Translations under genes and position numbers: made by a program
From: Leeuwenhoekiella aestuarii
GTDB lineage: Bacteria; Bacteroidota; Bacteroidia; Flavobacteriales; Flavobacteriaceae
Assembly (NCBI RefSeq): GCF_004104055.1
Contig: NZ_QOVJ01000009.1
Location: 1-64,000, forward strand
Direction of reading: 5' to 3'
DNA length: 64,000 bases
Notes under the pieces: model-generated
Seen by the model: the letters and a program-made list of their open reading frames with translations, nothing else
Database searches by the model: none
Told to the model about the DNA's origin: nothing
Part shown: positions 1-64,000 of the stretch, in pieces
Layout of the letters: each line of letters opens with the position of its first letter
How positions within the stretch are numbered: the first letter of the stretch is position 1

Positions 1-36
1 AACTGTAGTTCTGGTGAAACTATGGCAGCGAATTAA
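1..36 (+). CDS. C-terminal end of an upstream gene (partial)
   Basis: The frame beginning at base 1 is open for 11 codons (NCSSGETMAAN) and ends with TAA at 34-36. A strong terminator hairpin follows 40 bases later, which fits the end of a real gene. Eleven residues are too few to assign a family. It lies on the same strand as the glycosidase operon but is separated from it by the terminator. Confidence 0.45.
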   Translation, partial: NCSSGETMAAN

Positions 37-75
37 AACGAGAGTTTTTTGAGTTTTTTTAAATTGTTTCTGGTG

Positions 76-104
76 AAAAGGGTGCTTGTATGAGCACCTT
101 TTTT
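76..104 (+). terminator. Rho-independent terminator
   Basis: The arms GGTGCT (81-86) and AGCACC (93-98) form a perfect stem with a six-base loop. The stem is flanked by A-rich sequence on the left and a run of six T on the right, so it can extend by A-T pairs and may work in both directions. It would end transcription of the gene whose last codons lie at 1-36. Confidence 0.8.
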
Positions 105-368
105 GTATTTATTCTAAAGCCTTACGGAAACTAGAATGTATTGAATATTTCAAGGCTTGACGAATTGCAAATCTCAAAATTGACAGTCTATTATTTTATT
201 TAAAAAAATCTTAATATTCAGCGTTATTAAGCTACGCTCTGCGGTTATTCAGCGATTATTTTTTATATACTTTTAATGTTCTCTTAGTTTTAAAGAGCGT
301 ATTGTCGTTATTCTAACAATTAGTATGAATTATTGATAATGCAGTTCAGCATAAACTACAGAAGTCCT
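105..368 (+). promoter_or_regulatory. Upstream region of the glycosidase operon, with a direct repeat
   Basis: This AT-rich stretch has no convincing gene. The 9-mer TATTCAGCG occurs at 215-223 and again at 246-254, 31 bases apart, about three helical turns, each copy followed by TTATT or ATTATT. That spacing suits binding of a dimer on one face of the DNA, so the region is a candidate regulator site for the operon starting at 369. No clear TAnnTTTG element was found; TATACTTTTA near 265 is a poor match. Confidence 0.35.
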
Positions 369-2783
369 ATGTATTCTATTTATTTGAAAAAGTTGATTGC
401 CACTGTTGCTGTGCTTGTTTCGGTGGCTCAACTTTTTGCTCAAGATAAAATTCCGGCGAATGCCGCGTATAAAAGTCCAAATCTCACTATCGAGCAGCGC
501 GTTGAAGATCTTTTGGTGCGCATGACTCCGGAAGAAAAAGTAGGTCAGCTTTCTACCTTACTGGGTTGGCCTATGTATACCAAGACTAATAATGGAGTGG
601 AAGCCAGCGAGGCTCTTAAAACAGCTGTAGCTAATCAAAAAATTGGAGCCCTTTGGGGTACTTTGCGAGCCGATCCATGGACGCAAAAAACCTTACAAAC
701 CGGTCTTAATCCGGTGCTTGCAGCAGAGGCAACTAATGCAATTCAGAAAATCGCTGTGGAAGAAAGCCGCCTGGGTATTCCCTTGTTTTTAGCCGAAGAA
801 GCTATGCATGGTCATATGGCTATAGGGACAACCGAATTCCCCGCAGCCATCGCTCAGGCAAGTACATTTAACCCGCAACTCATCGAAAAAATGGGAAGCG
901 TTATCGCAAGCGAATTACGGGCTCAGGGTGCACATATTGGGTATGGTCCTATACTGGACCTGGCTCGTGAACCCCGTTGGTCCCGAGTTGAAGAGACCTT
1001 TGGGGAAGATCCGTATTTGATTTCAGAAATGGGATTGGGTCTTATAAAAGGTTTTCAGGGTGATGGGATAAACAATCCGGAACAGGTTATTTCGACTTTA
1101 AAACATTTCGCAGCTTACGGGGTTTCCGAAGGAGGACACAACGGTGGAGCGGTTCATATTGGTCGGCGTGAATTGATGCAAGATTATATGTACCCTTTTA
1201 AAAAAGCGATTGACGCCGGAGCTTTGTCGGTGATGACGGCTTACAGTTCGGTAGATGGGATTCCGAGTACGGCGAATAAAAAATTGCTCACCGATTTACT
1301 TCGTGAGCAATGGGGCTTTACGGGTTTTGTAGTTTCGGACCTCGGGAGTATAGAAGGTATTAAAAATGATCATCACGCGGCATCATCTCTTGAAGAAGCC
1401 GCTGCTATCGCGATGAACGCCGGGGTTGATGTTGATCTGGGTGGTAATGGTTTTGACGATGCCTTGCTTGAAGCCTTTCAGGATGGTAATGTTTTAGAGA
1501 AGCGCCTGGACAGTGCCGTAGCACATGTGCTTCGTTTGAAGTTTGAAATGGGCCTTTTTGAAAATCCCTATGTTGATGAAAAGCTTCCGGCTAAAGTGGT
1601 ACGCAACACACAACACATCGCCCTGGCGAAAGAAGTAGCCCTTGAAGGTATTACCCTCCTTAAAAATGAAGGAGATTTGCTTCCGCTCTCAAAAAATCTG
1701 AAAAAAATTGCCGTAATTGGTCCAAATGCCGATATGATGTACAATCAGTTAGGTGACTATACTGCGCCGCAGGATCCCGAATACATCATTACGCCGCTTG
1801 AAGGCATACGGGCAAAATGGCCCCATGCGCAAATTATCTATGTAAAAGGGACCGCGATTCGCGATACTATTCAAACTGATATTCCGGCGGCGGTCAAGGC
1901 CGCTCAGTATGCTGAAGTTGCAATTGTCGTCCTGGGAGGCTCCAGCGCACGCGACTTCAAAACCGAATATCTGGAGACGGGTGCCGCAACGGTTTCTACT
2001 AAAGATGATAAAATTTTAAGCGATATGGAAAGCGGGGAAGGCTACGACCGCGGAACCCTTGACCTGATGGGAAAACAGCTCGAACTGCTTCAAGCTGTTG
2101 AAGCGACAGGCACTCCTACAATATTAGTGTTGATCACCGGCAGACCTTTATTAATCAACTGGCCTGCCAAACACATTCCTGCAATCCTGGACGCGTGGTA
2201 TCCCGGTTCTCAGGGTGGCCATGCCCTTGCAGACGTCTTAATTGGTGAGTATAATCCGGCGGGTCGTTTGCCCATCTCCATCCCGAGATCGGTAGGCCAA
2301 ACGCCGGTTTATTACAACCACTGGTGGCCTAAACGTCGTGATTATGTAGAGGAGTCGGCAAGCCCGCTCTATGCTTTTGGTCACGGGTTGAGCTACACTA
2401 CATTTGACTATTCAGATTTGAAAATTTCGCAAAGCGGAACTGATACAGATAAGCTTATAGAAGTTTCGGTAAGTGTAAAAAATTCAGGAGCTCAGGCCGG
2501 AGACGAAGTGGTGCAGTTGTACCTGCGTGATCTAGTAAGCAGCGTGGTGACGCCGGTAAAGCAATTAAGTGGTTTTGAGCGGATACATTTAGCCAAAGGC
2601 GAAAGTAAAACACTTAGGTTTACGCTTACTCCGGAAGAACTTGCTCTTTATAATGCAGAAATGAAACACGTGGCAGAAGCAGGAGAATTTGAAGTTCAGG
2701 TTGGGGCTTCCTCAAAAGATATAAGACTTACAGGTAGCTTTGAATTAGCCGAAGCTATTTTATTCACAACTCAAACAAAATAA
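369..2783 (+). CDS. bglX: GH3 family beta-glycosidase (BglX-like), periplasmic
   Basis: Retaining exo-beta-glycosidase of family GH3, probably beta-glucosidase or beta-xylosidase type, removing terminal sugars from the non-reducing end. The ATG at 369 is preferred because it begins a clean Sec signal peptide ending SVAQLFAQ; upstream TTG 333 and ATG 339 would add a non-hydrophobic extension. The N-terminal TIM-barrel part carries VSDLG, whose Asp324 matches the GH3 nucleophile. The (alpha/beta)6 sandwich follows, and a C-terminal fibronectin-III-like domain (QLYLRD, KQLSGFERI) ends the protein. The 804-residue length is typical of BglX. It is the first gene of a run of seven with gaps of 3 to 11 bases, so it probably leads the operon. 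Fine substrate specificity cannot be read from the sequence. Confidence 0.9.
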   Translation: MYSIYLKKLIATVAVLVSVAQLFAQDKIPANAAYKSPNLTIEQRVEDLLVRMTPEEKVGQLSTLLGWPMYTKTNNGVEASEALKTAVANQKIGALWGTLRADPWTQKTLQTGLNPVLAAEATNAIQKIAVEESRLGIPLFLAEEAMHGHMAIGTTEFPAAIAQASTFNPQLIEKMGSVIASELRAQGAHIGYGPILDLAREPRWSRVEETFGEDPYLISEMGLGLIKGFQGDGINNPEQVISTLKHFAAYGVSEGGHNGGAVHIGRRELMQDYMYPFKKAIDAGALSVMTAYSSVDGIPSTANKKLLTDLLREQWGFTGFVVSDLGSIEGIKNDHHAASSLEEAAAIAMNAGVDVDLGGNGFDDALLEAFQDGNVLEKRLDSAVAHVLRLKFEMGLFENPYVDEKLPAKVVRNTQHIALAKEVALEGITLLKNEGDLLPLSKNLKKIAVIGPNADMMYNQLGDYTAPQDPEYIITPLEGIRAKWPHAQIIYVKGTAIRDTIQTDIPAAVKAAQYAEVAIVVLGGSSARDFKTEYLETGAATVSTKDDKILSDMESGEGYDRGTLDLMGKQLELLQAVEATGTPTILVLITGRPLLINWPAKHIPAILDAWYPGSQGGHALADVLIGEYNPAGRLPISIPRSVGQTPVYYNHWWPKRRDYVEESASPLYAFGHGLSYTTFDYSDLKISQSGTDTDKLIEVSVSVKNSGAQAGDEVVQLYLRDLVSSVVTPVKQLSGFERIHLAKGESKTLRFTLTPEELALYNAEMKHVAEAGEFEVQVGASSKDIRLTGSFELAEAILFTTQTK

Positions 2784-2786
2784 ATT

Positions 2787-4235
2787 ATGCAATCCCTTTC
2801 ATACTCTAAATTATTTTATGGTTTGGCTATGCTGCTGGTTTCCCTAGCCAGTAGTACTAGTCTTTTTGCTCAGGGCGGTAATCTGCACGAGCAGTCTGAG
2901 GTGTATGTAGCACCTACAGATCCTTTGGTTCAGGAAAAACTGAAGGTATGGGGAGATCAAAAGTTTGGGATGCTTATTCACTGGGGTGTTTATGCCGTTC
3001 CCGGAATCATCGAGTCCTGGCAATTGTGCTCAGAGCCCTGGTTAGAGCGACCTGAGGGAATTTCGTATAACGACTATAAAAAATGGTATTGGAATTTGAG
3101 TTCGGTCTTTAATCCGGTGAATTTTGATCCGGATCAATGGGCAGAAGCCGCTGCAGATGCCGGGATGAAGTATGTGGTATTTACGACCAAGCATCACGAC
3201 GGTTTCAATATGTTTGATACCCAGCAAAGCGATTATAAAATCACCAACGGACCTTTTAAAAATCATCCAAAAGCCAATGTGGCTAAATATGTATTTGAGG
3301 CTTTTAGGGATAAGGATTTTATGATCGGGGCTTATTTTTCAAAACCCGATTGGCACAATCCCGATTTCTGGTGGGACAAATATGCTACGCCAGACCGTAA
3401 CGTGAATTATGACATTAGAAAGTACCCGGAGAAATGGAAAAGCTTTCAGGATTTTACCTATAATCAGATCAGTGAGTTGATGCACGATTACGGGGATATA
3501 GATATCCTTTGGTTAGACGGTGGATGGGTAAGGCCTCGTGAAACCGTAACCGATGAAGTGCGCGCGTGGGGAGCTCCAATTCCAGAATTTAGTCAGGAAA
3601 TAGATATGCCGCGTATTGCAGAAATGGCTCGGGAAGCCCAGCCGGGAATCATCTTTGCAGACCGTACCGTACACGGCCCTTACGAAAACTACCAGACCCC
3701 GGAACGCAAGATTCCCGATACCAAGCTTGATAATCCCTGGGAAACCTGTATGACCTTAGGAAACAACTGGGGTTATGTGCCTAATGATAATTTTAAAACT
3801 TCGGCTAAAGTGATTCACAGCCTGGTTGAAGTGGTCGCCAAAGGCGGAAATATGCTGCTGGGCGTTGGCCCGCAACCGGATGGTTTGCTTCCTCCCGATG
3901 CGCTTCCCATTCTTGCAGAAATAGGAGATTGGTTGGAGCTGAATTCAGAAGCTATTTATGGTACGCACGCCCTGGATACCTATCAGGACGGCAATACCTG
4001 GTTTACCGCCAACGATAAAGAAACTTTTGCCATAACCTTGCTTGAAGATGGTAAAGAAGTGCCCAAAAGCATCAGCTGGTCCGGGAATCTTCCGAAAAAG
4101 GGAAGTACGTTAAGATTGGTAAGTACCGGGCAAAAATTAAACTATACACTAGACGGAAATACGGTTAGCGTTCAGATTCCTTCGGAAATCCGCAAGAATG
4201 CCAGAGCAGCTTTGGCATTTTCGTTTAAAAATTAG
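2787..4235 (+). CDS. GH29 alpha-L-fucosidase, secreted
   Basis: Retaining alpha-L-fucosidase releasing terminal fucose. A signal peptide of about 28 residues ends STSLFAQ. The TIM barrel has the family landmarks LIHWGVYAVPG near residue 64, FTTKHHDGF and DILWLDGGW; Asp244 in the last is the expected catalytic nucleophile. A short beta-sandwich follows. At 482 residues it has a normal GH29 length without an added carbohydrate-binding module. It starts 3 bases after the GH3 stop and ends 3 bases before a second, divergent GH29, so the two are co-transcribed and probably split linkage specificities. The general acid cannot be placed by eye. Confidence 0.9.
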   Translation: MQSLSYSKLFYGLAMLLVSLASSTSLFAQGGNLHEQSEVYVAPTDPLVQEKLKVWGDQKFGMLIHWGVYAVPGIIESWQLCSEPWLERPEGISYNDYKKWYWNLSSVFNPVNFDPDQWAEAAADAGMKYVVFTTKHHDGFNMFDTQQSDYKITNGPFKNHPKANVAKYVFEAFRDKDFMIGAYFSKPDWHNPDFWWDKYATPDRNVNYDIRKYPEKWKSFQDFTYNQISELMHDYGDIDILWLDGGWVRPRETVTDEVRAWGAPIPEFSQEIDMPRIAEMAREAQPGIIFADRTVHGPYENYQTPERKIPDTKLDNPWETCMTLGNNWGYVPNDNFKTSAKVIHSLVEVVAKGGNMLLGVGPQPDGLLPPDALPILAEIGDWLELNSEAIYGTHALDTYQDGNTWFTANDKETFAITLLEDGKEVPKSISWSGNLPKKGSTLRLVSTGQKLNYTLDGNTVSVQIPSEIRKNARAALAFSFKN

Positions 4236-4238
4236 AAT

Positions 4239-5693
4239 ATGAAAAACTTATATACACTTAGCCTTCTTTTTTTCGCAGCACTCAGTATGTCTTGCGAGCA
4301 GGAGAAAAATAGCGAAGCACCGGCACCTTATGGTCCCGTGCCTTCACAAGAACAGCTGGACTGGTATGATATGGAAATGAATGCCTTTATTCATTTTACC
4401 ATAAACACATTTACTGATAAGGAATGGGGTTATGGGGATGAATCTCCAGAGCTTTTTAATCCCACAAATCTAGATACCGACCAGTGGATGTCAACCTTAA
4501 AAGATGCCGGTTTTAGCGGGGCGATTTTGACTGCAAAGCATCACGATGGTTTTGCGCTTTGGCCTTCAGAATATACCGAGCACGATATTGCTGCGAGTCC
4601 GTATAAAGACGGAAAAGGAGATCTGGTAAAAGAAGTTTCTCAATCGGCTAAAAAATTCGGACTTGAATTCGGTGTATATCTTTCTCCCTGGGATCGTAAT
4701 CGTGCGGACTATGGCGAGCCCTCGTATGTAGATTATTACAGCGATCAGGTTAACGAATTATTTACGGGCTACGGGGCGGTTTTTGAAATGTGGTTTGATG
4801 GTGCTAACGGCGGTGATGGCTATTACGGAGGAGCTAACGAAGAACGAAAAATAGACCGGGAGACCTATTACAACTGGCCCAAGACGATCGCTATGGCCAA
4901 AGAAATTCAGCCTCAGGTTTTGTTTTTTAGCGATGCAGGTCCCGATTTGCGCTGGGTAGGAAATGAGCGTGGTATAGGCGGGGAAACCCATTGGAATACC
5001 ATTAGCACCGATACGCTGTATGCCGGTAAGTCTGACATTGGCGACATTCTGCAAACCGGTTCGCCAGATGGTAAAAATTGGGTGCCGGCAGAAGTAAATA
5101 CTTCCATACGTCCGGGTTGGTTTTATCATGCTTCAGAAGATTCACTGGTGCGCACTCCTGAAAATTTGTTTGAACTGTATTTAACTTCAGTAGGTCGTGG
5201 TTCAACCTTACTGCTCAATATTCCGCCAGATCGTCGTGGCTTGTTTCACGAAAATGATGTAGCTGCCCTTCAAGGCTTTCGTAAGATATTAGACAGTGTT
5301 TTTGCTGAAAATTTAGCTAAGAATGCTACTGCTGTAGCGAATACTTCACAGGGTGAAACCCCGGTTTATGCTGCAGATAAAGTTTTAGACGGCGATGCAG
5401 AAACCTACTGGGCAACAAATGATGGTGTAACTACCGGAAGCATTGAACTGACCTGGGAAGCGCCCCAAAAATTAAATTATCTGGTACTTCAGGAATACAT
5501 AAAATTGGGTCAGCGGGTTGCTGCATTTACGGTTTCGGTTTGGGAAGATGGTAAATGGAAAGAAGTGCAAAGTCAAGCCACTATAGGTCATAAACGAATT
5601 TTAAAATTAAACGGTGTTGAAACTTCAAAATTGAAAGTAGACATTACGGAGTCACTGGCTTGCCCACTAATTTCTACTATAGAAGTTTATTAA
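4239..5693 (+). CDS. GH29 alpha-L-fucosidase lipoprotein with C-terminal F5/8-type module
   Basis: Second alpha-L-fucosidase of the operon, a lipoprotein: the signal sequence ends LSMSC and Cys19 would be lipidated. Barrel motifs are AFIHFTINTF, TAKHHDGFALW and VFEMWFDGANGG, with Asp187 the expected nucleophile. The shorter core and HFTINTF motif resemble the GH29 branch active on alpha-1,3/1,4-fucose of Lewis-type structures, which is inference. After about residue 350 a discoidin/F5-8-type (CBM32-like) module follows, seen as ADKVLDGDAETYWAT and LTWEAPQKLNYLVLQE. The anchor and binding module suggest it works on larger glycans at the membrane, unlike its soluble neighbour. Confidence 0.88.
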   Translation: MKNLYTLSLLFFAALSMSCEQEKNSEAPAPYGPVPSQEQLDWYDMEMNAFIHFTINTFTDKEWGYGDESPELFNPTNLDTDQWMSTLKDAGFSGAILTAKHHDGFALWPSEYTEHDIAASPYKDGKGDLVKEVSQSAKKFGLEFGVYLSPWDRNRADYGEPSYVDYYSDQVNELFTGYGAVFEMWFDGANGGDGYYGGANEERKIDRETYYNWPKTIAMAKEIQPQVLFFSDAGPDLRWVGNERGIGGETHWNTISTDTLYAGKSDIGDILQTGSPDGKNWVPAEVNTSIRPGWFYHASEDSLVRTPENLFELYLTSVGRGSTLLLNIPPDRRGLFHENDVAALQGFRKILDSVFAENLAKNATAVANTSQGETPVYAADKVLDGDAETYWATNDGVTTGSIELTWEAPQKLNYLVLQEYIKLGQRVAAFTVSVWEDGKWKEVQSQATIGHKRILKLNGVETSKLKVDITESLACPLISTIEVY

Positions 5694-5704
5694 AATCCAA
5701 TCTT

Positions 5705-7555
5705 ATGTTTAAAAACAGAATTGTATTTATACTAATCCTGCTTTTTTTTAATGGTTTAAGTGCACAAACTGACGCTGCTTTTAAAATAGAAAATGGCTCT
5801 TTTGTTTATAAAGGGAAGTCAACCCCTATCTATTCTGGAGAGATGCATTATGAGCGTATTCCTAAAGCTTACTGGCGACATCGCATACAGATGATGAAGG
5901 CTATGGGGCTCAATACCATTGCAACCTATGTGTTTTGGAATTACCACAATACAGCTCCAGGAGTCTGGGATTTTAAAACCGGAAATAAAAACATTACCAA
6001 GTTTATTAAAATTGCGCAGGAAGAAGGGATGTTTGTCATTTTGCGTCCCGGTCCTTACGCGTGTGGCGAGTGGGAATTTGGGGGCTATCCTTGGTTTCTT
6101 CAGAATATTGAAGGCCTGAAAGTACGTGAAAATAATGAAGCCTTTCTGGAAGCTTGCCGGGAGTACATCAACAGATTGGCAGAAGAAGTGGTTTCGCTTC
6201 AGGTTAATAATGGAGGGAATATCATTATGACGCAGGTGGAGAATGAATTTGGATCTTACGTAGCTCAGCGAGAAGATATTTCGGCAGAAGAGCATAAAAT
6301 CTATAAAAACAAGATTTATAAAATGCTGAAAGAAGCCGGGTTTCAGGCTCCATTTTTTACTTCAGACGGTACGTGGCTTTTTGAAGGCGGTAGTCTTGAG
6401 GGTGTTTTACCCACAGCAAATGGAGAGGGCAATGTAGCTAATCTTAAAAAAGCAGTTGATGCCTACCATAACAACGAAGGCCCATATATGGTGGCTGAGT
6501 TTTATCCCGGTTGGTTAGATCATTGGGCAGAACCTTTTGTGAAAATCAGTGCTGCAGACATTGCAAAGCAAACTAAAGTATACCTTGAAAATGATATAAA
6601 CTTCAACTTGTACATGGCACACGGCGGAACTAATTTTGGGTTTACATCAGGAGCCAATTATAACGATGAGCACGACATACAGCCAGATATTACCAGCTAC
6701 GATTATGATGCGCCAATTTCTGAAGCAGGTTGGGCAACGCCTAAATACGATTCTATAAGAGCTTTGATGCAACACTATGCTCCTTACGATATTCCGGACG
6801 TGCCCGAGCAGATTCCTGTTATTGAGATCCCTAAAATCAGCTTGTCTAAAACAAGTGATGCCTTATCCTACATCAAAAAGCAAAATCCGGTGACTAGTGA
6901 TAGCCCGCTTACTTTTGAAGAATTGGAGCAAGGCTATGGATATGTTTTGTATAAAAAACGCTTTACGCAACCCATCACCGGGACATTAAAAGTGCCCGGT
7001 TTGCGGGATTTTGCAACAGTTTATGTGAATGGAAAAAAAGTAGGGGAGCTAAACCGGGTTTTCAACACGTATGAGATGCCTATCAAAATTCCATTCAATG
7101 GAAGTCTGGAAATTTTGGTAGAAAATATGGGACGTATTAATTACGGTTCAGAAATCGTAAACAACCTCAAAGGCATTATCAAACCGGTAACTATCAACGA
7201 TTATGAAATTACCGGTGGCTGGGAGATGTACAAAGCACCATTTACCAAAGCACCTCAGGATCTCAAATCAGCAACGGTAAAGACGGGTAGGCCGGTTATC
7301 TATTCCGGTAATTTTGAGTTGGATAATTTGGGTGATACATTTCTTGATGTATGTAATTTAGGTAAAGGAATCGTTTTTGTCAACGGTCACAATCTGGGAC
7401 GCTATTGGAAAGTGGGACCACAGCAAACTTTATATGTGCCGGGATGCTGGCTTAAAGAAAACAATAAAATAGTTGTATTTGAACAACTTAACGAGAAGCA
7501 GGTCATGGAGATCTCTGGGGTTAAAAAACCTGTTCTTGAAGATTTAAAACTATAA
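5705..7555 (+). CDS. GH35 beta-galactosidase, secreted
   Basis: Retaining exo-beta-galactosidase of family GH35. The start at 5705 is preferred over the in-frame ATG at 5660 because it directly precedes a signal peptide (hydrophobic run to GLSAQ) and leaves an 11-base gap to the preceding gene. The barrel holds the typical GEMHYERIPKAYWRHRI opening, the acid/base motif QVENEFGSY (Glu181) and the nucleophile motif AEFYPGWLDHW (Glu265). C-terminal jelly-roll domains follow, ending in the family signature FVNGHNLGRYW. The length of 616 residues is normal. With fucosidases on one side and a hexosaminidase on the other, it probably removes galactose exposed after defucosylation. Confidence 0.92.
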   Translation: MFKNRIVFILILLFFNGLSAQTDAAFKIENGSFVYKGKSTPIYSGEMHYERIPKAYWRHRIQMMKAMGLNTIATYVFWNYHNTAPGVWDFKTGNKNITKFIKIAQEEGMFVILRPGPYACGEWEFGGYPWFLQNIEGLKVRENNEAFLEACREYINRLAEEVVSLQVNNGGNIIMTQVENEFGSYVAQREDISAEEHKIYKNKIYKMLKEAGFQAPFFTSDGTWLFEGGSLEGVLPTANGEGNVANLKKAVDAYHNNEGPYMVAEFYPGWLDHWAEPFVKISAADIAKQTKVYLENDINFNLYMAHGGTNFGFTSGANYNDEHDIQPDITSYDYDAPISEAGWATPKYDSIRALMQHYAPYDIPDVPEQIPVIEIPKISLSKTSDALSYIKKQNPVTSDSPLTFEELEQGYGYVLYKKRFTQPITGTLKVPGLRDFATVYVNGKKVGELNRVFNTYEMPIKIPFNGSLEILVENMGRINYGSEIVNNLKGIIKPVTINDYEITGGWEMYKAPFTKAPQDLKSATVKTGRPVIYSGNFELDNLGDTFLDVCNLGKGIVFVNGHNLGRYWKVGPQQTLYVPGCWLKENNKIVVFEQLNEKQVMEISGVKKPVLEDLKL

Positions 7556-7558
7556 CAT

Positions 7559-9436
7559 ATGAAACATTCGGTTATTTTAAGATTAAGCCTCGCACTTGTT
7601 TTGTTTTCGCTTTGCGGAAACCTGAGCGCTCAAAAAGGAGAACTTTCGGTAATTCCTATTCCTACGGAATATGAACTGGGAGAAGGGGAGTTTGTGATCG
7701 ATCAACATACCGTGCTGTATGCAGATCCCACAGAATCTGAAGTCACACATATTGCCGAAGGTTTTCAGCAACAATTGAGAACCGTAACCGGGATGCTGCT
7801 TCCGGTAATGCCATTAGAAGATTTTGAGGATCAGCAAAATGCTGTGGTTTTTCAGCTTATGCCTGACGAGGAATTGGGCGCAGAAGGCTATCAACTTGAG
7901 GTCACTCCAAATCATATTTTAATAAAGGCTAATAAGCCTGCAGGACTCTTTTATGCCGTGCAGACCTTGTATCAATTGCTTCCACCTGAAGTGGTAGAAA
8001 ACGAAGTGGTACGTGCGGTAGACTGGACGGTCCCCGCAGTGTCGATTATCGATGTCCCTGCGTATAAATGGCGCGGGTTGCACCTGGATACCGGGCGGCA
8101 TATCAGCTCTATAGATTTCATAAAGAAATATCTGGATCAGATGGCGGCGCATAAACTGAATACTTTTCACTGGCACCTAACCGAAGATCAGGGCTGGCGC
8201 CTGCAAATCAATAAGTATCCATTGCTTACCGAAGTAGGTGCTTATCGTGATTCTACTTTAGTGGGACATTACGGAACCGGTAAATACGACGGTAAACGCT
8301 ATGGGGGTTATTATACGCAGGATGAGGCCCGGGAAATTGTGGCGTATGCTAAAGACCGTTACATCACAGTGGTGCCTGAGATTGAAATGCCCGGCCACGC
8401 GACCGCCGCAGTAGCATCCTATCCCCAATTAGGTAATACTGACAAGCCGGTTAAGACAGTAACCACCTGGGGCGTTTTTCCGGATATTTTTAATGTGGAA
8501 GAAAGCACTTTTGATTTTCTAGAGGATGTTTTGGTAGAAGTACTGGATATTTTTCCTTCTAAATACATTCACATTGGCGGCGACGAAGCACCAAAAGATC
8601 AATGGGAAGCCTCTGAGCGTATTCAATTTAAAATAGACTCGCTAGGCCTAAAGAATGAGCACGAGTTGCAGAGTTATTTCATTACCCGTATTGAAAAATT
8701 CCTGAATTCAAAAGGACGTCAAATAATTGGTTGGGATGAAATTTTAGAAGGTGGTCTGGCTCCTAACGCAGCGGTAATGTCCTGGCGCGGGGAAGAAGGC
8801 GGAATTGCAGCAGCAAAAGATGCACATTATGTAGTGATGTCACCCGGATCGCATTTGTATTTTGATCACGGGCAGGGAGACCCGGATCAGGAACCTCTAA
8901 ATATCGGAGGCTATTTGCCATTGGAAAAAGTCTACTCCTACAAACCTACACCTGATGCTCTATCTGACGAAGAGGCTAAGTATATCATGGGCGCCCAAGC
9001 CAATGTATGGACCGAGTATTTGCCTACTTCGGACAGTAGGGAATATATGGTTTTTCCACGTATTAGTGCTTTGGCTGAAGTGGTTTGGAGTGGAGAAGAT
9101 CACAAAGACTGGGAAAGTTTTCAAAAGCGTATTCCGCAACAATTAAAACGCTATGAGCTGCAGGATATCAATTTCGCATACACAATTTATAATGTGGAAA
9201 TTCGGGCGAAATATGATGAAAAAGCGAAAGATTTTGAAGTTGTATTACATCCGCAGTGGGACGGAACCGTGCACTATACGCTTGATGGGAGCACGCCAAT
9301 AGCAGCTTCAGCTGTTTACGAAAAACCATTAAAGCTTAAGGCCGGCAAGACTGTGAAAGCTGGTCTTTTTGATGACTCTGAATTAAAAGGCAGTATTTCT
9401 TCGGAAACTTTAGTTATTCCGAAATCTAAAAATTAA
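7559..9436 (+). CDS. GH20 beta-N-acetylhexosaminidase, secreted
   Basis: Removes terminal beta-linked GlcNAc or GalNAc by substrate-assisted catalysis. A signal peptide ends GNLSAQ. The GH20 N-terminal alpha/beta domain (about residues 25-155) precedes the barrel with KWRGLHLDTGRH, HWHLTEDQGWRL and the catalytic pair in HIGGDEAPKDQW (Asp342-Glu343). A C-terminal chitobiase-type beta domain (YTLDGSTP) covers roughly the last 70 residues. It starts 3 bases after the GH35 stop. A second GH20 of different architecture lies at 57479-59104, so the cell has at least two. Confidence 0.92.
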   Translation: MKHSVILRLSLALVLFSLCGNLSAQKGELSVIPIPTEYELGEGEFVIDQHTVLYADPTESEVTHIAEGFQQQLRTVTGMLLPVMPLEDFEDQQNAVVFQLMPDEELGAEGYQLEVTPNHILIKANKPAGLFYAVQTLYQLLPPEVVENEVVRAVDWTVPAVSIIDVPAYKWRGLHLDTGRHISSIDFIKKYLDQMAAHKLNTFHWHLTEDQGWRLQINKYPLLTEVGAYRDSTLVGHYGTGKYDGKRYGGYYTQDEAREIVAYAKDRYITVVPEIEMPGHATAAVASYPQLGNTDKPVKTVTTWGVFPDIFNVEESTFDFLEDVLVEVLDIFPSKYIHIGGDEAPKDQWEASERIQFKIDSLGLKNEHELQSYFITRIEKFLNSKGRQIIGWDEILEGGLAPNAAVMSWRGEEGGIAAAKDAHYVVMSPGSHLYFDHGQGDPDQEPLNIGGYLPLEKVYSYKPTPDALSDEEAKYIMGAQANVWTEYLPTSDSREYMVFPRISALAEVVWSGEDHKDWESFQKRIPQQLKRYELQDINFAYTIYNVEIRAKYDEKAKDFEVVLHPQWDGTVHYTLDGSTPIAASAVYEKPLKLKAGKTVKAGLFDDSELKGSISSETLVIPKSKN

Positions 9437-9445
9437 TATTCACTT

Positions 9446-10081
9446 ATGTCGACACCTTATTTGAAAGAAGCTTGCGTAGAAACGCTTGATCAGGCACTTG
9501 CTGCCGAAGCTAAAGGAGCAGACCGCCTGGAGCTCTGCGCATACCTGGCTTTTGACGGACTAACCCCTGCGCCCGACCTGATCAAAAAAGTTATAGAGCA
9601 GGTGAATATCCCGGTTCGGGTGATGATCAGACCGCGTAACGGGGATTTCAAATACAACGAAGACGAACTCAATCATATGCAAAGCGGAATTGATTTATGT
9701 AAGAAGCTAGGTGTTGAAGGAGTAGTTTTTGGAGCTTTAACGCAGGATAATGAGCTTAATCTGGAAGCTATAGAAGAGTTGACTAAAGCTGCAAAACCTC
9801 TTAAAGTGGTGATTCATAAAGCTATTGATGCTACTCCGCAACCTCTAGAAGCTTTGGAGCAATTACTGGAAATCAATGGTATTGATACGGTGCTTACTTC
9901 AGGAGGACGTTCTAATGCTTTTGACGGTACAGAGACGCTAAAAGCGATGCTGAAAAGGGCAGGCGATAAACTTGAGATTATGCCAGCGGGTAAAATCACC
10001 CAGTTTAATCTGCAGGAACTTCATGCGCAATTGGGAGCCAAATTCTATCACGGGAGTCGCATTGTAGGCGAATTGAAGTAA
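9446..10081 (+). CDS. cutC: CutC-family TIM-barrel protein
   Basis: CutC family (COG3142), a cytoplasmic TIM barrel historically linked to copper homeostasis. Family landmarks are EACVETLDQALAAEAKGADR, RLELCA, RVMIRPRNGDF, VFGALTQDN, HKAIDAT and the C-terminal FYHGS. At 211 residues it is slightly shorter than E. coli CutC (about 248). There is no signal peptide, unlike the glycosidases around it. It is embedded between GH20 and a sialidase-like gene with gaps of 9 and 6 bases, so it is co-expressed with glycan breakdown. That context suggests a role connected with sugar processing; the copper role is poorly supported for the family and nothing here points to copper. Confidence 0.88.
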   Translation: MSTPYLKEACVETLDQALAAEAKGADRLELCAYLAFDGLTPAPDLIKKVIEQVNIPVRVMIRPRNGDFKYNEDELNHMQSGIDLCKKLGVEGVVFGALTQDNELNLEAIEELTKAAKPLKVVIHKAIDATPQPLEALEQLLEINGIDTVLTSGGRSNAFDGTETLKAMLKRAGDKLEIMPAGKITQFNLQELHAQLGAKFYHGSRIVGELK

Positions 10082-10087
10082 AAATAT

Positions 10088-11131
10088 ATGTTCAGGAGTT
10101 GTTGCTACTTGGTGTTTTTAAGCCTGTTCAGTTCCTTGTCCTACGGGCAAATACCTCGGGTCGATGTATTGGTTGATCGTTTTATTTTTGAAAAAGCTCC
10201 TTTTAAACAATGTCATGCTTCAACTCTGGTTGAGACCGCAAATGGAGATATTCTTGCTGCCTGGTTTGGCGGTGAATACGAGCGGCATCCGCATGTGGCT
10301 ATTTATACGAGCCGGTTGACTCCTTCCGGTTGGTCTGTTCCTGAAAAAGTTGCCGACGGTCAGGCTGCAATCGACAGCATAAGCTATGCTACCTGGAACC
10401 CGGTTTTATTCAATAATGCAGAAGATGAGCTGATGCTTTTTTATAAAGAAGGTCCGTCACCATCAACCTGGTGGGGAATGCTGAAAATTTCAGATGGTGC
10501 CGGCAACTCCTGGTCGGAAGCCAAAAGACTGCCCGATGGAATCATTGGGCCGGTCAAGAATAAACCCATTAGGTTGAAATCTGGAGTCATTGTGAGTCCG
10601 TCGAGTATTGAAAGCCAGGGGGGTGGAGTCTGGAAATCGCATATGGAGCTTTCATATGACGAGGGGCATACCTGGGAAAAAGTAGACATACCTTCTGGTG
10701 ATGGCATTAAAGTTATTCAGCCTACAATTCTTCAGTTAAACGATGGAACTTTAAAGGCATTATTACGCAGCAATCAGGATTATTTAATGGAAAGTATAAG
10801 TTCAGACAATGGAGAAACCTGGTCTGAAATTGTAAAAAGCAAGGTGCTCAATCCCAACAGCGGGGTAGATGCCGTTACCCTTGACAACGGGAGCTTCTTG
10901 TTAGTCTACAATCCTACCGAAGCCGGCGCAGACTGGTCAGACGGCCGAAATAAACTATATCTGGCTTTTAGCGAAGACGGTGAAAACTGGGAAGATATTT
11001 TAAAGCTTGAAGGTGAACCGGAAGGTGAGTTTAGTTATCCTGCGATTATACAGGATTCCCAGGGACTTGTGCATATATCCTATACCCACAATCGAAATAA
11101 AATTAAATACCTCAAGTTGAGTTTAAAATAA
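10088..11131 (+). CDS. Sialidase-like Asp-box (BNR) beta-propeller protein, secreted
   Basis: Predicted six-bladed propeller of the COG4692 predicted-neuraminidase group. A signal peptide ends SSLSYGQ. Asp boxes of the form S-x-D-x-G-x-T-W are visible: SYDEGHTWEK, SSDNGETWSE and FSEDGENWED, with a degenerate SDGAGNSWSE. The N-terminal CHASTLVETANGDILAAWFGG is typical of this group. Classical GH33 sialidases carry an FRIP motif and an arginine triad; no FRIP is seen, so true sialidase activity is uncertain and another exo-activity, such as on an ulosonic acid or rhamnose, is possible. It is the last gene of the glycosidase operon; its TAA is directly followed by the reversed stop of the DeoR gene. 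Confidence 0.75.
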   Translation: MFRSCCYLVFLSLFSSLSYGQIPRVDVLVDRFIFEKAPFKQCHASTLVETANGDILAAWFGGEYERHPHVAIYTSRLTPSGWSVPEKVADGQAAIDSISYATWNPVLFNNAEDELMLFYKEGPSPSTWWGMLKISDGAGNSWSEAKRLPDGIIGPVKNKPIRLKSGVIVSPSSIESQGGGVWKSHMELSYDEGHTWEKVDIPSGDGIKVIQPTILQLNDGTLKALLRSNQDYLMESISSDNGETWSEIVKSKVLNPNSGVDAVTLDNGSFLLVYNPTEAGADWSDGRNKLYLAFSEDGENWEDILKLEGEPEGEFSYPAIIQDSQGLVHISYTHNRNKIKYLKLSLK

Positions 11132-11884
11132 TTAAACAAGAGTAAGTTTTATTCCCATTTCGCGAATGCGTTCTGCATCTGATGCAGATAAATCTTTATC
11201 CGTGATGATTTCACTAATTTCATCAAGTTCGCAGATTTTAGCTAGACTGCGTTTGCCAAACTTTGAAGAGTCTGCCAAAAGAATAGTTTTCTGGGCGGCA
11301 TCCATCATTTTTTTATTGAGAATCGCTTCTTCTATATTGGTAGTCGTGCAGCCAAAATCAAGGTCAATCCCATCTACCCCCATAAAAAACTGATGCGAAG
11401 AAATATGATTTAAAATATGTTCTGCATAATGACCAGTTACAGATCCTGAGCGGTGGCGTATGTTTCCACCTAGCTGTATGATATCTACATCTTTATGTTT
11501 GATCAATTCTATCGCAACAAGTAGAGAAGATGTAATTACGTTTAGTTTCCCTTTCGGTTTTATTGCGCGACCTAATTGTTGAACGGTGGTTCCACTGGCA
11601 ATAATTATAGAGTCATTTTCCTGAACCCGCTCAGCTGCAGCTTCGGCGATTAGTGATTTTTCGGCAGCAGAAATATTTGCTTTCTCAACCACGTCACGCT
11701 CATTCATATATGGATTTTCTAGAGAAGCACCTCCGTGTGTTCTGAATAGTAAGCCTTTGTCTTCTAATAGTTTGAGGTCTTTTCTAATGGTTACTGCAGA
11801 TACATCAAGTCGTTCACAAAGGGTGGCTACCTTGATGTGTTTTTCTTCTTTTAGTTGTTCTAGAATCTGCTGATGTCTTTCCAT
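11132..11884 (-). CDS. glpR: DeoR/GlpR-family transcriptional repressor
   Basis: DNA-binding repressor with an N-terminal winged helix (residues about 1-57, with VATLCERLDVSAVTIRKDL as the recognition region) and a C-terminal DeoR sensor domain of the sugar-phosphate isomerase fold (IASGTTVQQLGRAI, FMGVDGIDL, LLADSSKFG). It is divergent from glpD with a 186-base spacer holding several TTTCG/CGAAA repeats, so it most likely controls the glp genes and its own promoter in response to glycerol-3-phosphate. That ligand is inferred from context; DeoR proteins respond to several sugar phosphates. Its stop codon abuts that of the sialidase-like gene with no gap. Confidence 0.82.
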   Translation of the reverse strand: MERHQQILEQLKEEKHIKVATLCERLDVSAVTIRKDLKLLEDKGLLFRTHGGASLENPYMNERDVVEKANISAAEKSLIAEAAAERVQENDSIIIASGTTVQQLGRAIKPKGKLNVITSSLLVAIELIKHKDVDIIQLGGNIRHRSGSVTGHYAEHILNHISSHQFFMGVDGIDLDFGCTTTNIEEAILNKKMMDAAQKTILLADSSKFGKRSLAKICELDEISEIITDKDLSASDAERIREMGIKLTLV

Positions 11885-11960
11885 ATAGAATACTTAATTC
11901 ATTTTGTAGGAAGTTACAAATATAAGGTCTAGAAAATCAAATGAAAACTAGTTTCTTTTT

Positions 11961-12020
11961 ATTTCGATTTTGATCGTTATTTTATTTAAACGAAATTTTA
12001 ACTTTCGAAAATAATCGTTT
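11961..12020. promoter_or_regulatory. Candidate DeoR/GlpR operator cluster
   Basis: Between the divergent repressor and glpD lie repeated TTTCG/CGAAA/ATCGTT elements: ATTTCGATTTTGATCGTT (11961-11978), AAACGAAA (11988-11995), TTTCGAAA (12003-12010, self-complementary) and ATCGTTTT (12014-12021). AAACGA and TCGTTT also pair as an inverted repeat across the TTTCGAAA centre. GlpR/DeoR operators in other bacteria contain TTCG/CGAA half-sites. The right-hand elements lie where the -33 region of the glpD promoter should be, so binding would block it. Confidence 0.5.
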
Positions 12021-12034
12021 TACTTCATTATTTA

Positions 12035-12042
12035 TATATTTG
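12035..12042 (+). promoter_or_regulatory. Bacteroidota -7 promoter element for glpD operon
   Basis: TATATTTG matches the Bacteroidota -7 consensus TAnnTTTG and lies 28 bases before the glpD start codon. The -33 TTG is weak or missing, as expected for a regulated promoter. It sits just downstream of the CGAAA/TTTCG repeat cluster. Confidence 0.6.
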
Positions 12043-12070
12043 TGTGTAATTAGTAATTTTTGAAAACCAA

Positions 12071-13666
12071 ATGAAGCAGAATATTTTCAGTCGGGAGCAT
12101 ATTATCAGTGAACTGCCACAAGTCAAAAAGTGGGATGTGATCGTGATAGGTGGTGGAGCTACAGGACTTGGTGTTGCGTTAGATAGCGTAACCAGAGGTT
12201 ATAAAACATTACTACTGGAGCAGGTAGATTATGCAAAAGGTACTTCGAGCAGAAGTACAAAACTGGTGCATGGTGGTGTGCGTTATTTAGCTCAGGGTAA
12301 TATAGACTTGGTTAAAGAAGCACTTTACGAACGTGGTCTATTGGCTAAAAATGCGCCGCATTTGGTAAAGAATCAAAATTTTGTGATCCCTAACTATCGC
12401 TGGTGGGAGGGCATTTACTATACAATAGGTCTTAAGGCATATGATTTTCTCGCCGGTAAACTGAGTTTAGGAAAATCAAAGCATATTAATAAATCAAAGA
12501 CTGTTGAGCGCCTTTTAACCTTGCGTCAAAAAGGACTTTACGGCGGCGTGGTTTATAAGGATGGTCAGTTTGATGATTCTCGTTTAGCTACAAACATCGC
12601 CCAGACTTGTATTGAAAATGGTGCAACCCTACTCAATAATTTTAAAGTAACAGATTTATTACAGGATGATCAGAAGCAAATTATAGGTTTAGAAGCGAAA
12701 GATACCGAAACTAAAGAAAGCTATACATTTTCTAGTGATTTGGTAATTAATGCTACCGGCGTTTTTACAGATGAGATCTTACGTATGGAAAATGCAGATG
12801 CTAAAAAGTCGGTTGTGCCTAGTCAGGGTGTACACTTGGTTTTTGATAAAAGCTTTTTGCCTGGTGACGATGCGATAATGATTCCAAAAACAGATGATGG
12901 TCGCGTATTGTTTGCTGTGCCGTGGCACGATAAAGTTTTGGTAGGTACTACAGATACTAATCTTGATGACCACAGTCTGGAGCCTCAGGCTCAAGAGCAA
13001 GAAATTGAATTTATTCTGAAAACCTTCAATAATTATATCAATAAAAAAGTTACTCGCGCAGATGTACGCAGTATTTTTGCTGGTTTGCGCCCACTTGCTG
13101 CGCCCAAAGATTCTTCTGAAAAAACAAAAGAAATATCCCGAAGTCATAAAGTTATTGTTTCAGAAACCGGTTTGATTACCATTACCGGTGGTAAATGGAC
13201 GACTTATAGACGTATGGCTCAGGATACCATAAATAAAGCAATTTCGCTTAAAAAGCTTCCGAAGAAAAAATGCCAGACAGAGCATTTAGAGATTCACGGA
13301 GCCATGCCTACTGAAAACAGGGAAAACCATATGTATATTTATGGAACCGATCAGAAAGGGATTACTAAATTGGTTGAAGAAAATCTTTCTTTAGGTGAAA
13401 AATTACATCCCAGACTTCCATTTCTAAAAGCCGAAGTAATCTGGGCAGTACGATATGAGATGGCACGTACGGTAGAAGATGTTTTGGCTAGACGGGTAAG
13501 AGCACTCTTTCTAGATGCTGCTGCTGCCCGTGATATGACCGCAGAAGTTGCTTCACTAATTGCAGGCGAACTCCATAGAGATGAGGCCTGGAAGCTTAAT
13601 CAAATAGAAGAGTTTACAAAGTTGGCAAATCATTATTGCATAGATAGCAATACGGTTACCGCTTAA
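12071..13666 (+). CDS. glpD: Aerobic glycerol-3-phosphate dehydrogenase
   Basis: FAD-dependent membrane-associated enzyme oxidising sn-glycerol-3-phosphate to dihydroxyacetone phosphate, with electrons passed to the quinone pool. The dinucleotide-binding motif VIVIGGGATGLGVALD lies near residue 26, followed by the GlpD signature GTSSRSTKLVHGGVRYL. The second FAD contact INATGVF and the substrate-domain motif GVHLVFDK are present, then ITGGKWTTYRRMA and the C-terminal DAO domain (VRYEMARTVEDVLARR). At 531 residues it has full length. First gene of glpD-glpK-glpF-porin. The start follows a clear -7 element and there is no competing upstream ATG. Confidence 0.95.
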   Translation: MKQNIFSREHIISELPQVKKWDVIVIGGGATGLGVALDSVTRGYKTLLLEQVDYAKGTSSRSTKLVHGGVRYLAQGNIDLVKEALYERGLLAKNAPHLVKNQNFVIPNYRWWEGIYYTIGLKAYDFLAGKLSLGKSKHINKSKTVERLLTLRQKGLYGGVVYKDGQFDDSRLATNIAQTCIENGATLLNNFKVTDLLQDDQKQIIGLEAKDTETKESYTFSSDLVINATGVFTDEILRMENADAKKSVVPSQGVHLVFDKSFLPGDDAIMIPKTDDGRVLFAVPWHDKVLVGTTDTNLDDHSLEPQAQEQEIEFILKTFNNYINKKVTRADVRSIFAGLRPLAAPKDSSEKTKEISRSHKVIVSETGLITITGGKWTTYRRMAQDTINKAISLKKLPKKKCQTEHLEIHGAMPTENRENHMYIYGTDQKGITKLVEENLSLGEKLHPRLPFLKAEVIWAVRYEMARTVEDVLARRVRALFLDAAAARDMTAEVASLIAGELHRDEAWKLNQIEEFTKLANHYCIDSNTVTA

Positions 13667-13686
13667 TCTGAATACAAATATCATCG

Positions 13687-13710
13687 CTCCTCAATGATAT
13701 TATTGAGGAG
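13687..13710 (+). other. Perfect 9-bp stem-loop between glpD and glpK
   Basis: CTCCTCAAT (13687-13695) and ATTGAGGAG (13702-13710) pair perfectly around a six-base loop, 24 bases before the glpK ATG. No T run follows, so it is not a standard terminator. Because the right arm contains GAGGAG it could affect translation of glpK, or protect the processed end of the mRNA. Confidence 0.6.
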
Positions 13711-13733
13711 TTTAACCTTAAAAATTATACATA

Positions 13734-15227
13734 ATGGACCAGTTTATTTTAGCTCTGGATCAAGGGACAACAAGTTCTCGCGCAATCGTTTTCGATAAGA
13801 AAGGTAGTATTGTTTCAATAGCACAGAAAGAATTTCAACAATATTTTCCCAAGCCGGGTTGGGTTGAGCATGATCCACAGGAAATCTGGTCTACCCAAGC
13901 AGGTGTAGCTGCAGAAGCAACTGTTTCTAAAGGTTTGAATGGAAAAAACATCGCAGGTATTGGGATTACAAACCAACGGGAAACAGTTGTGGTTTGGGAT
14001 AAAAATACTGGTGAGCCTGTTTACAATGCGATTGTATGGCAAGATAAAAGGACTGCTGATTATTGTGAAGAGCTGAAAGAGAGCGGTCAGGCAAAAATGA
14101 TTCAGGAGAAAACAGGGCTTGTTATTGATTCGTATTTCTCAGGGACTAAAGTAAAATGGATTTTAGATAATGTTGAAGGTGCTCGTGAAAAAGCAGAAGC
14201 AGGTGATCTTATCTTAGGGACTATAGATACATGGTTGATCTGGAAATTTACAAAAGGAGATTTGCATGTAACCGATGTAACTAATGCATGTAGAACGCTT
14301 TTGTATAACATAAATACGATGGATTGGGACCCAGAGCTTTTAGAACTTTTTGGAATTCCGGAAAGTATGCTGCCAGAGGTAAAAGATTCTAGTGAAGTGT
14401 ATGGTCACACAAAGACTACAGTATTTGCTTCTAAAATTCCTATTGCCGGTATTGCAGGAGACCAGATGGCTGCTCTTTTTGGACAGATGTGTACTAAAAA
14501 AGGAATGGTAAAAAACACTTATGGAACAGGTTGTTTTATGTTGATGAATATTGGGGATAGACCCATTATTTCTAAAAACAATCTCCTAACCACAGTAGCC
14601 TGGAGAATAAATGGAAAAACAGAATATGCTCTAGAAGGAAGTATTTTTATAGGAGGAGCTGTGGTGCAATGGTTACGAGATGGACTTGGCATTATTGCTA
14701 AATCTGAAGATGTGGAGCCGCTTGCAGAGTCTGTAGAGTCTACAGATGGTGTTTATTTTATTCCTGCATTTGCCGGCCTTGGCGCACCGTATTGGAATCA
14801 AAAAGCAAAAGGAACCATTTTTGGTGTTACTCGAGGAACTACAGATGCGCACATAGCCAGAGCTTCTATTGAAGCGATCGCTTACCAAACTATGGATATT
14901 TTAAAATCTATGCAGGCAGATTCTGGTATTGAGATCAAAGAATTACGTGTAGATGGTGGAGCTTCGGTAAATGAAACGCTTATGCAGTTTCAGGCAGATG
15001 TTTTGAATTCTATTACCGTTAGACCAAAAATCACCGAAACGACAGCTTTAGGAGCGGCATATCTTGCAGGTCTGGCTGTAGGTTTTTGGGAAAGTAAAGA
15101 AGAGATTCAAGAGATGTGGCAAGAAGATAAACGTTTTGAACCACAAAAACCCAGAGCAGATGTTGAAGCGGGTATCAAAGGGTGGTATCGTGCTGTTAAA
15201 GCCTTAGAACATTGGACAAAACTTTAA
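13734..15227 (+). CDS. glpK: Glycerol kinase
   Basis: ATP-dependent phosphorylation of glycerol to glycerol-3-phosphate in the cytoplasm; its product is the substrate of GlpD. FGGY-family kinase with N-terminal [15 protein letters not shown], glycerol-binding [12 protein letters not shown] and WQDKRT, central [13 protein letters not shown] and [10 protein letters not shown], and C-terminal ATP-site [14 protein letters not shown]. At 497 residues it matches the usual GlpK length of about 500. It follows glpD after 67 bases that hold a hairpin and precedes glpF by 10 bases. Confidence 0.96.
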
Positions 15228-15237
15228 GACTTATAGA

Positions 15238-15969
15238 ATGACACCATTTATAGCGGAAGTAATAGGAACAGGACTATTAATCCTTTTAGGAGGAGGTATA
15301 GTCGCAAACGATATTTTAAAAGGAACTAAAGGTCACGGTGGTGGGTGGATGACCATCACAACGGCTTGGGGGCTTGCAGTATTTGTAGGTGTAGTTGTTG
15401 CGGGACCTTATAGCGGAGCACATCTCAATCCGGCAGTTACCATAGGTCTCGCAGTAGGTGGTTTATTTCCTTGGGCAGATGTGCCTACATACCTCGCGGC
15501 AGAATTTTTAGGAGCAATGATCGGTTCATCATTAGTTTATCTGATGTATAAAGATCATTTTGATGCTACAGAAGACGGTGGGTTCAAGCGTGCAGTATTT
15601 TGTACAGACCCGGCCATTCCCAATAATTTTAGAAATATCATAAGTGAGATTCTGGGAACCTTTGTATTGATCTTTTGTGTATTCTATTTTTCAGGAGCAG
15701 AAATTGCTGACGGAACTGGTACAAAAGTTGGCTTAGGATCTATAGGCGCAATCCCCGTTGCATTTGTAGTCTGGGGAATAGGACTTTCTCTTGGCGGAAC
15801 CACTGGTTATGCTATTAATCCTGCAAGAGATTTAGGACCGCGCATTGTTCACGCATTATTACCTATAAAAGGAAAAATAAATAGCGGATGGGGTTATGCC
15901 TGGATTCCAGTAGTAGGTCCTATTATTGGTGCAGTTCTCGCAGCACTTCTTTATCTCACCTTAAACTAA
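15238..15969 (+). CDS. glpF: Glycerol uptake facilitator (aquaglyceroporin)
   Basis: Inner-membrane MIP channel letting glycerol diffuse in, trapped afterwards by GlpK. Both half-helix NPA motifs are present, HLNPAVTIG (Asn64) and AINPARDLGPR (Asn194). The Asp directly after NPAR is the residue that distinguishes glycerol facilitators from water-specific aquaporins. The 243 residues fit six membrane helices plus two half-helices. It lies in the middle of the glp operon, 10 bases after glpK and 18 before an outer-membrane protein gene. Confidence 0.95.
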   Translation: MTPFIAEVIGTGLLILLGGGIVANDILKGTKGHGGGWMTITTAWGLAVFVGVVVAGPYSGAHLNPAVTIGLAVGGLFPWADVPTYLAAEFLGAMIGSSLVYLMYKDHFDATEDGGFKRAVFCTDPAIPNNFRNIISEILGTFVLIFCVFYFSGAEIADGTGTKVGLGSIGAIPVAFVVWGIGLSLGGTTGYAINPARDLGPRIVHALLPIKGKINSGWGYAWIPVVGPIIGAVLAALLYLTLN

Positions 15970-15987
15970 TTTTCAGCTAAACTATTT

Positions 15988-16767
15988 ATGAAATTATTTA
16001 AATCGGCCTTAGTGCTGGTGTGTATTTTTGCACTTCAGCAACTACAGGCACAGGAAGACCTACGCTCATCAAATCTTGAAATCGTAGATTCAACTTCATC
16101 AAAATATAAGCCTTTTGACTTTAATTTAAAAGTAAAGACAATGCACTTGTGGAAAGGCTTACGCGTAACAGATGCTCCGGTTGTTGATGTAGATCTCAAC
16201 TATACCTCACGAGACGGAAAATTTAAAGCCGGTCTTTGGGGTGGTGCTGGTGTAACCGGTTACTATACCGAGTTTGATTATTATGCTTCATATAGTACAA
16301 ACGGCTTTTCATTGGCGGTTTGGGATATCAATAACTCGAGTGATTTTCCAGATGCAGAGATTTTTAATTATGATCGCAGTACAACTTCTCATTTTATTGA
16401 TGTGACATTGGGATATCAGTTCAAGCCTATTCCGCTTAAATTATCATGGAGTACAATAGTACAGGGTAGAGATACTTATATAACCAACTCCGGAAAATTG
16501 CGCAATGCTTTTTCTAATTATGTAGAAGCGAGTTACGGCTTGATTCAAAAAAAGGATTGGTCGCTGAGTGCTTTTGTAGGAGGTGCCTTTTCATTTGAAA
16601 ATGAGGCGCACTTTTATGGCGATCATCCTAATGTGACTAATTTTGGACTTATTTATACTAAAGAAGTAAGAGTGCTTAAAAGGTTCACTTTGCCTTTTGC
16701 AGCAACTGCAATGTGGAATCCTGAGCAGGAATATGGTGCAATTGAAGTCGCAGTTACACTATTTTAA
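15988..16767 (+). CDS. Putative outer-membrane beta-barrel protein of the glp operon
   Basis: I do not recognise a named family with certainty. The 259 residues begin with a signal peptide ending LQQLQAQ, then show alternating aromatic/polar strands (FNLKVKTMHLWKGLRV, AGLWGGAGVTGYYTEFDYYA, FSLAVWDINN) and end in Phe (AIEVAVTLF), as outer-membrane barrels do. The pattern resembles the TorF-like/nucleoside-specific-channel group. Its position 18 bases after glpF implies co-transcription, so it may let glycerol or a glycerol ester cross the outer membrane. The role is inferred from context alone. Its stop is 1 base from the reversed stop of the Trk gene. Confidence 0.65.
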   Translation: MKLFKSALVLVCIFALQQLQAQEDLRSSNLEIVDSTSSKYKPFDFNLKVKTMHLWKGLRVTDAPVVDVDLNYTSRDGKFKAGLWGGAGVTGYYTEFDYYASYSTNGFSLAVWDINNSSDFPDAEIFNYDRSTTSHFIDVTLGYQFKPIPLKLSWSTIVQGRDTYITNSGKLRNAFSNYVEASYGLIQKKDWSLSAFVGGAFSFENEAHFYGDHPNVTNFGLIYTKEVRVLKRFTLPFAATAMWNPEQEYGAIEVAVTLF

Positions 16768-16768
16768 A

Positions 16769-17452
16769 CTAAGAGTTTATAAACTTTCTAATGTCTTTAT
16801 TAGAACCATAAAGAACTAAGATGTCGCCTTGTTCGAGTAAAAGCTTGGGCGTGGCGACACTTTGTACATCTATTATTGTTTTCTTCTTACCCATATTGGT
16901 TTCAACTTGAGCATTCTTTAAAGTTGTTAAGACCAATAGATTGTAACGCTCTCTAAACTGAACTTCTTCTACCGTTTTATTTGCATAACGCACAGGAAGT
17001 TTTACTTCTACAATACTGAAGTAATCATTCAATTCAAATGAATCGACAACACCGCGCATACAAAGACGTTTTGCCCAGCGTTCTGCACTTTCTTGTTCAG
17101 GGTGAACGATCTCGTCAACGCCAATTGCGTTCAAGACATTTTCGTGCAAGGTGTTAACTGCACGGCTGATGAGTTTTTTAACCTGTAAGTTTTTAAAGAG
17201 CGCTGTTACCATAACGTTGGTCCCCTGATTTTCGCCAATGGCAACAATTACAATATCAGTATCTTTTAGCGGAAGTCCGCTAACGGTAGATTCATCGGTG
17301 GCGTCCAGGCAAATGGTATGCGTTATTTTTTCTTTTAACGCATCTACACGAGGCATTTTGATATCAATCCCAATAACTTCATTTCCCTGAGCTGTTAATT
17401 TTTCGGCAAGAGATGCACCAAAACTTCCTAAGCCTACAATGATATATTTCAT
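16769..17452 (-). CDS. ktrA: K+ uptake regulatory subunit (TrkA/KtrA)
   Basis: Cytoplasmic NAD(H)/nucleotide-binding gating subunit of a Trk/Ktr potassium uptake system. Residues about 1-120 form an RCK-N Rossmann domain (IIVGLGSFGASLAEKL, then the acidic IDIK end of strand 2). The rest is an RCK-C domain (EVKLPVRYANKTVEEVQF). The 227-residue length with one RCK-N/RCK-C pair matches KtrA rather than the doubled E. coli TrkA. It lies 13 bases downstream of the channel gene. It converges on the glp porin gene with one base between the stop codons. Confidence 0.92.
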   Translation of the reverse strand: MKYIIVGLGSFGASLAEKLTAQGNEVIGIDIKMPRVDALKEKITHTICLDATDESTVSGLPLKDTDIVIVAIGENQGTNVMVTALFKNLQVKKLISRAVNTLHENVLNAIGVDEIVHPEQESAERWAKRLCMRGVVDSFELNDYFSIVEVKLPVRYANKTVEEVQFRERYNLLVLTTLKNAQVETNMGKKKTIIDVQSVATPKLLLEQGDILVLYGSNKDIRKFINS

Positions 17453-17465
17453 CTTCTAAATTCTT

Positions 17466-19232
17466 TTAATTGATCAAAATTTCTTCTGTGGGATAGCGGT
17501 ATGCTTTGTGTTTGATTTTTCTAAATATAGCAATCATAATAGTCAGCATACTTACCCTTCCTATAAACATTACCAAAATCAAAACTCCTTTACTCGCTGC
17601 GGAAAGACTTGAGGTAATACCCAGACTCAATCCTACAGTACTGTATGCTGAAAAACATTCAAAAGCAATACTGAGTAGAGTTTTATCAGGGTCAAAGGAA
17701 GTTATTGCGATAACAGCAAAGCCAATAACTACTAATGATAAAGAGATAATTGCAAAAGCACGTCTCACTGAAATATCAGCGATTTCTCTACGGTAAATTT
17801 CTATGCGTTCTTTTCCTTTAGCAAGACTTAAAAAATTTAAGGTTGCAATAGCAAAAGTGCTGGTTTTTATCCCGCCACCGGTAGATGCCGGGGAAGCTCC
17901 AACCCACATAAGTAGAAAGATTAGCATAATGGTTGAAAAGTGCAGCTGGTTCATATCAAGCGTATTGAAGCCGGCTGTTCTGGGAGTTGTTGCGCCAAAA
18001 AAGGCTGTGACAAATTTACCAAACCCATCATGTTCCTCCAATGTATTGTGGTATTCATTGATATAAAAAACGAGTGTACCTAGAACAGTCAAGGCACTTG
18101 TTGTGATCAGGGTTATTCTACTGCTTAAACTCAAAACCCAGGGTTTGTAAATGATACTGCGATCCCTGTTTTTTAAAGGGGTTATGACTTTGTATTTCAA
18201 ATATTTTATAACATTTATAACAATAGGAAAACCTAAGCCTCCAAATACAAATAGACCTATTAGAGTAAGCTGAAATACATAATTATATCTAAAGTTGATG
18301 TCGTAGATTCCATTTGAGAGCGTTGAAAATCCCGCATTACAAAATGCAGAAATAGAATGAAATACCGCAAAAAATGCACGATCTGTAAACTCTGGCATAT
18401 CATTTAATTTCAGGCTGAAAAAGATAATAAGTGCGCCAATAGCTTCAATAGAAAAGGTGATGACCAGAATGCGTTTTAGGGTAGAAAATACTTCGCCTAT
18501 TTTTTGCGAATTATTCATATCACTCAACACCACCTGATTCTCAAAAGAGGAAACACCTTTAAAAAAATAACTAAAATAACTGGCGAAGGTAAGAATCCCC
18601 AATCCGCCTAATTGGATTAAAAAGATGATAATGTTTTGACCTAAAGGTGTAAAATAACTACCGGTATCAACCACAATTAGACCGGTTACACATACTGCGC
18701 TTGTTGAAGTAAATAGCGCATCTAAAAAGGAAATACCATCGTAAGTGGCTTTAGGTAGCATTAATAAAAATGCACCAAATAATATGATACCTATAAAACT
18801 GGCAATAAAAAGTTGAGCAGGATTCAAATGACTCTTTTTATAGCTAAGTCTTCGCTCTGCAAATTCACGTATAAAGGTGAGAATAATGGCTGCCTTCAGC
18901 CATTTGTCATTGTATAAAAAGCCCAGCTTTTCGTGTGCTTCGTGTCCAAAAAAATGAATTCCTATAATATAGAGAATGAGCAAAATACTGGCAGCATCAA
19001 AGAAAATAACCTGTGTGCTTAACTTTTTAGACTGAATAAAATACCTAATAAGTGTTGTGGCAATGCCTATAAATAATACGATAAGGTAATAGGCATTTAA
19101 AAAAAGCTGAATATCTTCAGACTGCTCATAACCAAAATCAAGAATGAATGCAAAAACTCCAATTAAGCTTAGAACAAAAGCAGAACGAAATAATGCATTT
19201 AAAGTCATTATTTTAGAAAGTGATTCTTTCAA
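17466..19232 (-). CDS. ktrB: K+ transporter membrane subunit (TrkH/KtrB)
   Basis: Potassium-translocating subunit of the TrkH/KtrB superfamily, with four filter loops each centred on a conserved glycine: SAVCVTGLIVVDT, SAFCNAGFSTLSNG, TTPRTAGFNTLDMN and SAYSTVGLSLGITS. The core is preceded by an unusual N-terminal region of about 130 residues with several hydrophobic segments (LFRSAFVLSLIGVFAFILDF onward), making the protein 588 residues against about 450 for typical KtrB. Longer TrkH forms are common in Bacteroidota. Transcribed together with ktrA. The start is supported by a -7 element 25 bases upstream. Confidence 0.93.
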   Translation of the reverse strand: MKESLSKIMTLNALFRSAFVLSLIGVFAFILDFGYEQSEDIQLFLNAYYLIVLFIGIATTLIRYFIQSKKLSTQVIFFDAASILLILYIIGIHFFGHEAHEKLGFLYNDKWLKAAIILTFIREFAERRLSYKKSHLNPAQLFIASFIGIILFGAFLLMLPKATYDGISFLDALFTSTSAVCVTGLIVVDTGSYFTPLGQNIIIFLIQLGGLGILTFASYFSYFFKGVSSFENQVVLSDMNNSQKIGEVFSTLKRILVITFSIEAIGALIIFFSLKLNDMPEFTDRAFFAVFHSISAFCNAGFSTLSNGIYDINFRYNYVFQLTLIGLFVFGGLGFPIVINVIKYLKYKVITPLKNRDRSIIYKPWVLSLSSRITLITTSALTVLGTLVFYINEYHNTLEEHDGFGKFVTAFFGATTPRTAGFNTLDMNQLHFSTIMLIFLLMWVGASPASTGGGIKTSTFAIATLNFLSLAKGKERIEIYRREIADISVRRAFAIISLSLVVIGFAVIAITSFDPDKTLLSIAFECFSAYSTVGLSLGITSSLSAASKGVLILVMFIGRVSMLTIMIAIFRKIKHKAYRYPTEEILIN

Positions 19233-19256
19233 ATTCAGCGTATTGAAATTTCAGCG

Positions 19257-19264
19257 CAAAGTTA
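19257..19264 (-). promoter_or_regulatory. Candidate -7 element for ktrB-ktrA
   Basis: Read on the minus strand this is TAACTTTG, an exact match to TAnnTTTG, ending 25 bases before the ktrB ATG. No convincing -33 TTG was found at the expected distance. Confidence 0.45.
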
Positions 19265-19378
19265 CGCCAACTTAAATAGAGACTAGATTTAAAATCTTAA
19301 ACTTTAGATAATTTTTGAGCAAGATTTTAGATACTTAAATCTTGTTGCTTAAAAGTTTTTGGGCGCTTCTTAAAGCCT

Positions 19379-19386
19379 TAATTTTG
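19379..19386 (+). promoter_or_regulatory. Candidate -7 element for the PLP decarboxylase gene
   Basis: TAATTTTG matches TAnnTTTG, with TTG at 19359-19361 seventeen bases upstream as a possible -33 element, slightly closer than the usual spacing. It lies 18 bases before the ATG at 19405, implying a very short leader. Confidence 0.5.
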
Positions 19387-19404
19387 CAAAAAATTTAGAA
19401 CCTT

Positions 19405-20829
19405 ATGAAAGCACAACAAACAGCACGTTTAGAATTATCTGAGCAAGAAATGCGGGATTATGGCTACAAAGTGGTTGATGCTATTGTAGCGCATCACCTC
19501 AATCAACATAAAGAGAAACCGGTAGCTCAGGCAAGTCGTGCGGAGATGGACTCGTTACTGAGAGAGAACGTACCTGAAAATGCGACTGCTGTAGATGATG
19601 TTTTTAATACTGTGATGGAAAAAGTAATGCCATATACCAACATCATGAGTCACCCTAAATTTTATTCTTTTGTGCCGGGACCCAGTAATTATGTGAGCGC
19701 AATGGCAGATGCCCTGGCGACAGGTTTTAATGTGTTTTCTGGGGGGTGGGCGGCATCTCCTGCAGCAGCAGAATTAGAGATCGTAACTATAAACTGGTTA
19801 CTCAATCTTTACGGTTTTCCTAAAAAGCGAGGTGGTGGGATCTTTACCAGTGGCGGTTCAATGGCAAACCTTACGGCACTAATAACAGCCCGAAATATAA
19901 AATGCGGAGATGATTTCTCTAAAGCAGTGATATATCTTTCTGATCAGGCACATTCCTCAAACATCAAGGCGATACGTGTGATGGGCTTTAGAAAAGAACA
20001 AATACGTCTGATCCCAACAGACATGGAGTTCAAATTTTCCATCAATAAACTTAAAAATGCGATTAATAAAGATCGTTTAGAAGGGTGGAAGCCTTTTTGC
20101 TTATTGGCTTCGGCGGGAACGACAAATACCGGTACTGTAGACCAACTTACAGAGTTGTCTGAGATTGCAAAAAAAGAAGACCTTTGGTTCCATATTGATG
20201 GAGCGTATGGTGGTGCAGCAATTCTTTCTAAAAATGGAAAGCAGCTTTTAAAGGGGGTTGAAAAGGCAGATTCTCTTACTGTTGATCCGCATAAGTGGTT
20301 CTACCAGCCTTATGAAATGGGATGTCTATTAGTGCGTAACCACAAGTGGTTGAGTGGTACATTTACTGAAGTCCCAGAATATCTTAAAGATGTAGAAGGT
20401 AATAAATCTGAGATCAATTTTTACGATCATGGGATACAGCTTACACGTCGTTTTAGAGCGCTTAAATTTTATATGAGTGTAAAAACTTTTGGCCTTAAAG
20501 CATTTCGAGAGGCGGTACAATACAATTTTGATTTGTGCGAAAAAGTAGAAAGTATTCTTCGGAAAAGTGCCAAGTGGGAAGTAGTGTCACCGGCAACGCT
20601 CGCGGTGATTAATTTTAGATATCATCCTATTGATCAGGATCTTTCAGAAGAAGAGCTTGATGCACTCAACTCTAAAATATCTGAGCGTGTGGTGAATTCA
20701 AGAGAAGCAATGCTGGTAACTACAGTTTTGAATGGACAGATTGTTCTGCGTATGTGTCTAATAAATCCTAGAACTACACTTGCAGATGTAGAAGAAACTA
20801 TAGCATTATGTGAGAAAATGGCAGAATAA
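19405..20829 (+). CDS. PLP-dependent group II amino-acid decarboxylase
   Basis: Fold-type I pyridoxal-phosphate decarboxylase related to aromatic-amino-acid, glutamate and diaminobutyrate decarboxylases. The PLP lysine is Lys297 in [13 protein letters not shown]; the cofactor-stacking and phosphate regions are [16 protein letters not shown] and [11 protein letters not shown], and the N-terminal [14 protein letters not shown] is typical of the group. At 474 residues it is complete. Substrate cannot be fixed: the family includes enzymes for aromatic amino acids, aspartate and 2,4-diaminobutyrate. It stands alone on its strand with its own -7 element. Its last codons lie inside a perfect palindrome shared with the convergent fructokinase gene, so both proteins end KMAE. 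Confidence 0.88.
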
Positions 20830-20844
20830 TTATTCTGCCATTTT
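20815..20844. terminator. Perfect 30-bp palindrome, bidirectional terminator over both stop codons
   Basis: The sequence is its own reverse complement with centre between 20829 and 20830: AAAATGGCAGAATAA on the left, TTATTCTGCCATTTT on the right. T runs follow on each strand, which gives a terminator for either direction, although a perfect palindrome must leave a few central bases unpaired as a loop. The TAA stops of the decarboxylase (20827-20829) and fructokinase (20832-20830) meet exactly at the centre, so both genes end with the same codons for KMAE. Confidence 0.9.
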
Positions 20845-21723
20845 TTTTAAGATTTTTTCTTTCGGAATGTTGGCATTCGCACCTTTTTTGCCTGCTACCA
20901 ATGAGCCTAAGGCACAGGCAAAAGCTAGAGATTCTTCAGGTTTGTTTTCAACCATAAATAGTTGATAGATCAAACCGGCAAGAAAAGAATCTCCTGCACC
21001 TACGGTATCTACGACTTTAATTTTGTAGCCCGGGTGCCTGTAGAATTTGCTGTTTTTATATAAGATTGCCCCATCTCCACCACAGGTTACACAAATGAGT
21101 TTAGTTCCTGTATGTTTGCTGATTGCTTCGATTTGATCAGAAACGTTTTGAGTTTTGATGTCAAGGTATTGAGCGATTTCCTCCAGTTCTTCATCATTCA
21201 TTTTGACCATATCAGCCTGCTTCATAAACTGAGCGAGATGCTCAATTTTATAATGAGGCGCACGCAGATTTACGTCAAAAATTGAATAGTTGGCTTCAGT
21301 AAGTAATTCTTTTAAGGCATTGCGGGAAGTCTCGCCGCGAGCTGCTAAAGACCCAAATATAAAAAGATCGGATTGTTTTACTGCCTTTAGATTATTTTCG
21401 GTTAAAGTGATTGCGTCCCACGCTACAGGTTCTTTGATGGTATATGAAGCGCTACCGCTTGAATCTAAGCTTACCATAACCTGACCGGTTTCTAGAGAAT
21501 CATCTTCTTGAATCAGACTTTGATCGAGATCAAACTTTTCAATCGCAGCTTGTGTTTTTTTAGCGAGAGCATCTGAGCCTAATCTACTAATCATTTTTAC
21601 ACTAAGCCCCAGACTTTTTAGTCGCAGACATAAATTGAGTGGTGCTCCACCCAGCGCTTTTCCATCAGGAAAAACATCCCATAAAATCTCGCCATAAGAA
21701 ATGGCGCTTAACATATCTTTCAT
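20830..21723 (-). CDS. Fructokinase, PfkB family
   Basis: Ribokinase/PfkB-family sugar kinase, most likely phosphorylating fructose to fructose-6-phosphate in the cytoplasm. N-terminal GEILWDVFPDGKALGGAPLN is the substrate-binding signature of bacterial fructokinases and the C-terminal VVDTVGAGDSFLAGL carries the catalytic Asp and anion hole. At 297 residues it is complete. Its ATG overlaps the transporter stop by one base (TAATG), so it is translationally coupled. It completes a fructose pathway with the GH32 enzyme and porter upstream. Confidence 0.9.
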   Translation of the reverse strand: MKDMLSAISYGEILWDVFPDGKALGGAPLNLCLRLKSLGLSVKMISRLGSDALAKKTQAAIEKFDLDQSLIQEDDSLETGQVMVSLDSSGSASYTIKEPVAWDAITLTENNLKAVKQSDLFIFGSLAARGETSRNALKELLTEANYSIFDVNLRAPHYKIEHLAQFMKQADMVKMNDEELEEIAQYLDIKTQNVSDQIEAISKHTGTKLICVTCGGDGAILYKNSKFYRHPGYKIKVVDTVGAGDSFLAGLIYQLFMVENKPEESLAFACALGSLVAGKKGANANIPKEKILKKMAE

Positions 21724-23060
21724 TACCCTAAGATTTTTTCTTCTAATTCTTCGAGAGAAATACCTTTAGTTTCCGGCATCATAAATTTGGTAAATAGCAA
21801 TTGTAAAAACATCATAAATGCAAAAAATGCAAATATGGGCCAAGGGTTATCCTTAAAAACTCCGTCATCACCATCTAAAAAGACAGGAGTTAAAAGAGTA
21901 ATTAAAGCAGCAAAAACCCAGTGGGTTCCGGTACCCCAAGACTGACCGTAAGCACGAACTTTATTAGGGAATATTTCTGAGATAAATACCCAGATGACTG
22001 CTCCTTGTCCTATAGCGTGAGATGCTATAAAAATCAAAATAAACGTGAGTAATACCGCCGGACTAGAACCATTATAAAAACAATAGGCAACGGTGACCAA
22101 GCTGATGATGTAGCCTAAAGAACCAATATACATCAGAGTGCGTCTTCCTAGACGATCAATTAAACCAACGCCCACAAAGGTGAAAATAAGATTTACAACA
22201 CCAATAGATATAGAGTTTAATAGCGAATCTTCTGTAGCCAAACCAGCTTTAACTAAAATCTCAGGAGCATAATACAAAATAAAATTTATACCGGAAAGCT
22301 GATTAAAGAATGCGATTAAAAAGGCGAGAACCAGAGGTTTTTTAAATCGCTTTGTAAAGAGTTTGATGTCGTCAGAAGTTTTAGCAAGTTCTATTTTTAT
22401 AGCATCTATTTTTTGCTGAGTTTCAGTTTTATCATAAACTTGATTTAAGACTTCAAAAGCAGCTTTCTCATCTTTTTTCTTATGCAGTAACCAGCGGGGA
22501 CTTTCAGGAACAGTGAGTACTAATGATGTATATAAAAAGGCAGGAATAGCTTCTACACCTACCATCCAGCGCCAATCGTTTTCACCTTGAAACCCTTCTA
22601 ATAAATAGTTAGAAAAGAAAGCGATAAAAATACCCAGGACGAGATTAAATTGATAAAGCGCTACCAGTTTACCACGATTAGAAGCTGTGGTGATTTCTGA
22701 AATATAGGTAGGTGCAGCAACCGATGAGGCACCAACTCCTACGCCGCCAATAAATCTAAAGAACGAAAAAAGGTAAGGATCTGGTGATAGTGCAGAGCCT
22801 AAGGCTGATACGAAGTATAAAATCCCTATCCAAAACAAGGTTTTTTTACGTCCAAATTTATCGCAGGGTATACCGCCGGTTAATGAACCTAAAACGGTTC
22901 CCCATAATGCCATAGACATAATGAATAAACCGTGAAACCATGGAGAAAGATTCCAAAGTTCTTTTACCGGAAGGTTTGCTCCTGAAATAACGACGGTGTC
23001 AAAACCAAACAGAAAGCCTGCAAGCGCTACTGTGATTGACCATTTTTGAACTGCTTTCAT
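21723..23060 (-). CDS. MFS sugar transporter (sugar porter family)
   Basis: Twelve-helix inner-membrane proton symporter of the sugar porter family. Signatures are DKFGRKKTLF between helices 2 and 3, PESPRWLLHKKK after helix 6, QLSGINFILYYAPEI in helix 7, DRLGRRTLMYIG and the C-terminal PETKGISLEELE. At 445 residues it has normal length. It is located between the GH32 gene (19-base gap) and fructokinase (1-base overlap), which points to fructose or sucrose as cargo. The divergent maltose-phosphorylase-like genes make a disaccharide substrate a real alternative. Confidence 0.9.
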   Translation of the reverse strand: MKAVQKWSITVALAGFLFGFDTVVISGANLPVKELWNLSPWFHGLFIMSMALWGTVLGSLTGGIPCDKFGRKKTLFWIGILYFVSALGSALSPDPYLFSFFRFIGGVGVGASSVAAPTYISEITTASNRGKLVALYQFNLVLGIFIAFFSNYLLEGFQGENDWRWMVGVEAIPAFLYTSLVLTVPESPRWLLHKKKDEKAAFEVLNQVYDKTETQQKIDAIKIELAKTSDDIKLFTKRFKKPLVLAFLIAFFNQLSGINFILYYAPEILVKAGLATEDSLLNSISIGVVNLIFTFVGVGLIDRLGRRTLMYIGSLGYIISLVTVAYCFYNGSSPAVLLTFILIFIASHAIGQGAVIWVFISEIFPNKVRAYGQSWGTGTHWVFAALITLLTPVFLDGDDGVFKDNPWPIFAFFAFMMFLQLLFTKFMMPETKGISLEELEEKILG

Positions 23061-23079
23061 AAAAGTAAATTAATTCGGA

Positions 23080-24630
23080 TTAGTTTTCTTTCCAGATGGA
23101 AGGAATAGGGGTTAATGTAATAGTTGTGGGTTTGTCTTTTGTCTCAATGCTAAATTCTGTATAGGGTTTACTTGGAAAAAATTGAGCGGTTAATGCATTA
23201 GCACCGCCGTCTCCAAAAAACTCGACAGATGATGCATCTATGTAAATTGAAAAATCTGCAGATTCTCCCTTTTTAAATTTAGCTGGAGCTTTCATAATAG
23301 GTAAAGCAAACGAGTCAGAAAATGTTATGTCGCCACTTTTGCTTCTGTCTAATCTATATTCTTGCTTTTCTGAATCGTACGAGATTAAAAGTTGCTCGCC
23401 ATCAGTATTGCTTAATTTTATATTGAAATCATTAAGTGGTTTTGGTAGATCAAATGCTACTTTAGATTGATTCAGTTCAGTATGAGAAAACATGTAGATT
23501 CCATTTTCTTCCTGAATTTCAAGGGTATCAGTTTGAAGATTTTCAATTAGTGTTTCTACAGGTTTATTTGTTAAGAAATAAGCTTTGTTTTTGTTTAGTT
23601 CTAGCTTTCGCGGAAGTGTCATCGCGCTGCGCCATTTTTCGGTAGGAGTAACTTGGCCATAATCCCAATTGCTCATCCATCCTATAAAAATACGCTCCTC
23701 ATACGGGAGGTTATTGTAGGTGATGCCGGCATAATTATCTCTTCCCAAGTCAATCCATTTTTCTTCGGTTTGAGAAGTTTTAAAAGTTTTCCCATCAAAT
23801 TCTCCTATAAAATATTGAGTTCCAGACCCACCATTAGGAGCGCCAGGATTGATACTAATAAGCAAAACCCATTTAGTTTCACCGGTTTCCTCAATCGTTA
23901 GCGGAAAAAGATCTGGACATTCCCATACACCTCCGTGTGCACCAGTATTTTGACCAAAATCGCTGAGGTAAGTCCATTCTTTTAAATTATCAGAATTATA
24001 AATCATCGCACGATCTCCGCCTACAAGAAGCAAAACCCATTTTTGAGAAGCCTCATGCCAGAAAACTTTAGGGTCTCTAAAATCTACAAGGTTATCGCTA
24101 TTGGGTACAACAGGATTGTTAGCGTATTTGGTAAAAGTCTGCCCATTATCTATGCTATATGCGATACCTTGATACTGGTAGTTGGTTGTTTTTTGAGCTG
24201 CGGCAACTGGGTCGTGATAAGTAAACATAGCAACTAGAGGTGGGTTTTGAGAAGTACCAAAGCCTGATGTATTATTATGGTCAACTACTGCGCTTCCTGA
24301 GAATATATAACCTAAACTATCTGGTTTTAATACTACTGGCTCGTTGTGCCATTTTTTTAAATCTTTACTCGTAGCATGTCCCCAATGCATAGGTCCCCAT
24401 ACGGTAGAATCTGGATAAAACTGATAGTATAAATGATAAGTTCCATCATTGTAAACCAGTCCATTGGGGTCGTTCATCCAGTGTGCTTCCGGAGAAAAAT
24501 GATATTGTGGGCGAAAATTTTCGTAATATGCTTCAACTACCGTATCTTTAGGGGTAGCATTAGTTGTATTTTCTTTTTTACAAGCGGTCATAATCAAAAA
24601 GACTAGTAAGATTGAAGATAAGTATTTCAT
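23080..24630 (-). CDS. GH32 fructan hydrolase lipoprotein (levanase/inulinase/invertase type)
   Basis: Retaining beta-fructosidase. The signal ends VFLIMTAC, so Cys17 is lipidated and the enzyme acts in the periplasm or at the surface. The three GH32 motifs are all present: WMNDPNGLVY (Asp nucleophile), FRDPKVFW (transition-state Asp) and ECPDLF (acid/base Glu). A C-terminal beta-sandwich with the typical VEFFGDGGANALTAQFFPS follows. At 516 residues it is full length. It leads a three-gene operon with transporter and fructokinase. Whether it prefers levan, inulin or sucrose cannot be told from sequence. Confidence 0.92.
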   Translation of the reverse strand: MKYLSSILLVFLIMTACKKENTTNATPKDTVVEAYYENFRPQYHFSPEAHWMNDPNGLVYNDGTYHLYYQFYPDSTVWGPMHWGHATSKDLKKWHNEPVVLKPDSLGYIFSGSAVVDHNNTSGFGTSQNPPLVAMFTYHDPVAAAQKTTNYQYQGIAYSIDNGQTFTKYANNPVVPNSDNLVDFRDPKVFWHEASQKWVLLLVGGDRAMIYNSDNLKEWTYLSDFGQNTGAHGGVWECPDLFPLTIEETGETKWVLLISINPGAPNGGSGTQYFIGEFDGKTFKTSQTEEKWIDLGRDNYAGITYNNLPYEERIFIGWMSNWDYGQVTPTEKWRSAMTLPRKLELNKNKAYFLTNKPVETLIENLQTDTLEIQEENGIYMFSHTELNQSKVAFDLPKPLNDFNIKLSNTDGEQLLISYDSEKQEYRLDRSKSGDITFSDSFALPIMKAPAKFKKGESADFSIYIDASSVEFFGDGGANALTAQFFPSKPYTEFSIETKDKPTTITLTPIPSIWKEN

Positions 24631-24662
24631 ACTAAATGACTTTAATTAGAAAATAGATTTTA

Positions 24663-24705
24663 ATTCCGCGGAAATTTAAAACATTTTAACTGAACTTAAT
24701 CGATT
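24663..24705. promoter_or_regulatory. Candidate operators between GH32 and lacI-type genes
   Basis: Two palindromes lie in the 156-base divergent spacer: TTCCGCGGAA at 24663-24672 (nearer the GH32 gene) and AATCGATT at 24698-24705 inside CTTAATCGATTTAGT (nearer the LacI gene). Both are even-centred and CG-cored, the usual form of LacI-family sites. The second lies in the -33 region of the LacI promoter, suggesting autoregulation. An AATCGATT palindrome recurs upstream of susC at 47443-47450. Confidence 0.45.
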
Positions 24706-24713
24706 TAGTCGTG

Positions 24714-24721
24714 TAAATTTG
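24714..24721 (+). promoter_or_regulatory. Candidate -7 element for the lacI-pgmB-GH65 operon
   Basis: TAAATTTG is an exact match to TAnnTTTG, eight bases downstream of the AATCGATT palindrome and 65 bases before the LacI ATG. A leader of about 60 bases is implied. Confidence 0.5.
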
Positions 24722-24786
24722 CCACAACAATGTTTGTTGAATAGTCTATAGATAGACTTAATATTATTAATTCTTTTTCCCAAATT

Positions 24787-25833
24787 ATGAAAAGAAAGCT
24801 GACCCTAAAATCAATCGCTAAAGAACTGGGAGTATCAATTTCTACAGTCTCAAAAGCCTTGCGAGACAGTCCTGAAATTAGTGAAGAGACCCGTGAGAAA
24901 ATAAAGGCTTATGCTAAGCTTTATAATTATAAGCCAAACAATATAGCCCTGAGTTTAAAGAATCGTAAAACCAATACTATAGGTGTTATCATTCCTCAAA
25001 TCGTTCACCATTTTTTTACAACTGTGATACAGGGTATAGAGCATGAGGCAAGAGAGAAAAATTATAATGTCATTATCTGTTTGTCAAACAATGATTTTGA
25101 CAAAGAGGTTCTCAATATGGAACTACTTGCGAACGGTAGTACAGATGGTTTTATTCTTTCGGTATCAAAAGAGACGATGCTTAAAGAAGATTATCATCAT
25201 TTAAATGAAGTTATAGAGCAAGGTATGCCGGTTGTGATGTTTGACCGTGTGGTTGATGGTATACAGTGTGACCGCGTACTTATAGATGATAAAGAAGGTG
25301 CAAAGAAGGGGGTGACCCATATGATACGCTCGGGATGTCGTAAGATAGGTATTATTACTAGTGAAGATTATGTAAGTGTAGGTCGTTTGAGAACTGAAGG
25401 TTATTTAGATGCTTTAGACGATTTTGGTATAGAACCAGATGATAAGCGTATTCTGAAGTTAGACAACATTGATGATCTTAATGATAAATCTAAAAAGCGC
25501 ATCGAAGAGTTTATTACTAAAAATGACCTTGATGGAGTTTTTACGGTTAATGAGCTTTTTGCGGTTCACGCATCACGTGTAATCAGTGGTTTAGGTAAGA
25601 AGATTCCAGATGATATCTCCTTAGTATGTTTTACTGATGGTCAATTATCTGAGCATGCTGTGCCTAGTCTTACTGCTGTAAGTCAACACGGAGAAGAAAT
25701 GGGACGTAAAGCTGCAGCGATGCTTATAGACAAATTAGAACGTCCTGAAGATGAAGAAGAGGAATACAGCACAGCCTACATAGATACCAGTCTGGTAGAG
25801 CGAGAATCTACAAAAGAAGTCATCAAGCGCTAA
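24787..25833 (+). CDS. LacI-family transcriptional regulator
   Basis: Sugar-responsive repressor or activator. Residues about 1-50 form the LacI helix-turn-helix and hinge (LKSIAKELGVSISTVSKALR, then YNYKPNNIALSLKNRKT). A periplasmic-binding-protein-like sensor domain follows (IGVIIPQIVHHFFTTVIQG, VVMFDRV, VCFTDG). The 348-residue length is normal. It is divergent from the GH32 operon and one base upstream of pgmB, so it probably controls both. The inducer is unknown; in related loci it is maltose or a fructose derivative. Confidence 0.92.
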   Translation: MKRKLTLKSIAKELGVSISTVSKALRDSPEISEETREKIKAYAKLYNYKPNNIALSLKNRKTNTIGVIIPQIVHHFFTTVIQGIEHEAREKNYNVIICLSNNDFDKEVLNMELLANGSTDGFILSVSKETMLKEDYHHLNEVIEQGMPVVMFDRVVDGIQCDRVLIDDKEGAKKGVTHMIRSGCRKIGIITSEDYVSVGRLRTEGYLDALDDFGIEPDDKRILKLDNIDDLNDKSKKRIEEFITKNDLDGVFTVNELFAVHASRVISGLGKKIPDDISLVCFTDGQLSEHAVPSLTAVSQHGEEMGRKAAAMLIDKLERPEDEEEEYSTAYIDTSLVERESTKEVIKR

Positions 25834-25834
25834 T

Positions 25835-26491
25835 ATGGGTAAGAAGGGATTTATTTTTGATTTAGACGGAGTAATTGTAGATACAGCAGGATTTCATTAT
25901 CTCGCTTGGCGCAACTTGGCTGATGAATTGGGTTTTGAATTTACTGAAGAACAAAATGAGCGTTTTAAAGGGGTGAGCCGCGTTCGATCTTTAGAGATTT
26001 TACTCGAGATAGGTGGCGTTAAAGCTACAGAAGAACAAAAGGAAGGCTGGCTGGTTTCAAAAAATGAGGAGTATCTGAGTTATATTGCTAAGATGACCGA
26101 AAATGATATTCTTCCGGGAGTACTCAAAGTTCTAACCTATCTTAAAGAAAAAAACATTCCTATGGCGCTAGGATCTGCAAGTAAAAACGCACAACCTATT
26201 CTAAAACGCATAGGTCTTTTTGATCTTTTTGATTGTATTGTAGATGGCAATCACGTAGAAAAGGCAAAACCAGACCCTGAGGTTTTTACCTTGGGAGCAG
26301 AAGAACTTGAAATAGAATATACAGATGCTATCGTTTTTGAAGATTCTATTGCCGGTATTCAGGCAGCAAATGGAGTTGATATGGTAAGTGTAGGTATTGG
26401 CGATGCCAAGGTTTTACACGAAGCCGATTATAATTTTAATGATTTTACAGAAATTGATACTGCATTTTTAGATAAACTAATTAACGCATAA
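25835..26491 (+). CDS. pgmB: Beta-phosphoglucomutase
   Basis: HAD-superfamily enzyme interconverting beta-glucose-1-phosphate and glucose-6-phosphate. The nucleophile loop FIFDLDGVIVDTAGFHYLAW holds the two aspartates (Asp9 phosphorylated, Asp11 acid/base); the cap domain contains VSRVRSLEILLE; later motifs are GSASKNA, EKAKPDPEVF and VFEDSIAGIQAA. At 218 residues it is complete. It lies one base after lacI and two bases before the GH65 gene, whose inverting phosphorolysis generates exactly beta-glucose-1-phosphate. Confidence 0.94.
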   Translation: MGKKGFIFDLDGVIVDTAGFHYLAWRNLADELGFEFTEEQNERFKGVSRVRSLEILLEIGGVKATEEQKEGWLVSKNEEYLSYIAKMTENDILPGVLKVLTYLKEKNIPMALGSASKNAQPILKRIGLFDLFDCIVDGNHVEKAKPDPEVFTLGAEELEIEYTDAIVFEDSIAGIQAANGVDMVSVGIGDAKVLHEADYNFNDFTEIDTAFLDKLINA

Positions 26492-26493
26492 CC

Positions 26494-28800
26494 ATGAATC
26501 AAGATTATATAGTACCTGCTCCCTGGGCAGTGATAGAAGAGGGATTTGAAAGAGAACGCGTAAAATCTTCAGAAAGTCTGTTTAGTATAGGTAATGGAGC
26601 AATGGGACAGCGTGCCAATTTTGAAGAAGAGTATAGTGGAAAAACGTTTCAGGGAAGTTATATAGGAGGTGTCTATTATCCTGACAAAACCCGTGTGGGC
26701 TGGTGGAAAAATGGTTATCCTGAGTATTTTGCAAAAGTGCTTAATGCACCTAGCTGGATAGGTATAAAAGTAAAAGTTGATGGTGAATCAGTGGATTTGA
26801 ACACAGCAAAAAGTGTGTCAAAATTTCGTCGTGAACTCAATATGAAAGAAGGCTGGTTGGGTAGAAGCTTTGAAGCCGAACTTCAAAACGGAACCCAACT
26901 TAAAGTGAAGTCGAAACGCTTTTTGAGTTTAGAGCATGATGAATTGGGAGCCATTTATTATGAGGTTACTCCCCTCAATAAAGATGTAAGCATTAGCTAT
27001 GAGCCCTATTTAGATAGTGGTATCACTAATGAAGATACAAACTGGGATGATAAATTCTGGAATACTTTAGAAGTAACGGAAGACGGAAATAAAGCCTTTA
27101 TTTCTGCGCATACGATGAAAACATATTTCTACGTATGTACCGCAATGTCTAACACCTTTACAGTAGATGGGAAAGAAATTTCTTTGACGCTCAAAACCAA
27201 TAAGACAGATAACTACATAGGTCATGTCTATGAGACCGATATACGCGAGGGAGAAACTTTTGCTATTCAAAAATATGCAGGATATATCACTTCTTTCAAC
27301 CACAATAAAGATGATTTAAAAAAAGCAGCAACTTCAGTTTTAGATATTGCTTTAGAAGAAGGTTTTGATAGTTTGTTATCTAAACAAAAAGAAGATTGGG
27401 CAGCAATCTGGTCAATGGCTGATATTGTTATTGAAGGTGATGTAAAAGCTCAGCAAGGAATACGTTTCAATATTTTTCAATTGAATCAAACTTATTTAGG
27501 AAAAGACGCACGCTTAAATATAGGTCCTAAAGGATTTACCGGTGAGAAGTATGGTGGTTCAACCTATTGGGATACCGAAGCGTATTGCTTGCCCTTTTAT
27601 ATGGCTACTAAAGATCAAGAGGTTGCACGTAATTTATTGACTTATCGCTACAATCACTTAGAAAAAGCAATTGAGAATGCTCAAAAGTTAGGCTTTAAAA
27701 ATGGAGCAGCATTGTATCCCATGGTTACGATGAATGGTGAAGAATGCCATAATGAATGGGAAATCACTTTTGAAGAAATACATCGTAATGGAGCGATGAT
27801 ATTTGCTATTAGAGATTATGTGAATTATACGGGTGATTACAGCTATATTCCTGAAAAAGGTTTAGAAGTTATGATCGCAGTAGCGCGTTTCTGGAAAGAA
27901 CGTGCCACTTGGTCTGCTAAAAAAGAGCAGTTTGTAATTCTTGGAGTGACTGGTCCTAATGAATATGAAAACAACGTAAACAATAATTTTTACACCAACT
28001 ATCTTGCAAAATGGTGTTTGAGTTATGCGGTAGAGCATACTAAAAAGGTTGCTAAAGAATTTAGTTCAGATTACAAAAGAATTGCACAAGTAACCGGTGT
28101 CTCTAATGAAGAATTAAATTCTTGGATTGATATTTCAGAAAAAATGTACTTACCTTTTTCTGAAGAAGAAGGTGTGTATTTACAGCAAGATGGTTTCTTA
28201 GATAAAGAGCTGGTAACTGTTGCAGATCTTGATAAAGCAGAACGGCCTATCAATCAAAAATGGAGCTGGGATAGAATTTTACGCTCACCTTATATAAAAC
28301 AAGCAGATACGCTTCAGGGTTTTTATGTTTTTGAAGATCACTTTACAGAAGAAGAACTCAAGAAGCATTTTGACTTTTATGAACCATTTACCGTTCACGA
28401 GTCTTCATTAAGTCCATGTGTTCATGCGATTCAAGCTGCAAAATTGGGACAGATGGATCAAGCTTATGAATTTTACTTAAGAACCTCTCGATTAGATCTT
28501 GACGACTATAATAAAGAAGTACACGAAGGTTTACATATCACAAGTATGGCAGGTACCTGGATGAGTGTTGTTGAAGGTTTTGGGGGAATGCGAATTAAAG
28601 ATGATATGCTATCTTTTGCTCCAAAAATGCCAAAGGCCTGGGAAGGTTTTTCCTTTAAGCTGAATTTTAGAAATCAGATACTAAAAGTAGCAGTGGCTAA
28701 AGATAAATACACCTTTAGTCTTGATACCGGTGATGATCTGGATATTTTAGTTGATGGTAAACAAATACGAGTAACTTCTGATGCAGCCGTTGAGGTTTAA
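26494..28800 (+). CDS. GH65 disaccharide phosphorylase (maltose-phosphorylase-like)
   Basis: Cytoplasmic inverting phosphorylase that splits an alpha-glucoside with phosphate to beta-glucose-1-phosphate plus an acceptor. The N-terminal beta-sandwich (SLFSIGNGAMGQRANFEE) is followed by an (alpha/alpha)6 barrel with YGGSTYWDTEAYCLPFY and VTGPNEYENNVNNNFYTN, where Glu490 is the expected general acid. HITSMAGTWM begins the phosphate-site region. At 768 residues it has the family length. Maltose is the default assignment, but GH65 also includes trehalose, kojibiose, nigerose and glucosylglycerol phosphorylases, and specificity cannot be settled by eye. A strong terminator follows. Confidence 0.88.
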   Translation: MNQDYIVPAPWAVIEEGFERERVKSSESLFSIGNGAMGQRANFEEEYSGKTFQGSYIGGVYYPDKTRVGWWKNGYPEYFAKVLNAPSWIGIKVKVDGESVDLNTAKSVSKFRRELNMKEGWLGRSFEAELQNGTQLKVKSKRFLSLEHDELGAIYYEVTPLNKDVSISYEPYLDSGITNEDTNWDDKFWNTLEVTEDGNKAFISAHTMKTYFYVCTAMSNTFTVDGKEISLTLKTNKTDNYIGHVYETDIREGETFAIQKYAGYITSFNHNKDDLKKAATSVLDIALEEGFDSLLSKQKEDWAAIWSMADIVIEGDVKAQQGIRFNIFQLNQTYLGKDARLNIGPKGFTGEKYGGSTYWDTEAYCLPFYMATKDQEVARNLLTYRYNHLEKAIENAQKLGFKNGAALYPMVTMNGEECHNEWEITFEEIHRNGAMIFAIRDYVNYTGDYSYIPEKGLEVMIAVARFWKERATWSAKKEQFVILGVTGPNEYENNVNNNFYTNYLAKWCLSYAVEHTKKVAKEFSSDYKRIAQVTGVSNEELNSWIDISEKMYLPFSEEEGVYLQQDGFLDKELVTVADLDKAERPINQKWSWDRILRSPYIKQADTLQGFYVFEDHFTEEELKKHFDFYEPFTVHESSLSPCVHAIQAAKLGQMDQAYEFYLRTSRLDLDDYNKEVHEGLHITSMAGTWMSVVEGFGGMRIKDDMLSFAPKMPKAWEGFSFKLNFRNQILKVAVAKDKYTFSLDTGDDLDILVDGKQIRVTSDAAVEV

Positions 28801-28823
28801 ATAAGAAATTACTTGAAGAATTC

Positions 28824-28858
28824 AGCCTTTGCTTAATTTATAAGCAAAGGCTTTTTTT
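28824..28858 (+). terminator. Rho-independent terminator after GH65 gene
   Basis: AGCCTTTGCTTA (28824-28835) pairs perfectly with TAAGCAAAGGCT (28841-28852) around a five-base loop, followed by seven T. This is a textbook terminator closing the lacI-pgmB-GH65 operon. Confidence 0.93.
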
Positions 28859-28876
28859 GTTTATGTAGAACTTATT

Positions 28877-29335
28877 ATGGAATTAAAATAACTTAAAACA
28901 CCCCAAAATCTAAACCCTAACAGCAAAATTTATAAGCAGTTTGAGAAGCTGAATCAGATACTTGCGGAACTACAATTAAAAGAATTTTCAGATAAAGTAA
29001 TAACTGAAATAAATATAAACATAGAAGAACTGAATAGCTTTAAAGGTTATGATAAAAAGTTGCAGAAGAAGATTAGAAAATCTCAATTTGAAATTTTGAC
29101 TTTGTTAGAAAAAGAAGCCGGTATCGTAACTAAAAATCATTATCGCAGTAAGTGGTTAGCAGTAGGCATGGCAGCATTTGGTATTCCGATGGGAGCCGCT
29201 TTTGGAGCAGCATTGGGTAATATGTCATATTTAAGTATAGGAATGCTTTTCGGTATAGCGATAGGCATAAACGTTGGTAGAAAAAAAGATAAGGATGCAG
29301 CTGCACAGAATAAGGTCCTTGATTTTGAGATTTAA
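28877..29335 (+). pseudogene. Small glycine-zipper membrane protein gene with an apparent stop at codon 5
   Basis: From ATG 28877 the frame reads MELK, then TAA (28889-28891), then stays open for 147 codons (starting LKTPQNLNPNSK) to the stop at 29333-29335. No ATG occurs in the later part before the hydrophobic region; a TTG at 29060 could start a 91-residue product. The N-terminal half is charged and helical (QFEKLNQILAELQLKEF). The C-terminal part has two glycine-rich hydrophobic segments (GIPMGAAFGAALGNMS and IGMLFGIAIGINVGR). No family recognised. Either a codon such as CAA or GAA has become TAA, or translation begins at a non-ATG codon. I call it a probable nonsense-mutated gene with moderate confidence. 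Confidence 0.45.
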
Positions 29336-29374
29336 TTGTATATTTCATTAAACTCCTAAATTAAATTGACGCTT

Positions 29375-29995
29375 ATGGATGATATTCTAACCTATTCAAT
29401 ATCTGTTTTTACTGGCTTTTTCGCGATAATGAATCCGTTGTCAAACATTCCTATTTTTATATCACTTACTGAAGGTGCAACCCGTGAAGAAAAACAAAAT
29501 GTAAATAAACGAGCTGTTCTGGTTGCGTTTATTATTATAACGGTTTTTGTAGTTCTGGGAAAGTTTATTTTTGGACTTTTTGGAATAACCATTCCGGCAT
29601 TTAAAATCACTGGAGGAATCTTAATATTTTACGTGGGGTTTGAAATGCTTCAGTCTAAAAAGTCCAATGTAAAACATTTAAAAGAGCCTAATTTTGATGA
29701 GAATATTGCGGTATCTCCATTAGCGATCCCCATTTTAGCTGGCCCTGGTACAATAGTTACAGCAACCAATTTTGTGTCGAATCCTTCTTATGTAAATATA
29801 GGTCTGGTAATTTTGATCTTTGGGTTGATGTGCTTACTCACCTATATAGCCTTTAGTCTCAGTGATTTTATTGCTCGTAAAATAGGAGAAAATGTAATTT
29901 CGGTAGTTGGTAAAATTATGGGGTTGATCATTGCCATCATTGGTACAACAATGGTGATACAAGGGATTAAGCTCTCTTTTGATTTAATAAACTAA
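29375..29995 (+). CDS. MarC-family (UPF0056) integral membrane protein
   Basis: Six-helix inner-membrane protein of the MarC family, whose function is unsettled; the old link to multiple antibiotic resistance was not upheld. Visible landmarks are FFAIMNPLSNIPIFISLTEG in helix 1, GITIPAFKITGGILIF and the central PLAIPILAGPGTIVTATNF. The ATG at 29375 (MDDILTYS) is preferred to the TTG at 29366. At 206 residues it is complete. It converges with the GyrI-like gene, leaving a 19-base gap that includes the short palindrome GGAAATTTCC. Confidence 0.88.
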   Translation: MDDILTYSISVFTGFFAIMNPLSNIPIFISLTEGATREEKQNVNKRAVLVAFIIITVFVVLGKFIFGLFGITIPAFKITGGILIFYVGFEMLQSKKSNVKHLKEPNFDENIAVSPLAIPILAGPGTIVTATNFVSNPSYVNIGLVILIFGLMCLLTYIAFSLSDFIARKIGENVISVVGKIMGLIIAIIGTTMVIQGIKLSFDLIN

Positions 29996-30014
29996 AGATT
30001 CGGAAATTTCCTCA

Positions 30015-30926
30015 CTAATCTACCTTTACGGGATTTTCTTGTTTCAGGGGCATATAAATATCTGCTTTCCATTCCATAGCATTTCCGCCCATATTAGGGT
30101 TATTGAAAAATACTTCCAAAGGTTTGGGATCGACTTCAATGTTGTTTTGTTTAGCGTAAGCCAAAAGCGCGTACCAGGCACGATCTGAAGTGATGTAGTT
30201 GCCGTTATATACTGCGTGAATGGCATCTTTTGTAAACAAGCGCTTATATTTAATTTCGTCTGTGATGGGCAGATTCTCAGACCGAATGATGGGAAAGCAA
30301 AAGTTATAAGAAATGCTGTCTGTATCTTGATTCCATTCGGTTATTTCTACAAATGGAGGGCCGTTCATTTCAACATTATTGCGCGTAAGAACGTCGCCTA
30401 TATAGCCATAATTGCGCATCATCCCCAAGGCTTTTGCTTCTTGCATACTTTTTAAGGAAATGTAAGCACAATAGGTAGAAGGTGTTTTTTCAATGCCCGT
30501 AACTTCTATTTTAATCTCTTTAAGATGCTGATTAAGTGTCTCGTAAAAATCCATTGCATTAGCAGTACTTCGCTCCTTAAAAAGTGTATTGGTAAAAGGC
30601 ACTGTTAGCCGATTTTTAAGGCTATGCTCAGCGTCTTTGACGCCAACGCTTACTTTGGTGATCGAATCATTAAGTGGAAAAACGTGAAAGGTATATGTTA
30701 CAGTTGTATCACCAAATTGCCGCTCTTGAATAATAGCTGAGGTTCCGTGCTGTTCTGTAATCGTACTAGCCGTTAAATTACTGCTCCAGCTTTTGACAGA
30801 TTGCATTACTGTACCCGGAGTTGTTTTTACTTTAAAGTTGATGATATAATCACTTGGCTTAATAAATAAATACCAACCTACGGCAATACATAATATTACA
30901 CCAATGGCAAGAAGTCCTTTTTTCAT
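30015..30926 (-). CDS. Membrane-anchored SRPBCC plus GyrI-like ligand-binding protein
   Basis: The 303 residues show one N-terminal membrane anchor (LLAIGVILCIAVGWYLFI), a region about 28-150 resembling a polyketide-cyclase/SRPBCC fold, and from about 155 a GyrI-like/AraC effector-binding domain (GPPFVEITEWN, VYNGNYITSDRAWYALLAYA). Without a DNA-binding domain it is probably a small-molecule-binding protein facing the periplasm. It is 8 bases downstream of the haloperoxidase-like gene and the last gene of the long minus-strand run beginning at susC, so it may belong to that system. No ligand can be suggested. Confidence 0.7.
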   Translation of the reverse strand: MKKGLLAIGVILCIAVGWYLFIKPSDYIINFKVKTTPGTVMQSVKSWSSNLTASTITEQHGTSAIIQERQFGDTTVTYTFHVFPLNDSITKVSVGVKDAEHSLKNRLTVPFTNTLFKERSTANAMDFYETLNQHLKEIKIEVTGIEKTPSTYCAYISLKSMQEAKALGMMRNYGYIGDVLTRNNVEMNGPPFVEITEWNQDTDSISYNFCFPIIRSENLPITDEIKYKRLFTKDAIHAVYNGNYITSDRAWYALLAYAKQNNIEVDPKPLEVFFNNPNMGGNAMEWKADIYMPLKQENPVKVD

Positions 30927-30934
30927 AAATGCAA

Positions 30935-32284
30935 TTAATTTGAAGCTTGAGCGGTATTGGTTTTCATGATAAGATTTTTAACCACAAACTGTCCTAACTG
31001 ACGACCTTGTTTTAAACCTTCGTCAATTGCGGCACGGTAATGAATACCACCGTAAAGTCTGCTTAAAGCAGCTTCTGAAGATGCTTGTCTAAAGGAGTCA
31101 AAACTACGTATGGGAAGTCCGTATGCGGTTTCGGTATCATCGTCAAACTGAAAATTATCTCCGTAGATTTGTGTGAGAACCTCGGCCGCTGCACCAGAAA
31201 CCACAGAGTGACCACTGCTGTACTCAGGAAAAGGAGGTGTTTGTAAAACAGGAGCCCAACTGTCATCTATATGCTGATTAATAAGTGTTTCGGGACGTAT
31301 GAGGTTACTTCTGTACTTTTCATCCCAACAACTTATAAAGCCATCAAAAAGCGCGATAGAGGTCTTTGTGTATGCGTAAACAGTCTCCATCAAATCTGCA
31401 TTGGCTTTTTTTGTGGCAATTTTTACAATCCCAACCCAGTGGCCACCTGGAGTAATCTTTTTTGTGGCAAACATTAAATGTCCTTTGTGAGTAGAAACAT
31501 ATGGGTTACAATCCCAGAACTGAGCGATCGCCACTTTTTCTGAGTCGTTTCCTTCATCAGACATCTCATTGCGTACAGTGTAAACTTCCATCAATTGCTT
31601 GTAAAATTCAGAGTCTTCTTCCATAGAAAATTCTGGTGGTGGAATGGGTTTAAATTGAGAAGCAGAGTCAATTACAAAGGTGCGAATCTTCATCCAATGC
31701 GGTTCTATTCCATCCATATAAGCAGGAGGAGTAGGTTGCCATCTTGAGGGATTGTCAGGATTTACCGAGAATTTAGGCATCGTACGCGTTTGCTTGTACA
31801 TATCCCCATCCATCCAGCTTTTAATGTGATCAGCAACTTTTAAACCATAGTCTTTAGAAGCTGCTAATTCTGTAGGATTCTGGTCTTCCCATTTCATATA
31901 TAAACTGTCGCGCATCTCAGTAATTCGATCTTCAGAAAAAATAAGACTTTTTGCTATTTCCATTTGAGCAATCAATGCAGCGACATCATAATTGACTGAT
32001 GCACCGGCATCAGGTTTAGGAGTTTCTTTTAAGTCTGTTAATTGACCGGCTAAAGTCACATAATCAGAGTTGTTTTGTGCTAAAACTTCGTAAGCAGCAA
32101 TATTAGAATAGGAGTAAATACGACTAGCAACAGGCGGTGAGAAAATATCGTGAATGATTACTTCGGTCACTTTATCTACCGCATTGTTGTAATCATTTGG
32201 TGTTACTTTAAGCGGTACTTCTTCTTTAGCACAAGAAGTAATTACAAGTGCGGCTATAAAAACTAAACTTATTTTTTTAAACAT
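30935..32284 (-). CDS. Vanadium-dependent haloperoxidase/PAP2-like lipoprotein
   Basis: Signal sequence ends ALVITSC, Cys18 lipidated. The helical core carries the three phosphate/vanadate-binding motifs of the PAP2/vanadium chloroperoxidase superfamily in order: KYRSNLIRP, then PEYSSGHSVVSG, then SRLYGGIHYRAAID. These keep Lys, Arg, Gly-His, the second Arg and the His that would bind vanadate. Whether it is a haloperoxidase or an acid phosphatase depends on residues I cannot judge. At 449 residues it matches bacterial vanadium-peroxidase-like proteins. It follows the three FG-GAP/UnbV lipoproteins after 49 bases on the same strand. Confidence 0.82.
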   Translation of the reverse strand: MFKKISLVFIAALVITSCAKEEVPLKVTPNDYNNAVDKVTEVIIHDIFSPPVASRIYSYSNIAAYEVLAQNNSDYVTLAGQLTDLKETPKPDAGASVNYDVAALIAQMEIAKSLIFSEDRITEMRDSLYMKWEDQNPTELAASKDYGLKVADHIKSWMDGDMYKQTRTMPKFSVNPDNPSRWQPTPPAYMDGIEPHWMKIRTFVIDSASQFKPIPPPEFSMEEDSEFYKQLMEVYTVRNEMSDEGNDSEKVAIAQFWDCNPYVSTHKGHLMFATKKITPGGHWVGIVKIATKKANADLMETVYAYTKTSIALFDGFISCWDEKYRSNLIRPETLINQHIDDSWAPVLQTPPFPEYSSGHSVVSGAAAEVLTQIYGDNFQFDDDTETAYGLPIRSFDSFRQASSEAALSRLYGGIHYRAAIDEGLKQGRQLGQFVVKNLIMKTNTAQASN

Positions 32285-32333
32285 AGTCCTAACTTAATTT
32301 AAGAAATACATCATTAAAGATGAATGCTTGTTT

Positions 32334-35300
32334 TTAATTTTTCAGTTTATAAAGTTGGATGGCTGCGTCATTAGGCGTTGCAAGTAAATACTTTTGACCT
32401 TTTAATGAAAGAATATTTAAATGACGAATTGATTTTTGTGTAAAATCTAAACCGATTTGATTCCCGGGAATAAACGTGTCAGCGTTTTTAATTAAAACTC
32501 CATCAAAGCTGTCTAATCTTCCGTGAAAGGGCTGAACGCCAAAATAGTTTCCTGCCGCGAGAACCTCTTCTCTACCGTCATTATCAAAGTCAAATTTACA
32601 AAAACTTAATACGGGAGCAACCTGAAAATCATACCCTAACGGAACAAAGGTAAATTGCCCGTTATCATTGCGCAAATACCCGGTTTTAAGCGTTGTTACT
32701 TCAAGTTTTTTACTTGTTTCTAATTGGTTTTCATTAAGAATTTCCTCAATGGTTTGACCGGCAAAATCTTTATAGCTATGGTATTTTTTTTTGAAACTCA
32801 CTACTTGCGAAGCTAAAGCGTCTAGTCCCATTAAGGGGTAGTATTTTCCGTTTTTTGCGGTAGTTACAATAGTTTCTGTTTGCCCATTCTTGTCAAAATC
32901 ATTGTAGTAGAGCAGCATCGGAGCATCTGCAGAAGCTTTAAATTTACTGTTTTCGCCCCAATTACCTAATATATAATCTGTGTCGCCGTCGTCGTCAATA
33001 TCAAACGGAATAATGCCTTGCCAGAGTCCGTTCAATTTTTCGGTTACAACTTCAGTTCGGGTAAGTTTTCCATTTTCATTTTTAAGAAATGTAGGCTCCA
33101 TCCATTCTCCCACTATAATAAGATCTTGTACGCCATCGCCACTAAAATCATCCCAGACGGCTGCAGTTACCATACCCAGATCTTTAAATTCTTGCGCTAA
33201 GCGGAAGGATCCCTTTTCATTTTCAAAGAGGTAAGAAACCGGTGTTTTGCCAAAATTTCCTGTGATACTTTGAGTTCCTGCAAAGACATCCAGATCGCCA
33301 TCGTTATCATAATCATATGTTACTAATATCGAAGTATTGTCAAAAAGCTCTGGCATAGTTGACTTCTCAAAACCTTCTACTGTATTTAAATACAAACCAT
33401 CTATTAAGGGTTTTGCTCTGTTAAAAAAGTCACCTCCCGCAGTACCGGTCATTACATCATTTTTTCCATTCTGATCAAAATCAGCTATAACTGCAGAAAC
33501 CTCTTCATTAATAGAATCATTGAGAATAGCCGGGTAACTAATGCGCTGATAGGTAGAATCTTTTTGTAGATAAATTTGAGAAGCGATGTATTTAGAACCG
33601 CCAAAGAATAAGTCTTCTTTGCCATCACCATCTATATCGCCTTGAGCAATTGCTGGTCCGCGATCACCTATCTGATATGGGATCAATTTCTCCCGATCAA
33701 AGTCTGAATAGGCATCTTCTTTATGAACAAAGTCAAGGCCTAAGCTGTCTGTGACTACTGTAAAAAGTATCTTTTTTCTCGGTTTGAGATTGTCAAAATT
33801 AAAAGATTGAGTGTTTTCTTCCTTTATTGTCAACGTTTGATTGGCTTCAACATTAGTTAATTTTTGGCTGGTCTTATCTGGCCAAATAATGCGAATAGAA
33901 TCTACTGTTTTTTCTTGGGCTAACCCAAAATGAATCAGTGGTTCTGAAGATGCCTGAAAACCTCTCACCGTATAGAGTTCTTTAAACTGTTTTATGCCAT
34001 TGGCATAAGCGTAGATTTTAGCACCAATGGCAAAATCATTTTTGCTTTTTGAAGTCAGTTTAATTTTAATGTAGTTTGCTTTTTGATTAGTCTGGTTGAT
34101 GTAAAAAGTAGGAGCAGCATTGATATTATTGGTCACCAAATCGAGGTCCCCGTCATTATCTAAATCTGCGTAAGCTGTAGCTCCAGAAACGATGGTGTCA
34201 TTTGCGATCCATTTACCGGACTGATCTTTAAAATTGAGATCTTCACTGCCTTCGTATACATAATTATGAGTAGTTCCGCTAGGCATAAGATCTAAGGCTT
34301 GTTGATCTATAAGCGCTGTATTATTTATTTTATTTTGAATCTGGTCACTTGATACAAACTTTATATAATCCAGATCATTGGGACGTTTTGGGATGCCATT
34401 TGAAATGAATAAATCTTGCTGCATATCTTGATTGTAATCGCCAAAAAGCGCACTCCAACTCCAGTCTGTAGCTGCAACGCCACTTAATAAAGCTGTCTCC
34501 TGGTAGTTACCACCTTCGCGGTTAATAAATAGCATATTTCGGGTAAACTGGTAGTGATATCCGTAACGGTCTGTGCGCAGACGCTGTGTTTGTATGTTGT
34601 CATCACCTTCAGATGCTTTTAAAACTTTCTCTTCTTGTGGTAGCATATCTAAAGAGATCAGATCTGGCCAACCGTCATGGTTTAAATCAGCAACATCACT
34701 ACCCATAGAAAATCTGCTAGTATGCCCAAAATGCTTTTTCAATGCTTCGATAAATGTACCGTCGCCATTATTTAAGTAATAATAATCATCTTCGTGAAAA
34801 TCGTTACCAATGTAGATATCAGGATAACCATCTAGATTAAAATCTGATACAGCGATGCCTAATCCATAGCTGTTTATTCCGCCGTAAATACCCGCTTCTT
34901 CGCTCACGTCTGTAAAATGATCTCCATCATTTCGCATCAGGCGGTCACCGGTTTGTGGATTGCGCTCGTAACGCAAATCTGCTTTTCCAAATGAACTCTG
35001 AGTATGTACCGCATGATTTAGAATATAAATATCTAGATCACCATCCAGATCGTAATCTAAAAAGGCTGCAGAAGAGGAAAAGGTATCCAGATCAAGACCG
35101 TATTCTGAAGCTTTCTCAGTAAAAGTACCATCACCATTGTTTATAAAAAGTTCGTTGTAACCGTCCAGACCGTTAAGCCCTACAACAGCACAAACATAAA
35201 TATCCAGAAAGCCATCTCCGTTAATATCGCCCATTACTGCACCGGTATTCCAATCGCTGTTTCCGGAAACTCCGGCAGTCTCGGTGATATCTTCAAATTT

Positions 35301-35573
35301 TAGATTTCCTTTATTGAGATAGAGTTCATTTTTTACCTGATTACCCGAAAAATAAACATCTGGCAATCCGTCGTTGTTGATATCGCCTATCGCAAGACCG
35401 CCTCCGTTATAAAAGTAGAGGTAATCTAAGATGTTCATATCTTCAGTCGCAGTAAGTGTGTTCTGGAAGGTAACTCCGATTTTTTCAGTGTCAGGATTGG
35501 TAAATAATTCGGGCTCTTTGGAACACGAAAAAGCGACAAAACCTAATAGTATGAGTACAACGGCTTTATTCAT
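32334..35573 (-). CDS. Giant lipoprotein, 7 FG-GAP/VCBS + UnbV + 7 FG-GAP (paralogue A)
   Basis: Third of three tandem paralogues in transcription order. Start at 35573 (MNKAVVLILLGFVAFSC, Cys17) is preferred to an in-frame ATG at 35603, giving an 8-base overlap with the gene upstream. I count seven calcium-binding-type DxDxDG repeats before the centre (from AIGDINNDGLPDVYFSGN to YADLDNDGDLDLVTNN), then an UnbV/ASPIC domain (NYIKIKLTSKSKNDFAIGAK to IRIIWPDKTSQKL), then seven more (GDIDGDGKEDLFFGG to FDFDNDGREEVLAAGN). Two seven-bladed propellers joined by UnbV are implied. Surface exposure is likely; the ligand is unknown. Database labels such as RNA-binding for this family have little basis. 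Confidence 0.85.
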   Translation of the reverse strand: MNKAVVLILLGFVAFSCSKEPELFTNPDTEKIGVTFQNTLTATEDMNILDYLYFYNGGGLAIGDINNDGLPDVYFSGNQVKNELYLNKGNLKFEDITETAGVSGNSDWNTGAVMGDINGDGFLDIYVCAVVGLNGLDGYNELFINNGDGTFTEKASEYGLDLDTFSSSAAFLDYDLDGDLDIYILNHAVHTQSSFGKADLRYERNPQTGDRLMRNDGDHFTDVSEEAGIYGGINSYGLGIAVSDFNLDGYPDIYIGNDFHEDDYYYLNNGDGTFIEALKKHFGHTSRFSMGSDVADLNHDGWPDLISLDMLPQEEKVLKASEGDDNIQTQRLRTDRYGYHYQFTRNMLFINREGGNYQETALLSGVAATDWSWSALFGDYNQDMQQDLFISNGIPKRPNDLDYIKFVSSDQIQNKINNTALIDQQALDLMPSGTTHNYVYEGSEDLNFKDQSGKWIANDTIVSGATAYADLDNDGDLDLVTNNINAAPTFYINQTNQKANYIKIKLTSKSKNDFAIGAKIYAYANGIKQFKELYTVRGFQASSEPLIHFGLAQEKTVDSIRIIWPDKTSQKLTNVEANQTLTIKEENTQSFNFDNLKPRKKILFTVVTDSLGLDFVHKEDAYSDFDREKLIPYQIGDRGPAIAQGDIDGDGKEDLFFGGSKYIASQIYLQKDSTYQRISYPAILNDSINEEVSAVIADFDQNGKNDVMTGTAGGDFFNRAKPLIDGLYLNTVEGFEKSTMPELFDNTSILVTYDYDNDGDLDVFAGTQSITGNFGKTPVSYLFENEKGSFRLAQEFKDLGMVTAAVWDDFSGDGVQDLIIVGEWMEPTFLKNENGKLTRTEVVTEKLNGLWQGIIPFDIDDDGDTDYILGNWGENSKFKASADAPMLLYYNDFDKNGQTETIVTTAKNGKYYPLMGLDALASQVVSFKKKYHSYKDFAGQTIEEILNENQLETSKKLEVTTLKTGYLRNDNGQFTFVPLGYDFQVAPVLSFCKFDFDNDGREEVLAAGNYFGVQPFHGRLDSFDGVLIKNADTFIPGNQIGLDFTQKSIRHLNILSLKGQKYLLATPNDAAIQLYKLKN

Positions 35574-38500
35574 TAAGTGCAAAAATCTTTGGTTTTTCAT
35601 CATTTACAGAAGCGATAAGGTAAACGTTTCCTTTATTGTCGCTAAACGTTGATAGGTGCTTGACTTCTCCTTTAATAAAGAATCCACTCTTATCATAATT
35701 CTGCCATTTGTAATTCGCATTGCCTTCGTTAAGCAGTACATTACCAAAACTTGCATCCAATTGTGAATATTGTGGCTTAAACTCATAATTGTTACCCGCC
35801 ATGATCAAGTCTGCAAGCCCGTCTTTATTGATATCGGCAGAAACTATATCGCAAACACAAGATAGTTGCGTCTGGTAAGGAAGTGGTTTTAGACTAAAGT
35901 TGCCTTTGCCATCATTAATAGCCAACATAGATTGAGAATATTTTACAGTTTTCTTGATCGCATTTTTTAAGCTCTCTGTTGAAAAAATCTCATCGATATA
36001 TCTACTGGCATAGTCTGAAGCTTTTAAGTTTTGTTTTTTAAGCGAACTCATTTGCGCCGTGATTTCCTTTTTCTGATGTAACGGATAATCTTTACCATTT
36101 TTGTGCATCGTGGTGATTTGTTCAATCGTTCCGTTATTGTCAAAATCATTAATGTACATAGACATTGGGTTTTCTGCCGTAGGTAAATAATGCAAGTTTT
36201 CTCCTTCGTTTCCTAAAACCAGATCCATATCGCCATCATTATCTATATCTACTGCAGTAATGGTATTCCACCAGCCGGTTTTGTCACTCAGATTATTCTC
36301 TTTTAATGAAATTCTTCTGCCTGAATTTCTATAAACTAGAGGGGAACCCCATTCTGAAACGGTAATCAGATCTTTTTTGTCGTCACCGTCAACATCAAGC
36401 CAGATCGCATCGGTCACCATACCGGCATCTTTAGTATCGTAAGCCAGACGTTCGGTGGCATCTACAAAAATGCCGTCTCCGGTATTCTCTAAAAATAATT
36501 GTGCAGGATCTATACCGTAAACCCCAACAACGCTGCGAGAACCAATAAAGACATCTGTATCGCCATCGCCATCAAAATCATAAGGAGCAACAACGCTCAT
36601 GTTTTGAAATGCTGACGGAAGTTCATTAGGTGATTTGCTTAAGTTGCCTTTGCCGTCATTGAGGTACAAGCGCGGTCTTAGCAACTCTTTTTTGCCCACT
36701 TCATTACCTCCGGAAGCTACTAATAAGTCAAGATCCCCATCACCGTCTGCATCAAAGAATGCAGCTGCTGTATCTTCAAAATTAGCTTCATCTTCAAAGA
36801 GCGACTGATTTTTTGCATTTAGTTTTCCACCGCCTAAATGTAGATATAGTTTTCCCGCACTTCCACTGGGAGCTCCTACAAAAATATCTTCATTTCCGTC
36901 ATTATTGACATCGCCTACAGCTATCGCCGGACCTTCCTGAGAAAGTTTTTTAGCAATTAGACCTTCATAATCAAAGTCATTGTAGTTGTTTTCTTTATTA
37001 GCTTTAAGCTTATCGTTATTAAGTTCTGTAAGTAATTGTGGTACTGTTTTTTGCTTCTGCGGAATAAATACTTCAGTAGCCTTAGCCTGATCGAGATTTA
37101 AAGTTTGATTTGCAGCCACTTCTTTGAATACTTCAGTTTTATCATTAGGCCAAAGCACGCGCAATGAATCTATGGTTTGCGTTTGCCCCAGACCTATAGT
37201 CATCTTATAATCCATAGAAGATTGAAAGCCTCGCACAGGATATAATTCCTGTAAAATCTCTTGCCCATCAAAATACAGGCGTACCGAAGCTCCCACTGCA
37301 AACGGATTCTTCTCAGCACCTTTAAAAGTGATATTTATATAATTGTTATCAGTTTGTTGTCTGCTCTCGTTGCGGTATATAAATGCCTGCATATTCACAT
37401 TATTCACCACAAGATCCAGATCGCCATCATTGTCCAGATCGCCATAAGCAGAACCGTTAGACATACTGGGAATGTCTAATCCCCATTTTTTACCGGCATC
37501 TTCAAAAGTGAGATCTTTTTTGTTGCGGTACACCGCATTGGGTAACGGTTTTTTAGGCATTTTATTAATGATAGAATCAATAGCCTGGCGCTTACCGGTG
37601 AGTGCCATATTTTGAATTATCTCATTAGCAAAGAAGTCTACGAAATCCAAATCAGTTAGATCGTGATTAATTCCGTTAGTTACATAAATATCGCGGTAGC
37701 CGTCGTTGTCTAAATCAGCTAATAATCCTGCCCAACTCCAGTCTGTAGCGTCTACACCGCTGTAATAGGCAGTTTCTGTAAACGAACCGTTACCGTTGTT
37801 TACCTGTAGGGTATTCTGAATAAATTGCTGATAGAAGTCTTTACTCTGTTTTAATTTATAAACATTATAACTGTCAAATTCCATCACAGATTTTACCCGC
37901 TCTTCAGGTTCGGGAAGCATATCAGTTATAAAAATATCTTGCAAACCATCATTGTTGATGTCAGAAATATCAACACCCATCGCGGAGAGAGAAAGGCGTG
38001 ATGTCCGGTTTTTAATATCTTCTTTGAACGTCCCGTCTTGTTGATTGATATAAAGATAATCGCGCTCGTAGAAGTCATTTGAGATGTAGATATCTGGATA
38101 AAGATCATTGTTGATGTCTGTGATCATTACTCCAAGACCAAAACCTATGAGGCTTCCGTAGATACCTGCTTCTTCACTTACATCTGTAAAAGTATCGCCA
38201 TCATTCCGCATTAAAAGATCACCTACACCTTTAAAAATATCAGGAACATTTTCCCAGTTTTCTGCGCGAGTATCACGCTGTTCAGCATATCCCAATCCAC
38301 TTACAGGCACATTACTGTTATTCAAAATATAGACGTCAAGATCCCCATCCTTATCATAGTCAAAAAAGCTGGCCTGTGTAGAAAAACCAGATTTAGCCAG
38401 ATTGTATTGCTTTGCTTTTTCGGTGAAAGTAAGATCCCCGTTATTGATGTAAAGATCATTGTCGTGGTTGTCTCCTTTCATATTACCGGCATTACTTACA

Positions 38501-38916
38501 TAAATATCCAGTAAGCCATCAGCATTCACATCTGCCATAACCACACCGGTAGACCAAGGTTTACTGCCGCCTACCCCAGCAGCTTCGGTAATGTCTTCAA
38601 ACTCAAAATTACCTTTGTTGAGGTAGAGTTTATTCTTTCCCATATTTGCGGTTAGGTAAATGTCTGCAAGACCGTCATTATTAATATCACCTATAGCAAC
38701 TCCACCACCATTGTAGAAATTTCGGTATTTAAAAATATTGAAATCTTTCTCATTTTTAATCGCATTTACAAAGTCTATACCGGTTTCTTCAGAAGCCATC
38801 AGGCTAAAGAGTGTAGGTTCTTTGCTAGTGGTCTCTTTCTCTTCTGAACCTTTATCGCCACAGGCAATAAGCATCAATACTAAGCCGAAAAAGTAAAGTT
38901 TATTAAGACTATTCAT
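35566..38916 (-). CDS. Giant lipoprotein, 7 FG-GAP/VCBS + UnbV + 7 FG-GAP (paralogue B)
   Basis: Middle paralogue, 1116 residues. Signal ends LMLIAC (Cys19), followed by an acidic linker GDKGSEEKETTSKE that may favour surface export. Seven repeats precede the UnbV domain (VAIGDINNDGLADIYLTAN first, YGDLDNDGDLDLVVNNV last); UnbV is seen in NYINITFKGAEKNPFAVGAS and LRVLWPNDKTEVF. Seven repeats follow (VGDVNNDGNEDIFVGAP to ADINKDGLADLIMAGNN). Its ATG overlaps the stop of paralogue C by one base (TGATG), so the pair is translationally coupled. The same architecture three times over argues for tandem duplication followed by clear divergence. Confidence 0.86.
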   Translation of the reverse strand: MNSLNKLYFFGLVLMLIACGDKGSEEKETTSKEPTLFSLMASEETGIDFVNAIKNEKDFNIFKYRNFYNGGGVAIGDINNDGLADIYLTANMGKNKLYLNKGNFEFEDITEAAGVGGSKPWSTGVVMADVNADGLLDIYVSNAGNMKGDNHDNDLYINNGDLTFTEKAKQYNLAKSGFSTQASFFDYDKDGDLDVYILNNSNVPVSGLGYAEQRDTRAENWENVPDIFKGVGDLLMRNDGDTFTDVSEEAGIYGSLIGFGLGVMITDINNDLYPDIYISNDFYERDYLYINQQDGTFKEDIKNRTSRLSLSAMGVDISDINNDGLQDIFITDMLPEPEERVKSVMEFDSYNVYKLKQSKDFYQQFIQNTLQVNNGNGSFTETAYYSGVDATDWSWAGLLADLDNDGYRDIYVTNGINHDLTDLDFVDFFANEIIQNMALTGKRQAIDSIINKMPKKPLPNAVYRNKKDLTFEDAGKKWGLDIPSMSNGSAYGDLDNDGDLDLVVNNVNMQAFIYRNESRQQTDNNYINITFKGAEKNPFAVGASVRLYFDGQEILQELYPVRGFQSSMDYKMTIGLGQTQTIDSLRVLWPNDKTEVFKEVAANQTLNLDQAKATEVFIPQKQKTVPQLLTELNNDKLKANKENNYNDFDYEGLIAKKLSQEGPAIAVGDVNNDGNEDIFVGAPSGSAGKLYLHLGGGKLNAKNQSLFEDEANFEDTAAAFFDADGDGDLDLLVASGGNEVGKKELLRPRLYLNDGKGNLSKSPNELPSAFQNMSVVAPYDFDGDGDTDVFIGSRSVVGVYGIDPAQLFLENTGDGIFVDATERLAYDTKDAGMVTDAIWLDVDGDDKKDLITVSEWGSPLVYRNSGRRISLKENNLSDKTGWWNTITAVDIDNDGDMDLVLGNEGENLHYLPTAENPMSMYINDFDNNGTIEQITTMHKNGKDYPLHQKKEITAQMSSLKKQNLKASDYASRYIDEIFSTESLKNAIKKTVKYSQSMLAINDGKGNFSLKPLPYQTQLSCVCDIVSADINKDGLADLIMAGNNYEFKPQYSQLDASFGNVLLNEGNANYKWQNYDKSGFFIKGEVKHLSTFSDNKGNVYLIASVNDEKPKIFALNE

Positions 38917-41900
38917 CAGTTATTCTCTTTTCTTAAAAATAGGGGTTTGTCATTATTACGACCTATAATATAATAGGTATTGTCTTTTATTTTTAGCGGT
39001 GCAATGCTGCGCACAGCTCCTTTAATATTAATTTTATGTTTCCCGGCGTACTTAAAATTATTACCGGTATTCAGAAGAAAAACACCGTGTGATGCATCTA
39101 ACCTTCCCAACTGTGTGCTAATCTCACTGTCATTACCCAAAAGTAGCAGATCGTTTAAGCCATCTTCATTAAAGTCTATAGCGGTGATAACTTTAACCGT
39201 TGAAACTTGCGCCATAAATGGCAGTTGATGTGCTTTAAACTCTAAGTTACCTACATTTTCAAAATACGTACTTGCGAGTTTAAAAACTTGTTTTTTTTCA
39301 GCTTTTTCTAATTTTTCTTCTGACAATAAATCGGTTATACTGGCTTGTGCAAATGCATGATAGCTTAAGAATTTCTTATTTAAAAAGGGGAGCTGTTTAA
39401 CCAGTTCATCTTTAGTTGCTAAAACCGTTTCTGAGCCTTTGTAATAATACGTAGTCACAGGATCAGTTTTGCCATTAGCATCAAAATCAAAGCGATATAA
39501 ATTAATAGGCCGTTCTAAAGAAGCCTTTAATCTTGTGTTTAAGCCCCAATTACCGACAATCATATCTAAATCACCATCTTGATCAAAATCTTCAACCAAG
39601 ATCGAGTTCCAGAATCCATTTGTGTTTTTTAGACTTTCAATATTTTGTAATTCTAGTTTAGAACCCGAATTCATCAAAATTTGTATTGGCATCCAATGAC
39701 CACAAACTATTGCATCAGGATATCCATTTGCATCCAGATCTGCCCAAATAATATCTTTTACATTTCCTAGTGTAGCAAATTCTGGAGCATAGGTTGTTGT
39801 GATATCTTCAAACTTTCCTTTTCCAGAATTTTTAAAAATATATTGCTTTGGAGTTGCACCAAATTCATGAGGAACTAAATCACTGGTAACCACTAAATCT
39901 AGTTTTCCGTCTTTATCAAGATCAACAGCTTTTATTTTTGACGCATTAAGTTCAATACCTTCAAAAGCATTATTTATTTTTTCAAAAGAACCTTTAGTGT
40001 TTAAGTAGAGTCGAGGAGTAAGGGCTTTACCATTTTTAAATTCGTTACCTCCGCTTGCTATAACAATATCAAGAGTTCCGTTATCGTCAACATCAAAAAG
40101 CGCTGCTCCGGTGTCTTCATTTATAGCATCTTCATCAGCATCAGGAAGAAAGCTCTGAGTGAAATTTCCTGTTTTGTTCTGAAAGAATATCGTTGTTTTT
40201 TGAGCCTTAGCACCCAGAATTATAAAGTCATCTAAACCATCATTATTCAAATCAGCAGTTTGAATTTGTGGGCCCGTATTAGTATTCGCGTAGGGAATAA
40301 GACCGTCTCTACTAAACTCAATAGAATTTCCGTCTTTGTGGTTAAAATCTACCTGAAGAGAATCAATAGTCCAGTTGATTTCATTTTCAGAATTGTTTAT
40401 GTTTTTTTCTTTTGATTCAGCATTGCTTTCAGATAAGACAAGATTTGAGTTTGTATTTGTCAAAATCTGTTGTTTTCCTGATGGCCAAACGACCATAAGA
40501 GAATCTAATTGTTCGGTATCGCCCAACCCCACAAAAACAGAGGGGGGTACAGCAGACATAAAACCTCGTGTGGTGTAATTTTCAAAAGCTTGTTTTCTAT
40601 TATTTTGATAGGCGATGAGTTTTGCTCCAATGCCAAAAGTGTTTTTGTCTTCCCCTTTAAACTGAATTAGAATGCCTTTCTGAGTTGATTGTTGAGCTGT
40701 TGTGTTTTCAAGAATATAGGCTTCTTCATTAACGTTATTAACGACAATATCCAGATCCCCATCATTATCCAAGTCAGCATAAGAAGCCCCGTTGCTAAAA
40801 GATGGTTTATTTGCAGTCCATAACTGGGTGACATCCTCAAAAGTACCGTCGGCATTATTTTTATACATGTAGTTTGCTACATGAGTTTCTGGGAGTTTTT
40901 TGATGAATTCCATTTCTGTTTCAGACATGTTTTTGCCTAATCTTTTCTGAATAGACTCATTAGAAATAAAATTCACAAAATCCATATCGTTGGTCGCGCC
41001 CAGAATTCCGTTTGCTATATAAATGTCTTTAAAACCATCGTTATCAAAATCAGCAATAAGTGGAGTCCAAGACCATTCAGTAGCGGCAATTCCACTTTGA
41101 AAAGCAGTTTCCGCGAAGCGACCATCACCTAAATTGAGCTGTAGCGTATTTTGCATAAACTGGTAATCATAACCGTTACGCAACTGATTTTGGTAAATAG
41201 GGTAGGAATATTCATTCCCAGAAGCCTTGAGAACTTCCAGATTTTCAGGAAGCATATCGAGACTTAAAATATCTGTGTTTCCGTCGTTATTAATGTCAGC
41301 AATATCAGTTCCCATAGAAAAGTGTGAGGTGTGCCCTAAACTTTTTTCTGTGGTATTAAGCTCTGAAAATGTTCCGTCTTGATTATTAAGATAGAGGTAA
41401 TCATTTTCAAAAAAATCATTTGCGATATATAAATCAGGATAGCTGTCATTGTTAATGTCAGAGACTGAAACACCAAGACCGTAGCCTATTTTACTCCTTA
41501 ATATACCTGCTTCTTCAGTGATGTCTGTAAAATAACCGTTGTTATTTTGGTACAATTTATCACCAAGTAAACTATCTGCTTTTTTACGAACAGCAGCTTT
41601 ACCATAATTGGCGTTGGGATGAACCGAATGATTGAGTAAATACATGTCGAGGTCGCCATCTAAGTCATAATCAAAGAAAGAAGCCTGAGTGGAAAGGCCT
41701 GCATAATCCAGACCATATTCAGCAGCAGCTTCTTTAAATTTTGGAACGCCATTTTGCTCGCCGATATTTATGTATAATTTGTTGCGCCCCTTAAGTTGTA
41801 AATGACCGCTTACTGTGCATACATAAATATCCAGTAGGCCATCTGCGTTGATGTCAACAACAGTGACACCTGTATTCCAACTTTTAGTGTCATAAATTCC

Positions 41901-42209
41901 GGAAGCTGAGGTAATGTCTTTAAATTTAAAATCACCTACATTAAGGTATAACTTATCTGAAACTTGATTCCCTGTAAAATAAATATCGGGTAACCCGTCA
42001 TTATTGAAATCTGCAATAGCTGTACCGCCACCATTGTAGAAGTAGAGGTAGTTGAGAATGTTGAGTTGAGGAGTGCTGGTTAATGTATTTTTAAAATCTA
42101 CCCCAGAATCAGCAATATAAGCTAATTTATAGGACTTACTTTCCTTTTCGCAAGAACAGCAAAAAGTGTAAATCAAAACGATTATAGTATAAAGATGTAA
42201 TCGCGGCAT
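38916..42209 (-). CDS. Giant lipoprotein, 7 FG-GAP/VCBS + UnbV + 7 FG-GAP (paralogue C)
   Basis: First paralogue after susD, 1097 residues. Signal ends YTFCCSC with Cys20 as the likely lipidated residue, though Cys17 and Cys18 sit close by. All three paralogues share the opening FYNGGG-AI-D. Seven repeats (IADFNNDGLPDIYFTGN to YADLDNDGDLDIVVNNV), UnbV (ILIQFKGEDKNTFGIGAK to LMVVWPSGKQQIL) and seven repeats (TADLNNDGLDDFIILGA to AIDFNEDGLNDLLLLGN) follow. It is separated from susD by 93 bases carrying a terminator-like hairpin, so its expression is probably lower than that of SusCD. Confidence 0.86.
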   Translation of the reverse strand: MPRLHLYTIIVLIYTFCCSCEKESKSYKLAYIADSGVDFKNTLTSTPQLNILNYLYFYNGGGTAIADFNNDGLPDIYFTGNQVSDKLYLNVGDFKFKDITSASGIYDTKSWNTGVTVVDINADGLLDIYVCTVSGHLQLKGRNKLYINIGEQNGVPKFKEAAAEYGLDYAGLSTQASFFDYDLDGDLDMYLLNHSVHPNANYGKAAVRKKADSLLGDKLYQNNNGYFTDITEEAGILRSKIGYGLGVSVSDINNDSYPDLYIANDFFENDYLYLNNQDGTFSELNTTEKSLGHTSHFSMGTDIADINNDGNTDILSLDMLPENLEVLKASGNEYSYPIYQNQLRNGYDYQFMQNTLQLNLGDGRFAETAFQSGIAATEWSWTPLIADFDNDGFKDIYIANGILGATNDMDFVNFISNESIQKRLGKNMSETEMEFIKKLPETHVANYMYKNNADGTFEDVTQLWTANKPSFSNGASYADLDNDGDLDIVVNNVNEEAYILENTTAQQSTQKGILIQFKGEDKNTFGIGAKLIAYQNNRKQAFENYTTRGFMSAVPPSVFVGLGDTEQLDSLMVVWPSGKQQILTNTNSNLVLSESNAESKEKNINNSENEINWTIDSLQVDFNHKDGNSIEFSRDGLIPYANTNTGPQIQTADLNNDGLDDFIILGAKAQKTTIFFQNKTGNFTQSFLPDADEDAINEDTGAALFDVDDNGTLDIVIASGGNEFKNGKALTPRLYLNTKGSFEKINNAFEGIELNASKIKAVDLDKDGKLDLVVTSDLVPHEFGATPKQYIFKNSGKGKFEDITTTYAPEFATLGNVKDIIWADLDANGYPDAIVCGHWMPIQILMNSGSKLELQNIESLKNTNGFWNSILVEDFDQDGDLDMIVGNWGLNTRLKASLERPINLYRFDFDANGKTDPVTTYYYKGSETVLATKDELVKQLPFLNKKFLSYHAFAQASITDLLSEEKLEKAEKKQVFKLASTYFENVGNLEFKAHQLPFMAQVSTVKVITAIDFNEDGLNDLLLLGNDSEISTQLGRLDASHGVFLLNTGNNFKYAGKHKINIKGAVRSIAPLKIKDNTYYIIGRNNDKPLFLRKENN

Positions 42210-42248
42210 AGAGTAGGTTACAGTAGTTTTGGGAAAGTTACTAATTTA

Positions 42249-42276
42249 AAAAGAGGACCATAAATGATCCTCTTTT
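42249..42276 (-). terminator. Terminator-like hairpin between susD and the lipoprotein genes
   Basis: AAAAGAGGA (42249-42257) and TCCTCTTTT (42268-42276) form a nine-pair stem with a ten-base loop. Read on the minus strand it ends in TCCTCTTTTT followed by AAATT, a modest intrinsic terminator. It would cut down transcription from susCD into the three lipoprotein genes, a common way to keep SusCD in excess. Confidence 0.6.
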
Positions 42277-42302
42277 CTATTATGGGTAACAAAATATAAG
42301 GA

Positions 42303-43925
42303 TTAATATCCAGGATTTTGAACAAGATTTGGATTTAAAATAACCTGTGTATTTGGGATTGGGAAAAGATTCTTTTCGTCATTCCCTACCGCAGAAGGAT
42401 CTTTAAATGCCCAGTCTTTAGTATACTGACCAAAACGAATCAAGTCATTACGTCTCCAAAATTCAATGTATAATTCACGACCGCGCTCATCGATAATATC
42501 CTGATCTGTAAGACTAGTCAGAGGAGTTGCATCTCTCAATGTTCTTAAGTCATTCATAAGCGTCAACGCATCGTCAGAGCTAGTACCACCATTATGAATC
42601 GCTTCAATTTTCATCAAATAAGCATCAGAATAGCGGAAGAATATCTCGTGTTCTCTAAAAGCACCATTTCTAGGGTTGTATTTGATTACGCGAATTCCGG
42701 TTTGTTCACCATTTTCAACCAGACTTGGTTCACCTGTTCCAGCATCAACAAAATCACGTTTGAATTGTAAGGGTACATTACCTCTATCAGTAAGTTCATC
42801 CCCATTAAGCGCATATTGCTGACCGATTAGGAATCCATACCCAACATTTGAAGCATCAGCAAAACCATCATTGTCAGTATCACTCATCAAATCTTGGCCA
42901 GTGAAGGCAATACCGCTTTGAGCAACATAACCTCTACGTTCTTCCTGACCCTCGCCAGGATTATTAGAATCAGAAGGTCCTTCAAATAGATCGTAGTATT
43001 CTGCTAGTGTAGCAAAACCATTCCAACCACCACCTGTGTTATCAGGGTGTGTAAAATTATAATGTAGTGTATTCCAGATACGGTTACCTGTTGATGTGTT
43101 TATGTACCAAATAGTTTCTGAATCTGGAGTAGGCTCAAACATTTCAAAATAACCATCCTCTAAAGCATATCCATCGTCTTCGATTTCTTCTACTAGCGTA
43201 ATTACTTCATTCATATCTGATGAAGCTGGGCTTCCCGTTTTTTCGTAGATATGTCTGTTTAAGTGAACTTTTGCCAACAAGTATCTTGCGGCAGCTTTAG
43301 TTGCTCGTGGATTGTCATCTCCAGCAGAAGAAGATGGCAAACCAGAGATAGCATTCTGTAAATCAGAAACAATAAAAGATACGGCATCTGCACCAGTTAA
43401 AACTTCTGGATTTTCACGAGGATCCGCAGTTGTATCTCTAAATGGAACCTGGCCAAAATTATCGAGAATTACAAACATACCTAAAGCACGTAAGAAAGAT
43501 GCTTGGGCACGAGATTCATCTGAAGAAGCGGATCTTTCATCTAATACAGTACTTGAAGTTAACTGTAACTCATTCCACTGGTCAAAGACTGTTCTTATAT
43601 ACTGATGATCTGCAGTCCAGGTATGCTGATGCATTTGTCTCCAGATACCGTTATCCCCCCAGTCAGAACCTCTAGTAGGTACTAATTGTGCATCTGTAGT
43701 AACTTCACTTAGGGCATATAAGTTAGCCTGATCTCCAACGTAACCTTGAATATTATTATACATTCCGCTTACAGTACTGGCTGCTTCATCAGCAGTTGGT
43801 ATACCCGTAAAGCCATCTGTAAGTATCGAATCTGTCTCTTCAATTTCTAAGTCAGTACAAGCTGTAAAAGCCGCTGCTGTAAGAAAACTGAGAAAGACCA
43901 ATTTAATTTGTTTTGTTCTTTTCAT
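42303..43925 (-). CDS. susD: SusD-like outer-membrane nutrient-binding lipoprotein
   Basis: Surface lipoprotein forming a lid on the SusC channel and binding the incoming substrate. Signal ends AAAFTAC (Cys23) followed by acidic TDLEIEETD, compatible with surface export. RagB/SusD landmarks are RALGMFVILDNFGQVPFRDT, AARYLLAKVHLNRHIY with the tetratricopeptide-like helices, and the C-terminal DERGRELYIEFWRRNDLIRFG. At 540 residues it is complete. It lies 18 bases after susC. The ligand cannot be predicted: no polysaccharide-degrading gene is attached to this pair. Confidence 0.94.
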   Translation of the reverse strand: MKRTKQIKLVFLSFLTAAAFTACTDLEIEETDSILTDGFTGIPTADEAASTVSGMYNNIQGYVGDQANLYALSEVTTDAQLVPTRGSDWGDNGIWRQMHQHTWTADHQYIRTVFDQWNELQLTSSTVLDERSASSDESRAQASFLRALGMFVILDNFGQVPFRDTTADPRENPEVLTGADAVSFIVSDLQNAISGLPSSSAGDDNPRATKAAARYLLAKVHLNRHIYEKTGSPASSDMNEVITLVEEIEDDGYALEDGYFEMFEPTPDSETIWYINTSTGNRIWNTLHYNFTHPDNTGGGWNGFATLAEYYDLFEGPSDSNNPGEGQEERRGYVAQSGIAFTGQDLMSDTDNDGFADASNVGYGFLIGQQYALNGDELTDRGNVPLQFKRDFVDAGTGEPSLVENGEQTGIRVIKYNPRNGAFREHEIFFRYSDAYLMKIEAIHNGGTSSDDALTLMNDLRTLRDATPLTSLTDQDIIDERGRELYIEFWRRNDLIRFGQYTKDWAFKDPSAVGNDEKNLFPIPNTQVILNPNLVQNPGY

Positions 43926-43943
43926 TTTATCAATTTTTTATAA

Positions 43944-46900
43944 TTAAAACTTAGCGTTTAATCCTATTGTTACTGTAGTGGGTCTTGGGAAAGACGTATA
44001 GTCTATTCCTGCACTTGGAATACCGCTACCAAAATCACCTGTAGTAGATGACACTTCTGGATCAAGACCGCTGTAACCGGTGATTAAAAATAAATTTTGA
44101 CCAGTAACATTTACTCTGAGTGATTGAACTGCAGATCCTTCGCGCATAGGGACATTATAGCCTATAGACGCATTTTGAAGTCTTACAAAATCACCACTTT
44201 CTAAGTAAAGGGTTGAAACTTCCTGAGAAACAAGGGCCAATCCATCTGGAGTGGCATTTCTTGAAGTAAGAAAAGTAGGTCTGTTAAGAAACGCATTCGC
44301 TGTATTGTTATACACATAAAAACCAAACTGACCGGTAAAGAAGGTTGAGAAGTCCCAGTTTTTTACACTTAAATTAAGTGATAAACCTGTATTCCAATCT
44401 GGTAATGCATCTTTTCCAACAAAATCTTTATCATCTGCAGAAAAGTTAGGAGTACCATCAGCATCCTCAGCATATTCAGCCATATAATACGAAAATAATG
44501 ATCTTCCCTCTCCAAGTCTTTGTACAAATGCACCAGTAAGACCAGGACCATTTACCTCACCAAAATTAGCGACGGCACCATTTAGGCCAGTTACTTCATT
44601 GTGGTTGTATGAAATATTAAATGAAGCAGAAAAATTCACATCTTCAGTTTGAATCAAGTCATAGTTAAGGGCTAATTCAACCCCTTTGTTAATTACCTCA
44701 CCATCTTCTAAGTTTACGAATCTGAATGGATCAAAAGCTGGTGCCGGAGCCGGAGATCTAAATAAAAGATCTCGTGTAGCTTTGCGATATAGGTCAAGCG
44801 AACCATTAAAGCGGTCGTTGTTAAAACCAAAGTCAATACCAAAGTTTAAATCAATTGTAGATTCCCATTTAAGATCTGGGTTTTGTACCGCTACAGTTTC
44901 TAGACCAGGTCTGTTAACTGTCCCGTCATCCGTAATAGAAGGACCACCAAAACGCTGTCTGTTTAAGTACTGAGCATAACCCAGGCCTTCCTGATTACCA
45001 GTAGAACCTGCACCTACTCGAAGTTTAAGCGTAGAGAATGCATCACCTACGAAATCTTCATCACCCAGTTGCCATGCAAATGCTGCAGAAGGGAAATAAC
45101 CATACTTGTTGTTTTCGCCAAAACGCGAAGAACCATCAGCTCTCATCGTTGCAGTAAGTAAATATTTATCAGCAAAAGTTAACTGAACACGTGCAAAATA
45201 AGATTGTAACTCATCTGTATTGTCAAAGGTATCTAACCACAATGATTCATATACACCGTTAAATGATGGTAAAACTCCAGAATCATCAAATGGCATTAAT
45301 GAATTTAGGAACGTGTTAGCACCATTAGAATCATATCCAAATTGCTGATAAGGGGTATTAATTAAACCACGTAAATCACTTACTGCACCTCTTAAAGTAC
45401 TCTGCATGTCTACAAGGTTTGTAACTGGTGATCCATAACCCTGAGCATTAAAGCCCTGACGTCTGAAATCCTGAAACGAATAACCAGCAAGTGCGTCAAT
45501 CTTGAAGCCATCAAAATCTTTAGCATAACGCAGGGTTGTTTCTAGTAATTTACTGGTGTTTTCTAATGTGTTGTATGAAGCCTGACCATTATCTGTAACC
45601 CTGTTAAAGTTATTGATATTAGGAGATACAGCAGCTTGAGCTTCTGCGTCAGATTTGTCATAACCTAAACTTACTTTACCGGTAATTGCATCGGTAAATT
45701 TATATTCAGTTGATAGGTTTAACAGGTATCTGTTTGTATTTGTAATTGAGTAGTAATTATTAAGGTAGTTTGCAGGATTCAAGAGGTTTCCGGCAAAGAA
45801 AAACTCAGGGTCTGCGGGCCAAGTTGGATTAGCAGAGTAAGCAGCACCAATAAGGTTACCACTTGCACCTCCCTGACCACTAATTGGTGGCGCTTCGTCA
45901 TTTACACGAGAATAAGAAGCTTGGAGTGCAAAACTCAATTTATCATCAAAAAAACGTTGATTGGCATTAAGACGTGTAGTAATACGCTCTTGTGATGAAT
46001 TTTGAATAACACCTTCAATGTTTCCATAACTTACAGTTGCTCGTACATTACCTGAGTTGTAGTTATTAGAATAAGAAAGGTTATTATTTGTAGAGATTGT
46101 TGAACGTGTAATATAATCCTGCCAGTCTGTTTCTGATCCAAAATCAAGATCATTAGCAATATCCTGACCTCTTAAGTCAGCAGTATTAGCAAGAAATTCC
46201 TGAGCATTAAAAAGGTCATATTCTCTTGCTGGTGCAGAAAAGCTCATACTTGTAGACAGTTCAAATACACCACCCTGAGAGCCACGACCACTTTTGGTCG
46301 TTACGATAACAACCCCATTAGCACCACGAGAACCGTAAATTGCTGTTGCAGAGGCATCTTTCAAGATAGATATGCTCTCAATATCGTTAGGGTTGATAAA
46401 GTTTAAAGGGTTTCTGGTAGCGTTTGCACCATTTATAATATCACCACCTGATGGGGTTGTAGACTCACCAGAAAGTGGAATACCATCAACAACAAAAAGT
46501 GGATTGTTATTAGAACGAATAGAGTTTGAACCCCTGATTCTAATGTTATTTCCAGCACCAGGTTCACCACTATTTTGTGAGATGTTTACCCCTGCCGTTT
46601 TACCTTGAATCAATTGTTCAGGAGAAGCGATAGCACCTTGATTAAATTCTTCTGCAGTAACAGAAGAAACAGACCCGGTTGCATCACGTACAGTTGTAGT
46701 TCCATAACCAATAACCACAACCTCTTCAAGAGCTGCAGCATCTTCTTCTAGGGTTACACTAATAGTAGACCTGCCATTAACAGCAACCTCCTGTTGTGAA
46801 AATCCTACATAACTAAATACAAGTGTTGCATCTGAAGGAACATTGTTTAAGGTATAGTTACCATCAAAATCTGTTGTAGTGCCATTTGTGGTTCCCTTGA

Positions 46901-47030
46901 CTAGAACGTTTGCGCCAGGCAATGGGCCATTGGGTTCTGATACTGTTCCGGATACTGTTTGTGCTTGCGCCATACCTGCCAGTAAGAGCGAAGCGAAAAA
47001 CAACATACTTCTAAGTATTACATGCTTCAT
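43944..47030 (-). CDS. susC: SusC-like TonB-dependent outer-membrane transporter
   Basis: TonB-dependent importer of the SusC/RagA family. The start at 47030 (MKHVILRSMLFFASLLLAGM, signal ending AQAQ) is preferred to an upstream in-frame ATG at 47183, which would add 51 residues before the signal. After cleavage comes the carboxypeptidase-D-like domain (VSGTVSEPNGPLPGANVLVK), then the TonB-box-like region EEVVVIGYGTT, the plug (IRIRGSNSIRSNNNPLFVVD, KDASATAIYGSRGANGVV) and a beta-barrel ending in TVTIGLNAKF. The 1028-residue length is normal. No sigma/anti-sigma or hybrid two-component regulator adjoins it. Confidence 0.95.
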   Translation of the reverse strand: MKHVILRSMLFFASLLLAGMAQAQTVSGTVSEPNGPLPGANVLVKGTTNGTTTDFDGNYTLNNVPSDATLVFSYVGFSQQEVAVNGRSTISVTLEEDAAALEEVVVIGYGTTTVRDATGSVSSVTAEEFNQGAIASPEQLIQGKTAGVNISQNSGEPGAGNNIRIRGSNSIRSNNNPLFVVDGIPLSGESTTPSGGDIINGANATRNPLNFINPNDIESISILKDASATAIYGSRGANGVVIVTTKSGRGSQGGVFELSTSMSFSAPAREYDLFNAQEFLANTADLRGQDIANDLDFGSETDWQDYITRSTISTNNNLSYSNNYNSGNVRATVSYGNIEGVIQNSSQERITTRLNANQRFFDDKLSFALQASYSRVNDEAPPISGQGGASGNLIGAAYSANPTWPADPEFFFAGNLLNPANYLNNYYSITNTNRYLLNLSTEYKFTDAITGKVSLGYDKSDAEAQAAVSPNINNFNRVTDNGQASYNTLENTSKLLETTLRYAKDFDGFKIDALAGYSFQDFRRQGFNAQGYGSPVTNLVDMQSTLRGAVSDLRGLINTPYQQFGYDSNGANTFLNSLMPFDDSGVLPSFNGVYESLWLDTFDNTDELQSYFARVQLTFADKYLLTATMRADGSSRFGENNKYGYFPSAAFAWQLGDEDFVGDAFSTLKLRVGAGSTGNQEGLGYAQYLNRQRFGGPSITDDGTVNRPGLETVAVQNPDLKWESTIDLNFGIDFGFNNDRFNGSLDLYRKATRDLLFRSPAPAPAFDPFRFVNLEDGEVINKGVELALNYDLIQTEDVNFSASFNISYNHNEVTGLNGAVANFGEVNGPGLTGAFVQRLGEGRSLFSYYMAEYAEDADGTPNFSADDKDFVGKDALPDWNTGLSLNLSVKNWDFSTFFTGQFGFYVYNNTANAFLNRPTFLTSRNATPDGLALVSQEVSTLYLESGDFVRLQNASIGYNVPMREGSAVQSLRVNVTGQNLFLITGYSGLDPEVSSTTGDFGSGIPSAGIDYTSFPRPTTVTIGLNAKF

Positions 47031-47083
47031 AAGTTTGAATTTTAATTGAATTATTGGTTTTTCCAAAAGTGTTTCTTGGTCAT

Positions 47084-47091
47084 CAAATTTA
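47084..47091 (-). promoter_or_regulatory. Candidate -7 element for susC
   Basis: On the minus strand this reads TAAATTTG, an exact TAnnTTTG match, 53 bases before the susC ATG. No good -33 TTG at the normal distance, so activation by a regulator would be expected. Confidence 0.4.
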
Positions 47092-47441
47092 TATAAATAA
47101 TTGAATAAATAAGGGTAACTACAACGTTTAAGTAACGAAATCGATATAGTTTTGAAAACTGTAAAAAATACGCTTATCCTCAATATATTATCAAATAACT
47201 AATAATATCTAATAATATAGTGAAAAAATTATGAAATATTCATACTGTTGAAATTTTCGCCTAAAAGAGTTTAGTGAATCTTGTGATTCTTTTTTTTTGA
47301 AAAAAATTAAAAGTAACCTCAAAAAAACATCTTAAATAGTACTTTTTTACCTGCACAAAACACCCTTTTTAATTCTTAAAACGTCAAATCTGTGTAACCT
47401 ATAAATTAGAAATGTCTTAAAAGCTTATTTAATAAGGTACT

Positions 47442-47459
47442 AAATCGATTAAACGATTT
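47442..47459. promoter_or_regulatory. AATCGATT-type inverted repeat upstream of susC
   Basis: AAATCGATTAAACGATTT contains the palindrome AATCGATT and, at a larger scale, the inverted repeat AAATCG/CGATTT. The same octamer palindrome lies in front of the lacI-type gene at 24698-24705. LacI-family regulators favour such CG-centred sites. It is over 400 bases from the susC start and 55 from the HI0933-type gene, so which gene it serves is open. Confidence 0.4.
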
Positions 47460-47501
47460 TTAAATTTATAGCGGTTTAGGAATAGAAATCAAGCTTGGTG
47501 G

Positions 47502-47509
47502 TATCTTTG
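47502..47509 (+). promoter_or_regulatory. -7 element for the HI0933-type gene
   Basis: TATCTTTG, an exact TAnnTTTG match, ends 4 bases before the ATG at 47514. A transcript starting about 7 bases downstream would have almost no leader. Confidence 0.55.
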
Positions 47510-47513
47510 TAAA

Positions 47514-48770
47514 ATGATTTACGATTCAATAATTATCGGAGGAGGGGCAGCCGGGTTTTTTACTGCAATTAATTTAGCTAAAAACAGACCGGGAAGCTCA
47601 ATTCTTATTCTAGAGCGAGGAGGTCAGGTTCTTGAGAAAGTGCGTGTTTCGGGCGGTGGTCGTTGTAATGTGACGCACGCTGTGTTTGAACCCAGGCCAC
47701 TTACCGATTTTTACCCAAGAGGAAAAAGGGAGTTGCTGGGCCCTTTTCATACGTTTATGACTGGGGATACAATGGCTTGGTTTGAAGATTTAGGCATTCC
47801 TTTGAAAATAGAAGAAGACGGGAGGGTTTTTCCGCAAAGCGACAGTTCACAAAGTATTATAGATTGTTTTCTTGAACAGGCTTCGCACTACAACATAGCG
47901 ATAGAAACTAAAATACCTGTGACATCATTAAAAAAAAATGATGATAATACTTTTGAATTAGGTTCTAAAAATTTCACTTATCTCTCCAGAACCGTTGTTG
48001 TGGCTACCGGGAGTAATCCTAAGATGTTAAAATTGCTAGAGGGAGCTCGGGTAAAAGTGACTTCCACTGTGCCATCTTTGTTTACATTTAATATAAGAGA
48101 TGAGCGTATCACAAGTTTAGCAGGACTTGCTACTCAAGCTCGAGTGAAGCTTTTAGATTTAAATAAAAAGTCATTACTTGTAAATGAGGCACAAATTGAC
48201 CACAACGGTACTGAAGGACCAGTTTTAATAACGCATTGGGGTATGAGCGGGCCGGGAATTCTTAAATTATCGGCTTGGGGTGCTCGCACTTTAAAAGCAT
48301 CTAATTATGAATTTTTAATTGAGATTTCTTGGTTGCCAGATTATAATATAAATCAATTACGGGAAGCCTTGAGAGAATCAAAATTTAATCTGGCAAAACA
48401 GACCGTTGCGAAGTGGGCTCCTTTTGATTTGCCTAAACGCCTTTGGCAAAGTTTGGTTAAAGCTTCAGGGATTTCTGATTCTTTAAAATGGGCAGATCTT
48501 AATAAAGCCATGCTTAATGATCTGGAGCAACAATTGCTAACGTGTCATTTTCGTGTAAGTGGAAAAAGTACTTTTAAAGAGGAATTTGTGACTGCAGGGG
48601 GTGTTGATCTCACTGAAATTGATTTTAAAACATACCAAAGTAAAAAGATCAAGGGCTTGTATATGGTAGGTGAGGTACTCAATATAGATGCAGTAACGGG
48701 AGGGTTTAACTTTCAAAATGCCTGGACGGGTGGTTTTATCGCAGCAAAGGCTCTGGCAGAAAGTCTTTAA
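47514..48770 (+). CDS. HI0933/YhiN-family FAD-dependent oxidoreductase
   Basis: Flavoprotein of the HI0933 family (COG2081), function not established. The FAD-binding motif SIIIGGGAAGFFTAINLAKN is at the N-terminus, followed by the family signature EKVRVSGGGRCNVTHA and DGRVFPQSDSSQSI. Near the C-terminus are TAGGVDLTEID and GLYMVGEVLNIDAVTGGFN, typical of the group. At 418 residues it is complete. It stands alone behind its own -7 element. Its TAA overlaps the reversed stop of tspO in a shared TTAA. Confidence 0.9.
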   Translation: MIYDSIIIGGGAAGFFTAINLAKNRPGSSILILERGGQVLEKVRVSGGGRCNVTHAVFEPRPLTDFYPRGKRELLGPFHTFMTGDTMAWFEDLGIPLKIEEDGRVFPQSDSSQSIIDCFLEQASHYNIAIETKIPVTSLKKNDDNTFELGSKNFTYLSRTVVVATGSNPKMLKLLEGARVKVTSTVPSLFTFNIRDERITSLAGLATQARVKLLDLNKKSLLVNEAQIDHNGTEGPVLITHWGMSGPGILKLSAWGARTLKASNYEFLIEISWLPDYNINQLREALRESKFNLAKQTVAKWAPFDLPKRLWQSLVKASGISDSLKWADLNKAMLNDLEQQLLTCHFRVSGKSTFKEEFVTAGGVDLTEIDFKTYQSKKIKGLYMVGEVLNIDAVTGGFNFQNAWTGGFIAAKALAESL

Positions 48771-49243
48771 TTGAGACGCCAAATCTCAAAATTGAGAGCT
48801 GTTGCATATGCTACCCATATTATATAGGGGATTAATAGAGTCGCCGCACTAGGATTCACTACTTTAAACCATTTAAAAGTAAAAAGTAATAGAATAAGCA
48901 AAGCCAAAATAATAATAAGTGCAGGTAATATAAGTTTAAGCCCGAAAAAAAATATAGACCAACTGGCATTTAATATAAGTTGAAAACCAAAATGATATAG
49001 AGCTGTTTTTACCCATTTATGGTAGAAACCTTTGTTCCAAACCATACCTGCTGCTACACCCATAAGTATATAGAGAAGCGTCCATATGGGGCCAAATAAC
49101 CAATTGGGTGGAGTGAAAAAAGGCTTTTCTAAATTAATATACCACACGTCAACGCTACTTTGAGTCGCTATTGCATCAAGAAATCCCACGATTAAGCAAA
49201 TCGTTACGGGTATTAAAATGCGTAAAGCCTTTTGTGTGATCAT
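48767..49243 (-). CDS. tspO: TspO/MBR-family membrane protein
   Basis: Five-helix membrane protein of the translocator/peripheral benzodiazepine receptor family, binding tetrapyrroles and sterols in studied members. The 158 residues carry the family landmarks WYINLEKPFFTPPNWLFGPI, WTLLYILMGVAAGMVW, LILNASWSIFFFG and the C-terminal IPYIIWVAYATALNFEIWRLN. The gene stands alone on its strand; the convergent flavoprotein gene shares the TTAA that contains both stop codons. Confidence 0.93.
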   Translation of the reverse strand: MITQKALRILIPVTICLIVGFLDAIATQSSVDVWYINLEKPFFTPPNWLFGPIWTLLYILMGVAAGMVWNKGFYHKWVKTALYHFGFQLILNASWSIFFFGLKLILPALIIILALLILLLFTFKWFKVVNPSAATLLIPYIIWVAYATALNFEIWRLN

Positions 49244-49336
49244 TAGAACTGTACTTGTTACTAATTTAGAAAATAAATTTGAGTTCTTAATTCATTAAAA
49301 AATTGAGTTTAAACTTTCATAAGTTTTTAGAGACAG

Positions 49337-49344
49337 TATATTTG
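49337..49344 (+). promoter_or_regulatory. -7 element for the mevalonate gene cluster
   Basis: TATATTTG, an exact match to TAnnTTTG, ends 4 bases before the ATG of the diphosphomevalonate decarboxylase gene, giving an almost leaderless transcript. Confidence 0.5.
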
Positions 49345-49348
49345 CAGT

Positions 49349-50431
49349 ATGACAACTACCAAATTTCACCCTGAGGTCTACACTCAGGCACTGACAAGTG
49401 AGTCAGTGAGTTATGCTTCTCCTAGTAATATAGCTCTAATTAAATATTGGGGTAAACACGGTGTGCAAATACCTAAAAACCCTTCAATTAGTTTTACACT
49501 AGATACATGTAAGACCACAACTAAATTGAGTTATGTTAAGCGTGAAAAAATCACTGATGAATATGAGCTTAAGGTGATTTTAGATGGAAAACACAAGCCT
49601 GGTTTTGAGCCTAAAATTTATCAATTCTTTGGGCGTATTCAATCATATCTACCTTTTGTAAAAGATTATGAGTTTACTATTGAAACATCAAACAGTTTTC
49701 CTCACAGTTCTGGTATCGCTTCTTCCGCTAGTGGTTTGAGTGCTCTTGCATTATGTTTGATGGAAATGGAACGCGAAATGCAGCCAGAAATGACTTTGAA
49801 ACATTTCAATCAAAAAGCTTCGTTTATTGCGCGGTTGGGTTCAGGAAGTGGTTGTAGATCTTTAGAAGGTCCCTTAGTTGTCTGGGGAGAACATGCAGAA
49901 ATAAAAGGAAGCAGCGATTTATACGGAGTTCAATACCCTTATGAAATAAACCCGGTTTTTGACAACTATCAAGATGCTATTCTTTTAGTGGATAAAGGAG
50001 AGAAGCCGGTGAGTAGTACTGTGGGGCATAACCTGATGCACAATCATGCTTATGCTGCAAGTCGTTTTGAACAGGCTGTGGTAAATTTATCTAAGCTCAT
50101 TCCTATGTTAAAAACCGGAGATTTAGATGGGTTTGTGAGGCTGGTAGAAAGTGAAGCGCTTACGCTACACTCAATGATGCTTACTAGTGATCCTTACTTT
50201 ATATTAATGAAGCCAAACACACTTCATATTATAGATAAGATTTGGGAATATAGAAGAGAAACCGGTATACCTGTGTGTTTTACGCTAGATGCGGGTGCTA
50301 ATGTTCATGTTTTATTTCCTGATAAAGATAAAGAGCAGGTTCATGAATTTATTAAAAATAATTTAAGTAAATATTGTCAGGATAACAGGTATATTTTTGA
50401 CAGTGTGGGAAGTGGCGCAATTAAGTTGTAA
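49349..50431 (+). CDS. mvaD: Diphosphomevalonate decarboxylase
   Basis: GHMP-superfamily enzyme converting mevalonate-5-diphosphate to isopentenyl diphosphate with ATP, the last step of the mevalonate pathway. Signatures are SYASPSNIALIKYWGKHG near residue 20, NPSISFTLD, the ATP loop FPHSSGIASSASGLSAL and LGSGSGCRSLEGP. At 360 residues it fits bacterial forms. It is followed after 30 bases by a mevalonate-kinase-like gene. Flavobacteria are known to make isoprenoids by the mevalonate route, so the assignment matches the taxonomy. Confidence 0.93.
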   Translation: MTTTKFHPEVYTQALTSESVSYASPSNIALIKYWGKHGVQIPKNPSISFTLDTCKTTTKLSYVKREKITDEYELKVILDGKHKPGFEPKIYQFFGRIQSYLPFVKDYEFTIETSNSFPHSSGIASSASGLSALALCLMEMEREMQPEMTLKHFNQKASFIARLGSGSGCRSLEGPLVVWGEHAEIKGSSDLYGVQYPYEINPVFDNYQDAILLVDKGEKPVSSTVGHNLMHNHAYAASRFEQAVVNLSKLIPMLKTGDLDGFVRLVESEALTLHSMMLTSDPYFILMKPNTLHIIDKIWEYRRETGIPVCFTLDAGANVHVLFPDKDKEQVHEFIKNNLSKYCQDNRYIFDSVGSGAIKL

Positions 50432-50461
50432 CTTTGCCAAGGCCTAATAACTAGTAGATTT

Positions 50462-51400
50462 ATGAAAGGACCTTTATTTTATTCAAAAATTCTTCTTTTT
50501 GGTGAGTATGGAATCATCAAGGATTCAAAGGGTTTATCTATACCTTATAACTTTTATAAGGGTGCTTTAAAAGTAGATGAAAACCCAGATGAGATCGCTG
50601 TTAAATCTAATGAAAGTTTAGGTCGTTTTGCTGAGTATCTTCAGCAACTCCAAGAAAATCAACCGGAATTAGTGCAGTTTGATATTGAAGCTTTAAAGGC
50701 CGATATAACCGAAGGTATGTATTTTGACAGTACTATTCCTCAAGGATATGGAGTGGGGAGTAGCGGTGCGCTTGTAGCTTCTATTTACGATAAATATGCA
50801 AGTGATAAGATCACGATTTTGGAGAATCTTACCCGTGAAAAATTATTGACGCTTAAGCAGATTTTTGCGCAGATGGAGTCTTTTTTTCATGGAAAATCTT
50901 CTGGTTTAGATCCTTTAAATAGTTATTTGAGCCTGCCTATTTTGATCAATAGTAAAGACGATATAGAGCCTGCCGGAATTCCTTCTCAAACCGTTGACGG
51001 TAAAGGAGCAGTTTTTCTTTTAGATAGTGGTATTGTAGGCGAGACAGCGCCGATGATCAATATATTTATGGAAAGTATGAAGCAAGAAGGTTTTCGTAAA
51101 ATGTTAAAAAATCAGTTTGTCAAACATACTGATGCTTGTATAGATGACTTTTTAAAGGGTGATGTAAAATCGCTTTTTGGTAATGTTAAACAGCTTTCTA
51201 AAACGGTGCTTCGCAATTTTAAACCTATGATCCCTGCAAGTTTTCATGATTTATGGAAACAAGGCTTAGATTCTAATGATTACTATTTGAAGCTTTGTGG
51301 TTCTGGAGGTGGCGGTTATATTTTAGGTTTTACCGAAGATATTGATAAAGCTCGTAGGTCACTTGATGGTCACAAGTTAGAAGTGGTCTATAACTTCTAA
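50462..51400 (+). CDS. mvk: Mevalonate kinase-like GHMP kinase
   Basis: GHMP kinase of 312 residues, most likely phosphorylating mevalonate. N-terminal SKILLFGEYGII, the ATP loop IPQGYGVGSSGALVASIYDK, the MESFFHGKSSGLDPLNSYLS motif with the catalytic Asp, and the C-terminal GSGGGGYILGF are present. It lies between mvaD and a UbiA prenyltransferase, so phosphomevalonate kinase is a possible alternative role, but the HGKSSGLDP motif favours mevalonate kinase. Confidence 0.85.
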   Translation: MKGPLFYSKILLFGEYGIIKDSKGLSIPYNFYKGALKVDENPDEIAVKSNESLGRFAEYLQQLQENQPELVQFDIEALKADITEGMYFDSTIPQGYGVGSSGALVASIYDKYASDKITILENLTREKLLTLKQIFAQMESFFHGKSSGLDPLNSYLSLPILINSKDDIEPAGIPSQTVDGKGAVFLLDSGIVGETAPMINIFMESMKQEGFRKMLKNQFVKHTDACIDDFLKGDVKSLFGNVKQLSKTVLRNFKPMIPASFHDLWKQGLDSNDYYLKLCGSGGGGYILGFTEDIDKARRSLDGHKLEVVYNF

Positions 51401-51428
51401 GAATTATCTTCAATTAAAATACTCGTTT

Positions 51429-52343
51429 ATGTCTCGCATAAGCCGAAGAAATAAACTGTTACTTCTCAAATTTTTGAGTTTGTTTTCGGTGGTGCGTGGG
51501 TATAATATTCTCATTATTGTTTTAGCACAATACCTGGCCTCGATATTTATTTTATCGCCAGATAATCTACGTGCGCGAGATGTAGTGCTTGATCTTAATC
51601 TGTTTCTAATTGTATTGTCTACTTCTCTGGTTATCGCCGGGGGTTATATTATTAACAGTTTTTATGATAGTGCAAAAGATTTGATCAACAGGCCTAATAA
51701 GACAAGGCTAGACCATATGGTGAGCCAAAAAAAAATACTCACTTTGTATTTTGTGCTCAATTTCATTTCAATCATTGTTGCTAGCTATGTTTCGTTCTTT
51801 GCAGTGCTGTTTTTCTCAGCATATATTTTCGGGATTTGGTTCTACTCCCATAAACTGAAGAAAGTTCTTTTTTTGGGAAATCTAACTTCTGCATCTCTTG
51901 CGTTAACTCCTTTTTTTGCAGTATTTATTTATTACCGAAATTTTGAAAAAGTAATTTTTGTACACGCTTTGTTTTTAGGTTTGATTATAATAATGCGCGA
52001 GCTTATTAAAGATCTGGAAAATATAAAAGGAGATATTGCCTTAGGTTATCATACGTTTCCAGTGATTTACGGAGAACGTTCTACCAAAGCTTTAATAACA
52101 TTGCTTGTGGGTATTACAGTAATTCCCGCTTTTTTACTCATTAACAATTTTGATGTAGGTTTGATGAGCTACTATTTTTATTTAAGTATGATTCTGCTGC
52201 TGGTTTTTTTATTCTGGTTGTGGAAGTCTAACGAAAAGTTGCATTACCTGCTTTTACACAATATTTTGAAGCTAATCATCGTGCTAGGTGTTTTTAGCAT
52301 TTTGCTGATTGATACAGATGTTGTGATCAACCGTATTCTATAA
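51429..52343 (+). CDS. UbiA-family prenyltransferase
   Basis: Polytopic membrane prenyltransferase. Both Asp-rich metal/diphosphate motifs are present: NSFYDSAKD with NxxxDxxxD, and DLENIKGD following RELIK. Eight or nine hydrophobic segments fill the 304 residues. Such flavobacterial proteins are commonly labelled geranylgeranylglycerol-phosphate geranylgeranyltransferase, an archaeal-lipid function that is doubtful here; a quinone or heme-type acceptor is also possible. It follows the mevalonate kinase by 28 bases, so prenyl donor supply and use are co-expressed. Confidence 0.85.
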   Translation: MSRISRRNKLLLLKFLSLFSVVRGYNILIIVLAQYLASIFILSPDNLRARDVVLDLNLFLIVLSTSLVIAGGYIINSFYDSAKDLINRPNKTRLDHMVSQKKILTLYFVLNFISIIVASYVSFFAVLFFSAYIFGIWFYSHKLKKVLFLGNLTSASLALTPFFAVFIYYRNFEKVIFVHALFLGLIIIMRELIKDLENIKGDIALGYHTFPVIYGERSTKALITLLVGITVIPAFLLINNFDVGLMSYYFYLSMILLLVFLFWLWKSNEKLHYLLLHNILKLIIVLGVFSILLIDTDVVINRIL

Positions 52344-52346
52344 AAA

Positions 52347-52372
52347 AAAAGCCATCTGAAAGGATGGCTTTT
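52347..52372. terminator. Bidirectional terminator
   Basis: AAAAGCCATC (52347-52356) pairs with GATGGCTTTT (52363-52372) around a six-base loop. On the plus strand it follows the UbiA stop by 3 bases with four T; on the minus strand it has a run of nine T, making a stronger terminator for the small secreted protein gene at 52401-52736. Confidence 0.85.
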
Positions 52373-52400
52373 AAGGCTGATTCAAATAAACTAATTACTA

Positions 52401-52736
52401 CTAATGCTTTTTAATGGTATAGGTGATATTGAAAAAACGATTCCCTAATACTTTTATATCGGTCTTTTTGTAGTTTAATCTTGATTTGATGTAGTTTTCA
52501 ATGGTTTTATTTTCTGTAGCTACATTGAGCAGAACAAGTTTCCCTTGAGCAGTCACCATAAAGTGAATGTTGCTTTCTATTGTATCTTGCTCTAATTCGA
52601 TATCAGGGTTTCCTAAAAGTGCTACAACCTGAGCACGAAGCTCAACGCTTTTTGATTCTGGTTTTGGGTCGGTGTTTGCAAAAAGGTTTGTAGCTGTTAG
52701 TGCGAGAGCTAAAACTAAAATGTGTAATTTTTTCAT
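52401..52736 (-). CDS. Small secreted protein, unknown function
   Basis: The 111 residues begin with a signal peptide (HILVLALALTATNLFANT). The mature part of about 90 residues has a charged linker, then a segment (FMVTAQGKLVLLNVATENKT, IENYIKSRLNYKKTDI) that resembles the short TonB-C-like periplasmic domains common in flavobacteria. I do not recognise a named family. It is a single-gene unit with a terminator 29 bases after its stop and a weak -7 match (TATTTTTG on the minus strand, 52770-52763) before its start. Confidence 0.65.
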   Translation of the reverse strand: MKKLHILVLALALTATNLFANTDPKPESKSVELRAQVVALLGNPDIELEQDTIESNIHFMVTAQGKLVLLNVATENKTIENYIKSRLNYKKTDIKVLGNRFFNITYTIKKH

Positions 52737-53089
52737 GTTTTTTTTATTTGTGATTGATGTCCCAAAAATATTAATTCAACTTGCATTACGCGGTATAATT
52801 TGTATTACGCTAATTTGATGCAATACCTGCTTTTTCTGTTCAATTTCAGGTTAGGGACAATTTCTAAACAAATCCATTTTTATTAATTAAGAGCAAGAAA
52901 GTCGTCAGATTTCAGAAGGTTTTAGATTGAATTAATACAGACTAATTTGTTATTGTTTCTTAAACCTTCAGTTTTAATAACCGCATTAGTTTCTAATATG
53001 AACTAAAGATTAACAAGAAGAGTTTTTTAGGTATTCAGTTTATGTCTTTGAAGCTTTGTTTCAGGTATTAAATTCGTTTTTTAAATATG
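52737..53089. other. Intergenic region without a supported gene
   Basis: About 350 AT-rich bases between two divergent genes. It holds a minus-strand -7-like element (52763-52770), two copies of ATTACGC about 20 bases apart near 52784 and 52805, and no open frame with coding character. No RNA gene or strong hairpin was seen. Confidence 0.5.
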
Positions 53090-53097
53090 TATCTTTG
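53090..53097 (+). promoter_or_regulatory. -7 element for the RluB-like gene
   Basis: TATCTTTG matches TAnnTTTG exactly and lies 15 bases before the ATG at 53113. A T-rich stretch occupies the -33 region but there is no clear TTG. Confidence 0.5.
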
Positions 53098-53112
53098 CGC
53101 AAAATTTAAGTT

Positions 53113-53967
53113 ATGAGCAGACATCAAGATGGAAAGAGAGACGGGAAAGCATCTGGTCGCGGTTCTAATAATATGCGTAGCAAAAGTAACGCAAGAGGGA
53201 ACGCTCCTATAAAGAAAAATACAGCCGCTAGTAGTCGCACAGCGACCGCCAGTTCTGGTAAAGGCGGTATTCGTTTAAATAAATATATTTCAAATAGTGG
53301 CATCTGTTCTCGCAGGGAAGCAGATATGTATATCGCTACCGGTCAGGTTTCGGTTAATGGCGAGATCATTAATGAGATGGGATATAAAGTTAATTTAGAT
53401 GATGATGTACGTTTTGACGGTCGTCGCATCAACCCGGAGTCTAAAGCTTATGTATTGCTTAATAAACCAAAAGGTTTTTCTGTAACCACCAGCAATTATA
53501 AAGGAATGACGGTTATGGATCTTGTGGCTAGCGCTACAAAGTCTAGAATTCAGCCGGTAGGAAGGTTGGGCCGTAATGCAACAGGACTTATCTTATTTAC
53601 CAATGATGAGAAGGTGATGCAAAAATTAACCAACTCAAAAGCTGGTTTGCAGCGTCTCTTTCATATAGAGCTTGATAAAAACCTAAAAGGTGAAGATCTT
53701 GAGAAAATTAAAAAGGGTCTTACTATAGATGGTAAAAAATACGAGGTCGAAGATTTAAAGTATGTAGATGGAGCTCCCAAAAAAGAAGTAGGTCTTCGCA
53801 TGAGAAATATAGGAAGCAGTCTTATACGTACTGTTTTTGAACATTTAGATTATCAAGTTGTACGTGTAGATTGTGTTACACTTGCCGGTTTGACAAAAAA
53901 AGACCTGCCAAGAGGTAAGTATAAACATTTGAGTGAGCAGGAAATTAACAACCTTATGATGCTTTAA
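53113..53967 (+). CDS. RluB/RsuA-family pseudouridine synthase-like protein lacking the catalytic Asp
   Basis: Domain order is that of RluB: a basic low-complexity N-terminus (residues 1-52, rich in Gly, Arg, Ser, Asn), an S4 RNA-binding domain (IRLNKYISNSGICSRREADM) and a pseudouridine synthase domain from about residue 112. The catalytic motif in active enzymes is GRLD-x-x-(T/S)-x-GL; here it reads VGRLGRNATGLILFTND with Gly153 (codon GGC at 53569-53571) in place of the essential Asp. One base change (GAC to GGC) would explain it. The rest of the fold looks intact, so it could still bind rRNA without modifying it, unless a paralogue elsewhere supplies the activity. Confidence 0.85.
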   Translation: MSRHQDGKRDGKASGRGSNNMRSKSNARGNAPIKKNTAASSRTATASSGKGGIRLNKYISNSGICSRREADMYIATGQVSVNGEIINEMGYKVNLDDDVRFDGRRINPESKAYVLLNKPKGFSVTTSNYKGMTVMDLVASATKSRIQPVGRLGRNATGLILFTNDEKVMQKLTNSKAGLQRLFHIELDKNLKGEDLEKIKKGLTIDGKKYEVEDLKYVDGAPKKEVGLRMRNIGSSLIRTVFEHLDYQVVRVDCVTLAGLTKKDLPRGKYKHLSEQEINNLMML

Positions 53968-54102
53968 GACTGTGTTTTGTTTTTTTATTTTAGATTTAAA
54001 GTGTTGTAAAAAGGGAGATTAGTATTTTTTTTACATTACCTTAAGAGTTGATTGCATTGTATATCAAATTCTTTTTTTACATTTCCTGCTTTAAACAATT
54101 TA

Positions 54103-55503
54103 ATGAATACAAAGTATATAGATCTTATAGATCAATCTTTCTATTTTCCTCAAGAGGAATTCAAACTTGAGGACAATCAATTAAAGTTTCATGATATAGA
54201 CTTGATGGCTCTTGTAGAGCAGTATGGCGCTCCATTGAAATTCAGTTATTTGCCTAAAATTTCTGAAAACATCAATCGAGCCAAAGGCTGGTTTGCTGAT
54301 GCTGTCAAAAAGCACAATTATAAGGGTTCTTATAATTATTGCTATTGTACAAAAAGTTCGCATTTTAAGCATGTACTTGATGAGGCTCTAAAAAATGATA
54401 TTCATATAGAAACATCTTCTGCTTTTGATATCAATATTGTAAATAAGTTGAAAGAAAATGGTAAGATCACAGATGAGACATTTGTGATTTGTAATGGTTT
54501 TAAAAGGGACCAATACATTAAGAATATTACTAATCTTATTAATGATGGGCAAAAGAACTGTATTCCTATCATTGATAATTATGAAGAAATCAACTTGCTT
54601 ACTGAAGGTATTAAAGGTGATTTTAAAATAGGTATTCGTATTGCTTCTGAAGAAGAACCTAAGTTTGAGTTTTATACATCAAGGTTGGGTATAGGATATA
54701 AGAATATTGTTCCTTTTTATGAAGACCAGATTAAGAATAACGACCAGTTAGAGCTTAAAATGCTTCATTTTTTTATCAATACCGGGATTCGTGACAACGC
54801 TTACTACTGGAATGAGATGAATAAATGTCTTAAAGTCTATATTAGATTGAAAAAGATTTGTCCCTCACTAGATAGTCTAAACATTGGCGGAGGCTTTCCT
54901 ATTAAAAATTCGTTGGCTTTTGATTACGACTATGCTTATATGGTAGACGAGATCATCAATCAAATCAAGATTACATGCGATGAGGCTGAAGTGCCTGTAC
55001 CTAATATTTTCACAGAATTTGGAAGTTTTACAGTAGGAGAGAGTGGCGGTGCCATTTATGAAGTGCTGTATCAAAAACAACAAAACGATCGCGAAAAGTG
55101 GAATATGATAAATTCATCATTTATTACCACTTTGCCAGATACCTGGGCGATTAGCAAGCGCTTTATTATGCTGCCGGTAAACCGATGGGATGAAGAATAT
55201 GAGCGCGTTCTGCTAGGAGGTCTAACTTGTGATAGTGATGATTACTATAATAGTGAGCAGCACAGTAACGCGATTTACTTACCCAGATATAAAAAAGATA
55301 AACCACTATTCATCGGGTTTTTTAATACCGGTGCTTATCAAGAAACCATAGGAGGCTATGGCGGTCTGCAACACTGTTTAATCCCTCAGCCTAAACATAT
55401 TCTGATAGATAGGGATGAAAATGGTAACTTAACAACCCGTATATTTAATGAACAACAAAAAGCAGAACAATTGCTTAAGATTTTAGGTTATGAGTACAAC
55501 TAA
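54103..55503 (+). CDS. speA: Biosynthetic arginine decarboxylase, PLP fold III
   Basis: Converts arginine to agmatine and CO2, first step of the agmatine route to putrescine. Start at 54103 (MNTKYIDLIDQSFYFPQEEF) is preferred to an in-frame ATG at 54052, whose extra 17 residues look random. Fold-III features are the PLP lysine in NYCYCTKSSHFKHV, the glycine-rich LNIGGGFPIKNS and the C-terminal FNTGAYQETIGGYGG. The 466 residues match the short Bacteroidota form rather than the 650-residue E. coli SpeA. It overlaps speB by 14 bases, so the two are translationally coupled. Confidence 0.88.
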   Translation: MNTKYIDLIDQSFYFPQEEFKLEDNQLKFHDIDLMALVEQYGAPLKFSYLPKISENINRAKGWFADAVKKHNYKGSYNYCYCTKSSHFKHVLDEALKNDIHIETSSAFDINIVNKLKENGKITDETFVICNGFKRDQYIKNITNLINDGQKNCIPIIDNYEEINLLTEGIKGDFKIGIRIASEEEPKFEFYTSRLGIGYKNIVPFYEDQIKNNDQLELKMLHFFINTGIRDNAYYWNEMNKCLKVYIRLKKICPSLDSLNIGGGFPIKNSLAFDYDYAYMVDEIINQIKITCDEAEVPVPNIFTEFGSFTVGESGGAIYEVLYQKQQNDREKWNMINSSFITTLPDTWAISKRFIMLPVNRWDEEYERVLLGGLTCDSDDYYNSEQHSNAIYLPRYKKDKPLFIGFFNTGAYQETIGGYGGLQHCLIPQPKHILIDRDENGNLTTRIFNEQQKAEQLLKILGYEYN

Positions 55504-56434
55504 AAATTATGCTGGCATCCCTGATGAGTTTGCCAAACTGGAAACTTCAAAAATTGTATTAATCCCGGTGCCTTATGATGGGACTAGTACTTGGGGTAAA
55601 GGTGCAGACAAAGGGCCGCAGGCTTTTTTAGACGCATCAGAAAATATGGAGACTTACGATATTGAGACTGATACTGAAGTTTATCAGCAGGGTATTTATC
55701 TCGCTCCTGCAATAACTGAAGCTAGTTCTCCAGAAGCAATGGTTCAAGAAGTTCATAAAACAACTAAAGACTTTATTAAACGTAACAAGTTTGTTACGCT
55801 ATTTGGCGGTGAACATTCGGTGTCAATAGGAGCCATACGTGCTTTTAATGAGCTTTACGATAATCTTACGGTATTACAAATAGACGCGCATACAGATTTG
55901 CGTCAGGAATATATGGGCAGCAAATGCAACCACGCCTGTGCGATGTATGAAGCTAGTCAGACAACAAATCTAATTCAGGTAGGCATACGCAGTATGGATG
56001 CTCTTGAGAAAACCGTAATGGATGAGGATAAAGTATTTTTCGCTCACGAAATGGTACAGGATGAGTACTGGGCAGATACGGTTATAGATTTATGTACAGA
56101 TCACGTTTTTGTAACATTTGATCTTGATGCATTAGACCCTTCTATTATGCCATCAACAGGAACTCCTGAGCCGGGCGGTTTATTTTGGTATGAAACTATG
56201 GATTTCTTAAAGCGTCTTTTTGCTGAAAAGAATGTGGTAGGTTTTGATATTATGGAACTTTGCCCTAGCGAGCACGATAAATCTTCAGACTTTTTAGCAG
56301 CTAAACTTTACTATAAAATGTTGAGCTACAAATTTGAAGGAGAAGATATAGAAGATAATTATGATAATACTTACGTAGCTAAACCCTCTAAAGGCGGCGT
56401 AAATAAATTTGACTTAAATGACGATGAAGACTAA
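55490..56434 (+). CDS. speB: Agmatinase (ureohydrolase family)
   Basis: Hydrolyses agmatine to putrescine and urea with a binuclear manganese centre. The metal ligands are all visible: GGEHSVS, DAHTDLR with DAHxD, and FDLDALDPS; ST-GTPEPGG is the substrate loop. At 314 residues it has normal family length, ending in an acidic tail. It overlaps the preceding arginine decarboxylase by 14 bases and the following deoxyhypusine-synthase-like gene by 17 bases, forming a tight three-gene polyamine operon. Confidence 0.93.
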   Translation: MSTTKNYAGIPDEFAKLETSKIVLIPVPYDGTSTWGKGADKGPQAFLDASENMETYDIETDTEVYQQGIYLAPAITEASSPEAMVQEVHKTTKDFIKRNKFVTLFGGEHSVSIGAIRAFNELYDNLTVLQIDAHTDLRQEYMGSKCNHACAMYEASQTTNLIQVGIRSMDALEKTVMDEDKVFFAHEMVQDEYWADTVIDLCTDHVFVTFDLDALDPSIMPSTGTPEPGGLFWYETMDFLKRLFAEKNVVGFDIMELCPSEHDKSSDFLAAKLYYKMLSYKFEGEDIEDNYDNTYVAKPSKGGVNKFDLNDDED

Positions 56435-57398
56435 GGGAGCAATCTCTCAATTTATAGAAAAATATTATTTGCATTTCAATGCAGCTTCGGTTGTAGATGC
56501 TGCAAAAGGTTATGAAGCGCAGCTCGAGAATGGTGCAAAAATGCTAGTTTCTCTTGCCGGAGCTATGAGTACCGCAGAGTTGGGTAAAATTTTTGCGGAA
56601 ATGATCCGTCAGGATAAGGTTCAGATTATTTCTTGTACCGGTGCAAACCTGGAGGAAGATATTATGAATCTTGTAGCGCATTCGCATTACAAGCGTGTTC
56701 CTAACTATAGAGATTTAACTCCACAGGAAGAATGGGATCTTTTAGAAAAAGGTCTTAATCGAGTTACTGATACTTGTATTCCTGAGGAGGAAGCTTTCCG
56801 CAGATTGCAACAACATATTTTCAAAATCTGGAAAGATGCTGACGATGCCGGTGAGCGCTATTTACCGCACGAGTTTATGTATAAAATGTTGTTGAGTGGT
56901 GTGCTTGAAGAATACTACGAGATTGATTTAAAAGACTCATGGATGTATGCCGCAGCTGAAAAAAATCTGCCTATTATCTGCCCGGGTTGGGAAGATAGTA
57001 CTATGGGGAATATCTTTGCTTCTTATGTGCTAAAGGGAGAGCTTAAAGCTTCAACAATGAAGTCGGGTATTGAGTATATGACCTTTTTAGCAGATTGGTA
57101 TACCAATAATTCTGAAAACGGAATTGGTTTCTTTCAAATAGGTGGTGGTATTGCCGGGGATTTCCCAATTTGTGTAGTGCCTATGTTGTATCAGGATATG
57201 GAACGTGAAGACACACCATTCTGGAGCTATTTTTGTCAGATATCAGATTCTACAACCAGTTACGGTTCGTATTCAGGAGCTGTTCCTAACGAGAAAATTA
57301 CCTGGGGTAAACTGGATATCAATACCCCTAAATTTATTATCGAGAGCGATGCGACCATTGTAGCTCCTCTTATTTTTGCATATTTATTAGATATGTGA
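56418..57398 (+). CDS. Deoxyhypusine-synthase-family protein, likely homospermidine synthase
   Basis: NAD-dependent aminobutyl transferase family. In eukaryotes the enzyme modifies eIF5A, a protein bacteria lack. The active-site lysine corresponds to Lys298 in KITWGKLDINTP, matching the WGK motif of human DHS; other landmarks are LVSLAGAMSTAELGK, ISCTGANLEED and IGGGIAGDFPI. At 326 residues it is complete. ATG 56418 is used; ATG 56424 is equally possible. Coupling to speA and speB implies putrescine as substrate. Because plant homospermidine synthase arose from this family and flavobacteria are known for homospermidine, that activity is the best inference. Confidence 0.85.
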   Translation: MTMKTKGAISQFIEKYYLHFNAASVVDAAKGYEAQLENGAKMLVSLAGAMSTAELGKIFAEMIRQDKVQIISCTGANLEEDIMNLVAHSHYKRVPNYRDLTPQEEWDLLEKGLNRVTDTCIPEEEAFRRLQQHIFKIWKDADDAGERYLPHEFMYKMLLSGVLEEYYEIDLKDSWMYAAAEKNLPIICPGWEDSTMGNIFASYVLKGELKASTMKSGIEYMTFLADWYTNNSENGIGFFQIGGGIAGDFPICVVPMLYQDMEREDTPFWSYFCQISDSTTSYGSYSGAVPNEKITWGKLDINTPKFIIESDATIVAPLIFAYLLDM

Positions 57399-57416
57399 AA
57401 TAGTTAGATATTAAAT

Positions 57417-57456
57417 AAAAAGGCCTCCTGAAGTTGAAATTCAGGAGGCCTTTTTT
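57417..57456. terminator. Strong bidirectional terminator
   Basis: AGGCCTCCTGAA (57421-57432) and TTCAGGAGGCCT (57440-57451) form a perfect 12-pair stem with a seven-base loop, flanked by four A on the left and six T on the right. It lies between the polyamine operon and the convergent GH20 gene and can serve both. Confidence 0.94.
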
Positions 57457-57478
57457 ATGAGTCATATTTTCAATATGA

Positions 57479-59104
57479 CTAAAGATTTAGACTTTTATTT
57501 TTTAAAGTCTTGGGCTTTTCGCTTTCAGTCTTCCATTCAATCAAAGGGGAAGGATAATAGTTCACATTCATCTTCTCTAAGAACGGAGCTTGGTTGCCCA
57601 GACGAACTTTATAATTTTCCCAATCTCTGTTTTCTGGTTGTGACCAGTTCAATTCAGCAAAACCTATAGCTCTAGGGAACGCTAAATATTCAAGTTCGGT
57701 AATAGTGCTAATAGTTTCAGACCATAGAGGCGCCTCAATACCCAATATATTTTCCTGAGGTATATTTTTATAAGATTCCGGCTTCCAAATGTAGGCTGTA
57801 TCTACTGGTACATAACCGGCCCAATTCAGGCCATATTCAGACTCAAGATCATATTTCATATCCAGATAGGCTTTGTTAGCAGGAGACATAATTATCCTTA
57901 GGTTTTTGGCTACGGCTATTTTTGCATTGTCTGTACTTGACCAAAACTGAGCAACAGATGTAGTATCAATATCTGCCGTAACAATTTCATCCCAACCAAT
58001 CATAATTTTGTCGTAGCGCTGAACAAGCTTTTCAACTTTATTTACAAAATAGATATAATCGTTCTTTTTGGTTACGTGACTTTCATCACCACCTATGTGA
58101 AAATAAGGTCCGGGTGTTATTGCCGAGATCTCTCGTACAACATCATCTATAAATGTATAAACTGTATCCTTATGCGTGTCAAACGTGCTGAAACCTACGT
58201 GTGTACCTCGGTATATTTTCGGAGTTTTTCCGTTTCCATTCAAAATAGGATAAGCCACCGAAGCTGCATTGGTATGACCAGGCATATCAACTTCGGGAAT
58301 TATGGTGATGTGGTTTTGGGCAGCGTACTCAACAATAATTTTATAATCTTCTTGTGTGTAAAAGTCGCCGGGCTCGCTACCTACTTCTGTAACTCCGCTT
58401 ATCTCCGTAAGTTTGGGCCATGATTTTATTTCAATTCGCCATCCCTGATCATCTGTCAGGTGTAGATGCAAAATATTGTACTTATAGTAAGCCAGAAGAT
58501 CAATATATTTTTTGACTTCTTCAACATTAAAAAAATGACGTGCAACATCTAGCATTGCGCCGCGATAAGCAAATAAAGGACTGTCATTTATACTTCCTGA
58601 AGGAATGGGCCATACTGGATAATCTATGATAGAATCACTTGCTTTTGCGGGGACAAGTTGGCGCAAAGTCTGTATCCCTCTAAAGGCTGCTGTAGCACTT
58701 GCAGCACTTAAAACAATAGAGTCTTTATTTATCTTTAAAAAATAAGACTCTTGATTTATTTTAGATAAACTATCTGAATGATGAATATAGATGACACTTT
58801 CCTGATTCGTGAACTCTGTATTTACAGGGACTCTCAACTGTGTCAGGTCTTTTAGTTTGTCAGCTAAAAACAAGGCAACATTATTAAAACCTGATGAATC
58901 TGGGGCTGTGTGTATAGTAGTAAATTGATCTAATGGGAAAGCGCTGTATGTGGCTTTTGTAGTTGAAGGCTTTGGGATGAGGTCTGCCTGAGTTAGATCG
59001 GTTTTAGGAAGGTTTAAATGCCGGGGTTCTTTTTCGGGCTTACAAGAAAAAAATAGCATTGCAATACAGCTGAATGCTATAGCTGAAGATCTAAAATAAT
59101 GCAT
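57479..59104 (-). CDS. GH20 beta-N-acetylhexosaminidase lipoprotein
   Basis: Second hexosaminidase of the window. Signal ends AMLFFSC (Cys21), making it a lipoprotein. The GH20 N-terminal domain (about residues 35-165) precedes the barrel with YRGAMLDVARHF, LHLHLTDDQGWRI and the catalytic pair in HIGGDESHVTKK (Asp340-Glu341). At 541 residues it lacks the C-terminal chitobiase module that the first GH20 (7559-9436) has. It is monocistronic with a strong terminator downstream. Unlike the first, it is not linked to other glycosidases, so it may serve chitin-oligomer or peptidoglycan turnover; this is inference. Confidence 0.91.
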   Translation of the reverse strand: MHYFRSSAIAFSCIAMLFFSCKPEKEPRHLNLPKTDLTQADLIPKPSTTKATYSAFPLDQFTTIHTAPDSSGFNNVALFLADKLKDLTQLRVPVNTEFTNQESVIYIHHSDSLSKINQESYFLKINKDSIVLSAASATAAFRGIQTLRQLVPAKASDSIIDYPVWPIPSGSINDSPLFAYRGAMLDVARHFFNVEEVKKYIDLLAYYKYNILHLHLTDDQGWRIEIKSWPKLTEISGVTEVGSEPGDFYTQEDYKIIVEYAAQNHITIIPEVDMPGHTNAASVAYPILNGNGKTPKIYRGTHVGFSTFDTHKDTVYTFIDDVVREISAITPGPYFHIGGDESHVTKKNDYIYFVNKVEKLVQRYDKIMIGWDEIVTADIDTTSVAQFWSSTDNAKIAVAKNLRIIMSPANKAYLDMKYDLESEYGLNWAGYVPVDTAYIWKPESYKNIPQENILGIEAPLWSETISTITELEYLAFPRAIGFAELNWSQPENRDWENYKVRLGNQAPFLEKMNVNYYPSPLIEWKTESEKPKTLKNKSLNL

Positions 59105-59287
59105 TAAATAGTTATATTAAAATTGGAAGTTTGACTGCTATACCTGGCTTTCTAGTTAAAAGTATCTTGCAAATTACGCTATCAGAAATTATAAAAAGAA
59201 AAAGCGCTTTGTAAATTAGAGGACGCATTTAAAGTTTTGTAATTAACAAAAACAGGTAATCTTTAGATTTGCTTTAGAAGTATTGCT

Positions 59288-59295
59288 TATTTTCG
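59288..59295 (+). promoter_or_regulatory. Candidate -7 element for the glycosyltransferase operon
   Basis: TATTTTCG differs from TAnnTTTG by one base and lies 17 bases before the chosen ATG at 59313. A TTG occurs at 59269-59271, closer than the normal -33 spacing. Confidence 0.35.
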
Positions 59296-59312
59296 CAAAC
59301 TTATTTATTAGT

Positions 59313-60032
59313 ATGTCTTACACGTTAACGGTAGTCGTTCCTGTTTATAATGAAGAAGATAATCTACTTCGGGTAGAGCAGGTTTTTAATGACTATTTTA
59401 AAATAGCTGCGGTACCTACTCAGGTGCTTTTTGTAAATGATGGTTCTAAAGATAAAAGTCAAGAGCTTATAGAAATCATTTGTGCTCGCAGTAAAGGATT
59501 TGAGTTTATATCTTTTGCAAAAAACTGCGGATTAAGCGCAGCGATTAAAGCTGGCTTCGATTATACTAAAACTTCTTTGGTGGGTTATATTGACAGTGAC
59601 CTGCAGACTACTCCAGAAGATTTCAACGTTCTGTATCCTTATATTAAAGATTATGATCTGGTAACCGGTCATCGGGCTGATCGTAAGGATTCTTTTGTGA
59701 AAAATATGTCGAGCACCATTGCAAATAAAATTCGTCGTGCTTTTACAAATGATGGGATGGACGATACGGGTTGTCCTCTAAAAATTATAAAGACCGATTA
59801 TGCCCAGCGAATTCCGATGTTCAGAGGCTTACACCGCTTTTTACCGGCTATGATTATGCTTCAGAATGGGAAAACCGTACAGGTTCCTATTCGTCATTTT
59901 CCACGTATTGCAGGTACCGCAAAGTTTGGTTTGTGGAACCGACTTCTAGGTCCTTTGATGGACTGTTTTGCATATCTGTGGATGAAGAACAAATACATTA
60001 ATTACGAAGTAGCCAAAAAATCAGATGCATAG
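59313..60032 (+). CDS. GT2 glycosyltransferase, dolichol/undecaprenyl-phosphate sugar type
   Basis: Cytoplasm-facing GT2 enzyme that likely loads a sugar onto a polyprenyl phosphate. The start at 59313 (MSYTLTVVVPVYNEEDNL) is preferred to TTG/ATG candidates at 59283 that would overlap the promoter element. Motifs are VVPVYNEEDNL, FVNDGSKDKS and the metal-binding YIDSDLQTTPED. At 240 residues it is the short DPM1-like form without strong C-terminal membrane helices. It overlaps the next gene by 8 bases and, with the ArnT-like gene beyond, forms a three-gene envelope glycosylation operon in which it would make the lipid-linked donor. Confidence 0.88.
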   Translation: MSYTLTVVVPVYNEEDNLLRVEQVFNDYFKIAAVPTQVLFVNDGSKDKSQELIEIICARSKGFEFISFAKNCGLSAAIKAGFDYTKTSLVGYIDSDLQTTPEDFNVLYPYIKDYDLVTGHRADRKDSFVKNMSSTIANKIRRAFTNDGMDDTGCPLKIIKTDYAQRIPMFRGLHRFLPAMIMLQNGKTVQVPIRHFPRIAGTAKFGLWNRLLGPLMDCFAYLWMKNKYINYEVAKKSDA

Positions 60033-60654
60033 CCCCATTTGGATATATGCAATTGGTTTTTTCGCGCAGTTAATGTTTAGCGGGCGCTTGATTATTCAAT
60101 GGTTTTTATCTGAAAAACAAAAACGGGTACTCACTCCTTCAACCTTTTGGTGGTTGAGCCTCGGAGCTTCTTTCTTACTTTTTGTCTACGGGTATTTACG
60201 GGATGATTTCGCTATTATGCTAGGCCAAACCTTAACTTATTTTATTTATATCAGAAACCTGCAACTACAGGGGCAGTGGATTAAATCACCTAAAATCCTT
60301 CGCTGGTTTTTATTTATTTTTCCAATTCTGCTGGTAATTTATGGCTACAACAATGGGCATTATGATATTGATAAATTATTTAGAAATGAAAATATTCCCT
60401 TATGGCTGTTGCTTTTGGGGAGCATTGCCCAAGTGATTTTTACCTTGCGATTTATCTATCAGTGGATTTATTCTGAAAGGAAGAAAAAATCAAGTTTACC
60501 TTTAGGATTCTGGCTGTTGAGCCTCGTAGGTGGACTCCTTATTCTGACTTATGCTATTTTACGCAGAGATCCGGTACTTTTTGTGGGGCATCTTATGGGT
60601 GTTTTTATCTACTACCGAAATATGAAACTTTCAATAGGTATTGATAAAGAATGA
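60025..60654 (+). CDS. Membrane protein with two tandem LAB_N domains
   Basis: Six-helix membrane protein of 209 residues made of two related halves, each matching the lipid-A-biosynthesis N-terminal (LAB_N) domain. The first half reads FFAQLMFSGRLIIQWFLSEK then FAIMLGQTLTYFIYIRNLQL; the second IAQVIFTLRFIYQWIYSERK then PVLFVGHLMGVFIYYRNMKL. Internal duplication is plain by eye. LAB_N proteins often accompany DPM-like and ArnT-like transferases and may flip or present polyprenyl-phosphate sugars. It overlaps the genes on both sides (8 and 4 bases). Confidence 0.87.
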   Translation: MHSPIWIYAIGFFAQLMFSGRLIIQWFLSEKQKRVLTPSTFWWLSLGASFLLFVYGYLRDDFAIMLGQTLTYFIYIRNLQLQGQWIKSPKILRWFLFIFPILLVIYGYNNGHYDIDKLFRNENIPLWLLLLGSIAQVIFTLRFIYQWIYSERKKKSSLPLGFWLLSLVGGLLILTYAILRRDPVLFVGHLMGVFIYYRNMKLSIGIDKE

Positions 60655-62291
60655 GTATTGACGAAAAATATTATCCGTTAATCATTCTGGCAGTTTGCGT
60701 ATTGCTGTTTTTTCCACATCTCGATGTGCTATACGCTAACATTATGGAAGCGCGTAACTTCATCACAGCACGCGAAATGTTGCATTACGATAATTGGGTG
60801 TTTACCACAATGAACGGGGAAGCCCGTTATGAAAAACCACCGTTACCAACCTGGTTGGCGGCCTTTTCAGGTGCGATTTTTGGCATCAGCAAACTTTGGG
60901 CTCTGCGATTGCCTTCTGCAATTATTACCACGGTAATGGCCCTTTTTAGTTTTTGGCTTTCGCGAAAACGCCTCAGTTTGTCTGCTAAACAGAGTTTATA
61001 TACGGCGCTCATTCTTGCGACTTCCTTTTATGTGATTTTCGCAGGGCGAAATGGCACCTGGGATATTTTTGCCCACTCCTTTATGCTGGGTGGTATTTAT
61101 TTTTTATTCCAGTTTTTTACCGAAAGCAAGCAGAAGTATAGAAACGCTTCCCTTGCCGGATTGTTTATAGGTCTGTCTTTTATGAGCAAAGGTCCTGTAA
61201 GCCATTTTGCGTTGCTTTCGCCCTTTTTGATTGCCTACGCCTGGGTATACAAATTCAGGAGTTTTAAGAGCAGAATAGCGCCATTTATGGGACTGCTGGT
61301 TATCGCTTTGGCGCTTAGTTCCTGGTGGGCACTGGCTATTTATTTTGGAGACGGAGAAACAGCACAGGCAATAGCCGATAAAGAGTCTGCGGCGTGGGCC
61401 AATCACAATACGCGTCCTTTTTATTATTACTGGAGCTTTTTTACGCAAAGCGGAATCTGGACGGTTCCGGCATTTGTTGCGCTTTTGTATCCCTATTTAA
61501 AATCACGGGTTACGCATTTAAAGGCGTATCGCTTCAGTTTGATTTGGACACTGGCCGCGGTTGTCTTGCTTTCCTGTATTCCGGAGAAAAAGTCCAGGTA
61601 TTTGTTACCGGTACTTATTCCGCTTGCGCTCAATACCTCGTTCTATATTGAATATCTTGTACGTAGCTTTAAAAACCTGAGTGATAAGCGCGAAACCATA
61701 CCTGTTTATTTTTATTTTGGACTTATAGCTGTCATCTGCGTTCTTGCAGGCCCTGCACTTTTATATCTGTTTATTAATAATTTTCGAAGTACAGACTGGC
61801 TCTGGTACGGTTTATTTCAACTAGCTGCGATTGCTTTTGCTTTTGTAATTATAAAGAGTTTAAGATCTAAAATTATTGAACCGGCATTTTTTGTGGTAAT
61901 CGGTTTTTCTTGTGCTATTATTCTTTTTGTGTTTCCGCTGGTAAGACTCACCTATACCAATCAGGATTTTAGAGAAATCGCACCAATAATTTCAGACTAT
62001 GAGGCTGCCGGTAAACCCATCTATCTACTTGAAAATAGTTCGCCGGAATTAATTTGGGATTTTGGTCAACGCGTCCCTACCTTGATTTCGAGAGATTCTA
62101 AAGAGTTGCCAGATGCAGAATTTTTTTATGTTATTATCGAGCAGGATCGTATTGACAGACTAAAGGAAGAACTCCCGGAATACAAGCTGGAGCAAATAGA
62201 TTGCTATGACGGCAACATTACATCAAAAGCAGACCGCAACTACAAAACCCGGCGTATAGGTTGTATTTATAAAGCCCAACTAAAAGATTAA
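60651..62291 (+). CDS. ArnT/PMT-like membrane glycosyltransferase
   Basis: GT-C-fold transferase of 546 residues with about 12 membrane helices. The N-terminal EARNFITAREMLHYDNWVFT and GEARYEKPPLPTWLAA correspond to the periplasmic first loop of ArnT-like enzymes, with the conserved catalytic acidic residues and KPP-TW motif; EKKSRYLLPVLIPLAL is a further family landmark. A soluble C-terminal domain follows from about residue 450. It would transfer a sugar from polyprenyl phosphate to lipid A or another acceptor in the periplasm. Third gene of its operon; its TAA shares a TTAA with the PorP stop. Confidence 0.88.
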   Translation: MSIDEKYYPLIILAVCVLLFFPHLDVLYANIMEARNFITAREMLHYDNWVFTTMNGEARYEKPPLPTWLAAFSGAIFGISKLWALRLPSAIITTVMALFSFWLSRKRLSLSAKQSLYTALILATSFYVIFAGRNGTWDIFAHSFMLGGIYFLFQFFTESKQKYRNASLAGLFIGLSFMSKGPVSHFALLSPFLIAYAWVYKFRSFKSRIAPFMGLLVIALALSSWWALAIYFGDGETAQAIADKESAAWANHNTRPFYYYWSFFTQSGIWTVPAFVALLYPYLKSRVTHLKAYRFSLIWTLAAVVLLSCIPEKKSRYLLPVLIPLALNTSFYIEYLVRSFKNLSDKRETIPVYFYFGLIAVICVLAGPALLYLFINNFRSTDWLWYGLFQLAAIAFAFVIIKSLRSKIIEPAFFVVIGFSCAIILFVFPLVRLTYTNQDFREIAPIISDYEAAGKPIYLLENSSPELIWDFGQRVPTLISRDSKELPDAEFFYVIIEQDRIDRLKEELPEYKLEQIDCYDGNITSKADRNYKTRRIGCIYKAQLKD

Positions 62292-63211
62292 CGACTATAT
62301 CCTTCCCCTAACCGTACGCTTAGCACGAGTCCGTGAGTAGCGGGTAGGGGAGACTCCCGAAGCGGCATCGTATAATTATAAACAAACCTGAGATTGTTGA
62401 ATAAATAGACACCCGCAAGCACATTTACTGCAGAAGAGGTGCGATAGCCCCCGCCAAACTCCACCAAATTTTTATAATTAAAAATCGTATTAATATCAAT
62501 GGATAACGGTGCGCCGGTTTCATACCGAAGCAAAAAATTGGGTTTGATTTCAAGTTCATCAAAAACCCCGGTATAGATGCGATAACCGGCATAAGCGTAT
62601 GCGGCAGTGTTGATCTCGATGGAGTCGTCAGGAGCTAAGCTGTTGCCTAACAGATTCGGTACAGAAAGGCCGGCATAAAGCTGGTTTCTGTTAAACAAGA
62701 TACCCATGCCTACAGTAGGTACGGTACCTTTTATATCTTGCTGAAAATTAGGATCATCAGTTATGCCTAATTCGGTGAGGTTTTCGGTGTAATTGAAAAT
62801 TCCGGCAGTAATGCCAAACGAGAAAATATTGGGATTGTAATTATGATAGCGGGGTGCCTGCGCCTGCTGCCCAAAATAGAGTTTGTAAGCATAAGACACA
62901 AACGCACTGTTGATTGAGGTTACCCCAATTTGGTCGCTTAAAAAACCGCCGCCCAAACCTACATTCTCATTGTCTAAAGTAAGATTTAGAGTAGCATTAA
63001 ATGTTGCCGGTGCCCCGTCAAAGCCGCTATAGCTGTTTTGGTTAGATAGAGTAAATTCGCTGTTGTTGTAATATCCCGCGTGCGCCGGATTGAGAATGAT
63101 CGTATTGTAATTGTATTCTGAAAAAACCGGCTGCTGTTGAGCAAGACTGTGTGTAGGCCAAAAAGGAGCAAGCAGAAGAATTGCCACAAAGGTTAGGGTA
63201 TTTATTTTCAT
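62288..63211 (-). CDS. PorP/SprF-family type IX secretion membrane protein
   Basis: Outer-membrane barrel protein of the PorP/SprF family, which anchors or helps secrete T9SS cargo in gliding Bacteroidota. A signal peptide ends HSLAQQ, directly followed by the family opening QPVFSEYNYNTIILNPAHAGYYNN. Later landmarks are VGLGGGFLSDQIGVTSINS and FGITAGIFNYTENL. At 307 residues it has family length. It overlaps by 4 bases the gene upstream, which ends in a T9SS type B sorting domain; cargo followed by its own PorP/SprF is the standard arrangement, as with SprB and SprF. Confidence 0.94.
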   Translation of the reverse strand: MKINTLTFVAILLLAPFWPTHSLAQQQPVFSEYNYNTIILNPAHAGYYNNSEFTLSNQNSYSGFDGAPATFNATLNLTLDNENVGLGGGFLSDQIGVTSINSAFVSYAYKLYFGQQAQAPRYHNYNPNIFSFGITAGIFNYTENLTELGITDDPNFQQDIKGTVPTVGMGILFNRNQLYAGLSVPNLLGNSLAPDDSIEINTAAYAYAGYRIYTGVFDELEIKPNFLLRYETGAPLSIDINTIFNYKNLVEFGGGYRTSSAVNVLAGVYLFNNLRFVYNYTMPLRESPLPATHGLVLSVRLGEGYSR

Positions 63212-64000
63212 CTTTTTAGAACAATAAAGCCTTTTACAGGTTCTGTTAATTCGGGATTGTCTGACGTAATCATAAAGAAATACGTGCCCTCTGGTAGTTT
63301 ACCTGCTCCCATTCCCGTTTTTTGATTAGCCTCGCCTCTAAACACATTGAGGCTGTTATCGTAATCTTTCGTTTCAAAGACCAGATCTCCCCAGCGGTTA
63401 AACACACTTACGGTGTTGTTTGGGTACTGATCAAGATCTTCAATCCTCCAAAATTCATTAATACCATCTCCATCAGGCGAAATGCCATAGCGACTTTTTG
63501 GAGCTTTGGTTACTGTTCCTGTTGTCTGGGCTGTTGTAAAGCGTATTTCCGGACAGTCTGTAGCTGAACCACTGCCGTAACCAGGGGTTACAGTTACGTA
63601 ATACGTAGTATTTGGTTCGAGTTCGTCAATAAATGTAAAAGAGGTGTCGCTGCCAACGTTTAATAGATTGAATATTTCGCCTCCACCTGAAGTGGTGCCC
63701 ACGGTCAATAAATAACTAACGGCATCTGGGACAGCATCCCAGGTCAGGCTGGTCGTGGTCGCAACAGCTGTGGCGCCATCCTGCGGACTTGTGATCTGGG
63801 TACAATTAAATTCGTCTGGCGTATTGGGATCTGGCCGGGTTCTGAATGTTTGTATCATACAGCCTTGTGCTTCTCCGGTTGAATTGTACGGTACTATTTT
63901 TACATAAACGTCGGTGTTATAGGGCAGCGCTTCCCCAAGAAAAAAGGTGTCTGAATTGCCGATGTCTCTATTCTCAACATAGGAAGTAGCCTGTGTTTCA
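63208..64000 (-). CDS. T9SS type B sorting-domain protein with FN3 repeats (partial, 5' end outside)
   Basis: Open without a stop to the end of the window, so the N-terminus is missing. The visible 263 residues contain two fibronectin-III-like units (TSLTWDAVPDAVSYLLTVGT and LEPNTTYYVTVTPGYGSG; a further one starting before YNTDVYVKIVPYN). The last 85 residues are a gliding-motility CTD-type (T9SS type B) sorting signal: GISPDGDGINEFW, VSVFNRWGDLVFE and GTYFFMITSDN, ending IVLKR. The protein would be secreted by T9SS and held at the surface with help of the PorP/SprF protein encoded next. It is probably a large adhesin-like protein; full size unknown. Confidence 0.9.
   Translation of the reverse strand, partial: ETQATSYVENRDIGNSDTFFLGEALPYNTDVYVKIVPYNSTGEAQGCMIQTFRTRPDPNTPDEFNCTQITSPQDGATAVATTTSLTWDAVPDAVSYLLTVGTTSGGGEIFNLLNVGSDTSFTFIDELEPNTTYYVTVTPGYGSGSATDCPEIRFTTAQTTGTVTKAPKSRYGISPDGDGINEFWRIEDLDQYPNNTVSVFNRWGDLVFETKDYDNSLNVFRGEANQKTGMGAGKLPEGTYFFMITSDNPELTEPVKGFIVLKR

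Follow-up and report, generated by a model that had tools for sequence, protein, structure and literature searches.

Why should a SusCD outer-membrane transporter be followed by three giant propeller lipoproteins and a peroxidase-like enzyme, in a cluster containing no carbohydrate-active enzyme, and what would such a locus take up? The question arises from contig NZ_QOVJ01000009.1 of Leeuwenhoekiella aestuarii, of which positions 1 to 64,000 (64,000 nucleotides, the window) were analysed. The cluster is composed of seven open reading frames, all on the minus strand between 30015 and 47030. Library matches in Pfam/NCBIfam back each of the seven genes, and five of the seven proteins show a candidate lipobox cysteine.

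43944..47030, minus: SusC/RagA TonB-dependent transporter, 1028 aa from the ATG (TIGR04056, 694.8 bits against a cut-off of 368.25)
42303..43925, minus: SusD/RagB lipoprotein (PF07980, E 1.2e-19)
38916..42209, minus: propeller lipoprotein Vc (FG-GAP and UnbV_ASPIC; Pfam)
35566..38916, minus: propeller lipoprotein Vb (Pfam; AlphaFold2; Foldseek)
32334..35603, minus: propeller lipoprotein Va (FG-GAP and UnbV_ASPIC; Pfam)
30935..32284, minus: P, predicted vanadium iodoperoxidase-type lipoprotein (homology to 4CIT/4USZ)
30015..30926, minus: G, GyrI-like small-molecule-binding protein with an N-terminal hydrophobic stretch (PF06445, 26.2 bits against 26)

A sequence-only reading of the window had described these seven genes, and its gene list is borne out, as is its statement that neither a CAZyme nor a regulator lies within 30015-47030. 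With no carbohydrate-active enzyme detected by Pfam in the seven-gene cluster, the locus is not a classical polysaccharide utilisation locus. For G the label GyrI/SRPBCC held in its first half, just over the cut-off, while SRPBCC has no Pfam/NCBIfam match.

SusC, which scores above the curated cut-off and has SusD adjacent, contains a plug (residues 114-240), a barrel and a CarbopepD_reg_2 domain. The best PDB sequence matches of SusD are 3jys and the starch SusD 3ck7; its score is below the threshold of the starch SusD family NF033071 (131.9 bits against 725), and its structure model is poor (mean pLDDT 62.7). The cluster resembles SusCD loci for polysaccharides and sugars in these two proteins, in the surface lipoprotein genes after susD and in the sugar-catabolism genes nearby, and differs from them in having giant CRTAC1-like propellers and a peroxidase in place of any CAZyme.

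The three propeller proteins are paralogous, as had been proposed, with 1089, 1116 and 1097 aa and UnbV_ASPIC/FG-GAP domains. The double propeller is supported for the middle protein Vb by an AlphaFold2 model (mean pLDDT 81.6, pTM 0.82), whose top Foldseek match is CRTAC1 (9etn, E 5.3e-26, TMt 0.70 over 593 columns). Pfam, and for Vb also Foldseek, thus place these proteins with the CRTAC1-like propellers, from which the bacterial protein is distinguished by its second propeller and by its three tandem copies in the window. The ortholog of Vc is missing from the clusters of some relatives.

P, labelled haloperoxidase/PAP2-like in the earlier reading, is on sequence grounds a vanadium-haloperoxidase-type protein and an ortholog of the crystallised iodoperoxidase of Zobellia galactanivorans (4CIT/4USZ), with full-length homology and 65.0% identity over 443 residues (residues 3-445, E 1.7e-209). 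The vanadate-site motif, which we take to be K-x6-RP, SGH and SR-x5-H, is present at positions 323-331, 357-359 and 408-415 of P, with the same residues in the Zobellia enzyme; K323, R330, S357-G358-H359, R409 and H415 are invariant in 28/28 aligned rows. A genome whose P is 100% identical to the crystallised enzyme (445 residues) has that gene in a cluster like that of the window. Among the literature matches listed, no title or abstract opening places the Zobellia iodoperoxidase in a SusCD/propeller locus. An acid phosphatase of the PAP2 type, acting on a phosphorylated ligand, would account for the Pfam PAP2 match of P, which is only just above its cut-off (29.9 against 27.2), and the catalytic motif is common to phosphatases and vanadium peroxidases. 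However, the protein that P resembles so closely was deposited as a vanadium-dependent haloperoxidase, and two further PDB matches are a vanadium-dependent haloperoxidase (E 1.3e-5) and NapH1 (E 7.6e-5), so that a phosphatase appears very improbable.

The genes next to the cluster give a different picture from the cluster itself. LacI, beta-phosphoglucomutase, GH65 and GH32 genes are found 1-7 kb away, with GH65 and GH32 flanking the LacI gene.

26494..28800, plus: GH65 phosphorylase-type enzyme (NF010380, 1163.1 against 838 bits)
25835..26491, plus: beta-phosphoglucomutase (TIGR01990, 223.8 against 189.4 bits)
24787..25833, plus: LacI-family regulator, predicted to regulate the cluster (Pfam LacI, Peripla_BP_3)
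20830..24630, minus: PfkB sugar kinase, sugar MFS transporter and GH32 (Pfam)

The nearest family of the GH32 (23080-24630) is sucrose-6-phosphate hydrolase, with a score below the cut-off of that family. Conservation was followed in 51 loci orthologous to the P locus in other genomes of the family, reading 20 kb each. Many of these relatives carry GH65/PGM/LacI, GH32/PfkB, xylAB, GH13 or GH97 genes beside or inside the cluster. XylA is present in nine of the 51 loci (six times between susD and V, twice between V and P and once upstream), and seven distinct loci have GH13 or GH97 immediately downstream. Of 18 additional stretches read upstream, eight contain a GH65 operon and five a GH32-MFS-PfkB operon, and the probed sugar genes were not found in two of these extended loci (L293 and L300). 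Overall, sugar-gene probes matched 29/51 of the iodoperoxidase loci against 0/20 and 0/19 control loci; as the probes were drawn from the window and the neighbours of these same loci, the contrast documents recurrence here and does not imply that other loci lack sugar genes. Other glycosidases are present in the control V loci, and among the 20 control loci SSF probes match one and MFS probes one, both outside the count. Since the neighbouring sugar genes vary by genus (GH65, GH32, xylAB), no single substrate emerges.

Upstream of susC and between the GH32 and LacI genes there are operator-like sites.

47118..47133, minus: operator-like palindrome upstream of susC, ACTTAAACGTTGTAGT (one of three genome sites with at most one mismatch)
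47135..47150, minus: adjacent operator-like palindrome, ACTATATCGATTTCGT
47439..47454, minus: upstream operator-like site (14 bases identical to the GH32-LacI site)
24694..24709, plus: operator-like site between the GH32 and LacI genes, ACTTAATCGATTTAGT (sequence comparison)

The upstream regions of the window susC and of GH32-LacI thus share an exact 14-base identity, at a site (47439..47454) whose distance to susC is greater than that to the divergent gene at 47514. Of 27 relatives, 17 have a LacI-type palindrome ahead of susC, compared with 0/17 among control susC genes, and 60 rounds of shuffling gave none; when L056 and L067, from which the palindrome was read, are excluded, the count is 15/25. 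It was not found in the other 10/27 susC upstream regions. Within the genus, susC-side sites are present in 9/12 other loci. A genome-wide regulon derived from the window operator, whose consensus was built partly from the window sites meant to be explained, was rejected, as the motif is not enriched at two mismatches (38 matches versus 63 for the reversed control), and discussion is therefore confined to the three sites with at most one mismatch.

From the lack of a CAZyme the sequence-only reading concluded that the cargo is not a glycan, an inference which is not supported, given the sugar-catabolism genes beside and around the cluster and the palindromes at susC. SusCD and propellers would, according to it, take up a halogenated, phenolic or phosphorylated compound to be processed by the peroxidase/phosphatase-like enzyme. 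Such import would agree with 17 kb free of CAZymes, with P as a haloperoxidase ortholog, and with four loci (L055, L061, L070 and L073) in which V, P and G are retained and the 20 kb read contains no SusCD match, but a close relative of L061 (G165) has a SusCD pair further upstream. Besides the sugar genes and palindromes, the V paralogs elsewhere argue against it: a same-strand SusC lies upstream in 15/20 of these other loci, some of which contain GH3, GH92 or sulfatase genes. We consider non-glycan import quite unlikely. That reading named co-regulation of glycan genes with this susCD as evidence to the contrary, which the operator-like sites supply as a prediction only; it named lack of co-conservation as well, and as the gene set is co-conserved over many genera, with propellers accompanying SusCD, it is not refuted on that point.

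We tentatively favour, at somewhat less than even confidence, a sugar-responsive outer-membrane uptake locus, with a SusCD pair lacking a depolymerase of its own and with a surface vanadium iodoperoxidase in addition. In this view a small sugar would lift the repression of the operon by a LacI-family protein. The inducer would probably be sucrose or an alpha-glucoside, and in some genera a compound from which xylose is released. SusCD would import the inducing sugar, and the CRTAC1-like propellers may serve as surface binding or scaffold lipoproteins. With ambient hydrogen peroxide the lipid-anchored P may oxidise a halide (iodide or another) on the surface where the cell feeds, by which peroxide would be removed and hypoiodite made. 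This explanation is weakest as to which sugar is taken up and what the hypoiodite is used for, and the purpose of the peroxidase is one that we infer. A role tied to seawater iodide fits poorly with the presence of the cluster in Flavobacterium species whose names point to freshwater or ice. Under this explanation a bacterial iodoperoxidase of known structure would be placed in a genomic context and have an inducer that can be tested, and in Flavobacteriaceae the oxidation of iodide would be linked to feeding on sugar.

P might instead serve only in defence or detoxification, by scavenging peroxide or by directing hypoiodite at competitors, as a co-transcribed enzyme with no mechanistic tie to the SusCD cargo. 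In L085 and L089 P has no V, C or D homolog within 20 kb, with genes for a SASA esterase and a sulfatase nearby, and in the part of PMC9296495 consulted one Zobellia vIPO (vIPO3) is reported as up on Ascophyllum and discussed with algal defence. Against this stands the same-strand V beside P in 48/51 loci, a frequency above that of SusC and SusD (SusC, SusD and V together in 36/51), and we regard the proposal as unlikely, though the strongest of the alternatives. G has a same-strand homolog in 31/51 loci and comes after P in the gene orders displayed.

The sugar operons may also be neighbours by chromosomal inheritance, with a functionally separate V-P cluster. Some arrangements are indeed clade-wide, and X286 and Mph1239, two genes not evidently concerned with sugars, are frequent neighbours as well (57/146 and 48/146 loci, six loci being counted twice). 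Yet the sugar modules differ and sit upstream, inside or downstream of the cluster, and the palindrome is often at the susC promoter itself, which leaves inheritance alone improbable.

While its neighbours stay put, one part of the cluster is swapped between species.

42300..46690, minus: exchange cassette, the whole of susD and susC from about residue 110-127 (plug, barrel) (DNA identity to G144)

Compared with the nearest relative (G144), DNA identity is 93-99% outside the cassette and mostly 45-75% per 50 bases inside, where SusC is 60% and SusD 48% identical; seven other SusCD pairs do not show such divergence in the same comparison. The allelic SusCD system ragAB of P. gingivalis, for which the portion of PMC11817032 seen gives four alleles, is similar in that transporter and lid covary as alleles at a fixed locus; here, in distinction, SusD classes cross genera and one edge of the swap is at the susC plug domain. 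A sharp-edged cassette with genus-crossing classes in an otherwise constant cluster is a natural experiment on SusCD selectivity versus the rest of the complex.

A more speculative extension of sugar-responsive uptake, which we hold to be rather improbable, is a feeding-coupled iodine machine. Sugar would derepress a surface complex which imports the sugar and runs the iodoperoxidase on peroxide produced during feeding or by the algal host, hypoiodite would serve iodine capture or as a weapon, and SusCD would be kept as ancient genus-crossing alleles, selected by ligand variety or by phages or toxins using SusCD as a door. If true, it would offer a candidate explanation at the genetic level for the iodine uptake of Arenibacter, which according to the summary in PMC5064120 is reported to depend on glucose, oxygen and calcium.

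Three other candidates were rejected. X286 is not a hidden CAZyme by any Pfam/NCBIfam match; having a homolog elsewhere in the window's genome and matches in 9/13 genus genomes (its own included), it is probably outside the core cluster. The SSF gene of some clusters is not taken as a sodium/iodide symporter, as sodium/glucose cotransporters lead its PDB matches (E 2.5e-68), with sodium/iodide far lower (E 2.1e-16). A general link of a second PAP2 protein of about 500 aa (P') with xylanase was dismissed, the 19 other P' loci (14 with a close P' of 62-68%, five with a distant PAP2 of 22-34% only; three are short contig pieces) having no SusD, V or GH10 beside it; in the window's genome P' stands in the order SusC-SusD-V-P'-GH10, an order found also in G144.

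The seven genes proposed by the sequence-only reading, and their coherence, were confirmed, and each gene was assigned to a family by Pfam and NCBIfam. They lie on one strand, from 47030 down to 30015:

43944-47030, reverse strand, susC
42303-43925, reverse strand, susD
38916-42209, reverse strand, Vc, UnbV_ASPIC/FG-GAP propeller lipoprotein
35566-38916, reverse strand, Vb, a second such lipoprotein
32334-35603, reverse strand, Va, a third such lipoprotein
30935-32284, reverse strand, P, vanadium iodoperoxidase-type/PAP2 lipoprotein
30015-30926, reverse strand, G, GyrI-like protein

The genes are separated by short gaps or overlap, a layout which suggests that the cluster is one operon. A convergent MarC gene adjoins G, and past it are found genes for GH65, beta-PGM, LacI, GH32, a sugar MFS transporter and PfkB.

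Beyond what had been noticed from the sequence alone, the SusCD pair is recurrently exchanged. Compared with the closest genome, G144, the DNA of both flanks is 93-99% identical per 500 bases, and identity falls sharply between about 42300 and 46690. The exchange cassette (42300-46690, against locus L053) comprises susD together with the SusC plug and barrel, and its edges are sharp. On global alignment SusC and SusD are 61% and 51% identical to those of G144, and seven of seven further SusC/SusD ortholog pairs matched between the two genomes are 97.4-99.5% and 94.6-99.5% identical, respectively. In the P and Vb trees the window groups with G144, and in the SusC and SusD trees with G157, G152 and G154. 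The AU test rejects the pairing with G144 for SusD (p 1e-118) and SusC (p 3e-6), and the grouping with G157, G152 and G154 for P (5e-5) and Vb (1.5e-5).

Protein identity (%) between paired genomes
Window/G144 (BLAST): P 99, Vb 98, SusC 60, SusD 48
G126/G160: SusC 58, SusD 48, P 89, LacI 89
G165/G162: SusC 60, SusD 49, P 87, LacI 80

Two further genera (G126/G160 and G165/G162) show the same pattern, which may reflect exchange of SusCD there or, instead, fast divergence. SusD classes cross genera: the SusD of the window is 65% identical to that of L081, 64% to that of G162 from the Zobellia group and 51% to that of G144; the highest outside identities of the G144 SusD are 72% (L066) and 71% (G165). 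In a quick tree with several weak deeper nodes, neither a Leeuwenhoekiella clade (p 9e-88) nor the G165/G162 pair (p 1e-63) is compatible with the SusD data; the P data support that pair and do not reject the clade (p 0.88).

P has 62 matches at E < 1e-100, in 60 of the 149 family genomes (own included). Of the 61 loci outside the own genome 51 were read, ten being left out. V lies on the same strand as P in 48/51, on the opposite strand only in one and is missing in two; SusC, SusD and V are all present in 36/51, some SusC/SusD absences arising from the edge of the 20-kb stretch read, and G in 31/51. Their SusCD partners fall into three kinds or more:

Kind 1, window-like, roughly 45-70% identity
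Kind 2, intermediate, about 32-40% identity, with G
Kind 3, distant, about 25-33% identity over longer matches, without G

The best 80 of 585 named candidate loci, six of them duplicates of loci in the family or genus sets, carry a same-strand V in 74 and G in 60 cases, and include Zobellia, Arenibacter, Maribacter, Aquimarina, Dokdonia and Flavobacterium. The cluster is also found in Flavobacterium species whose names point to freshwater or ice, which counts against a purely marine iodide role. Within genera G (30015-30926) diverges far faster than P and V (51% against 89% for P in G126/G160), and its divergence does not follow SusCD class. An uncharacterised protein of about 286 residues (X286; L054:1172-2035 and relatives), without a match in Pfam or NCBIfam, occurs in 54 of the 140 distinct loci. 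Mostly it follows G or P, and often it stands beside a 1239-aa metallophosphatase-domain protein. Among the matches listed from the open-licence literature, the titles and abstract openings contained no description of this SusCD/UnbV/iodoperoxidase cluster.

The haloperoxidase-like enzyme can now be identified more precisely. In a PDB sequence search P matches 4CIT/4USZ with E 1.7e-209 (65.0% identity across 443 residues), the remaining two matches having E 1.3e-5 and 7.6e-5; 4USZ is the vanadium iodoperoxidase of Zobellia galactanivorans (PMC5064120). The peroxidase motif positions are unchanged in 28/28 aligned orthologs. The P of G165 is identical to 4CIT/4USZ over 445 residues, so that G165 probably belongs to Zobellia galactanivorans. 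The G165 cluster reads SSF symporter, Vc, Vb, Va, P, G, and is interrupted upstream by a GH2-type gene and DNA polymerase genes, beyond which lie susC and susD and a divergent LacI-PGM-GH65 operon. In Arenibacter iodine uptake is reported to depend on glucose, oxygen and calcium, and a haloperoxidase has been proposed (PMC5064120); a Zobellia study (PMC9296495) reports that one vIPO is raised on Ascophyllum and that maltose and fructose PULs are repressed on algae.

The absence of CAZymes had been taken to mean a non-glycan cargo, an inference left without support by the sugar genes which recur around loci with a P ortholog. Probes for LacI, PGM, GH65, GH13, GH97 or XylA match 29/51 of these loci, 0/20 other V loci and 0/19 loci of a second PAP2 protein, P', a comparison which favours the P loci since the probes were taken from the window and their neighbourhoods. 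SSF and MFS probes, both outside this count, each match 1/20 other V loci. XylA is present in 9/51 (susD-V interval in six, V-P interval in two, upstream in one) and an SSF symporter similar to sodium/glucose cotransporters in 14/51. Directly downstream of the cluster are GH13 (L080, L083, and L092 and L093, these two assigned by clustering with tested members) or GH97 (L071, L084, L091). Among 18 further stretches upstream of susC, picked by position and not at random, eight carry GH65, in most cases accompanied by PGM, LacI and a GH13-like gene, five GH32 with MFS and PfkB, three LacI with a second SusC, and two (L293, L300) none of the probed sugar genes; families were tested for these neighbouring genes in the window, L056 and L270, other labels being by sequence similarity.

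The AlphaFold2 model of Vb is good (pLDDT 81.6). Its closest solved structure by Foldseek is CRTAC1, the remaining top matches are generic multi-propeller proteins, and no catalytic fold is prominent among the 50 matches listed. Of 20 V loci read outside the P clusters, in nine genomes, 15 have SusC upstream on the same strand (gene orders read by eye), and family tests of proteins in these loci gave, among others, GH92, GH3, a glucoamylase-type protein, an acetyl xylan esterase and a sulfatase. Around three other V genes of the own genome, such tests identified GH3 plus an esterase (L048), GH10 plus GH97 (L049) and GH2 plus GH97 (L052). With its paralogs beside SusC and glycosidases, V seems often to accompany SusCD in carbohydrate loci. 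L049 (G000:C7:145000-164900) has the order SusC-SusD-V, then P' (27% identical to P), then GH10, with GH97 further on; among loci read, SusC-SusD-V-P'-GH10 is found only there and in G144.

A palindrome derived from five loci, ACGAAAMCGKTTTCGT, is presumably of a kind that LacI-family regulators bind. At up to two mismatches, and no more than 250 bases upstream of susC, it is found in 17 of the 27 loci with a sufficiently complete susC (nine at up to one) and not in the other ten; without L056 and L067, two of its source loci, it is found in 15/25. It is found upstream of 0/17 control susC genes and in none of 60 rounds of shuffled sequences. The window has a variant, ACTTAAWCGWTTTAGT, with these operator-like sites:

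24694, between GH32 and LacI
47118, 47135 and 47439, susC upstream region

The two upstream regions share an exact 14-base match. A TTG-extended susC reading frame (47031-47183) would overlap operator-like palindromes, so that the true start is probably the ATG at 47030, with 47031-47183 untranslated. At three mismatches the window holds 12 matches, single sites read on both strands included, against 4.35 expected (12 reached in 1/100 shuffles). Genome-wide, two mismatches give no enrichment (38 against 63 in a reversed control), and up to one mismatch gives three sites: 24694, 47118 and a third in front of an MFS gene. Across the other genomes of the genus, at least one site on the susC side is present at up to two mismatches in 9/12 loci (none in L123, L124 and L125), and L129 has an exact LacI-side site. 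The third site (G000:C6:52024-52039) immediately precedes the MFS gene, whose 391-aa product is nearest to AraJ, below the AraJ cut-off.
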